Below are positions 1 through 35,400 of a stretch of DNA of 35,400 nt, in pieces. Source of the DNA: Ignavibacteria bacterium RIFOXYB12_FULL_35_14 (GTDB lineage Bacteria > Bacteroidota > Ignavibacteria > Ignavibacteriales > Ignavibacteriaceae); the NCBI GenBank assembly GCA_001803045.1, contig MHAR01000022.1, positions 1-35,400 on the forward strand. The letters run 5' to 3'. A program made the translations under genes and the position numbers. Each line of letters starts with the position of its first letter. Within the stretch, counting starts at the first letter, position 1. The notes under the pieces were generated by a model. It saw only the letters and a program-made list of their open reading frames with translations. It searched no databases and had not been told where the DNA came from.

Positions 1-288
1 AATTGAGTCCCGATACAAATCGCTGACGCATCGAATCGGGATAATCGAACTATTCCGCCAGACCTGTCAGCCTTTGGCTGAGGCGGATAAAAATAGAATT
101 GAGTCCCGATACAAATCGCTGACGCATCGAATCGGGATAATCGAACTATTCCGCCAGACCTGTCAGCCTTTGGCTGAGGCGGATAAAAATGGAATTGAGT
201 CCCGATACAAAGCGTTTACGCATCGAATCGGGATAATCGAACTATTCCGCCAGATTTATCAGCCTTTGGCTGAGGCGAATTAAAATAG
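1..288. repeat. three tandem copies of a 96-bp repeat
   Basis: Units lie at 1-96, 97-192 and 193-288. The first two differ at one base; the third has diverged in three short patches (near offsets 20-25, 63-67 and 86-88). Each unit carries two inverted repeats: TCCCGAT...ATCGGGA with a loop of about 20 nt, and TCAGCC-TTT-GGCTGA nested inside CCGCC...GGCGG. The array touches the left edge, so more copies may lie outside. Because 96 is divisible by 3, one frame stays open from 74 to 283, but I see no reason to call it a gene. The function is unknown; it looks like an expanded intergenic palindromic element. Confidence 0.93.
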
Positions 289-411
289 CAATTTTATTTT
301 AAGATTTAAGCAATTATTAATCGAAATGATTAGGGTTATTAGGATAAGTTCGGGAACAAATTATTCTTAACTAATCATGAAAATTTATTTTAATGTGTAA
401 TAAAATTTGTG
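289..411. other. short AT-rich spacer after the repeat array
   Basis: No gene is seen. A weak AT-only stem (ATTTTA at 387-392, TAAAAT at 401-406, 8-nt loop) lies just past the stop of the minus-strand receptor gene. It could help end that transcript, but it is too weak to call a terminator. Confidence 0.4.
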
Positions 412-2850
412 TTAAAACTTATATCTAATTCCCAGAGAGGGGAGAATTGGCCAAAGGGGGACTTCCTCGGGAACAGGTTTTGAAAATCCTGGAGTTTTAT
501 ATTCATAGTTCTGGATATTTTTGAAATTGAAAACATTGCTTACATCGATAAAAACATTTAACGATGAGTTGGAAAAATTAAAAGCCTTACTGATTCTTAA
601 ATCAATCCTTTTATAAGCTGGCAAATGTGCTGAGTGAATTTGCTCAGACTTCCACTGCCAAGTGCCGTTATTTTGTACAGCAGTTCGTGGTGTATAAGGA
701 AAACCGCTTCCGTAATATCCTTTCAAAGCTAAGCTCCATGCTGCTCCTAAGTCCACACTGGAAATAAATGATAGAGTATGTCTTTGATCGGTATATCGTG
801 GATATTCTCCGATAACATCTGTAAATTTGTCTTCATTAGCAAATAATAAACCGTAACTAAGCCAGCAATAGAAGGTTGGAATGCTAAGCACGGTATATAT
901 ATCAATTCCTTTAGCAGAACCGGCAGCATCGTTGTAACCTGAATATGTTAATCTCTCGAATGTGCCGAAGAAAGAAGAAACTAGGTTTTGATAGTCTTTG
1001 TAATATCCTTCAATTTTCATTCTCAAAAAGTTATTTATATCATCAGACAAAAATATTGAATGCTCTAAACCGAATATATAATGAATAGCTAATTGCGATT
1101 GAGTATTAGTATCGGATGAAGCCGAAGATTTTAATTGACGATAGATGGGTGATTGATAATAATATCCCCAAGCTGCCCTTAAAGTTGTTCTATCCGTTAA
1201 ACTATATCCTGCACTTATCCGAGGACTAAAAGTCAAATCCTTATTTAATTTAAAATAATCCACTCTGCCGCCGATGTTAAGAGTCAGTTCATTATTCAAT
1301 TGAAATATATTCTCAAGATATGCATTGTACTTATATGATTTGACTTTGATCGGAACTTCTTCACTTAAATCACCTCGCGTAATAAGTGTATCGCTTTTTT
1401 CAATATTGGGATCGTCAAAATTATTTCTACGAATGTATGTATAAATATCATCTATAATTTGATTATATGTAATATCCTGGAAACTTAAACCTGAATTCAT
1501 TTCATATTTTGGAGTGAACTGATAAGCTAAATCTGATTTCAGTTCCAGTGTTTCTATCCTTAAAGTATCATACGTTAATCTTTCAGTGCGTATTCTATCA
1601 TAATAGTTATCAGCATTTGTGAGAATATCTATATCTTGATTTTCATCTCGCAGAAACAATCTATACTCATTGTCTGTTTGCTTGTAATAAGAAAGTTCGC
1701 CTTTAAGCAAAGATTTGCTCGATAAGGCATTTATACTCTGAATATCAAACAGGTTGCTAAAATAAGTTGCTTTGTAGTTTTCATTTTCAGTCTTTAATGA
1801 TTTGAATTCTGCATCTTGCCCTTGAAAGGATCCGATTACAGGTGAGGAAAAGTTTCGTCTGGTTGGTTCATAACTAAAATCATCACCGGCATGAATAAAT
1901 TCGAATAAAATTTTATTTGATGGTGAAAAATTATAAGACAGCACACCTTGAACATCATAGAATGAAGGTTTAACGGATGAGATATCTTCATAGTCTATCA
2001 TTTTAAGAATATATTCTAAATAGCTTTTTCGGATTCCCAAAATAAACGAGCTGTTTTCTGTGATTGGTCCTTCAAAATATCCGTCAAGATACGCTAAGCT
2101 TAGAGAAGCAGCACCGGTGTACTTTTTCTTGTTTCCTTCGCGGTATTGAATATTAAGAACGGAACTCATCTTATCGCCGTATCTTGCACTGAATCCTCCG
2201 GTAATCAAATCAACTTTTTGAATCAGGTCGACATTAAATATTCCAACGCTTGCATTGGCTGCTTCCTTAATATGAAAAGGTTCATAAACTGTAGCGTTGT
2301 TTACTAAAACTAAATTCTCATCTTGATTTCCACCTCTTACATTAAAATCTGCTTTAAACTCATTGTTAACAGTAATTCCGGGAAGAGCTTGGACCGATCT
2401 TAAAATGTCAGGCATTCCTGCCGATATTTCGCGGATTCTTTCACTTTGCATTGATAAGCTGCTGATTTCAGATAATTCCGTCTGCTTATTTGTGTTTGAA
2501 TAAACCGTCACCTCCTGCAGAAAAATATTAATTGGTAAGAGACTGAATACATTTTCTTCAGTATCATTAAAGTTCTCTAAATCTATTATTCGACTTTTAT
2601 AACCTACATAACTTATGACTAGACTATTTGCGTTGATAGAGTTTGTCAAACTAAAATTACCATTAATGTCCGACGAAATTCCGACTTCAGAATTAAGAAA
2701 TGTTATATTTGCATATGGCAGAGGATCAAAGGTTTGGCCATCAATTACCTTCCCTAAAATTGTTTTATCCTTTACCTGTGAAAAAACCGAAGTGATTACA
2801 ATGAAAAGAGAAGAAGTGATGACAAGTATAAAAACTTTAATTTTTGGCAA
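412..2850 (-). CDS. TonB-dependent outer-membrane receptor with carboxypeptidase-like N-terminal domain
   Basis: The 812-residue protein has a signal peptide (about residues 1-25, ending in VFSQ). It continues with a carboxypeptidase-D regulatory-like beta-sandwich (about 31-115, GKVIDGQTFDPLPYANI...GISSDINGNFSL), a plug domain (about 130-235, with VQALPGI, FNVRGGNQDEN and GGFSARYGDKMSSVL) and a long beta-barrel ending in the typical aromatic C-terminus RYKF. The family imports or senses large ligands across the outer membrane using TonB energy. The ligand cannot be read from sequence; no SusD partner is adjacent and the gene stands alone. The start is an apparent TTG at 2850-2848: no in-frame ATG lies between it and the upstream stop, it is preceded by AGGA at good spacing, and it opens the signal peptide. 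Confidence 0.9.
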   Translation of the reverse strand: MPKIKVFILVITSSLFIVITSVFSQVKDKTILGKVIDGQTFDPLPYANITFLNSEVGISSDINGNFSLTNSINANSLVISYVGYKSRIIDLENFNDTEENVFSLLPINIFLQEVTVYSNTNKQTELSEISSLSMQSERIREISAGMPDILRSVQALPGITVNNEFKADFNVRGGNQDENLVLVNNATVYEPFHIKEAANASVGIFNVDLIQKVDLITGGFSARYGDKMSSVLNIQYREGNKKKYTGAASLSLAYLDGYFEGPITENSSFILGIRKSYLEYILKMIDYEDISSVKPSFYDVQGVLSYNFSPSNKILFEFIHAGDDFSYEPTRRNFSSPVIGSFQGQDAEFKSLKTENENYKATYFSNLFDIQSINALSSKSLLKGELSYYKQTDNEYRLFLRDENQDIDILTNADNYYDRIRTERLTYDTLRIETLELKSDLAYQFTPKYEMNSGLSFQDITYNQIIDDIYTYIRRNNFDDPNIEKSDTLITRGDLSEEVPIKVKSYKYNAYLENIFQLNNELTLNIGGRVDYFKLNKDLTFSPRISAGYSLTDRTTLRAAWGYYYQSPIYRQLKSSASSDTNTQSQLAIHYIFGLEHSIFLSDDINNFLRMKIEGYYKDYQNLVSSFFGTFERLTYSGYNDAAGSAKGIDIYTVLSIPTFYCWLSYGLLFANEDKFTDVIGEYPRYTDQRHTLSFISSVDLGAAWSLALKGYYGSGFPYTPRTAVQNNGTWQWKSEQIHSAHLPAYKRIDLRISKAFNFSNSSLNVFIDVSNVFNFKNIQNYEYKTPGFSKPVPEEVPLWPILPSLGIRYKF

Positions 2851-2856
2851 GCACTG

Positions 2857-2860
2857 TCCT
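2857..2860 (-). promoter_or_regulatory. Shine-Dalgarno AGGA supporting a TTG start
   Basis: AGGA lies 6 nt before the TTG at 2850. The next in-frame upstream stop is close, no ATG is available, and the first Met inside the protein falls after the signal peptide. The site therefore decides the start. Confidence 0.5.
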
Positions 2861-3344
2861 AAAATACTATTATAAAAAAATATAGGAGATCATAATCAAT
2901 TTAAATGCTAAAAATTTTATTCTAAATAACAAAAATTAAATCAATCCTTAAATAAAGTAGGATAATAATTTTAATCTCAAAGGGACTGCAGCTCTTATTT
3001 GTTTACTTCTTGCTTGTTTAAGTATAAATCAAAAGTGAAAAAAATAATGTATGGCTAAAAGAAACGCATGCATCAACAATTTTTAGGTAACGATAAAAAT
3101 AAATCGCTATTGAGAAAATCATACTCAAAAGTATTAGAAAAGTTGCTGCGTGAATATATAACTACTAATACATATCTCTAAATATTTTGAAAGAATTTAT
3201 TTCGAGATACCTTATTGATAAAATTAAAATTGATTGATATGTTATAAATACAACTTTAGATATTAGAACACCGTTAAATCTGAATTGTGATATTAAATAA
3301 TTCTTACCTGTCAATGCTTGATAACACAAATTTATTTTGTTAAT

Positions 3345-3369
3345 ATAAACTATGATATTATCAGTTTAT
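3345..3369. repeat. hairpin with 11-bp arms upstream of M4 peptidase gene
   Basis: The left arm is ATAAACT-(AT)-GATA and the right arm TATCAGTTTAT. They pair fully except for a 2-nt bulge, with a single T as the centre. The hairpin sits about 120 bp upstream of the peptidase start. It could be a regulator site or a transcript hairpin, but the low GC makes chance plausible. Confidence 0.4.
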
Positions 3370-3487
3370 AATGAACTCTCGATTTAGTATCGCTTCGGTT
3401 TCCCGCTTGCGTTCTAAGCCGAATTAATCTTGAGCCATAATTAATCATTTATATTAAAATTTAGTAATACAAAAATATGAGGTACAA

Positions 3488-6400
3488 ATGTTCAGTAGTT
3501 TCTTAATTGGTATTTTATCACTATCATTATTTGCATTCGCTTTTTCCGAAATACAGGCGCAGCAACTGGATGAACGATTATATAATACTGCTTTCAAGGA
3601 TGCACGCTTGATATTTGATAAGAGTGGTGAAGCAGCTATTGATATTCAATTGAAAAAGGACAGCGGTATTCCTGTCGAATTATTTTTCAGCGAGTACGGC
3701 AAGGCATTTAATCTATCAAAAGATAATGAATTGAAATCGTTTCAGGTCAGCAAGGATGATCTCGGACAAACAAACCATCGTTACAAACAATTTTATAAGG
3801 GAATAGAATTGGCGGAAGTTCAATATATCCTTCATGAAAAAAACGGACAAGTAATTCATGCCAATGGAAAACTTATCCATGGACTCGAAATGGATGTGAC
3901 TCCAACACTTACGGAAAACGAAGCTCTTCAATATGCCTTAGCAAACATTAACGCTGAATCTTATATGTGGGAAAATAAAAAAAACGAAGCCCATCTAAAA
4001 AAAGAGCTAAATGATCCATCTGCAACAATGTTCCCCAAAGGTCAGTTGATGTTAAGTGCGAAAAATTTCGATCTGAAGAAAGAAAATTTTCATTTGGTTT
4101 ATAGGTTCGACATTTATGCTGAAAAACCAATTGATAGATACTATATTGATGTTGATGCAAACACTGGCGAAATAATTAATAAAATTTCTAGAATTCGCTC
4201 CGGTGATGTTCCCGGGCAAGGAACATCTTTTTATAATGGAGTTGTACCATTAACGGTTGCGGATACTGCCTTATCATTAAATCCACCGAGCAGATGGCAT
4301 GTGGATTCATGGATGGCTTATGAAAGTGGAGCGAGTTGGTGGGTCGCAGATCCATCGCTTGGAAACCAGGGAGGTTATGATAATGGCTGGTACGAAGCGC
4401 TTGATACAGATCCTGTTTTGTTAACCGGTACTGATTTAAAATTACAATTTGTACACCGGTACAGTGTAGAGACTCCTGGCGGAGAACCTTCTGGCTATAA
4501 TGCATGGGATGGAATGAATGTTAGAATTTCGAGTGACGGCGGCAATACATGGCAAGTATTACTAAATCCAACCCCCTCTTATACGAACACCAGCCTGTAT
4601 AGTTTTGGGGAGCAGCATGGTGAAGGACCGGGAATTCCTGGTTGGACAGGAGTGCTGAATTCCTGGACGAATGTTATTTTCGATTTATCTGCTTACACAG
4701 GGCAAACCATAAAAATAAGATTTGCATTTGCCTCTGATCCGGGTCTTTCGACTAACGACGGAGCCCCTAATTTATTTGGTTGGCAGATAGACAATATTGT
4801 TATATCAAATTCATCAAATACGTTGTATAGCAACAATGGGGTAGCTAGTGGAGTAACATTGGTAAATCTTGTAAAAGAAGCAGCTTTTATTGAAGGTAAT
4901 TATCGATTACGACAGTATGGTCGTGGCGGGGGAATTGCAACCTATGATGCAAAATATGGCACTTCTTATTTTTTGTCAACCGATTTTGTTGATGACGATA
5001 CAAATTTTGATTCAAATTATGGTAAAGTAGGTGTGAGTGTACATTGGGCTTTAGAGCATACATATGATTATTTTCTAAATGTTCTTAACCGAAATAGTTT
5101 TGACGATAATGCTGGAAAACTAATTGCTTATGCTCACTATGATAGTGCATGGTTCAATGCTAGTTGGGATGGAAGTAGAATGAGATTTGGAGATGGAACT
5201 TCAAACGGTACTCCTTTAGTTTCCATCGATATTGTTTCACATGAGATGACTCATGGTGTTACGGATTACACTGCGAATTTGATTTATCAGAATGAACATG
5301 GAGCGCTAAATGAATCGTTCAGTGATGTATTCGGTACAGCGGTAGAATTTAGAGCATTAGGTCCTTCAGCAAACTGGTTTATAGGTGAAGGAGGAGCTAG
5401 ACTGCGTTCAATGTCCAATCCAAAGCAGTATGGTCAGCCCAATACGTATCATGGTCAAAACTGGTATTATGGCACCAGCGATGGTGGTGGTGTTCACACT
5501 AACAGTGGAGTACAAAATTATTGGTATTATTTACTAAGCGAAGGAGGTAACGGCGTTAATGATAACGGTTATGCATATTCTGTAACAGGAATAGGTCTAG
5601 ATGCCGCCTCAAAGATTGCATATAGAAATTTAGCAAACTATTTAATACCAACTTCTGAATATGATGATACACGTTTAGGTTCTATGTATGCTGCTCAGGA
5701 TCTTTTTGGAGAAAATTCTATTCAGTTCCAATCAGTTGTTGATGCATGGGATGCGGTTGGAGTAATGAAACCAAGCTTAGTACCCACTGTTGGCATTGAA
5801 GCGGATACAGTTAAATTTTTTGCAGAAGCTCAGTTCAGTTCTGACACAGTTGATGTCTCAATTTTTAATTATGGGTTACAAGCTTTAAATATCAGTGCGA
5901 TTGACTTAACAGGTTCTGATTTTCAAATTCTTTCAAGTCTTAGCTTTCCAATTAATTTGAACTATGATGAATCGGTTTTGGTTAAGGTAATTTTTGTTCC
6001 AACGCAGCAGGGAGAAGTGCTTGGTACTCTGATGATAGCGAGTAATGATCCTGCTAACCCGAACAAGAGCTTAATATTAAAAGGTGATGGTTTTACAGTT
6101 CATCCGGCTCAAGATGGACAAATTTATGCATTAACATATCAAACTAACAGTGCTTTTCTAACACTTAATCCAAATAATGGAGCTGGAACTAATATAGGAT
6201 TAACCGGTTTTACAAGAATTTATGGTATAACAGTTAGACCTTCAAATGGACAAATCTATACAACTCTGGTTACTTCAGGCATCACACCTTTACTCAAAGT
6301 TGATTCTGAAACAGGAAATGCTTATGAAGTGGTCAATCTTCCATTGGCTAATATTAGAGCAATAGCTTTTGACACCAATGATGATCTGTACGGTGCCTCT

Positions 6401-7072
6401 TATGGCGGGGATCTTTATCGTATTGATTTAGTGAATGGAAACCTCACTTTAATAGGTGCTACCGGAATTTCAACTCTTTCAAGTTTAGCGGTAAATCCAG
6501 TTGACGGTCAATTATGGGCTACACCATTAGGAGGTGCAATTTATAAAATCAACAAGGCAGATGCTTCTGCAACTCTTGTTGGTAACACCGGGTTTTCACA
6601 AACACCTTCTATCGCATTCGATTCGGAAGGTAAGTTTTTCGGGACAATAAATTTTGCATCCAATAAAATAAGTGAGCTGATTAGTATAGATAAATTAAAT
6701 GGAACCGGAACAGTCATAGGCTCAACAGGATTTTCATTAGTATCCGGGATTGTAATGAAGGGAACAGTTGTCGTTGGTATTAAAGAAAATCAAGTTCATC
6801 AGACACCGATTGATTACGCCTTAAAACAGAATTACCCTAACCCTTTCAATGCAACAACAAATATTACTTATTCATTACCAAGAGCATCTAAAGTTATCTT
6901 AAAGGTTTATGACATTATTGGTAATGAGATACTGACACTGGTTGATGGAGAAAAAGAAGCCGGTGTGTACGATGTTGTATTAAATGAAGCAAATCTTCCC
7001 AGCGGAGTTTATCTCTATAAAATAACTGCCGGAGATTTTATTTCAACAAAAAAAATGATTCTCCTGAAGTAA
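3488..7072 (+). CDS. secreted M4 (thermolysin-type) metallopeptidase with inserted domain, beta-propeller and T9SS sorting tail
   Basis: The protein has 1194 residues. In order: signal peptide (1-25, EIQAQ), FTP-like propeptide (about 85-131), PepSY-like segment (about 143-233), and an M4 catalytic domain starting near 241 (GQGTSFYNG). That domain is interrupted at about 262-442 by a jelly-roll/MAM-like module (SSDGGNTW, FGWQIDNI) and resumes near 455 (NYRLRQYGRG). Zinc and catalytic residues are complete: HEMTH at 585-589, Glu609 in NESFSD, His670 in GVHTNSG. A Hydin/choice-of-anchor-D-like Ig domain follows (about 765-865), then beta-propeller-like repeats (about 870-1095) and a T9SS C-terminal domain (about 1105-1194, NYPNPFNATTNITYSLP). 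Role: extracellular protein degradation after autoprocessing, with export by T9SS and probable surface attachment. GAGGT lies 5 nt before the ATG at 3488; the ATG at 3477 is in another frame and stops at once. Confidence 0.93.
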   Translation: MFSSFLIGILSLSLFAFAFSEIQAQQLDERLYNTAFKDARLIFDKSGEAAIDIQLKKDSGIPVELFFSEYGKAFNLSKDNELKSFQVSKDDLGQTNHRYKQFYKGIELAEVQYILHEKNGQVIHANGKLIHGLEMDVTPTLTENEALQYALANINAESYMWENKKNEAHLKKELNDPSATMFPKGQLMLSAKNFDLKKENFHLVYRFDIYAEKPIDRYYIDVDANTGEIINKISRIRSGDVPGQGTSFYNGVVPLTVADTALSLNPPSRWHVDSWMAYESGASWWVADPSLGNQGGYDNGWYEALDTDPVLLTGTDLKLQFVHRYSVETPGGEPSGYNAWDGMNVRISSDGGNTWQVLLNPTPSYTNTSLYSFGEQHGEGPGIPGWTGVLNSWTNVIFDLSAYTGQTIKIRFAFASDPGLSTNDGAPNLFGWQIDNIVISNSSNTLYSNNGVASGVTLVNLVKEAAFIEGNYRLRQYGRGGGIATYDAKYGTSYFLSTDFVDDDTNFDSNYGKVGVSVHWALEHTYDYFLNVLNRNSFDDNAGKLIAYAHYDSAWFNASWDGSRMRFGDGTSNGTPLVSIDIVSHEMTHGVTDYTANLIYQNEHGALNESFSDVFGTAVEFRALGPSANWFIGEGGARLRSMSNPKQYGQPNTYHGQNWYYGTSDGGGVHTNSGVQNYWYYLLSEGGNGVNDNGYAYSVTGIGLDAASKIAYRNLANYLIPTSEYDDTRLGSMYAAQDLFGENSIQFQSVVDAWDAVGVMKPSLVPTVGIEADTVKFFAEAQFSSDTVDVSIFNYGLQALNISAIDLTGSDFQILSSLSFPINLNYDESVLVKVIFVPTQQGEVLGTLMIASNDPANPNKSLILKGDGFTVHPAQDGQIYALTYQTNSAFLTLNPNNGAGTNIGLTGFTRIYGITVRPSNGQIYTTLVTSGITPLLKVDSETGNAYEVVNLPLANIRAIAFDTNDDLYGASYGGDLYRIDLVNGNLTLIGATGISTLSSLAVNPVDGQLWATPLGGAIYKINKADASATLVGNTGFSQTPSIAFDSEGKFFGTINFASNKISELISIDKLNGTGTVIGSTGFSLVSGIVMKGTVVVGIKENQVHQTPIDYALKQNYPNPFNATTNITYSLPRASKVILKVYDIIGNEILTLVDGEKEAGVYDVVLNEANLPSGVYLYKITAGDFISTKKMILLK

Positions 7073-7146
7073 ATTGACATTAATCTGAAAATTTAATATT
7101 GTTGTATCAGCCTCCACTCCTTAGGGAGTAGAGAAATTGATATAGT

Positions 7147-7184
7147 TGCCTGCGCCTTTCCCCCCTTTGGCGCGGGCATTTTTT
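7147..7184 (+). terminator. rho-independent terminator after M4 peptidase gene
   Basis: The stem TGCCTGCGCC / GGCGCGGGCA has 10 bp with one G-T pair and a 12-nt loop. It is followed directly by TTTTTT, 75 bp after the stop codon. It is the clearest intrinsic terminator in the window. Confidence 0.85.
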
Positions 7185-7220
7185 ATTCCTGATAAACCTA
7201 TCAATCATAGTTGTTATACG

Positions 7221-7238
7221 TTTTGGTTCAGGCCAAAA
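7221..7238. repeat. small hairpin TTTTGG/CCAAAA downstream of the M28 gene
   Basis: Six-bp arms with a 6-nt loop lie about 60 bp beyond the minus-strand M28 stop. There is no T-run on the minus strand, so it is only a weak candidate for a transcript end. Confidence 0.3.
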
Positions 7239-7297
7239 ATAGTTTTAAGCAAATAAAGTGATTAGTTTCCATCTGGCGGAAGCGAAAGTAACCTTTA

Positions 7298-8839
7298 TTA
7301 TTTCCCCTTGTCTACAATCAATCTATGATCAAGATTAGCTAATGTTTGGACTATACCATAAACAAGCTGCGCAGTTTTTTTAATTTTATTAAAATTAATT
7401 TTTTCATAGTCATCTGTGGGTTTGTGATAATCCTCATTCATGTTATCTGTAAAAAAAACTATTGGTATTCCATGTTTAGCATAATTGTAATGATCGCTCC
7501 TATAATAAATTTTTTCAGGATCATTCGGATTGTCAAATTTATAGTTGAGGACAAAATTAGCGGTTTCATTATTTACAGATTCAACAATTTGTTTTAATTG
7601 GCTGCTAAGTTTATCCGAACCTACCGAATAAAGGGTATCAATGTGTTCACGTCCAACCATATCAATATTCACCTGGGCGATTATATTATTAATGGTAACA
7701 AAATTATCTGTGAAGTATTTTGAACCGAGGAGTCCTTTCTCTTCAGCAGAATGAAAAACAACAAGAACAGATCTTTTATTATTTTTTTCTTTTGCAAAAG
7801 TTCTGGCAACCTCCATAACAGCCGCTGTACCTGAAGCATCGTCATCCGCACCATTAAAAACTTTTCCGTCAACAATCCCTTCATGGTCATAGTGCGCGCC
7901 AATGGCTATATATTCGTTTCTTAGTTTTGGATCATCTCCCTGAATTACACCAACAACATTATATGAAGTTCGTGTTTCTTCACTTTGCTTCATTGAAAGG
8001 CTCAGGTTTCCGGAAAGTCCGAATGAGTCAACTCTTCCGTTATTAGAAAAATTTTCAAATATCTCGTGATAGATATCTTTCTTTGAGTGGAACAACCGGC
8101 TTAATACTGTTTGATTTAACAGATAAAAGAAGGAGGTATTATTCTGTCCATCACTTGAATCAGGCAAATTAAATTTAGGTTTTGTAGAATATTGCTTTAA
8201 AAATGGCCAAAAATTTTCAGTCTTGTCATCAGCTATAAAAAAACATCCTAATGCACCATTCTCTTTGGCGATAGACATTTTATAATCATATTTCGAATAT
8301 TTTGTTTTATTATGCCCATCAAAAAAAAGTGAATCGTTACTTTGAGGTTCACCATCGAGTATTAAAACATATTTATCGGTAACGTCGATTCCTTCATAAT
8401 TATCATATTTATATTCCGGGGCACTAATTCCAAAACCGGCAAATATAAACAAGGCAGTATCTTCGTTTAGTTTTTTTATTTTGCCCCTAAATATAAAATC
8501 TTCTCCATAACTTAATTTAGTTTCTCCACTGTCAGTGGCAAATATCATTTTACTCAATGTATCTACTTCGGTAACTATTAAATTAAATGGTTGTAAATAT
8601 GACGAATCTCCAAAGAACGGTTTAATCCCATATTTTTTTAACTCTGTGGTAATATATAGCGAAGCTAATTTTTCACCTCTTGTAGTTGCTTCTCTCCCTT
8701 CAAGTTCGTCCGATGCTAAAAATTTCAAGCTTGCCCGAATGTGGTTTATGTCAATCAACTCGGCTTCATTGCTGCTAAATCTTGAGGATGCGCACCCACA
8801 CAGATAAAAAATAGAAATAACAAAAATGATCTTTTTCAT
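7298..8839 (-). CDS. M28-family aminopeptidase, lipoprotein, with PA-like insert
   Basis: From the ATG at 8839 the protein has 513 residues and opens with MKKIIFVISIFYLCGC, a lipoprotein signal (lipobox LCGC). The frame extends 24 codons further upstream, but that stretch would bury the signal, so I prefer the internal start; no good Shine-Dalgarno is visible. A protease-associated-type segment (about residues 125-210, GFGISAPEYKYDNYEGIDV) precedes the M28 domain. Its two-zinc set is intact: HYD at 316-318, GADDDASG at about 330-337, the catalytic pair EE at 366-367 (HSAEEKG), Asp393 in NIDMVG and His450 in SDHYNY. Family role: removal of N-terminal residues from peptides, here outside the inner membrane, possibly complementing the neighbouring secreted endopeptidase. 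Confidence 0.9.
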   Translation of the reverse strand: MKKIIFVISIFYLCGCASSRFSSNEAELIDINHIRASLKFLASDELEGREATTRGEKLASLYITTELKKYGIKPFFGDSSYLQPFNLIVTEVDTLSKMIFATDSGETKLSYGEDFIFRGKIKKLNEDTALFIFAGFGISAPEYKYDNYEGIDVTDKYVLILDGEPQSNDSLFFDGHNKTKYSKYDYKMSIAKENGALGCFFIADDKTENFWPFLKQYSTKPKFNLPDSSDGQNNTSFFYLLNQTVLSRLFHSKKDIYHEIFENFSNNGRVDSFGLSGNLSLSMKQSEETRTSYNVVGVIQGDDPKLRNEYIAIGAHYDHEGIVDGKVFNGADDDASGTAAVMEVARTFAKEKNNKRSVLVVFHSAEEKGLLGSKYFTDNFVTINNIIAQVNIDMVGREHIDTLYSVGSDKLSSQLKQIVESVNNETANFVLNYKFDNPNDPEKIYYRSDHYNYAKHGIPIVFFTDNMNEDYHKPTDDYEKINFNKIKKTAQLVYGIVQTLANLDHRLIVDKGK

Positions 8840-9046
8840 GTATATAACTTTAATAATTATAAGGTAGAGTGATAATAAATATTTTTCAGAAGGAATATAT
8901 CTAAAAGTCATTAAAATATTTCTTTAATTTTAAATTTTTTCTCATGTCTGTATAAAATAAATCTGATTTTTTATTAGAATTTTATACATCATGGTACAAG
9001 TATGAGAAATGAGCTAATAAGGTTTTATTTCACCAGGGTATATGTG

Positions 9047-9116
9047 GTTACTAAGGTATTAAAAAAAAGAATATGCCCCTTTGGATTGAATATCTAAAGT
9101 TGTAAACCTTAGTAAC
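9047..9116. repeat. inverted repeat, 11-bp perfect arms
   Basis: GTTACTAAGGT at 9047-9057 pairs perfectly with ACCTTAGTAAC at 9106-9116 across 48 bp. Outside it, AATAAGGT (near 9015) and ACCTTATC (near 9141) form a looser second pair. This could be a structured RNA, a double operator or a decayed mobile element. Confidence 0.5.
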
Positions 9117-9498
9117 AGACTAAGATAAATCGCATTGACCTTATCAGTTTATTAAAAAAATAAAAAAACAGGTATAATCGTTTATTAAGAAACTCCTTCA
9201 AATCTCATGAATATTTTGGGTAAAGTAATAGAGAAAAGAAAATATTTTAATAGGAGATAGAAATTCGAAATTGATAAGAACTATTCGACACGATCTGATT
9301 TTCAATTTTTTTCTTAGTATTAAATTTATATTGGACAGTTGTGTTTTTTTTCTAAGAATTATTCGCATTACAATAATTCAGTTTGTAAATCCTCAATAAT
9401 TTAACGCTTGAATTCTAAGTTGGAGTGAATGTCGCTTGATGTAGGAAACCATTCAATATTAGTTTACATTTAAATTTAGGTTGACAAAGTTCCTCTTT

Positions 9499-9506
9499 TA
9501 ATTTTG
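9499..9506 (+). promoter_or_regulatory. candidate Bacteroidota -7 element TAATTTTG
   Basis: It matches the TAnnTTTG form known for Bacteroidota sigma factors, 30 bp before the YdjC-like gene. A TTGACA begins at 9481, but the 15-nt gap from TTG is shorter than usual, so this is tentative. Confidence 0.3.
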
Positions 9507-9536
9507 CTATTTTAGAATTAAGAAAAAGGAAGCTTT

Positions 9537-10427
9537 ATGAAAATTAATATTATCATTTTGTTATTCATCAATCTCTTATCTCTAACAATTTTTAGCCAGA
9601 CTAATTTCGATACCAAATTACTTCTTATTCGATGTGATGACATTGGAATGTCGCATTCTGTAAATATGGCTGCAAAGGAGCTGATTGAATCTGGACTTGT
9701 CTTCTCCACTTCAATAATGTTCCCATGTGCCTGGTACCAGGAAGGTGTTGATTTATTGAAAGATCATCCGGAAATAGCCGCTGGAATTCATCTAACATTA
9801 AATTCCGAGTGGAAAAATTATAAATGGGGTCCTATCGCCGGTCGAAATCAAGTTCCTTCTCTTGTTGATTCGAACGGATATTTCTTTCCATCTCGAGAAT
9901 TGCTCTTTGAAAATAATCCAAAACCGGAAGAAGTTGAGATTGAATTGCGCGCTCAAATAGATAGAGCAATTACGAGCGGGTTGAAAATATCGTACATGGA
10001 TTATCATATGGGCACGGCAGTTGATAAACCTGAATTACGAAAGATAGTTGAAAAGCTTGCCGCTGAGTATAAATTGGGGATATCACGATACTTCGGGGAG
10101 GTTGATTTGGAAAGCATGTACTCTATTCCTATCGATGAAAAGAAAGATTCTTTATTCAAGAGAATAAAAATGTTGGAAGGTGATAAAATTAATTTACTCG
10201 TTTGTCATATCGGAATAGATAATGACGAATTAAGAGCCATGATCGACATGAACTCATTTGGATTAAAAGGTATGAGCAAACATAGAGAGGCTGAATTATA
10301 TGCTTTGCTGAGATTACAGGAAGAAAATATATTCGAAAAGAATCAAATCAGATTAATTAACTACAATGATTTGTTAAGAGAAATAGGATTGGATAATATG
10401 AAATCACCTGTAGAGACTGGTTATTAA
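9537..10427 (+). CDS. YdjC/ChbG-family carbohydrate deacetylase-like exported protein
   Basis: The 296-residue protein starts with a signal peptide (1-21, LTIFSQ). The YdjC fold is shown by CDDIGMSH (Asp34, Asp35, His40), GIHLTLNS (His85), MDYHMG (Asp155, His157) and CHIGIDND (His224), spaced like the metal site of ChbG-type enzymes. That family removes acetyl groups from chito-oligosaccharides and related amino sugars; the substrate here is not evident, and other members act in lipid or glycan breakdown. An AAGGAAG Shine-Dalgarno precedes the ATG. The gene is followed 135 bp later by a co-directional T9SS protein, but there is no sign of coupling. Confidence 0.82.
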   Translation: MKINIIILLFINLLSLTIFSQTNFDTKLLLIRCDDIGMSHSVNMAAKELIESGLVFSTSIMFPCAWYQEGVDLLKDHPEIAAGIHLTLNSEWKNYKWGPIAGRNQVPSLVDSNGYFFPSRELLFENNPKPEEVEIELRAQIDRAITSGLKISYMDYHMGTAVDKPELRKIVEKLAAEYKLGISRYFGEVDLESMYSIPIDEKKDSLFKRIKMLEGDKINLLVCHIGIDNDELRAMIDMNSFGLKGMSKHREAELYALLRLQEENIFEKNQIRLINYNDLLREIGLDNMKSPVETGY

Positions 10428-10562
10428 AGTTGATGAAGGATAATTCTTTCTCTAACTGTTTTAAAGCAGATAAAAATTTTTCCATAGTTTGAAGTTAATT
10501 TTATTTTTCGATACATTTTAAAAAAAATGGCTGGTTAACAAACCACAAGAAAGGATATTAAA

Positions 10563-13500
10563 ATGAAAAAATCTCGGGGATTTTTGTTACTAATATTTCT
10601 TCTTATTAATTCTTCAGTGTTTCCTATTCGAATAGGAGATTTTTCAAAGCCAATCAGATTTCCGTTTCAGGATTCGACGAAAATAAATTATTGTCAAGCT
10701 CAAACTCTATTTACGAATAATGAAATTTTACTTTTTTACTCTGCAAATAATTCTCCTGAAGATACAATTTTTATTACCAGGAGTTCCGACAATGGAGAAA
10801 ACTGGAGTACGCCCGTTTATGTCGCAAGTTATCCAAGAGTTGCTGAGGAAATGATTTTTATTTCCGGAACAGTTTCCAGTACTGGGCGAATACTAATAAT
10901 ATTTTCTATTGGAGAAATACCAACTAATAACAAAACAAAAATTGTTCATTCCGATGATAATGGTGCGTCTTGGTCTTTACCTCAAAATGTTATTGGAAGC
11001 GCTTATATTTCATATCCTAAGATTACTGAAGCGACAGATGGAAAATTATGGATTGTGGGAAGAATTAATTATTTCTTTTATTCCACTAATGATGGAAATA
11101 GTTGGTCGGCCAGAAACATTGGCTTTACCAACTCGATTAATACATCTTTTGATTTAATTTCTTTGGATAGTTTAAACTATTTAACTGTTTATGATAAATA
11201 CGATTCAAATAATGATACGTATAAAATTTATTTTAGAAAAAGTACAAATTCGGGTGATAGCTGGTCTGCAGAAACAATTATTACAGAAACTGATCGTTCT
11301 GAAAAAAGACCCTGCCTATTTAAAGAATCAAATGGAACTTTATGGTTAGTAACCCAAAGCAAAGATTCAACATCTTTTACTCCTAATTATAATATCTATC
11401 AACAAAATGTTTCATTTAGAAAAAGTACAAATAGTGGTGATTCATGGGATGCAACAACTAATTTTACAAGCTATTTAGGTTTTGATGGGACACAAAATAT
11501 TTGCAATTATAATGATAATCCATTAGTTACATTTTTATCTGATCGCTGGTATGGAAGAAATCAAATTTGGGTCGGACAAATCGGTGTTAGTGAGGATAGT
11601 GATAGTCCTCCTGTTTTATACAAATTTGAGAATTCAGGTATAACAATAAATTTTCCAATTTCATTTCGGGCATTTGTAGGAAGTTCAATAGGAATTCAGA
11701 AAACCGAATTGCTTTACGAAGCAAATAATATTTTGCAAGGTCCTTTCCCAATGTTCGATGATGGTAATCATGATGATGGATTAGCTGGTGATAATATTTG
11801 GGGAATTAATGTAGGTCCATTTAGTTTTTATGATGTTATAACGGCTTCATTCGTAGTAACAGATAATAATTCATTAAGTGTAACTTTTCCCGGAAGTAGT
11901 CTTGTTTTTCCGGCTCTTCCGGTTCAGAATAAATGGCTTTCCATCGGTTCACTTCATAATTGGTATTCATCGAGAGGTTCAGAAGTAGAAGAGGGATATG
12001 TAAACCAGCAACAATATGGATTAAGATGGCCCGGGATTTATAAATATCAAGATATGCAGGCAGCAAAAGGTTTTTGGATTGGGGCTGCAAATTTTACAGA
12101 TGAGAATGCGAGATTTTTTCCGTACAAGGTGGTTCATGTCGGCCCAAGAGTTTCGGGAGAGTTCGAATTTTATCAAAAAGAGTTTAAACTCATTAGTAAA
12201 TTCGATAAGCCGGAAGTAATTGTAAATACAATTCCTTCCCAAATTTATCCATATCAGTTAGACGAAGTCAATCCAGACCTTCCTTGTGATCGAATGATTT
12301 ATAATCTTCTTAATACACAATTAGGAATTACTGTTGAAAGAAAAATTTATCAGTTCTCGCAGGAATATCATAGCAATTATTTAATCAACGAATATACTTT
12401 TACTAACACTGGTAATGTTGACTATGATGATTTTATTGAACTTCCTAATAACACGATAAACGGAATCTACTTTTATTATTTATTTAGGTGGGCAATAAAT
12501 GCAAATACCCGTTATGCTATTGGAAATGCCACTGGCTGGGGAATTAATACTATGCTGGATACAAGAGGTGATGGAATAATGGGTGATCCACCCGATGAAA
12601 ATTTTAGAGCACAGTATGCTTGGCATGGAAGATTTACTCATTTCATTACATATGATAATATTGGTGGTCCTCTCTGGTCATATCCTGGTGATGGACTAAA
12701 TGTGGAAAAAGGTGATACTGTCGGACGACTTGGGGCAAATCAATTTACTGGTGTTGTTACACTACATGCAGATAAATCAGCTTCAGATAATTCTGATGAC
12801 TCAAATCAACCTTTTACTACATCTTGGGAAGGTTCCGATGAACCTCTTACTTCTGGTAACGATGCTTTTAATGATCAAAAAATGGCTGGTGAATATGCGT
12901 GGATGTCAAAAGGGCACAGATCTCCACGTCATGCCTATGCTGTTGAGCCATTGGGTAATTTTTCAGAGCCAACAGGGGATCCTGCACTAGGAACTCCAGG
13001 GGGTTTTTCAGCAGCTAATGGTTATGGTCCTTATACACTTGGGCCTGGTGAAAGTATAACAATTGTGTGGGCTGAAGCTGCTGATGGTATTGATAGAGAA
13101 ACTGCTATTAATATCGGCAGACAATATAAATGGGGGCAGATAACTGCTAAACAAAAAAATGAAATAGTTTTAACGGGAAAGGATTCTTTATTTCAAACTT
13201 TCCGAAAAGGAATTTTAAATTATAATAACGGGAATGGTTTTTTGATTCCTCAATCACCAAATCCTCCTACCAAATTTAAAGTTAATTCAGGCGAGGATAA
13301 AGTTTATTTATCTTGGAGTCATACTGGACTGGGACCTTCAGTTAAATTGTTTGAAATTTTTAGAACCTCTGGTAGTTATGATAGTGTTTATACGTTAATT
13401 CATACTGCTTTTCCTGTTGATACAAGTTTTATTGATAGCGCTATTCAAAGAGGGATCACTTACTACTATTATATTCAATCAATCGGCGATTCTCTTGACA

Positions 13501-13904
13501 ATGATGGTCAGGCAATGACTCCGTCAGGTTCTTTAAGAAGTTCTAGGTATTATACACAAACTTATGATCCAGTCTCATCTACGTTGACGGGAATTTTAGG
13601 AGGAAATGTTTCATTAAATGAATATAAGCTTTATCAAAACTATCCAAATCCATTTAATCCCATCACTAAAATCAGTTGGCAGTCGCCAATCAGCAGTTGG
13701 CAAGCCCTTAAGGTCTTTGATGTCCTTGGAAACGAAGTAGCAACATTGGTGAATGAATATAAACCTGCAGGATACTATGAAGTTGAGTTTTCCGCCAATG
13801 GCGGATTACCAAGTGGTGTTTATTTTTATCGCTTGCAAGTTTATACCGCTAACAGCGGGGCTGGTAATTATTTAGAAACGAAGAAGATGTTGTTGGTGAA
13901 ATAA
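10563..13904 (+). CDS. large secreted protein with BNR/sialidase-like repeats, unknown middle region, FnIII-like domain and T9SS tail
   Basis: The protein has 1113 residues. A signal peptide (about 1-21) is followed by five Asp-box/BNR motifs, S-x-D-x-G-x-x-W, at about 74, 120, 164, 226 and 287, implying a sialidase-like beta-propeller. An Ig-like segment follows (about 355-450, FDDGNHDDGLAGD), then an uncharacterised Trp/Tyr-rich region (about 455-880), a fibronectin III-like domain (about 900-990) and a T9SS C-terminal domain (about 1021-1113, NYPNPFNP...DVLGNEVATLV...KKMLLVK). No sialidase Arg triad or FRIP motif is evident, so I infer binding or an unknown activity rather than neuraminidase function. 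The protein is exported, probably to the surface. AAAGGA precedes the ATG. The sorting-domain DNA carries two small perfect hairpins (13791-13805 and 13846-13858). Confidence 0.85.
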   Translation: MKKSRGFLLLIFLLINSSVFPIRIGDFSKPIRFPFQDSTKINYCQAQTLFTNNEILLFYSANNSPEDTIFITRSSDNGENWSTPVYVASYPRVAEEMIFISGTVSSTGRILIIFSIGEIPTNNKTKIVHSDDNGASWSLPQNVIGSAYISYPKITEATDGKLWIVGRINYFFYSTNDGNSWSARNIGFTNSINTSFDLISLDSLNYLTVYDKYDSNNDTYKIYFRKSTNSGDSWSAETIITETDRSEKRPCLFKESNGTLWLVTQSKDSTSFTPNYNIYQQNVSFRKSTNSGDSWDATTNFTSYLGFDGTQNICNYNDNPLVTFLSDRWYGRNQIWVGQIGVSEDSDSPPVLYKFENSGITINFPISFRAFVGSSIGIQKTELLYEANNILQGPFPMFDDGNHDDGLAGDNIWGINVGPFSFYDVITASFVVTDNNSLSVTFPGSSLVFPALPVQNKWLSIGSLHNWYSSRGSEVEEGYVNQQQYGLRWPGIYKYQDMQAAKGFWIGAANFTDENARFFPYKVVHVGPRVSGEFEFYQKEFKLISKFDKPEVIVNTIPSQIYPYQLDEVNPDLPCDRMIYNLLNTQLGITVERKIYQFSQEYHSNYLINEYTFTNTGNVDYDDFIELPNNTINGIYFYYLFRWAINANTRYAIGNATGWGINTMLDTRGDGIMGDPPDENFRAQYAWHGRFTHFITYDNIGGPLWSYPGDGLNVEKGDTVGRLGANQFTGVVTLHADKSASDNSDDSNQPFTTSWEGSDEPLTSGNDAFNDQKMAGEYAWMSKGHRSPRHAYAVEPLGNFSEPTGDPALGTPGGFSAANGYGPYTLGPGESITIVWAEAADGIDRETAINIGRQYKWGQITAKQKNEIVLTGKDSLFQTFRKGILNYNNGNGFLIPQSPNPPTKFKVNSGEDKVYLSWSHTGLGPSVKLFEIFRTSGSYDSVYTLIHTAFPVDTSFIDSAIQRGITYYYYIQSIGDSLDNDGQAMTPSGSLRSSRYYTQTYDPVSSTLTGILGGNVSLNEYKLYQNYPNPFNPITKISWQSPISSWQALKVFDVLGNEVATLVNEYKPAGYYEVEFSANGGLPSGVYFYRLQVYTANSGAGNYLETKKMLLVK
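13791..13858. repeat. two perfect mini-hairpins inside the T9SS-tail coding DNA
   Basis: TCCGCC-AAT-GGCGGA lies at 13791-13805 and CCGCT-AAC-AGCGG at 13846-13858. The second falls in an apparent insertion of about 7 residues (VYTANSG) relative to the usual spacing between YRLQ and ETKK in such domains. They may be traces of small palindromic insertions. Confidence 0.45.
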
Positions 13905-13989
13905 GAATTACATTTTAAGTTGGGATTTACCTCCCAGCCATGATTTTAACACAGTGTTGATATGTAAAAAGGCATTTACTATTCAAAAA

Positions 13990-14144
13990 AGATCTACGTC
14001 ACCTCACGCAAGTGAGTGTTAAACCTCCGAGGTTTTGTAATTAGTTTATTCTTAAAGCTATTTTTTGGCTCTTCATTGAAAATATTTTCATAAAACCATT
14101 CCTTGAAACCTTGGAGGTTTGTCATTGTGGGTAACGTGAGATCT
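13990..14144. repeat. 155-bp imperfect inverted-repeat element between convergent genes
   Basis: The left end AGATCTACGTCACC is mirrored by the right end, which reads AGATCTCACGTTACC on the other strand. Further in, AAACCTCCGAGGTTT (14021-14035) is mirrored by AAACCTTGGAGGTTT (14106-14120). A hairpin CTCAC-GCAA-GTGAG lies at 14003-14016. Its place between converging stops (13904 and 14162) suits a bidirectional transcription block; the terminal repeats also resemble a small non-autonomous mobile element. Confidence 0.6.
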
Positions 14145-14161
14145 AAATGAGTTCCCAAAAA

Positions 14162-16006
14162 TCATGGTAAAAGTTTTTTTATGACGGTATCATCCATCCA
14201 ATCCGAGAAAGGAGTAAGCAGAGGCATGCCAGCTATCCGGCCGCCAAAACCCATGAACCGGTGTATGAACATCGGGATGCTTGTGGTTTTTACCTTATCG
14301 AGAATATCGTAGTAAATCTTAACATTGTTAATTTCAGCAAGTTTTGGTGTTGTTCTTTTAAGATAATCTAACGTTTTTGCAAGGCGAAGGCTGTTTCTCA
14401 AATCTAATTTTACGGAATCGAAATTTATCGTTACGGAATCTTGAGTGTTTGATTTTTCAATAACCTGGATAAGCGAGTAAGAATTATTTCTTTGAACGGG
14501 ACCGTAAATTTCATTTAAATCAAGTGACGCGGCTATTTTCCCAATATCTCCTAATAGCTGAATTGGTTTCAGACCGGTTTCACCTTTTGCATTCACGAGT
14601 GAATCTGTCTTACCATAATTCAGAATAATCTCGCTGAAAGGACTGCCATCTTGCAGCAAGCTTAATACTTTAGCGAGCTCATCAAGCTCATTAAGTGTGA
14701 GAACTCGTGCGTTTATTAGAGTTAAATTTTGTCCTCCTTTAAAATCCTTGATGTAACTCTCGTAAATTTCTTCATCGGTAACGCTGATCGTATCTAAAAT
14801 TGATTTGAAGAAAAGCCCGGCTAAATATTTCTGTCTCCAAAGGGATATATCTTTATTTGCTTCGGGTGAGTGCTGAAGATTTTGCTTATAACCTTCTTGC
14901 GTGATAATCTGATACTCAATGAATTGCTTTGCACGATTACCTAACTTATTCAATACAATTATCGAATCTAATTCAGATACGCTGAATCCGTTAAATGCAA
15001 GGTCTGCAAGAAAGTCTTTGGACTTAACCGGATACGATCCCAATTTGAAAAAAGTATTGTTGAGTTCATCTGCTGTTGAGGAATTAATTATAAATTGGAA
15101 ATCCCATTCGGTTAGCGAAAAATAATTTTCAAAATCGGGATTTACAGATTTATTTTTCAGCGTATTCCAAATTTTATTATACAATACAATAAAAGAAGCT
15201 ATATCTATTGAAATACTTACGCCTTTCAGAAGGTCAAGCATGTAATCGCGATATCGTTCTTCTGTTCTGCGGTCGCGTATGGCATCCTTTGCTTTATTAA
15301 TAGCAGCTTCATCTTTAAGGTCAATTGGTGTAAATATTTTATTCTTCAGTTTGAAGATCACCCAGCCTATTTCAGTTTTAAGTGGGTGAGTGAATTGGTT
15401 AAGTTCAAGATCGTAAACGAAATTTTCTATCCTTTCATCTTTTAAGCTTGCAAGCGTCACCTCAGCACTTGATGTGTCTAATTCAGGAAATACAGTAAGG
15501 AGGGAATCGAATTTATTGCCGTCTTTGGCACGACTATAAAAAAGATGAATCCGTGCAGAATCATTCGATGAAACAATAAGTGTGTGAAGTTTAAACTGCG
15601 ATTTGTTAATAGCACCCTTCACGTCATTTGCGGATAACTTCACTTTGTCTTTGATCTCACGCTTAAATAATGCATCACGTACAATTAAATCTTCAAGCGG
15701 CTTAAAGAAAAATTTGAATTTCTCATCATTAGAGATCCCCATTTTATCAGCTTCTTTAGCCCACAGCATTTCAGCAACGAAAGAGTATAGAAAATCCTTT
15801 TTAAATTCTCTTTCCGAATGACGATCAACTTCAGGATTAGAAGGTATATAGGGCGACAGCTCTATCCTAAGTTTAAAATCTTTGGCGGAAATAAAATCAC
15901 TTCCGACTTTTACAACTGCCTGTTGTTTTTCCTGTGAATAACTAAATGAGCAGACGAAAAGAAAAAATAAAAAAGAAAGATATCGGTTCGTCATCAAATC
16001 ACTCAT
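14162..16006 (-). CDS. SurA-like periplasmic peptidyl-prolyl isomerase/chaperone
   Basis: The 614-residue protein has a signal peptide (about 5-25, FSYSQ), a helical SurA-N-like region (about 30-125, KVGSDFISAKDF), a degenerate parvulin-type unit (about 138-222, ending ELNQFTHPLKTEIGWVIFKL) and a second one (about 425-518, ending LNEIYGPVQRNNSYSLIQV). Role by family: folding of exported and outer-membrane proteins. It is the last gene of the glycosidase block. Its ATG at 16006 overlaps the GH3 stop by 8 bp (ATGAGTGA), so translation may be coupled; an in-frame ATG at 15994 would also keep the signal peptide. The catalytic competence of the isomerase units is unsure. Confidence 0.72.
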   Translation of the reverse strand: MSDLMTNRYLSFLFFLFVCSFSYSQEKQQAVVKVGSDFISAKDFKLRIELSPYIPSNPEVDRHSEREFKKDFLYSFVAEMLWAKEADKMGISNDEKFKFFFKPLEDLIVRDALFKREIKDKVKLSANDVKGAINKSQFKLHTLIVSSNDSARIHLFYSRAKDGNKFDSLLTVFPELDTSSAEVTLASLKDERIENFVYDLELNQFTHPLKTEIGWVIFKLKNKIFTPIDLKDEAAINKAKDAIRDRRTEERYRDYMLDLLKGVSISIDIASFIVLYNKIWNTLKNKSVNPDFENYFSLTEWDFQFIINSSTADELNNTFFKLGSYPVKSKDFLADLAFNGFSVSELDSIIVLNKLGNRAKQFIEYQIITQEGYKQNLQHSPEANKDISLWRQKYLAGLFFKSILDTISVTDEEIYESYIKDFKGGQNLTLINARVLTLNELDELAKVLSLLQDGSPFSEIILNYGKTDSLVNAKGETGLKPIQLLGDIGKIAASLDLNEIYGPVQRNNSYSLIQVIEKSNTQDSVTINFDSVKLDLRNSLRLAKTLDYLKRTTPKLAEINNVKIYYDILDKVKTTSIPMFIHRFMGFGGRIAGMPLLTPFSDWMDDTVIKKLLP

Positions 16007-18539
16007 TTAGGGTAAACATACCTTTTAATTTTATGTCTTCAGATGAACCGCCGATTAGGATTTCAAAATCACCAGGTTCGGCAATCCATACTTTATTTTG
16101 GGCATCAAAAAACGATAATGCCATTTGATCAATTTCAAATTTTACAGTTTTAGTTTCGCTGGGTTCGAGATAAACTTTAGCAAATCTCTTCAATTCCTTT
16201 GAAGGCCGGTCAACAGAAGATTTCACATCGCTAATGTATAGCTGTGCAACTTCAGCTCCTGCAGCCTTACCGGAATTCTTGAGCTGAAAACTTACCTCCA
16301 ACTTACCATCATGATTCATTTTTTCCGATGACAATTTTAATCCGCTATACTCAAACTGTGTATAAGAATGGCCATGGCCGAAAGGGAAAAGTGGTATAAA
16401 ATTGTGCTTATCAAAATGACGATAACCTACGTAAATACCATCTTCATACCTTGTTGTACCATCTTCTTTCATGTACGTGTTGTGGGCTGAACAATCTTCC
16501 CACCTTTGCGGGAAAGTCATCGGCAGCTTTCCGGATGGATTTGTCTCACCGATAAGCACTTCTGCAATAGCGTTACCAGCTTGTTCACCCGGAAACCATG
16601 CTTCAATAATTCCGGGGACATCATCTACCCATTCGTTCATTAATACAGGTGAACCGGTTGTGAGTACGACAATTGTGTTTGCATTTACTTTAACAATTTC
16701 TCTTATCAGCTTGTCTTGATCGTTTGGAAGGACGAGATTTTTTCTATCGAATCCCTCACTCTCGTTGTTTGCATTAGTTCCGGCAAATACAATTGCAACG
16801 TCTGAGTTTTTAGCAGCATCGACAGCTTGTGCAAGCAGTTTTTCATTCGGCATTCTCCAGCCTAATTTTACTATAGCACCTCCGGCATTCTCATAGTATT
16901 CAAGCTTAATCTTGTAATACTTCCCGGATTCAAGCCTTGTGGTATATGAATTAGTCATTACTGCATGATCGTTCCAATCATTGATAACCATTTCATCTTC
17001 GAGATACAACCGGACTCCATCATCGCTTGCAACATCAATTGTGTATTTGTCTGTTTTGTCTGGTTTCAAAAAACCAGTCCAGCGAATGGAAAAATTATCT
17101 TTAGGAAAGTCTTCGAAGGGAGCATTCCAGTCTAATGAGAAATCAATTTGTTGATCAACTGCGATTTGATCCGGTGTGCCTTCCAAATTCTTATTAGCGA
17201 AATACTCTCCCTTCAATCCATTTTGTTTACCTTCTTTATCTGTAAACAAAAACTTACTTTCAATTGGATTTGAATCGCCGTCAATCATCGATCCTTGAGC
17301 AAAGTTTATTTTGACTTTACTTCCAATTTTATTTTGAAGAGCTTCTAACGGGCTGATGGGATTAATCGGAACTACCATCGAACTCCCGCCGCCGCCGGTT
17401 CGTGCAACAGCGCTGTTTGGACCAATTACTGCAACCGATTTAATTTTGTTAACATCAATTGGCAGAATCGAATCTTGATTCTTGAGAAGTACAATTCCCT
17501 CCCTTGCAACATCTAAAGCCACCTTTATATGTTCCGGATTATTTACTTTTGATTTGTCGTACTTGTCCCGACTATAGTCGGGATCAAACAATCCGATAGT
17601 AAACATTACTCTTAAAATTCGCCGGACTTTATCATCAAGCTTTGCGATATCTAATTCGCCGCTTTTAAGTTTATCCAACAAGGTTGTTTGATTAAGGTAC
17701 TCTCCCTTAGGCATTTCTACATCAAGTCCGCTGTTAAATGTTGGGATAGAACTGTGAACGGCTCCCCAATCGGACATAACTAAACCATTGAACTTCCATT
17801 CATTTTTCAGTTTATCTATCAGCAGATAATCATTCTCGCTGCAGTATGTTCCATTCAATTTATTGTAAGCCGACATAACTGCCAGTACTTTTGCTTCTTC
17901 AACTGCAGCTTTGAATGCCGGTAAATAAATTTCATTTAACGCTCGCTCATCAACAATAGTATTCACAAAATCACGCTGGTGTTCTTGATTGTTAACAGCA
18001 TAATGTTTTACTGTTGCAACCACATTTTCCTTCTGTACACCTTTGATGTAATCCACCGCGATTCGGGAAGTTAGATATGGATCTTCTCCAAAACTTTCAA
18101 AATTTCTACCTCCCATCGGAATACGTGCGATGTTAACACAAGGTCCAAGGATTACATGCCGGCCCTTTTCTTTTACTTCTTCAGCTATCGCTGAACCTAA
18201 TTTCGAAATCAACTCCGGATTCCATGTTGCTCCCATAGCAATACCGGCAGGGAAAGCGGTTGAACTTTCCCATCTCACTCCAAGCGGTCCATCTGTCATG
18301 TTTAATGGTGGAATTCCAAGACGTTCAATTGCCTTTGTCTCGAATCCCGTTCCGCCAAGTAAATCAATTTTTTCTTCGAGCGTCATTTGCTTAAGCAAAA
18401 CTTCGACTTTTTCTTCAATGGAAAATGAAGAATTTCTATATCCCGTTTGATCTTCTTTTTCAGAGTTCATTACAATAAATGAGTAACTGGTAAATAAAAT
18501 AATTAATACCGATATGAAAAATATAACTTTGATCTTCAT
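15999..18539 (-). CDS. GH3 beta-glucosidase with PA14 insert
   Basis: The 846-residue exported protein has an N-terminal hydrophobic signal (about 1-23). Its GH3 N-domain (about 45-310) has MTDGPLGVRW, GRNFESFGEDP, KHYAVNNQE and VMSDWGA, with Asp257 as the expected nucleophile. The GH3 C-domain is interrupted by a PA14 domain (about 431-575, GLKGEYFANK...ASDDGVRLY) and resumes with the general-acid loop (NNESEGFDR). An FnIII-like domain closes it (about 735-840). PA14-bearing GH3 enzymes usually act on beta-glucosides; the exact linkage cannot be read. AGGAGGAG lies just upstream of the ATG. An 18-bp perfect palindrome lies inside the gene (17566-17583). Confidence 0.93.
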   Translation of the reverse strand: MKIKVIFFISVLIILFTSYSFIVMNSEKEDQTGYRNSSFSIEEKVEVLLKQMTLEEKIDLLGGTGFETKAIERLGIPPLNMTDGPLGVRWESSTAFPAGIAMGATWNPELISKLGSAIAEEVKEKGRHVILGPCVNIARIPMGGRNFESFGEDPYLTSRIAVDYIKGVQKENVVATVKHYAVNNQEHQRDFVNTIVDERALNEIYLPAFKAAVEEAKVLAVMSAYNKLNGTYCSENDYLLIDKLKNEWKFNGLVMSDWGAVHSSIPTFNSGLDVEMPKGEYLNQTTLLDKLKSGELDIAKLDDKVRRILRVMFTIGLFDPDYSRDKYDKSKVNNPEHIKVALDVAREGIVLLKNQDSILPIDVNKIKSVAVIGPNSAVARTGGGGSSMVVPINPISPLEALQNKIGSKVKINFAQGSMIDGDSNPIESKFLFTDKEGKQNGLKGEYFANKNLEGTPDQIAVDQQIDFSLDWNAPFEDFPKDNFSIRWTGFLKPDKTDKYTIDVASDDGVRLYLEDEMVINDWNDHAVMTNSYTTRLESGKYYKIKLEYYENAGGAIVKLGWRMPNEKLLAQAVDAAKNSDVAIVFAGTNANNESEGFDRKNLVLPNDQDKLIREIVKVNANTIVVLTTGSPVLMNEWVDDVPGIIEAWFPGEQAGNAIAEVLIGETNPSGKLPMTFPQRWEDCSAHNTYMKEDGTTRYEDGIYVGYRHFDKHNFIPLFPFGHGHSYTQFEYSGLKLSSEKMNHDGKLEVSFQLKNSGKAAGAEVAQLYISDVKSSVDRPSKELKRFAKVYLEPSETKTVKFEIDQMALSFFDAQNKVWIAEPGDFEILIGGSSEDIKLKGMFTLNE
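17566..17583. repeat. 18-bp perfect palindrome within GH3 coding sequence
   Basis: TCCCGACTATAGTCGGGA encodes part of DPDYSRDKYD. It shares the TCCCGA/TCGGGA ends with the stems in the 96-bp tandem repeats at the left edge. It is possibly a dispersed palindromic repeat tolerated in a loop between the two GH3 domains. Confidence 0.7.
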
Positions 18540-18563
18540 AACTCCTCCTGATGACTTTGAATT

Positions 18564-18812
18564 TTATTTGCCGTAATAATCATTTAAAGTTTTAATGTAA
18601 GCGCCGGCGCCAAATCCTACCATAGGAATTGCACCGTCGTAAGTTTCTTTGGTGTAATCAATCAGCTCAGGGATAAGATTGAAATTATACTTAGCATGAT
18701 CAGTAACCCAATCAATTAATTTTTTAGCTTTTTCCTTTTGTCCAAATTTAATGTGCGCTGAAGCAGTTCGTAAATCAATCATAACCCATTCTGAAATATC
18801 ATAAAGAATCAA
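18564..18812 (-). pseudogene. detached C-terminal part of the GH15-like glycosidase (frameshifted)
   Basis: This frame reads YDISEWVMIDLRTASAHIK...NLIPELIDY...GAIPMVGFGAGAYI and continues the (alpha/alpha)6 barrel that breaks off in the upstream frame. The only start is a TTG with no usable ribosome site, and no signal peptide is present, so it is unlikely to be an independent gene. The PELID stretch sits where GH15 enzymes carry the catalytic base near the C-terminus (inference from family layout). Removing one T from the TTT within 18799-18812 fuses it to the upstream ORF as ...VDSYDISEWV..., giving about 738 residues. Confidence 0.75.
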
Positions 18813-20781
18813 CTCCGTTAACGCGAGAATAACCGCGGTGAGGTTGTATTTTCATCTTTCTGTCATATTCTTCAAGAGTTGAATTAAAGAATTTTTCATC
18901 GTTAATCACATTTAAACTAAATGCTTCGATCATTCCCATATCATAAAACTCATACTCATCGTTTGATTTACCCTCAGCGTTTCCTTTCAGATATCTTCCA
19001 TCAACAACAAAGTTTTTCATGAGTCCATTTTTTATTCGTTCTGCGGCATGAAAATATTTCTCGGAGTTTAAATTCATTTTCTTCAATAATTCAGCATAAG
19101 CTTTTAGCCCACCCGATGCAGTTGCTGAAGTGTAAATGTATTGCTTACCTGGCAAATGTCGTTCCCAGGGGCCGGAATCAATCCTCAAAACATCATTTTT
19201 GTCTATGCAGTGAATAAGTACATCAGCGACTCTTTCATTTATGAACTGATAATATTCTTTAAAGAAAACTAAATCACCGCTTCTATTGATGTAATCCGAA
19301 AAAGTGTAAAGGAAGAAACCGAAGCCGTCGAGTTCAATGTTTGGTCCGAAATCGTTGAAGTCAGATTCTTCTTTCCCAATTCCGAAGTATCTGGTTACAG
19401 AGATCTGATAATCTTTCCCAACACCATAATCTTTTCCATCTTTCCAAACAAATGTTTTATAATAATTGGCGTCGGCATTTAAATAAAATGAAATAAGTTT
19501 TTTCGATTCGTCAAAAAGTCCAGCGCTGTTTAATCCAAGCAAAGTATACATTCCATCACGCAGCCAGCAAATACTCCAGACGCCCGGAGGAAGCGAAGCG
19601 AGAACTTGTCCTCTTCCTTTTGGAAATATTTCGTTCTCAGCAGCTTGAGCCATTTTCAAAACTGCTATTGATTGCTGGTAGAGGTTCTTTTCTTCTGAAC
19701 TCATTCCTTTGGGATATTGAGCCCTCCTAAAAACGTTATACATGAAATTTAATTCATCCTCAATCAAATTGTTTTCAGTTTGTTTTATTCTATCGGCAGC
19801 TTGTTTGATGTACTCTGAGTTACTATGCAGCGAATCGTTAAATGAAAAGAGGAAATATTTTTGAGACACATTATTTGTCTTGATGATTACTGAATCTATC
19901 AACACTTCGGTCTCTAAAGTCTGATAGGTAAAAGAAAGATTAGAGATTACCTCTTCCTTTCCGCTCAACACTGCGTAAAAAATCTTTTCATTTACCGAGA
20001 ACGGTGCAAAGTATTTCAGATTGAAATTTTTATAATCGATTGAAATAATATGTGTGTTATCAAGGTATTTAACTGAAATTGGCTTTTCCTTGCTTTTTAG
20101 TTTTAATGCTTTCAAAAAAGGTTTGACCAGTTGGTTCTCATCGTAAAACTTAAAAATGTGAGGGAAAATATTTTCAATCTCATTTTTTCTTTCGCTGTAA
20201 ACTGCTGCAATCAATCCGTTAGCAGTTGGCATTTGGTAAAAAGATTTTTTAGCACCCATTGGTGGATTCATCTCGTATTGATATTCCTTTTCATTTAATA
20301 TTCTGATTAAACCGCTGTGAATTCCTCCGGGTGAAAAAATATCGTAAGCACGAATCGCGATTACATTTTCTTTCTTCAGCAAGCCAGTAGGAATTTTGTA
20401 TGCGCGCTGTTCATTCCAAGCTGTAACCGGATTTGGAGGGAAAGTCCCGGAAGATCCAATCTTAACCCCATTTAAAAATGTTTCATCAAGATCGTCTATC
20501 TTGCCAAGAAAAAGGTAAAGCTGCTCAGTGCATAAATCTTCATCCACTGAAAAGTGAAGGCGATACCATGCATAACCATCGTAATTTGGAAAACCTTGAT
20601 CTTCCCAATTTCCTGGTACTCTAATTTTTGTCCAACCTGCCTCATCAATTTTTTCGTTCTTGTAGGAGATATCATCCCCGGTTTTAAATATCCAATTATC
20701 TGGAAGAACAATTGTCTGCGAAAAAATTGCCCGGTTGAGAAGTAAGAGCAAAGTTAATAAAAAATATTTTTGTTTGATCAT
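18799..20781 (-). CDS. GH15-like glycosidase with N-terminal jelly-roll, truncated by frameshift
   Basis: The 660-residue reading frame has a signal peptide (1-22, AIFSQ), a GH2/galactose-binding-like jelly-roll (about 25-155, WTKIRVPGNW...AWYRLHF) and then a (alpha/alpha)6 toroid from about 330. The toroid shows WLRDGMY (396-402), LDGFGFFLYTF (about 474) and GPWERHLPG (Glu530), a GH15/glucoamylase-like pattern. The frame ends abruptly after RGYSRVNGVDSL, and the missing end is in the next frame (18564-18812). It starts 4 bp after the stop of the GH63/GH37-like gene, so both sit in one operon. The substrate is uncertain: GH15 is mostly alpha-glucan or trehalose, but context suggests beta-glucan work. 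The shift is either an assembly error, a real mutation, or (least likely) recoding. Confidence 0.78.
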   Translation of the reverse strand: MIKQKYFLLTLLLLLNRAIFSQTIVLPDNWIFKTGDDISYKNEKIDEAGWTKIRVPGNWEDQGFPNYDGYAWYRLHFSVDEDLCTEQLYLFLGKIDDLDETFLNGVKIGSSGTFPPNPVTAWNEQRAYKIPTGLLKKENVIAIRAYDIFSPGGIHSGLIRILNEKEYQYEMNPPMGAKKSFYQMPTANGLIAAVYSERKNEIENIFPHIFKFYDENQLVKPFLKALKLKSKEKPISVKYLDNTHIISIDYKNFNLKYFAPFSVNEKIFYAVLSGKEEVISNLSFTYQTLETEVLIDSVIIKTNNVSQKYFLFSFNDSLHSNSEYIKQAADRIKQTENNLIEDELNFMYNVFRRAQYPKGMSSEEKNLYQQSIAVLKMAQAAENEIFPKGRGQVLASLPPGVWSICWLRDGMYTLLGLNSAGLFDESKKLISFYLNADANYYKTFVWKDGKDYGVGKDYQISVTRYFGIGKEESDFNDFGPNIELDGFGFFLYTFSDYINRSGDLVFFKEYYQFINERVADVLIHCIDKNDVLRIDSGPWERHLPGKQYIYTSATASGGLKAYAELLKKMNLNSEKYFHAAERIKNGLMKNFVVDGRYLKGNAEGKSNDEYEFYDMGMIEAFSLNVINDEKFFNSTLEEYDRKMKIQPHRGYSRVNGVDSL

Positions 20782-20785
20782 AATT

Positions 20786-22342
20786 TTAATCCATTAAGAT
20801 TTTTTGTGTGCCTTTTTTGATTTGGAAAGTTTTATAGTTGTTGTGTCCACGCTCAATAGTTAAATCAAAGGTACTATCAGAATGAACTTCAATTTCAGCA
20901 GGAGAGTTTACACTCTCTCTTTGATGGCAAATCAATGACGAGGTCACATTTCCAAATCTTAAATTTTCAATTCCGTGTTTATCAATTCTTGAGAGGTGCC
21001 AGGTTAATGTGTTATTAACACCATTCGGGCGAAGCCCAATTATATTTTCGATTAATAATTCAATTGGGCCGCAGCCAGTCCAGCCGACAAAATCGGGATG
21101 AGACCAAACACCGCGAGCATAAGCTTCAGCAGAATAATTTTCCCAGATAGTTCCTGTCCTCTTAAATACTTCATAAATTCCATTTAAGTATTCTTCGGTT
21201 GCAAGTGCAGCAAACTCGTTGAAATTGTATGCATTATCATTTTCAACACCATATTTATCCAATCCTTTTATTATCATAACATTTGTTGGAGCCCAAACAC
21301 TTCCAAGCCAATATTTTCCATCAGCGGCATAATTTTTTTGATCAGCAGCGAGTGAGGGGAAAGGGATTTTTCTCCAGAATGAATTTGGATCTTTCAAATT
21401 TATCAAAAGCTTATCTGCTTGATGCAGATTCGCAATCCCTGCAAGCATCGGCCAGAAACAAGCTACAGTTTTCCATTTAACTTGATTGCCTTCATCATCA
21501 ACATCATAATAAAGCCCGTCTTCCTCATTCCACATGAATTTATTTACCCGGTCAGCAATTTCTTTGGCTTTAGTTTTAAGCGAAATTTCTCTATCAGCCA
21601 TATATAATTCTCTACACATTATCGACATATCATTGTACATCATTACCATTTGAGCAGACATATCAACCCAACCGGAACCGGTTCTTGGTGTGTTATCCAT
21701 GCCGGAGCCTAAGCCGGTCTGCCAATAAAGGTAATGTCTTGTGTTTTCTTTCTTCCGATATTTTTCTAACCATTCAGCATACTTTTCAAGTACGGGAAGA
21801 ACCGCTGCAAATCTCGATTTATCTCCAGTGATTTTATAGTTTTCAATTTCTGCCCAGCTAAACAACGGAGGATTTACAGTGTGCTCCCTTCCTTCATATA
21901 CAAAATCTTCACCGGTGGCTTCAACAATTTCTCTGCAGATGTAACCATTCTCATATTGCCGGTAATAAAAATTATCGAGCGATTGTATAGAGGGAAAGAT
22001 ATGATGAGCATACCGTGCAAACATTATCATGAAGAAAGTATCCCACTGAAAAATATTGGGAGCAAAAGCTTCATCAAGATAATTTGAAACGAATGGTGAA
22101 CCTTCCGGCGGTTGTTTGAAGTGATCAAATGCTAACTCCCATGCTTTCCAGTAAAGTTTTACCCATTCAGGTTTATCTTCAAGAATCGGGGAAGGGAGTT
22201 TGTCTTTACTTGTCTCAAAAGCCGGAATTTCTTTATGAGTATAATTTTTTTTAGAGAAGTAAATTCCTCTCGTACCTGTATCTTCGTATTGAGAATAAGT
22301 AATACACGAGAAAAGATAAATTAGTAATATGATTTTTTTCAT
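20786..22342 (-). CDS. exported GH63/GH37-like (MGH1-type) (alpha/alpha)6 glycosidase
   Basis: The 518-residue protein has a signal peptide (1-18, CITYSQ). Toroid motifs include FQWDTFFM (98-105), NPPLFSWA (157-164), SGMDNTPR (213-220, Asp216 the likely general acid as in GH63), YWLGSVWAPTN (344-354) and TIWENYSAE (Glu401, the likely base). GH63, GH37 and related groups cleave alpha-glucosides such as oligosaccharide ends, trehalose or glucosylglycerate; the exact specificity is not readable. The gene lies between the GH5 gene (102-bp gap holding a palindromic repeat) and the GH15-like gene (4-bp gap). Confidence 0.85.
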   Translation of the reverse strand: MKKIILLIYLFSCITYSQYEDTGTRGIYFSKKNYTHKEIPAFETSKDKLPSPILEDKPEWVKLYWKAWELAFDHFKQPPEGSPFVSNYLDEAFAPNIFQWDTFFMIMFARYAHHIFPSIQSLDNFYYRQYENGYICREIVEATGEDFVYEGREHTVNPPLFSWAEIENYKITGDKSRFAAVLPVLEKYAEWLEKYRKKENTRHYLYWQTGLGSGMDNTPRTGSGWVDMSAQMVMMYNDMSIMCRELYMADREISLKTKAKEIADRVNKFMWNEEDGLYYDVDDEGNQVKWKTVACFWPMLAGIANLHQADKLLINLKDPNSFWRKIPFPSLAADQKNYAADGKYWLGSVWAPTNVMIIKGLDKYGVENDNAYNFNEFAALATEEYLNGIYEVFKRTGTIWENYSAEAYARGVWSHPDFVGWTGCGPIELLIENIIGLRPNGVNNTLTWHLSRIDKHGIENLRFGNVTSSLICHQRESVNSPAEIEVHSDSTFDLTIERGHNNYKTFQIKKGTQKILMD

Positions 22343-22443
22343 CGCTTCTCATTCAGTGGCTTAGTGAAAATTAGTGACATTAGTGGCAAGATTTTTTACT
22401 ACGATTCCGTTAATTAACGGACACGAATAAAACACGAATGAAA
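22343..22443. repeat. intercistronic palindromic repeat region
   Basis: A perfect 16-bp palindrome TCCGTTAATTAACGGA lies at 22406-22421, flanked by degenerate words TTAGTG, CACGAAT and GTGGCAAGAT. A sister copy (TCCGTTAGCTAACGGA) lies at 35059-35074 with the same flanking words, so this is a dispersed element inside the operon. Confidence 0.7.
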
Positions 22444-23817
22444 TTATCGTAAACCCAGCGCTTTAATGTATCCATCATTCACTGTACAATTTTTAAGCTT
22501 ACAATTTTCTAAATATTGATTCAGTGCTTGTTTTACCTTCTCAATATCAGGTCTGCTTTCTCGAATTGCACCGTAAGAATATGTATCACCTTCCGCAAAT
22601 TCTATTATTAAGTCAAAATATTTTGGTTGGATAATTGACACTACACCACGATCGCTTTTCATTTTTTTAAATGGCCAAAAGCACCAGCCGATGTTATTCT
22701 TCTCAAGCAAAGTTCTAAAATCATTTATCCATTTATCTGTGTTCTCTCCGGATTCCCCAAGCCACATCGGTACATTGTACTTGCTGCCGAAATCAATATA
22801 ATCTTGAATTACTTTTTGTTCAACCTCTGTCCAATAAGTATGAAAAGTATAAGCAAGCTTATCATCAAATGGCGGACCAAAGATTTTGAAATTTGTGTTC
22901 CACTGAGCGCCGCCTATAAAAATAATATGGTTCTTATCTACCTCACGGATTGCAGATGTGATTCGTTTGTAAAGGGGTTCAAGTCTTGGATTTAGTTTTT
23001 CCTTGTCATAAAAATGTGCAATTGGCTCATTCATTAAATCGTAGCCGATGATGATAGCTTCATCTCTAAAAATTCCTGCTAGCTTTTTCCAAATATCTAT
23101 CATTATCTGCTGGCTTTCCGGACTTTCAAACAGAAATGGATAACCGTAACTGTCATCTATGTTGTCGCCTGTTTGTCCTCCGGGAGCACAATGCATATCA
23201 AGTATCACGTAAAGATTCTCCTCCTTGCACCAATTCACAACACGCTTTAAAAGATCATAGCCAACGCCCTTTAATTCCCGGTATGGGTGATCTGTTACAA
23301 ATAATCTGAAATTGAACGGGATACGGATTGAATTGAAACCCAGACTTTTAATAAAATGAATGTCATCTTTTGTAATATAATTTTCGCGGTAAGCATCCCA
23401 AAATTTATTTGCTTCTTCCTCGCCGATAAGTACATCGAACAAATCATAAATTAATCTTGGTGAATTTGTTTTTTCGAAGTGGAACATATAACCTTCCGGA
23501 ACAAGCCAGTTGCCGAGATTTATTCCTTTCAGGAGAATCGTCTGCCCACCCGGCAAAACAAATTCTTTCCCTTGAACCGAAACGAATTCATTGTTTTGTG
23601 CAAGAGTGAAAGATGTAAAAAGAAAGATAAAGATCAACAGCTTAAAATTGTTGGAAATGTTCTTTCTGTTGTTTTGATCTTGTACGTTCTTGTCTTTTAA
23701 AATGAACATAGCCCGGGATGCACAATGAGGGCATTTAATCTCAACTGGTTTAACCTCTAAATTATAATCGAACAATAATCCTTTTATATACGTGATCATT
23801 CTTTCTATTGCTTTCAT
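22444..23817 (-). CDS. GH5 glucanase with unusual N-terminal extension before the signal sequence
   Basis: The 457-residue protein has the GH5 fold: INLGNWLVPEGY (about 99-110, close to the exo-beta-1,3-glucanase signature), FNSIRIPFNF, VILDMHCAPGG, then DLMNEP with acid/base Glu264 and WLGESGE with nucleophile Glu355. A typical signal sequence (KLLIFIFLFTSFTLAQ) ends near residue 74, preceded by about 55 residues with a single CPHC pair (29-32). The ATG at 23817 lies 3 bp after the esterase stop, which favours it as the operon start, yet the extension would disturb normal export; Met37 (23709) is the alternative start. Role: cleavage of beta-glucan outside the cytoplasm, consistent with the GH16 and GH3 neighbours. 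Confidence 0.88.
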   Translation of the reverse strand: MKAIERMITYIKGLLFDYNLEVKPVEIKCPHCASRAMFILKDKNVQDQNNRKNISNNFKLLIFIFLFTSFTLAQNNEFVSVQGKEFVLPGGQTILLKGINLGNWLVPEGYMFHFEKTNSPRLIYDLFDVLIGEEEANKFWDAYRENYITKDDIHFIKSLGFNSIRIPFNFRLFVTDHPYRELKGVGYDLLKRVVNWCKEENLYVILDMHCAPGGQTGDNIDDSYGYPFLFESPESQQIMIDIWKKLAGIFRDEAIIIGYDLMNEPIAHFYDKEKLNPRLEPLYKRITSAIREVDKNHIIFIGGAQWNTNFKIFGPPFDDKLAYTFHTYWTEVEQKVIQDYIDFGSKYNVPMWLGESGENTDKWINDFRTLLEKNNIGWCFWPFKKMKSDRGVVSIIQPKYFDLIIEFAEGDTYSYGAIRESRPDIEKVKQALNQYLENCKLKNCTVNDGYIKALGLR

Positions 23818-23820
23818 GAA

Positions 23821-24540
23821 TTACTCATTATTTAATTTATGTTGGAGAAACCAATTGTATAATTCGTCGTTGTTATACGTCTCGGTCCACGAATCATGAT
23901 TTGCTTCAGGATATATTGTAAACTTAACATCTGCATTGCATGATTTTAACTTTTCTACCATCTGCTCGGATGCACTTAATGGAACAACCATATCCTTTGC
24001 TCCATGAAATACCCAGGTAGGAATATTCTTAATTGTACATGCCATAGTAGGATTACTCCAGCCGCAAATTGGAGCAATCGCTGCAAAACGGTTGGGTTGA
24101 GCAATTGCTAACGACCATGTGCCATGCCCGCCCATACTTAATCCGGTAACATACATTCTGTTTTTATCAACCTTGTAGTTTGCTTCAATTTCATCAAGCA
24201 AAGCTGCGAGCAAATCCGTATTCCAAAACATGTTATCGGGGCATTGAGGTGAAACCACGATAAAAGGGAAATCCTTGCGTTCATTGATTAGTCTTGGTAA
24301 GCCATGGACTTTTACTTTTTCAATGTCCGTTCCTCTTTCACCTGCGCCATGCAGAAAAAGAACAAGAGGGAACTCATCATTGCTTTGGTCATACTCCTTC
24401 GGAAGATAGAGCAGGTAATTTGCTGATAAAGTTAACTTGATTTCTTTCTCAAAATTATGAGCAGTCTGCTTTTCTGATTGGGAATAAACTGATGATGAAA
24501 TCATAATAATTGTTATAAAAAGTGAGAATGATGTTTTCAT
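23821..24540 (-). CDS. exported alpha/beta-hydrolase (esterase / prolyl-oligopeptidase-like)
   Basis: From the ATG at 24540 the protein has 239 residues and opens with a signal peptide (MKTSFSLFITIIM...VYSQ). GGAGA lies 4 nt before this ATG; an upstream in-frame ATG at 24603 would run through the palindromic hairpin and lacks a signal. The fold is complete: FLHGAGERG oxyanion loop, GLSMGG nucleophile elbow, HGAKDMVVP acid loop and EANHDSW catalytic His. Related enzymes in polysaccharide loci remove ester groups (acetyl or feruloyl type) from glycans; the substrate is not visible here. Confidence 0.85.
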   Translation of the reverse strand: MKTSFSLFITIIMISSSVYSQSEKQTAHNFEKEIKLTLSANYLLYLPKEYDQSNDEFPLVLFLHGAGERGTDIEKVKVHGLPRLINERKDFPFIVVSPQCPDNMFWNTDLLAALLDEIEANYKVDKNRMYVTGLSMGGHGTWSLAIAQPNRFAAIAPICGWSNPTMACTIKNIPTWVFHGAKDMVVPLSASEQMVEKLKSCNADVKFTIYPEANHDSWTETYNNDELYNWFLQHKLNNE

Positions 24541-24559
24541 ATTTTCTCCATTAATTAAA

Positions 24560-24591
24560 AAAGATGACATCTTTTGAAAGATGTCATCTTT
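24560..24591 (-). terminator. double 15-bp palindrome forming a strong intercistronic hairpin
   Basis: AAAGATGACATCTTT (24560-24574) and AAAGATGTCATCTTT (24577-24591) are each near-perfect palindromes with a single-base centre, and together make a 15-bp stem with a 2-nt loop. Read on the coding (minus) strand it is followed by a run of T and then by the esterase ribosome site. It may act as an attenuator or mRNA-processing and stability element between the GH16 and esterase genes. Confidence 0.65.
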
Positions 24592-24602
24592 AGTGAGCAG
24601 CA

Positions 24603-25436
24603 CTAATTTTTCTTATAAACTCTTACGTAATCAATTTCCATACTTGCAGGGAACGCACTTGGATCAATACCTTGAGCACCGCCCCAGGTTCCTCCAACAG
24701 CAAGATTTAATATAAGGTGGAATCTTTTATCGAAGGGCCAGTAAGCCCAGCCTTTGTTCTCATTATTAAAAGTTAAATATTTTATTGAGTCGATATAAAA
24801 ATCAATATGATCTTCAAACCATTCGATTGCATATTTATGAAATTCGGTAGTTGCGGTCGAAATCGGAAGCTTTGCAGTTTTTTGAGTTCCGATGGTGTGA
24901 TTATAAGCTTTTGTATGAATTGATCCGTGAACAACATTCGGATCGTAACCAACATGTTCCATAATATCTATTTCACCGCTTTCAGGCCAGCCACCGTATT
25001 CCCAATCTGTAGAAAGCATCCAGATAGCTGGCCATGTACCTTTTCCGGTAGGCAGCTTTGCGGATACTTCAATTCTTCCGTATAACCAATCGCCTTTATA
25101 TTTGCTTCTTATTCTTGCCGAAGTAAAATATCTTTCTTGGTAAGTTTCATTAATAGCTTTGATAACTAAATGTCCATTCTCGATGAATGAATTTTTAGGA
25201 AATGCTGTGTAGAATTGAAGCTCGTTGTTGCCACCGCCATCGCTGTTCACCTCATGTTCCCATTTGGTAAGGTCTATGTTTGATTTATCGAACTCTTCGT
25301 TCCATACTAATGTATAGCCGGGGATTTCCGGGATATCGCTTTTAGGAGATGTTGTTGAATCCTCCTTACTGCAGCTTGTGAGAGTAAAAGAAATAACTAA
25401 AACCAACAAAACAGCCAAATCATATTTTCGCTTCAT
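24603..25436 (-). CDS. GH16 laminarinase-like endo-beta-glucanase, lipoprotein
   Basis: The 277-residue protein has a lipoprotein signal with lipobox LTSC (Cys22). It is a single GH16 domain (about 40-277): LVWNEEFD, NNELQFYT, WPAIWML and the catalytic motif GEIDIMEHVG, with Glu155 as nucleophile, Asp157 and Glu160 as acid/base. The extra Met between Asp157 and Glu160 (ExDxxE) is the beta-bulge form typical of laminarinases rather than lichenases. Role: endo-cleavage of beta-1,3 or mixed-linked glucan at the cell surface or in the periplasm. AAGGAG precedes the ATG. It lies 24 bp after the GH3 stop, in the same operon. Confidence 0.94.
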   Translation of the reverse strand: MKRKYDLAVLLVLVISFTLTSCSKEDSTTSPKSDIPEIPGYTLVWNEEFDKSNIDLTKWEHEVNSDGGGNNELQFYTAFPKNSFIENGHLVIKAINETYQERYFTSARIRSKYKGDWLYGRIEVSAKLPTGKGTWPAIWMLSTDWEYGGWPESGEIDIMEHVGYDPNVVHGSIHTKAYNHTIGTQKTAKLPISTATTEFHKYAIEWFEDHIDFYIDSIKYLTFNNENKGWAYWPFDKRFHLILNLAVGGTWGGAQGIDPSAFPASMEIDYVRVYKKN

Positions 25437-25460
25437 AATATTCTCCTTACTTACAAAATT

Positions 25461-27698
25461 TTACTCAACCAGTTCGAACTCCTTCTCTAGTGCATCGGCA
25501 GAATTAGCTCCAACAAATGCTTTGAATTTGCCCGGCTCGGATTTGAATTTCATGTCGGCAGTTGTAAATCTTAAATCTTTTTCATGGATTGTGAACTGAA
25601 CAGACTTCTCCTCACCTCTTTTAAGCATTACTTTCTTAAAGCCCTTCAATTCTTTAACTGGCCGTGTAACGCTTCCTACCAAATCCTGAATATAGAGCTG
25701 AACTACTTCTTCACCATCGTAATTTCCGGTATTCTTAACTTTCACAGATACAATAATTGAATCTTCCTCTGTTAGGTTACCTGAGCTCAAGTTGAAATCA
25801 TTCAAACTGAATGTCGTGTAGCTTAAACCGTATCCGAATGGGTAGAGAGGAGTGAGCGGAAGATCGAGATACTTTGATGTGTAGTGATTTTTTAAATCAC
25901 CCGATCTACCGGTGTTTTTATGATTGTAGTAAATCGGAACTTGTCCGACCGTTCTTGGAAAAGTAACAGGTAATTTACCGCCGGGATTATAATCACCAAA
26001 TAAAACTTTAGCGATTGCTTCACCTGCAGTAACACCGGAAAACCACGCTTCAAGAATCGCATTGGCATTATCGTTCAACCACGGAATGGAGAGTGGCCTT
26101 CCATTCATTAGCACAACTACGATTGGTTTACCTGTTTTCTTCAATTCCTTTGCAAGCGCTTCCTGAACACCTGGCAAGTCAAGTGAAGATCTGCTGCAAG
26201 CTTCACCGCTCATGTCTCTGCTTTCACCAAGACATAATACCACTACATCGGATTTTTTAGCAATATTCACTGCATTCTTAAATCCTGCTGTTGAATTATC
26301 ATCGATCTTACATCCTTCGGCATAGGCAATATCAATTTTTTTATCGACATAATTTTTCAAACCTTCCAGCACCGTTGTAACATCAACGGAATCGCCCATA
26401 GCGCTCCAGCCGCCAAGTGGATGAGTTTTGGAATTTGCTAATGGTCCGATTACGCCAATTCTTTTATAAGTCTTTTTTAAAGGAAGTATATTCTTTTCAT
26501 TTTTAAGCAGTACCATAGAGCGTTTTGCAACCTCAAGAGCTGCAATCCTAACTTCATCGGTCATAATATTTTTTTGTTCACGCTCTTTTTGGCAATAACG
26601 ATAAGGATCATCGAATAGGCCAAGCATAAACTTGACACGCAAAATCCGTTTTACGGATTCATCAATCAAATCCTCATCTACTTTGCCTTCATCCTCAAGT
26701 TCTTTAAGATGGGTAATGTAGGAACGTGATTCCATATCCATATCTAGTCCGGCATTCAGGGAGATTTGTCCGGCATGTTTTAAATCGGAAGCAAAGCCAT
26801 GGTTAATCAATTCACCGATTGAATTCCAATCGCTTACCACAAAACCTTTAAATCCCCATTCATCGCGAAGAATATCTGTTAACAAGCGCTTGCTTCCCGA
26901 CGAAGGAATTCCGCCAATTTCGTTGAAAGAAGCCATTATGGTATGTGCCCCGGCATCAACAGCGGCTTTGAACGGCGGTAAGTAAACATCACGAAATGTT
27001 CTCTCAGAAAAATCAACCGTATTATAATCTCTTCCTCCTTCAGCTCCGCCATAGCCAGCATAGTGCTTTGCGCAAGCAATAATATTTAAGTTAGATAGAT
27101 TTTCTTGATAACCTCTCACCCTTGCCGCTGCCATTAATGAACCTAAGTATGGATCTTCACCTGAACCTTCCATAATTCTTCCCCAGCGAGGATCGCGTGC
27201 AATATCAACCATTGGTGAAAATGTCCAATGTATTCCGGCTGAGGCGGCTTCAAGCGCTTGATAATGTGCGGACATTTCTATTATCTCCGGTTGCCATGTT
27301 GCTGCCTCACCAAGTGGAACCGGGAAGATTGTTTTGAAACCATGAATTACATCCAATCCAAATATTAAAGGAATTTTAAGACGTGATTCATTTACTGCTA
27401 TCTTTTGAAGTTCGTACGTAAATTCCGCTCCAATAGCATTTAGGAAAGATCCTATTTTACCTTCCTTAATTAATTCTTTGTACTCATTTGGAACCGAGAC
27501 TTTAACTGTAGGACCCCAGCCAATTCCATAAGACAGTTGATTAAGCTGTCCAATTTTTTCATCCAGCGACATCAGCGATAAAACGGAATCGACTCTTGCT
27601 GAGAGAAGTTCTTCAGGAGTTAGTTGGGGTTTATCGCTGCCAAACCCGAACCAAAATAGAGTGAGGAAAATTAATAAATAAGGAGTAAGTTTTTTCAT
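25461..27698 (-). CDS. GH3 beta-glucosidase, BglX-like
   Basis: From the ATG at 27698 the protein has 745 residues with a signal-like start (MKKLTPYLLIFLTLFWFGFGS); GAGG lies 5 nt upstream. The frame is open 32 codons further, but that stretch has no signal character. Domains: GH3 N (GLDVIHGFKT, DPRWGRIMEGSGEDP, KHYAGYG, VVSDW with nucleophile Asp290), GH3 C (LGESRDMSGEACSRSSLDL), and FnIII-like C-terminus (about 645-745). It follows the BglX domain order without PA14 and hydrolyses beta-glucosides from the end. It is the first hydrolase of the block; a 149-bp gap after the ROK gene may carry its own promoter. Confidence 0.93.
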   Translation of the reverse strand: MKKLTPYLLIFLTLFWFGFGSDKPQLTPEELLSARVDSVLSLMSLDEKIGQLNQLSYGIGWGPTVKVSVPNEYKELIKEGKIGSFLNAIGAEFTYELQKIAVNESRLKIPLIFGLDVIHGFKTIFPVPLGEAATWQPEIIEMSAHYQALEAASAGIHWTFSPMVDIARDPRWGRIMEGSGEDPYLGSLMAAARVRGYQENLSNLNIIACAKHYAGYGGAEGGRDYNTVDFSERTFRDVYLPPFKAAVDAGAHTIMASFNEIGGIPSSGSKRLLTDILRDEWGFKGFVVSDWNSIGELINHGFASDLKHAGQISLNAGLDMDMESRSYITHLKELEDEGKVDEDLIDESVKRILRVKFMLGLFDDPYRYCQKEREQKNIMTDEVRIAALEVAKRSMVLLKNEKNILPLKKTYKRIGVIGPLANSKTHPLGGWSAMGDSVDVTTVLEGLKNYVDKKIDIAYAEGCKIDDNSTAGFKNAVNIAKKSDVVVLCLGESRDMSGEACSRSSLDLPGVQEALAKELKKTGKPIVVVLMNGRPLSIPWLNDNANAILEAWFSGVTAGEAIAKVLFGDYNPGGKLPVTFPRTVGQVPIYYNHKNTGRSGDLKNHYTSKYLDLPLTPLYPFGYGLSYTTFSLNDFNLSSGNLTEEDSIIVSVKVKNTGNYDGEEVVQLYIQDLVGSVTRPVKELKGFKKVMLKRGEEKSVQFTIHEKDLRFTTADMKFKSEPGKFKAFVGANSADALEKEFELVE

Positions 27699-27703
27699 TT
27701 TAA

Positions 27704-27707
27704 CCTC
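27704..27707 (-). promoter_or_regulatory. Shine-Dalgarno GAGG fixing the GH3 start
   Basis: GAGG lies 5 nt before the ATG at 27698, directly before the signal peptide. No such site precedes the more distal ATGs in the same frame. Confidence 0.5.
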
Positions 27708-27847
27708 GTTAATCATAATATAACATTGGGTGATTAAAATTTTTTTCCGATAAGATATCAAACAATTATAACTATAAAATATGTGTGCTAACACCTATAG
27801 TAATGTGACAAGGATAAAAATTATGTTCCGGCTTTAAGATTACATTA

Positions 27848-28813
27848 CTATTTAGCTTTAATAATCTCATTCCAGATTAAAGCGCTTGCACCCAGCACTG
27901 CACTGTTTCCCTCAGGCAAACCCGATTGGAGTATTTTTACTTTATTCCTGAATACATGGAATAGATTTTCCTCCATGGATATTTTGGTTGGTTTAATAAT
28001 CAAATCACCTGCCAATGCCAATCCTCCAAACAGAATTATTACTTCGGGGCTGGTAACAGCAATAGCATCAGCCAGCTTTTGGCCTAAAACCCTTCCGGTA
28101 AAGTTGAAAGCTTCCAGGGCTATTTTATCGCCAGCTTTTGCTGCTTCGAAGATCATTTTGGAATCCAGATCATTAAAGCTTATACTTCTAAGCGAACTAT
28201 ATTGATTGGAATTTGCAAGCAGTTCCATCACAGTTCGTCGTATTCCTGTAGCCGAAGCGTAAGTTTCCAAACATCCTTTTTTCCCGCATCCGCATAATCT
28301 TCCATTAGGATCAAAAACAGTATGTCCTATTTCTCCCGCAAATCCATCTGATCCGTAAACGAGTTTCCCGTCCACCACAACTCCGCTTCCTAATCCAGTT
28401 CCGAGAGTTATTACGATAAAATGTTTTATTCCTTTAGCTGCACCGAATAACATCTCGCCAATTGCTGAAGCATTTGCATCATTTGTTATGGCAGCCGGAA
28501 CATCATAGTATTGTCTGATAATCTCAATAATATTTACAGTTCCCCAGCGCAGGTTGGGTGGATTTTCAACTGTGCCATGATAATAATTAGCATTCGGTGC
28601 GCCGATCCCTACTCCCTTTAAAATAGCGTTATCGGAAATTGTTTTATAGAGGTTATCAATTTCAGGATTTAATCTTGCAAAAAGATCGGCGGCACTACTA
28701 TTAGCTTTAGTAGGAATTGAGGAATCGGTAATACATTTGCCATTTATGTCCACGAACCCAAATGCGGTGTTTGTTCCGCCGACATCTATTCCGAGTGTTA
28801 CTTCCGTTTTCAT
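27848..28813 (-). CDS. ROK-family sugar kinase (probable glucokinase)
   Basis: The 321-residue cytoplasmic protein has the ROK layout: phosphate loop DVGGTNT (10-16), NDANASAIGE (111-120, catalytic Asp112), GTGLGSG (138-144), EIGHTVFDP (161-169) and the zinc motif CGCGKKGC (174-181). This form without an N-terminal helix-turn-helix is a kinase rather than a repressor. In a beta-glucan block with a glucose-type importer, conversion of glucose to glucose-6-phosphate is the natural role (inference). It starts 6 bp after the MFS stop, so the two are co-transcribed; no good Shine-Dalgarno is seen. Confidence 0.92.
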   Translation of the reverse strand: MKTEVTLGIDVGGTNTAFGFVDINGKCITDSSIPTKANSSAADLFARLNPEIDNLYKTISDNAILKGVGIGAPNANYYHGTVENPPNLRWGTVNIIEIIRQYYDVPAAITNDANASAIGEMLFGAAKGIKHFIVITLGTGLGSGVVVDGKLVYGSDGFAGEIGHTVFDPNGRLCGCGKKGCLETYASATGIRRTVMELLANSNQYSSLRSISFNDLDSKMIFEAAKAGDKIALEAFNFTGRVLGQKLADAIAVTSPEVIILFGGLALAGDLIIKPTKISMEENLFHVFRNKVKILQSGLPEGNSAVLGASALIWNEIIKAK

Positions 28814-28819
28814 AGGAGT

Positions 28820-30322
28820 TTATGCTTTAGCTGTTTTTGCGAAAGATGGAATATGTCCTTTGATACCATAGTAAGCTATGTAGATATAACATAAAACCGG
28901 CAAAAAGAATGCGTGATGAATTCCAATGTTATCTGCAAAGGCTCCCTGAATTACTGGAATTATTGCCCCGCCAACAATTGCTGTGCAAAGAATTCCTGAA
29001 CCTTGCCCTGTATGTTTCCCTAATCCATCGATTGCAAGCGTAAATATTGTGGGGAACATTATCGAATTAAATAAACCGACAGCTAAAATGCTCCACATTG
29101 CAAAAGGGCCGTTTGTAAGCATTGAAGTAACTACAAGTATAGCTGCACAAAATGCCAGGATTGCTAATGTTCTTCCCGGTTTTTGTTTGCCGAGATTAAA
29201 TGCAATGAAGTTTAATCCAACCAAAATAAGGAACGTTAGAGTCTTACCAAAATTTGAAAGCGAAAATGCTGCGAGATTTTGATATTCCTTAGTAACATAC
29301 AAAGCAAGACCTAATGCAAGCACAAAAACGAGTGCGGCGTAGATATTTTTTTTCTTTGTATCTTTCATTTCTGAAAGAGTAATCGATCCAAAAAATCTTC
29401 CAATCATTGCGCCGCCCCAATAAAGTGCAACATAAGTTCCTGCTTCGGCTTCCGGCATATTAAGCAGCTCTTTGAAATAATTAACGAGAAAGCTTCCAAT
29501 TGAAACTTCGCCGCCCACATAGACAAAAATTGCAACCGCTCCTAAAACCAAGTGTTTGTAGCCCCATGCACTTTTATGATGATGATCATAACTGGTTCCT
29601 TGGCCAGTGCTTGATGATTGATCGGACGCCTCAATCTTTGGAAGCTTGAAAAGAGCGATGATAACGGCAATTAGTACAAGCATTCCGGTAAGCAGCAAAT
29701 AAGGAGTTTGAACAGAGCTAGCTTCAGTCAGTTTATAAGTTTCGACATCTGTCATTGTCATTTTAGCTAATTCATCGGCACCTTTAACAGCCATTGAAAG
29801 GATTAGGATAGAACCAAAGATTGGTGCGATAGTGGTTCCAAGTGAATTAAAAGCTTGTGAGAGATTTAACCTGCTCGGAGCGGTCTCAGGTTTGCCTAGA
29901 ATTGCTACATATGGATTTGCTGCTACTTGGAGTAAAGTAATTCCGGACGCAAGAACAAATAAAGCAAATAAAAATATTCCGTATGAACGATAGCCCGCTG
30001 CCGGATAGAATAAAGCAGTTCCACCTGCGGCTGTAAGTAAACCAATTATGATCCCTGTTTTATATCCTATCTTCTCTACAAGCATACCTGATGGAAGAGA
30101 TACTATAGCATAAGCAGTAAAGAAAGTGAACTGAACAAGCATAACTTGAGTGTAGTTTAAATCGAAGACGGCTTTTAAATGCGGAATAAGAATATCATTT
30201 AAGCAGGTGATAAAACCCCACATAAAAAACAATGAAGTTAGAACGATAAGTGCAGGTCCATAATTGGTACCGTTACTGTTTGTATTGGTGCCCAAATTTG
30301 TAGAGGTAGATGAAACGGCCAT
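28820..30322 (-). CDS. MFS sugar importer, FucP/GluP (FHS) type
   Basis: The 500-residue protein has about 12 hydrophobic segments. FHS-family signatures are clear: [18 protein letters not shown] near the N-terminus, [38 protein letters not shown], and late [26 protein letters not shown]. Family members are proton symporters for glucose, galactose or fucose. A long central loop (about 225-255) is Ser- and His-rich. As first gene of the minus block, its promoter must lie in the 311-bp divergent region shared with the sensor operon. GGAG lies about 6 nt before the ATG. Confidence 0.93.
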
Positions 30323-30425
30323 TAGATACTCCGGGTATAGTTGTGAAGGATTGTACTTATAAATTCATTATAGTTTGATATTAGAAGAGTCTCCACCAAT
30401 TTTTATGCCCGATATATTAAATCCT

Positions 30426-30510
30426 TAATAAGCTTTTAGTACGTATGTATTCAAAAGAGTTCAGATAAAAAAATAAAATATTTTATTATTTTAATAATCA
30501 AAGCTTATTA
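30426..30510. promoter_or_regulatory. inverted pair of TAATAAGCTTT sites
   Basis: TAATAAGCTTT at 30426-30436 and its exact complement AAAGCTTATTA at 30500-30510 lie 63 bp apart in the shared promoter region. A weaker third copy (AATAAGCTCT) begins near 30566. They are possible activator-binding sites for the neighbouring sigma-54-type regulator. Confidence 0.35.
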
Positions 30511-30611
30511 TAATGATAAATCTTAATCAACAGAATTGGATAATTCTTTCGTTAAATGTTTAAGACAATAAGCTCTATATTTAAACTGTGAAAAACCAAA
30601 CACAATTTAAT

Positions 30612-30619
30612 TAATTTTG
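30612..30619 (+). promoter_or_regulatory. candidate -7 element TAATTTTG of the sensor operon
   Basis: It matches TAnnTTTG, 14 bp before the ATG at 30634. No clear -33 TTTG lies at the expected distance and the leader would be very short, so this is tentative. Confidence 0.25.
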
Positions 30620-30633
30620 ACATGAGATAAATA

Positions 30634-31950
30634 ATGAACATCGAAAAAGTTTTTTATATCATCATAAGCACAATATTAGCAGCGATTTTCATTTTTTTTA
30701 CATTCGTATTATCGCCAGTTGATCTGGATTCCAGGAGCACATCAAAAATTAAGACTATATATTTTGTCGATCATATCTCTTCAGCACATCAAAAAGTTAT
30801 TAACCGCTTCAATGAAAAGTACAAAGGTTCAATAAAAGTTGAAACAATAAATCTATCTTTTGAAAAATTTAGTACAAATGAAAGGAAGGAGCTTCTTGCA
30901 AGATATTTAAGAAGTAAAAATGATCGAATAGATATCTTTTCAGTTGATCAAATCTGGGTTCCAAGATTTGCCAGATGGGCTGTGTCCCTGCAGAGTTTAT
31001 TGGATAGCATGGAAATCAGTAATATTATTCCAAATGCATTGCAAACTTGCCTCTATAAAGACACGCTTGTTGCTGTACCACTTTACATTGATATCGCTGT
31101 AATGTTTTATAGGGATGATCTATTAAAAAAAATGAGCGATCATTCAAAAATAGTTGCGGAACTTGCTCATTCTATCACTTGGGAAAAATTTATTGATCTT
31201 CACCAAAAATATAGTAAGGTAAAAAATCCTTTTTATGTTTTTCAAGCTGATGATTATGAAGGATTACTTTGTACTTTTATGGAGCTAATGGCCAATCAAA
31301 ATAATCCTATAGTTGCTAATAATGGAAAAGTTCTTATCAATTCTCCCGAAGGTAGGAAATCACTTCAGTTTTTAGTTAATCTTGTAAATAAATATGGCGT
31401 CTCTCCTAAAGATGTAACTTATTTAAAAGAGAATGAGAGCTTCAGATTCTTTACTAAACATGATGGTTTATTCCTCCGTACATGGTCAAGTATGGTTGAT
31501 GATAAAGTCGAGTACCTTACGGATGAAATGCGATCAAATCTAAGAATGGTACCATTACCGCATTTCCAAAATTCAAAACCAGCCGCTGTTTATGGCGGCT
31601 GGAACCTTATGATATCTCAATTCTCAGAAAAAATTCCGGAGGTAATAAAGTTCGCAAAATTTTTATTAAGCGAAGAATCACAGAAGATCATGTATGAAGA
31701 GGGCGGATATCTTCCTATAAATAAAAAACTCTATGATGATGAAGCATTTGTTAGTCAACACAAGGAAATAGATTTCTTTAAAAATCTTTATAAATTTGGC
31801 GTTCACAGACCATTTATGGAAGGTTATACCAATGTTTCTGATATTCTTTCTTACTTTATAAACCGGGCAATTAAAGGTGAGATATCAGTTAATAGTGCTC
31901 TTGAAGAAGCTGAACTAAAGATCAAAGAAAAAGCAATTCTTGTTAAGTAA
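30634..31950 (+). CDS. membrane-anchored ABC-type sugar-binding protein, probable sensor subunit
   Basis: The 438-residue protein has one N-terminal hydrophobic segment (about 8-27) with no lipobox Cys, so it is either anchored or cleaved to the periplasm. The rest is a family-1 solute-binding fold: TIYFVDHISSAHQKVINRFN at the N-lobe, IDIFSVDQIWVPRFARW, AVYGGWNLMIS and FLLSEESQKIMYEEGGYLP at the C-lobe. These normally deliver oligosaccharides to an ABC permease, but no permease or ATPase is nearby. Instead it is followed 2 bp later by a histidine kinase and then a response regulator, so I infer that it presents bound sugar to the kinase. Confidence 0.85.
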   Translation: MNIEKVFYIIISTILAAIFIFFTFVLSPVDLDSRSTSKIKTIYFVDHISSAHQKVINRFNEKYKGSIKVETINLSFEKFSTNERKELLARYLRSKNDRIDIFSVDQIWVPRFARWAVSLQSLLDSMEISNIIPNALQTCLYKDTLVAVPLYIDIAVMFYRDDLLKKMSDHSKIVAELAHSITWEKFIDLHQKYSKVKNPFYVFQADDYEGLLCTFMELMANQNNPIVANNGKVLINSPEGRKSLQFLVNLVNKYGVSPKDVTYLKENESFRFFTKHDGLFLRTWSSMVDDKVEYLTDEMRSNLRMVPLPHFQNSKPAAVYGGWNLMISQFSEKIPEVIKFAKFLLSEESQKIMYEEGGYLPINKKLYDDEAFVSQHKEIDFFKNLYKFGVHRPFMEGYTNVSDILSYFINRAIKGEISVNSALEEAELKIKEKAILVK

Positions 31951-31952
31951 AT

Positions 31953-33431
31953 ATGAAAACAAAAAAGTTAGTCGCTAAAATAAAAGAATATCATTTTGAG
32001 TTTAAGCATGTTACTGTGCTTTTCATTATACTTTTTGCTTTTCAGCTCATAGTTTCTTTCATTAACAAGTCAGCGATAAAGAACTTTTTAAATAATACTC
32101 AGGATTGGTATCAAAAAGAGTCGGCAGAAGAAATAGCAAATTTAACAACAACATCATTAGAATTAGTTCTTGAATCATTTGGTCCTAAAGAACAATTATA
32201 CAAAGCAAAGGAGGAAAAAATTATTCAGGCATTCGATATTATTTTCAGCCAGCAGCAGCTAAAGCACAATATTCAAGGATTGTACATACTTGTAAGATTT
32301 GGCGATAATGTCTTTGCCATTGATGACGGAAGAACCCTCTTTTCATTTCTTATTGATCATAATAATGTTGCACCAACCAATGACACAAGAAAATTGGCGG
32401 TTATTGAAATGTATGAAAAGGTTGAGAAGGATTTAACCTCACGGGAACAGATTCAAAGTATTGTTACCGGTGAAAAAACTTTTCACATATTTGTTCCTTT
32501 TGTGTTAAGAGGAGAATACATTGGCGCGGTTTATATGAAGAATACACCGGATTTTTCTTTTATCACTAACGAAATCATTACAAATTTTGATGAAATATCC
32601 ATCATTTATTTATCATTAATTCTTCTCGGTTTAATTGCGATGTATTTTATTTCTTCTTACACAGTTAAAGAGCGGGATGAAACTCAGAAAATGCTTTTGG
32701 AAGAGCATGAAACAAATATAAAAAAGCAAATCACATATGAAAAAGAACTTATCTTCACCAAGAGAATTTACCATACACATCATAAAGCTGAAAAGATAAT
32801 GGGCTTTATTAAAGAAGATTTAAGGATGCTTTCACCGGAAAATATTAATGAGGTAAAATACAGGGTTTCTAAATATTCGAATTTTATCTCACGAGTTATT
32901 TACGATATGAAATGGTACGATCCGCCCATACAGACAATACGCAACCAGATGTTTCGCACCAATCTTAACGAAGTAATAAAATTTATTGTTGATAATATCT
33001 TCCTGCGTATTTCATCTAAACAAAGTGCCTATGAAATCAGAATGGAACCGGATCCCAAGCTGCCGCTGGTTTCGGTTAATGAATTCGTTGTCTGGGAAAT
33101 TATTGAACCGCTAATTCAAAATAGTATAGACCATGGTGGTGAAGGGAGTCTGATTATAAATTGTAAAACAATGTTTGATGAAAGTTTAAAAAAATCTTAC
33201 GTAATAATTGAGGATAACGGGATAGGTATTTCTCCAGAACTTCTTGAGGTTAGTAATGGCGGGATAAAGAATATCTTTGTTGAGAATAAAACTACAAAAA
33301 GCACCGGTTTACAGAACTCGGGGTACGGCTGCTATATTGCTTACGAAATTACAAAAAGGTGCGGATGGGATATAGATGCTATCAATCATGATTCTGGCGG
33401 GTGTAGATTTACTATAACAATCTCTAATTAA
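31953..33431 (+). CDS. two-TM sensor histidine kinase with atypical His box
   Basis: The 492-residue protein has TM1 (about 19-38), a periplasmic sensor region of about 175 residues, TM2 (about 216-235) and a charged coiled-coil (about 238-268). A putative phosphoacceptor helix (RIYHTHHKAEK, His274, His276 or His277) follows, then a HATPase domain with N-box EPLIQNSIDHG (Asn390), G1 box DNGIGI (421-426) and G2 box GYGCYIAYEI (about 457-466). The usual H-E/D-x-x-x-P box is absent. The gene starts 2 bp after the binding-protein gene and ends 7 bp before the regulator gene. Predicted role: transmit the sugar-bound state of the binding protein to the NtrC-type regulator. Confidence 0.85.
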   Translation: MKTKKLVAKIKEYHFEFKHVTVLFIILFAFQLIVSFINKSAIKNFLNNTQDWYQKESAEEIANLTTTSLELVLESFGPKEQLYKAKEEKIIQAFDIIFSQQQLKHNIQGLYILVRFGDNVFAIDDGRTLFSFLIDHNNVAPTNDTRKLAVIEMYEKVEKDLTSREQIQSIVTGEKTFHIFVPFVLRGEYIGAVYMKNTPDFSFITNEIITNFDEISIIYLSLILLGLIAMYFISSYTVKERDETQKMLLEEHETNIKKQITYEKELIFTKRIYHTHHKAEKIMGFIKEDLRMLSPENINEVKYRVSKYSNFISRVIYDMKWYDPPIQTIRNQMFRTNLNEVIKFIVDNIFLRISSKQSAYEIRMEPDPKLPLVSVNEFVVWEIIEPLIQNSIDHGGEGSLIINCKTMFDESLKKSYVIIEDNGIGISPELLEVSNGGIKNIFVENKTTKSTGLQNSGYGCYIAYEITKRCGWDIDAINHDSGGCRFTITISN

Positions 33432-33438
33432 ATGGAAA

Positions 33439-34917
33439 ATGCAAATGATTTTTGAAGAAAAAAAAATTAACATCCTTCTTATTGAAGATGAAGACTATGA
33501 TGTAAGAAGGGTAACGAACACCCTAAAACCTTTTGAAGATAGAATAAAAATTGTTGATACTGTATCGAATGGTAAAGCCGCCTTGGAACTGTTGCAAACT
33601 AAAAAGAAACAGTTTGATGTCGTTATAATGGATTATCAGATTGCAGGCGGTATTATGGGCGAAACATTAATCCAAAAAATAAAAGAAATCGATGCTTCGG
33701 TTCAAATTATTGTTATAACTAAAATGACCATCAACATAACCGATTACAGTTTTGCAAATAAGCTGATGAAAGCCGGTGCTTTCTGGTATTGTACCAAATA
33801 CCCCGGTGACATTGAGGATTTCATTTATCAACCAACTGATTTTATAATGAGCATTTTTAATGCACATGAAAAATGTCTGCTTGAGCGCGAGCGATTTCGT
33901 TCTTACCAGAAGATGCATAGAAATGTTGAAGATATACTCCTTCAGAAAAAAATGATTGGTGAATCTCCAATGATGCTTGAACTGAAAGATGAAATAACCA
34001 AATTTGCTAACAGCAACGTGAATACACTGATTAGAGGTTCTTCCGGTACAGGCAAGGAATTAGTTGCATACAACATTCACTACAGAAGCAATAGGAAGTA
34101 CGAGAATTTTGTAATTATAAATTGCGGAAGTCTGCCAAGTCAGCTTGTAGAAAGCGAACTTTTCGGTTATGAAAAAGGTGCATTTACCGGAGCTGATAAG
34201 AAAAAACTTGGTTTGTTCGAAATTGCGAATCATGGGACAATTTTTCTTGATGAAATTACCGAGCTGCCGCTGCAAGCTCAAGTTAAATTGTTAAGAGTAA
34301 TTCAAGATGGAGAAATTGAAAAAATAGGAAGGACTGAGAGAATAAAAGTTGATGTGCGAATTATTGCCGCAACTAACAAAAATATTGAAGAAGAGGTTAG
34401 AGAAAAAAGATTTAGGGAAGATCTTTATTACAGGCTTAACGTTTTACCAATTAATGTATCGGATCTAAAGAAGAGAACACCAGATATTCCTTTACTCATC
34501 GATTATTTTTTATCGAACATCAGTATCGATATGGGAAAGGATAAACCCGATATACCCGAGGAAACATTACAAGTATTGTTAAACTACGATTGGCCTGGTA
34601 ATGTTCGAGAGCTAAAAAATGTTGTTCAAAGAATGCTGTTTACTGCTGAGAAAAACATTACACCTCTGCAAGCAAGAAGAGCATTAGGTATTTCGGAAGA
34701 CTTAAAACCTGTAAACGAGTTTGGCTTCGGCGATGTTTTCAACCATGAAAATATTATTCCGTTAAAAGATATGGAAAGAGTTTTACGTGAAAGATATTTT
34801 AAATTTGTCCGGCTCAATTCAAGCTCTGATACAGAAGCAGCTAACAAACTCGGTTTAGCCCCGCCGAATTATTACAGAATGGCAAAAGAGCTTGGTTTGA
34901 AGAAGACGGAGGGGTAG
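33439..34917 (+). CDS. NtrC-family sigma-54-dependent response regulator
   Basis: The 492-residue protein has a receiver domain (about 10-135: acidic pair at 16-19, phospho-acceptor Asp65 in VVIMDYQ, Lys120). Its AAA+ domain (about 172-400) carries Walker A GSSGTGKE (200-207), the sigma-54 contact motif GAFTGA (247-252) and Walker B IFLDEI (268-273); the end is a Fis-type helix-turn-helix (about 445-488, DTEAANKLGLAPPNYYRMAK). All hallmarks of a sigma-54 activator are intact. The second Met (33445) is an alternative start; a GGAA sequence lies just upstream of both. It is encoded directly after its likely kinase. Targets are not proven; the divergent sugar block is the natural candidate. Confidence 0.93.
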   Translation: MQMIFEEKKINILLIEDEDYDVRRVTNTLKPFEDRIKIVDTVSNGKAALELLQTKKKQFDVVIMDYQIAGGIMGETLIQKIKEIDASVQIIVITKMTINITDYSFANKLMKAGAFWYCTKYPGDIEDFIYQPTDFIMSIFNAHEKCLLERERFRSYQKMHRNVEDILLQKKMIGESPMMLELKDEITKFANSNVNTLIRGSSGTGKELVAYNIHYRSNRKYENFVIINCGSLPSQLVESELFGYEKGAFTGADKKKLGLFEIANHGTIFLDEITELPLQAQVKLLRVIQDGEIEKIGRTERIKVDVRIIAATNKNIEEEVREKRFREDLYYRLNVLPINVSDLKKRTPDIPLLIDYFLSNISIDMGKDKPDIPEETLQVLLNYDWPGNVRELKNVVQRMLFTAEKNITPLQARRALGISEDLKPVNEFGFGDVFNHENIIPLKDMERVLRERYFKFVRLNSSSDTEAANKLGLAPPNYYRMAKELGLKKTEG

Positions 34918-35131
34918 TTAAATATTATTTCCCAGGATTTAGGTTTCTAATAATTTAAATTGAAAGAATAGTTAAGGGACTTAATTTATGCCACTAATTC
35001 CACGAATGAATACCATATAAATTTGATATTTGTCCTTAATGATTCGTGAACATTAGTGTCCGTTAGCTAACGGATTCATGGCAAGATATTTTTAATGGCC
35101 AACTTGATACTTAAATTTTTTAAAGGATAAA
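34918..35131. repeat. intergenic region with dispersed palindromic element
   Basis: TCCGTTAGCTAACGGA at 35059-35074 is a perfect 16-bp palindrome, flanked by ATTCGTG, ATTAGTG, CCACTAATT and GGCAAGAT words that recur in the element at 22343-22443. No gene is present. An AAAGGA ribosome site for the next ORF closes the gap. Confidence 0.65.
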
Positions 35132-35350
35132 ATGAACTTCAGTATAAGACACAATTTTAGTCTTTATTTCTTCATGTTCTCTGTATTAAATCTAATGATT
35201 TATTCACAAACCGAGACTAATTTAAATTTATTAACTCCAAACGGAGGTGAGTATTGGACGACCGGTTCCTCACCCAGGTTCACCTGGAAAAGTTTAAATG
35301 TTATTGTACCTAAATTTCTAAAACGAATATGGAGCAAAAAAAATATTTGA
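35132..35350 (+). pseudogene. apparently broken start of a secreted PNGGE-domain protein
   Basis: The 72-residue frame begins with a signal peptide (about 1-26, LMIYSQ), then LLTPNGGEYWTTGSSPRFTW, the start of a Kre9/KNH-like Ig domain common in exported Bacteroidota and Ignavibacteria proteins. After TWKS the sequence loses domain character and stops at 35350. No continuation is recognisable in the other frames up to the window edge. AAAGGA precedes the ATG. I read it as a truncated or frameshifted gene; a genuine short secreted protein is possible. Confidence 0.5.
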
Positions 35351-35400
35351 TTCACACATTATTTTACGAACATTTTTTTCTCTTTGAGCTATTTCGATGT

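Follow-up and report, generated by a model that had tools for sequence, protein, structure and literature searches.

SusCD-type polysaccharide utilization loci (PULs) of the Bacteroidetes, such as the levan system Bt1762-63 (PMC7782687), are the comparison system for the locus described here. Within the available part of that account, they share with our locus clustered glycoside hydrolases (GHs), a TonB-dependent barrel paired with a neighboring surface partner, an inner-membrane MFS transporter and a periplasmic sugar-sensing regulator. They differ from it in that our TonB-dependent receptor (TBDR) fails the SusC model, its partner, P1050, is a non-lipoprotein of ~1,030 residues and mostly beta structure, a PorV-like barrel is added, and the regulator is a triad of sugar-binding protein (SBP), histidine kinase and NtrC-type response regulator. 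A TBDR with a non-SusD surface partner also occurs in BtuB-BtuG of Bacteroides thetaiotaomicron; however, BtuG is a lipoprotein (PDB title) serving vitamin B12, whereas P1050 is larger and multi-domain. On the regulatory side, CuaDSR of Ruminiclostridium cellulolyticum responds to a glucan disaccharide and regulates a cluster of uptake genes (PMC10384115). As far as the accessible text goes, its solute-binding protein is likewise encoded next to a sensor kinase and a regulator, but it works with an ABC importer, while we find an NtrC/sigma-54-type regulator, a seemingly anchored SBP and an FHS/TBDR system.

Closer to the present organism, the accessible portion of a survey of CAZyme clusters describes susCD as "scarcely detected" in Ignavibacteriales, with none in Ca. 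Kapabacteria, and calls the machineries distinct (PMC10576277). In the available text on the Melioribacter roseus genome, SusCDE for starch and MFS, SSS and TonB carriers are reported (PMC3534657); neither that text nor the corresponding part of the Caldithrix abyssi account (PMC5317091) mentions the TBDR-P1050-PorV unit described below.

Results

Gene content of the window

The window analyzed here (35,400 bp) is one entire contig, C22, of Ignavibacteria bacterium RIFOXYB12_FULL_35_14. Ten minus-strand ORFs tile positions 14162-30322 (Table 1), with intergenic gaps of -8 to 101 bp and a single larger gap of 259 bp, exactly placing the co-directional block that an initial annotation had proposed. 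Profile searches of the translations with Pfam/NCBIfam bore out the families named there (GH16, GH5, two GH3, two (alpha/alpha)6 glycosidases, an esterase, an FHS importer and a ROK kinase), the GH15-like gene staying below cutoffs; the tenth gene, counted but left without a name, encodes a parvulin-type peptidyl-prolyl isomerase. Genes with this label recur beside such loci (19 ORFs in the scanned loci, that of the window counted). Many related genomes repeat the gene set of this left arm, which is therefore not a chance assembly.

Table 1. Features of the window and the evidence for their assignment
Feature	Position	Strand	Evidence
Parvulin-type peptidyl-prolyl isomerase	14162..16006	-	PF00639, PF13145 over cutoff
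GH3 with PA14 insert	15999..18539	-	PF01915, PF00933, PF07691 over cutoff
GH15-like glycosidase with GH2_N-like domain	18799..20781	-	Below cutoffs: PF00723 21.4 bits (22), PF02837 22.9 bits (28)
(alpha/alpha)6 glycosidase, GH63/MGH1-like	20786..22342	-	PF22422 107.6 bits, PF03200 66.8 bits, over cutoff
GH5 glucanase	22444..23817	-	PF00150 115.6 bits; NLGNWLVPE in translation
Alpha/beta-hydrolase, esterase/peptidase-like	23821..24603	-	PF00326, PF02230, PF00756 all over cutoff
GH16 lipoprotein, laminarinase-type	24603..25436	-	PF00722; CSKEDS follows signal peptide (by eye); ExDxxE
GH3 beta-glucosidase, BglX-like	25461..27794	-	PRK15098.1 812.9 bits (cutoff 666)
ROK sugar kinase, glucokinase-like	27848..28813	-	PF00480 210.2 bits, over cutoff; TIGR00744 233.2 bits, below cutoff 260.35
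FHS-type MFS sugar importer, GluP-like; operon gene 1	28820..30322	-	TIGR01272 372.7 bits (cutoff 202.55)
Sigma-54-type promoter-like site GGCATAAAAATTG	30397..30409	-	87 bp upstream of FHS start; pattern conserved in relatives
Sugar-binding protein (SBP)	30634..31950	+	PF01547/PF13416; N-terminal hydrophobic stretch (by eye)
Sensor histidine kinase	31953..33431	+	PF02518
NtrC-type response regulator	33439..34917	+	PF00158 234.9 bits, PF00072; GAFTGA motif
5' part of secreted gene, truncated by contig end	35132..35317	+	Remainder of G001 relative matches C78:75-956
End of multi-copy IS-like element, breaks contig	35307..35381		100% copies at ends of C91, C85

The earlier proposal of a beta-glucan block is supported by the GH16 enzyme, whose nearest solved structures are a beta-1,3(4)-glucanase and a laminarinase (7wwc, E 1.6e-86; 3iln, E 3.1e-84). 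Laminarinases and beta-1,3-glucanases are the names most frequent among its PDB matches, and its translation carries the claimed motif, as EIDIME, an instance of the ExDxxE pattern that we take to be the laminarinase form. The signature cited for an exo-glucanase-like GH5 is likewise present in the translation; assignment as an exo-beta-1,3-glucanase is nevertheless unclear, the best PDB relatives being 9ku5 (annotated as a putative beta-xylosidase) and CelC, with exo-beta-1,3-glucanases ranking behind them (E about 1e-17). Beta-glucosidases are the top named PDB relatives of the BglX-like GH3, with xylosidases lower, and the GH63/MGH1-like glycosidase has weak PDB relatives only. The FHS profile score supports inner-membrane glucose import, also claimed initially. 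By Pfam/NCBIfam, the left-arm GHs lack a T9SS tail, and a Pfam scan found no TBDR within the ten-gene block. Another TBDR is encoded at 412-2850 of the window, outside the block.

The initial annotation had not noted that the window is an entire contig, nor the likely outer-membrane half of the locus on contigs C78 and C5, nor the SBP-kinase-regulator triad. The triad forms one unit at 30634-34917, with its genes 2 and 7 bp apart and no permeases among them, keeps the same order in relatives and has the SBP-histidine kinase-response regulator arrangement of a three-component system. PDB relatives of the SBP are trehalose/maltose-binding proteins (E about 1e-43), and its N-terminal hydrophobic stretch, seen by eye, indicates that it is probably a membrane-anchored sensor. 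Regions were fetched for 34 of the 57 SBP matches at E < 1e-90, mostly the best-scoring ones. The SBP gene is divergent from left-arm genes in 18 of these regions, window included; in the other 16, which were excluded from the 18-region set, it does not face them. Two of the 18 (G040, G046) have the SBP gene facing FHS across one gene without an assigned family.

A sigma-54-type pattern upstream of the FHS gene

The sigma-54-type site of the window became visible only on comparison with relatives and, taken alone, is not significant against shuffles (0.11). The pattern GGCAY-N5-TTG, at fixed spacing, occurs on the operon strand in 15 of the 18 selected divergent regions and on the opposite strand in four, and controls with the spacing changed by +/-1 or 2 or with the pattern reversed gave 0/18, in counts for which the pattern was set after the sites had been seen and the genomes compared are related. 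It precedes 11/16 FHS genes vs 12/486 unlabelled genes (Fisher p = 4.6e-13). Among other families, it was found upstream of GH5 (4/18), GH16 (3/11), GH3bgl (2/8), GH63l (1/8), SBP (4/34) and SSS (1/22, that one a paralogue) genes. With paralogues counted, it was found upstream of no T9a (0/13), T9b (0/15), TBDR (0/33), P1050 (0/22), PorV (0/27), GH16t (0/6) or GH3x (0/13) gene. Nearly all right-arm genes scanned (see below) thus lack the pattern, leaving a shared regulon of both arms hypothetical.

Compared with GG(N10)GC at -24/-12, a C follows the TTG in 5/17 listed sites; the other 12, the window site among these, lack this usual C at -12. The genome contains rpoN. Conservation of the site suggests a candidate promoter of the FHS operon. 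A plain search of the window for TGGCAN6TGC with one mismatch was discarded, as it returned 14 matches, i.e. fewer than the chance mean of 19.06.

Right-arm counterparts on two further contigs

In several relatives, SSS-CBM9-TBDR-P1050-PorV-GH16-GH3 comes immediately after the triad, and counterparts of all these right-arm genes lie on contigs C78 and C5. Two of these counterparts are clearly the best in the genome: the SSS symporter on C78 with 66%, where the second full-length match has 31%, and the TBDR on C5 with 55-58%, where the others reach about 42% at most. The window is tied to C78 by one gene split between both and by IS-like ends: residues 14-62 of the G001 relative of the split gene match the window tail (53%) and residues 58-351 match C78 (80%), and the IS-like end has a 15/16-bp inverted match to the start of C78. 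C78 ends within the CBM9 gene and C5 begins just ahead of the TBDR gene, in the same arrangement as in relatives; synteny is the sole basis for the adjacency of C78 and C5, and no end overlap of 10 bp or more was found among C22, C78 and C5. C78 also bears other genes ahead of its GH2 gene, including a Reg_prop sensor and a LuxR regulator of its own.

In named loci such as Stygiobacter electus L216, the two arms are contiguous, with FHS-ROK-GH3 coming after the TBDR module in the orientation of the latter. Linkage is not universal among relatives: besides the 16 regions mentioned above, the GH63-like gene of G009, G034 and G048 is on a different contig from the SBP genes found.

The TBDR-P1050-PorV unit

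The lack of SusC and SusD claimed initially for the block holds genome-wide for the models used. PF07980, the one SusD model searched, has no match in this genome of 4.10 Mb, whose completeness is rated 100%, and none of its 30 PF00593 TonB receptors passes SusC TIGR04056 (cutoff 368.25; best 117.4 bits). By these models, the SusD/RagB lipoprotein and SusC/RagA (TIGR04056) that define a SusCD-type PUL are missing. The TBDRs of C5 and L216 match TIGR04056 in the N-terminal part only (69.7 and 56.3 bits). Both plug and barrel (PF07715, PF00593) score over cutoff in the TBDR, and its model (pLDDT 86.1) is a plugged TonB-type barrel, PirA/BtuB/Cir-like (Z up to 38.9), with BtuB-BtuG (8blw, 8p97) among the fold matches.

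P1050 is a protein without known family: the C5 copy has no Pfam match, and searches with P1050 gave no NCBIfam family over cutoff and, at E <= 0.1, no PDB entry similar in sequence. Its model (pLDDT 86.1) consists mostly of strands; by comparison, SusD is a helical protein and BtuG a beta-propeller. With the whole model, Foldseek returned chiefly FN3-type proteins, PorZ first, at low TM-scores. Via re-examination of Foldseek's own list, ~260 residues spread over 38-643 were found to superpose, at Z up to 20.6, on the beta-supersandwich that GH15/GH94/GH116 proteins contain. Part of P1050 is thus predicted to have the supersandwich fold of these enzymes, a likeness that is not proof of sugar binding. 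There is no match to the T9SS sorting domain TIGR04183 at E <= 0.01, the C-terminus matches the PorU C-terminal model weakly (17.3 and 19.8 bits), and a paralogue reaches 20.3 on CHU_C, below the cutoff of 27; on these matches, P1050 is not clearly recognizable as a T9SS cargo. A lipobox-like motif occurs in 1/59 P1050 proteins.

TBDR-P1050-PorV is a near-invariant gene unit. Among the 80 P1050 ORFs with > 60% coverage, from 80 kept loci, TBDR lies directly upstream in 77, the other three being at a contig end. Within the T9SS PorV/PorQ family, the arrangement is distinguished by a PorV-like paralogue of its own following most P1050 genes (71/80; five are followed by another gene and four stand at a contig end). 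This gene passes the PorV/PorQ family model NF033709 (222.5 and 228.4 bits, cutoff 90) and reaches neither the PorV nor the PorQ equivalog cutoff. Identity matrices of TBDR and P1050 correlate across 59 loci (r = 0.957), as linked genes may even without contact.

P1050 matches occur in 59/59 genomes of the relatives set (own genome included), at 6 to 22 per genome at E <= 0.001, counts in which fragments of a single gene may figure separately. At E <= 1e-60 the own genome has eight, that on C87 in two pieces. In a wider search, 61/148 had a match, 16 from the same order (own included), seven from elsewhere in the class and 38 further ones. Carbohydrate genes are found in 41/47 loci of the glucan clade, delimited by a P1050 identity of 50% or more to the G029 protein, and FHS in 10/47. 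ABC SBP and permease genes accompany 17/33 loci of the other P1050 clade. P1050 modules also stand beside non-sugar genes, paralogues in the own genome lying near biotin carboxylase, DctM-like, DNA-repair and other genes.

Discussion

We propose, with reasonable though far from full confidence, that the ten-gene block belongs, as the periplasmic/inner-membrane arm, to a bipartite beta-glucan locus in which import is TonB-dependent and dispenses with SusCD. Judging from their domains and signals, the right-arm T9SS-secreted GH16-malectin, GH2 and CBM9 proteins, together with the GH16 lipoprotein of the block, would cut glucan at the surface. The oligosaccharides would be captured by P1050 as a surface protein and taken in by its TBDR, with the PorV-like barrel exporting or seating P1050; as gene order, inheritance and folds suggest, the trio may do the work of SusCD. 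In the periplasm, the GH5, GH3 and (alpha/alpha)6 enzymes would, by their families, release glucose for import by FHS and phosphorylation by ROK. The anchored SBP might present oligosaccharide to the histidine kinase through a putative contact, and the NtrC-type partner could then activate the operon from the putative sigma-54 site at 30409-30397, as conservation of that site suggests.

The initial annotation had concluded from the lack of SusCD that the glucan is degraded to glucose or very short products ahead of uptake. Cutting of the glucan outside to glucose or dimers, diffusion through porins and glucose import by FHS would dispense with a dedicated outer-membrane importer, and fit the presence of FHS and ROK, the unmatched SusC/SusD models and the TBDR-free block. 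This conclusion is undercut by the TBDR-P1050-PorV counterparts on C5/C78: the TBDR module shares a locus with GH16, GH3 and GH2 genes in several relatives and exists here. The missing T9SS tails of the left-arm GHs place glucose release probably in the periplasm, and the sensor SBP resembles proteins binding sugar oligosaccharides, so that we regard import without a dedicated receptor as quite improbable. The annotation had named a SusCD pair of the same regulon just outside the window as one of the findings that would speak against its model; relatives' loci do hold an importer-like module, with counterparts on C78/C5, but it is not a SusCD pair.

More of a challenge, if still unlikely in our view, is that TBDR-P1050-PorV assembles surface proteins, serves adhesion or imports a metal or cofactor, and merely lies near glycan genes. 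The TBDR fold is nearest to siderophore/BtuB-type receptors, PorV belongs to a secretion family, and the non-sugar neighbors of the own paralogues fit such a role; the glycan genes of the glucan clade, the ABC SBP and permease genes of the other clade and the part of P1050 predicted to share the fold of a domain in sugar-active enzymes speak against it. It is a serious possibility, although not the one we favor, that the locus is read correctly and the substrate is not beta-1,3-glucan but a mixed-linkage, cello-/xyloglucan-type or heteroglycan. The GH5 ranking, the beta-1,3(4)-glucanases among the GH16 matches and the GH2, GH63-like and GH15-like genes all allow for this, against which stand the prevalence of laminarinases and beta-1,3-glucanases in the GH16 match list and the presumed laminarinase form of its motif.

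Beyond the bipartite beta-glucan locus itself, we tentatively advance a broader idea, which is somewhat less likely than not: TBDR-P1050-PorV could be a hitherto unnamed outer-membrane glycan import complex that replaces SusCD in Ignavibacteriota and the related Calditrichota and Neomarinimicrobiota. A secreted beta-supersandwich P1050, seated by its own PorV paralogue, would act as capturing lid on a non-SusC TBDR, the periplasmic arm of the beta-glucan locus being switched on via sigma-54 by the three-component sensor. No paper on the unit was found among the open-licence PMC papers listed, judged by titles and the starts of abstracts. For the Ignavibacteriales clusters, no replacement importer is named in the accessible part of PMC10576277.

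Ignavibacteriales have many polysaccharide-degrading enzymes, yet that part of the survey presents susCD as scarce in their CAZyme clusters (PMC10576277), which puts their import route in question. TBDR-P1050-PorV is a candidate for this import unit, with predicted folds that fit capture and TonB-dependent import. A PUL without SusCD need not equal an absence of active outer-membrane import, and loci of this kind will escape PUL finders that rely on SusCD.

Operon content and absence of SusC/SusD

The window spans an entire contig (35,400 bp) of a 4.10-Mb genome in 95 contigs, rated 100% complete. The ten co-directional genes of the initial annotation were recovered as ten minus-strand open reading frames with precisely the same bounds, separated by short intergenic gaps except for 259 bp ahead of the PA14-bearing GH3 gene. 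The lack of SusC/SusD that it had described was borne out with the models used: SusD (PF07980) had no match in the 4.10-Mb genome, and none of the 30 TonB receptors detected there by PF00593 reached the SusC cutoff of 368.25 bits (best score, 117.4). SusD exceeded its cutoff in nine of 59 genomes of a set of relatives, window genome included (10/59 at E ≤ 0.001), and a published survey describes susCD as scarce in Ignavibacteriales clusters (PMC10576277).

The substrate is likely a β-glucan, as initially proposed, given that the GH16 enzyme is closest to β-1,3(4)-glucanases and laminarinases and that relatives of the BglX-like GH3 are β-glucosidases. Strict β-1,3 specificity is less certain, as the GH5 enzyme matched 9ku5 and CelC ahead of exo-β-1,3-glucanases; a pure β-1,3-glucan would also leave the GH63-like, GH15-like and GH2 enzymes without explanation. 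By eye, the operon's glycoside hydrolases carry Sec or lipoprotein signals, and Pfam/NCBIfam detected no T9SS tail in them; Por_Secre_tail is carried by the GH16 on contig C5 and the GH2 on contig C78. The GH16 lipoprotein of the window bears CSKEDS after its signal, and five of six relatives examined have CSKEDT, CSQDET, CKKEDS, CKKDDS or CKKNDA (none in the sixth, L169). As this motif resembles the Bacteroidetes lipoprotein export signal, the GH16 lipoprotein may be located at the cell surface.

Features of the window and of related loci
Feature	Location	Coordinates	Strand
Ten-gene operon	window	14162-30322	-
Genes 1-5 from 5' end (Pfam/NCBIfam): FHS/GluP carrier, ROK kinase, BglX-like GH3, GH16 lipoprotein, alpha/beta-hydrolase	window		-
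Genes 6-10 (Pfam/NCBIfam): GH5, GH63/MGH1-like, GH15-like, GH3 with PA14, parvulin-type PPIase	window		-
Parvulin-type PPIase	window	14162-16006	-
Parvulin-type PPIase	L181	7662-9173
Parvulin-type PPIase	L195	7284-8957
Sigma-54-type site	window	30409-30397	-
SBP-HK-NtrC triad	window	30634-34917	+
Last coding stretch	window	35171-35317
Contig-ending repeat	window	35307-35381
96-bp unit, three tandem copies, 94% match, at contig start	window	1-293
TonB receptor, without relation to operon	window	412-2850
M4 peptidase with T9SS tail, unrelated neighbour	window	3488-7072
M28 peptidase, unrelated neighbour	window	7298-8911
YdjC-type deacetylase, unrelated neighbour	window	9537-10427
BNR protein, weak T9SS tail match, unrelated neighbour	window	10563-13904
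GH2, symporter, CBM9	C78
Reg_prop/Y_Y_Y sensor kinase and LuxR-type regulator	L210 (C78)	1223-5113
TBDR, P1050, PorV, GH16-malectin, GH3	C5
Two symporter fragments	C28 (L207, L209)	28481-28970
Paralogous SBP-HK-NtrC triad with symporter, TBDR, P1050 and PorV	L058 (C66)	5590-19300

A putative outer-membrane arm on other contigs

Next to the operon and divergent from it, the initial annotation overlooked a triad of genes, for a binding protein (SBP) that has a hydrophobic stretch at its N-terminus, a histidine kinase and a regulator of NtrC type. We searched the 59 genomes for SBP and GH63-like matches and took the surroundings of 34 of the 57 strong SBP matches and of the GH63-like matches. In G029, G008, G003, G040, G020 and others, the genes after the triad on the same strand encode a symporter, T9SS-tailed or CBM9 proteins, a TonB-dependent receptor (TBDR; ~905 aa), a protein of no known family (P1050; ~1,050 aa) and a PorV-like barrel, after which GH16 and often GH3 come where the fetched stretch extends that far. 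Counterparts in the window genome lie on C78 and C5; the C78 symporter is 66% identical (next best full-length match, 31%). The fragments on C28, each with one internal TGA and 58% (over 85 residues) and 39% identical to the G029 glucan-locus symporter, are possibly a decayed copy. Pairing of triad and operon is not universal: of the 34 SBP regions, 16 have no operon gene facing the triad, and the GH63-like and SBP genes found in G009, G034 and G048 lie on separate contigs.

The window's final coding stretch corresponds to residues 14–62 (53%) of a gene in the same-genus genome G001, residues 58–351 of which match C78:75-956 (80%). In G001 this gene stands two genes after the regulator; the intervening 699-aa gene is missing at that place in the window. 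Identical copies of the contig-ending repeat stand at the ends of two other contigs, C91 and C85, and a 15/16-bp inverted match is shared by the broken ends of window and C78. Both would follow from a multi-copy element interrupting the split gene; the repeat is probably an insertion element within a secreted gene. C78 breaks off within the CBM9 gene, and C5 starts 85 bp ahead of the TBDR frame, in the order seen in relatives, the putative C78–C5 join being one of synteny alone.

TBDR, P1050 and PorV form a recurrent unit

A P1050 alignment, run against named genomes, yielded at least 578 candidate stretches, at least 558 of them encoding a relative. From the matches listed we retained 80 loci, which their record titles place in Ignavibacteriota, Calditrichota, Neomarinimicrobiota and other groups. 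TBDR lies directly upstream of P1050 in 77 of these 80 (the other three being at contig ends), and PorV directly downstream in 71. All 59 genomes of the relatives set have P1050 matches; in a sample of 148 genomes of the phylum, 61 have one at E ≤ 1e-60. Over 59 loci, the TBDR identity matrix correlates with that of P1050 (0.957), in keeping with joint inheritance of the two genes. In the glucan clade (P1050 ≥50% identical to that of G029), 41 of 47 units have carbohydrate genes nearby, and 17 of 33 units of the other clade have an ABC binding protein and permease. FHS is present in 10/47 glucan-clade loci; FHS-ROK-GH3 genes follow the unit on the same strand in named loci, one of them (L216) from the isolate Stygiobacter electus (Melioribacteraceae). 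Some paralogues in the window genome adjoin genes unrelated to sugars; the unit is therefore probably an importer of general type, one branch of which is specific for glucan. Parvulin-type PPIases recur beside SBP triads and these units, which suggests that they are chaperones dedicated to outer-membrane or secreted components.

In a model of S. electus P1050 (66 sequences; pLDDT 86.1, pTM 0.78), about 260 residues scattered over 38–643 match the β-supersandwich of GH15, GH94 and GH116 enzymes (9ju0: Z 20.6, rmsd 3.0, 262 aligned; laminaribiose phosphorylase 6gh3: Z 18.7, rmsd 3.8, 279 aligned). With Foldseek alone, PorZ and FN3-type proteins headed the list at low TM-scores, so that FN3-like domains are likely further along the chain. 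The predicted fold makes sugar contact plausible, a fold alone being no proof of function. Conserved Asp-rich DNDxDG/DExRDDGIDNDGDW repeats at residues about 300–400 (A1, A2), partly in low-confidence stretches, look like calcium-binding loops. The TBDR was modelled (pLDDT 86.1) as a barrel with a plug, its nearest structural matches being PirA, BtuB and Cir (Z 38–39). SusC chains of the levan and dextran utilisomes ranked lower in Foldseek, and the SusC profile score of the TBDR was 69.7 bits, under the cutoff.

Proposed regulation by the divergent triad

Among solved structures, the window SBP is related to binding proteins for trehalose/maltose and other sugars; as its gene is not followed by a permease in the window, it likely serves in sensing. 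A sigma-54-type pattern, GGCAY-N5-TTG, was tested in 18 regions where the SBP faces an operon gene (two via one unidentified gene). Fixed after sites had been seen, and in related genomes, it occurs on the operon strand in 15/18 (17/18 allowing GGYAY) and on the opposite strand in 4/18; spacing shifted by 1 or 2, or reversal, gave 0/18. Across scanned loci it precedes 11 of 16 FHS genes versus 12 of 486 unlabelled genes (Fisher p = 4.6e-13), and it was absent ahead of right-arm (C78- and C5-type) genes. Only 5 of 17 sites listed have the C that is expected at -12; rpoN is present in the window genome, and the NtrC-type regulator keeps GAFTGA. On C78, the sensor kinase and LuxR-type regulator encoded ahead of the GH2, symporter and CBM9 genes are possible regulators of the right arm. 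After the paralogous C66 triad come a symporter, with a sigma-54-type pattern at its start, a TBDR, a P1050 relative and a PorV-like gene.

Implications

Of the original interpretation, in which glucose or very short products were released before inner-membrane uptake, β-glucan and inner-membrane uptake stand; absence of any importer is probably wrong, with TBDR-P1050-PorV as the candidate module. Scarcity of susCD in Ignavibacteriales clusters had already been noted in that survey; as far as the literature searched reaches, the addition here is a new candidate SusCD replacement module with its sensor, with putative roles in binding, transport and co-regulation.
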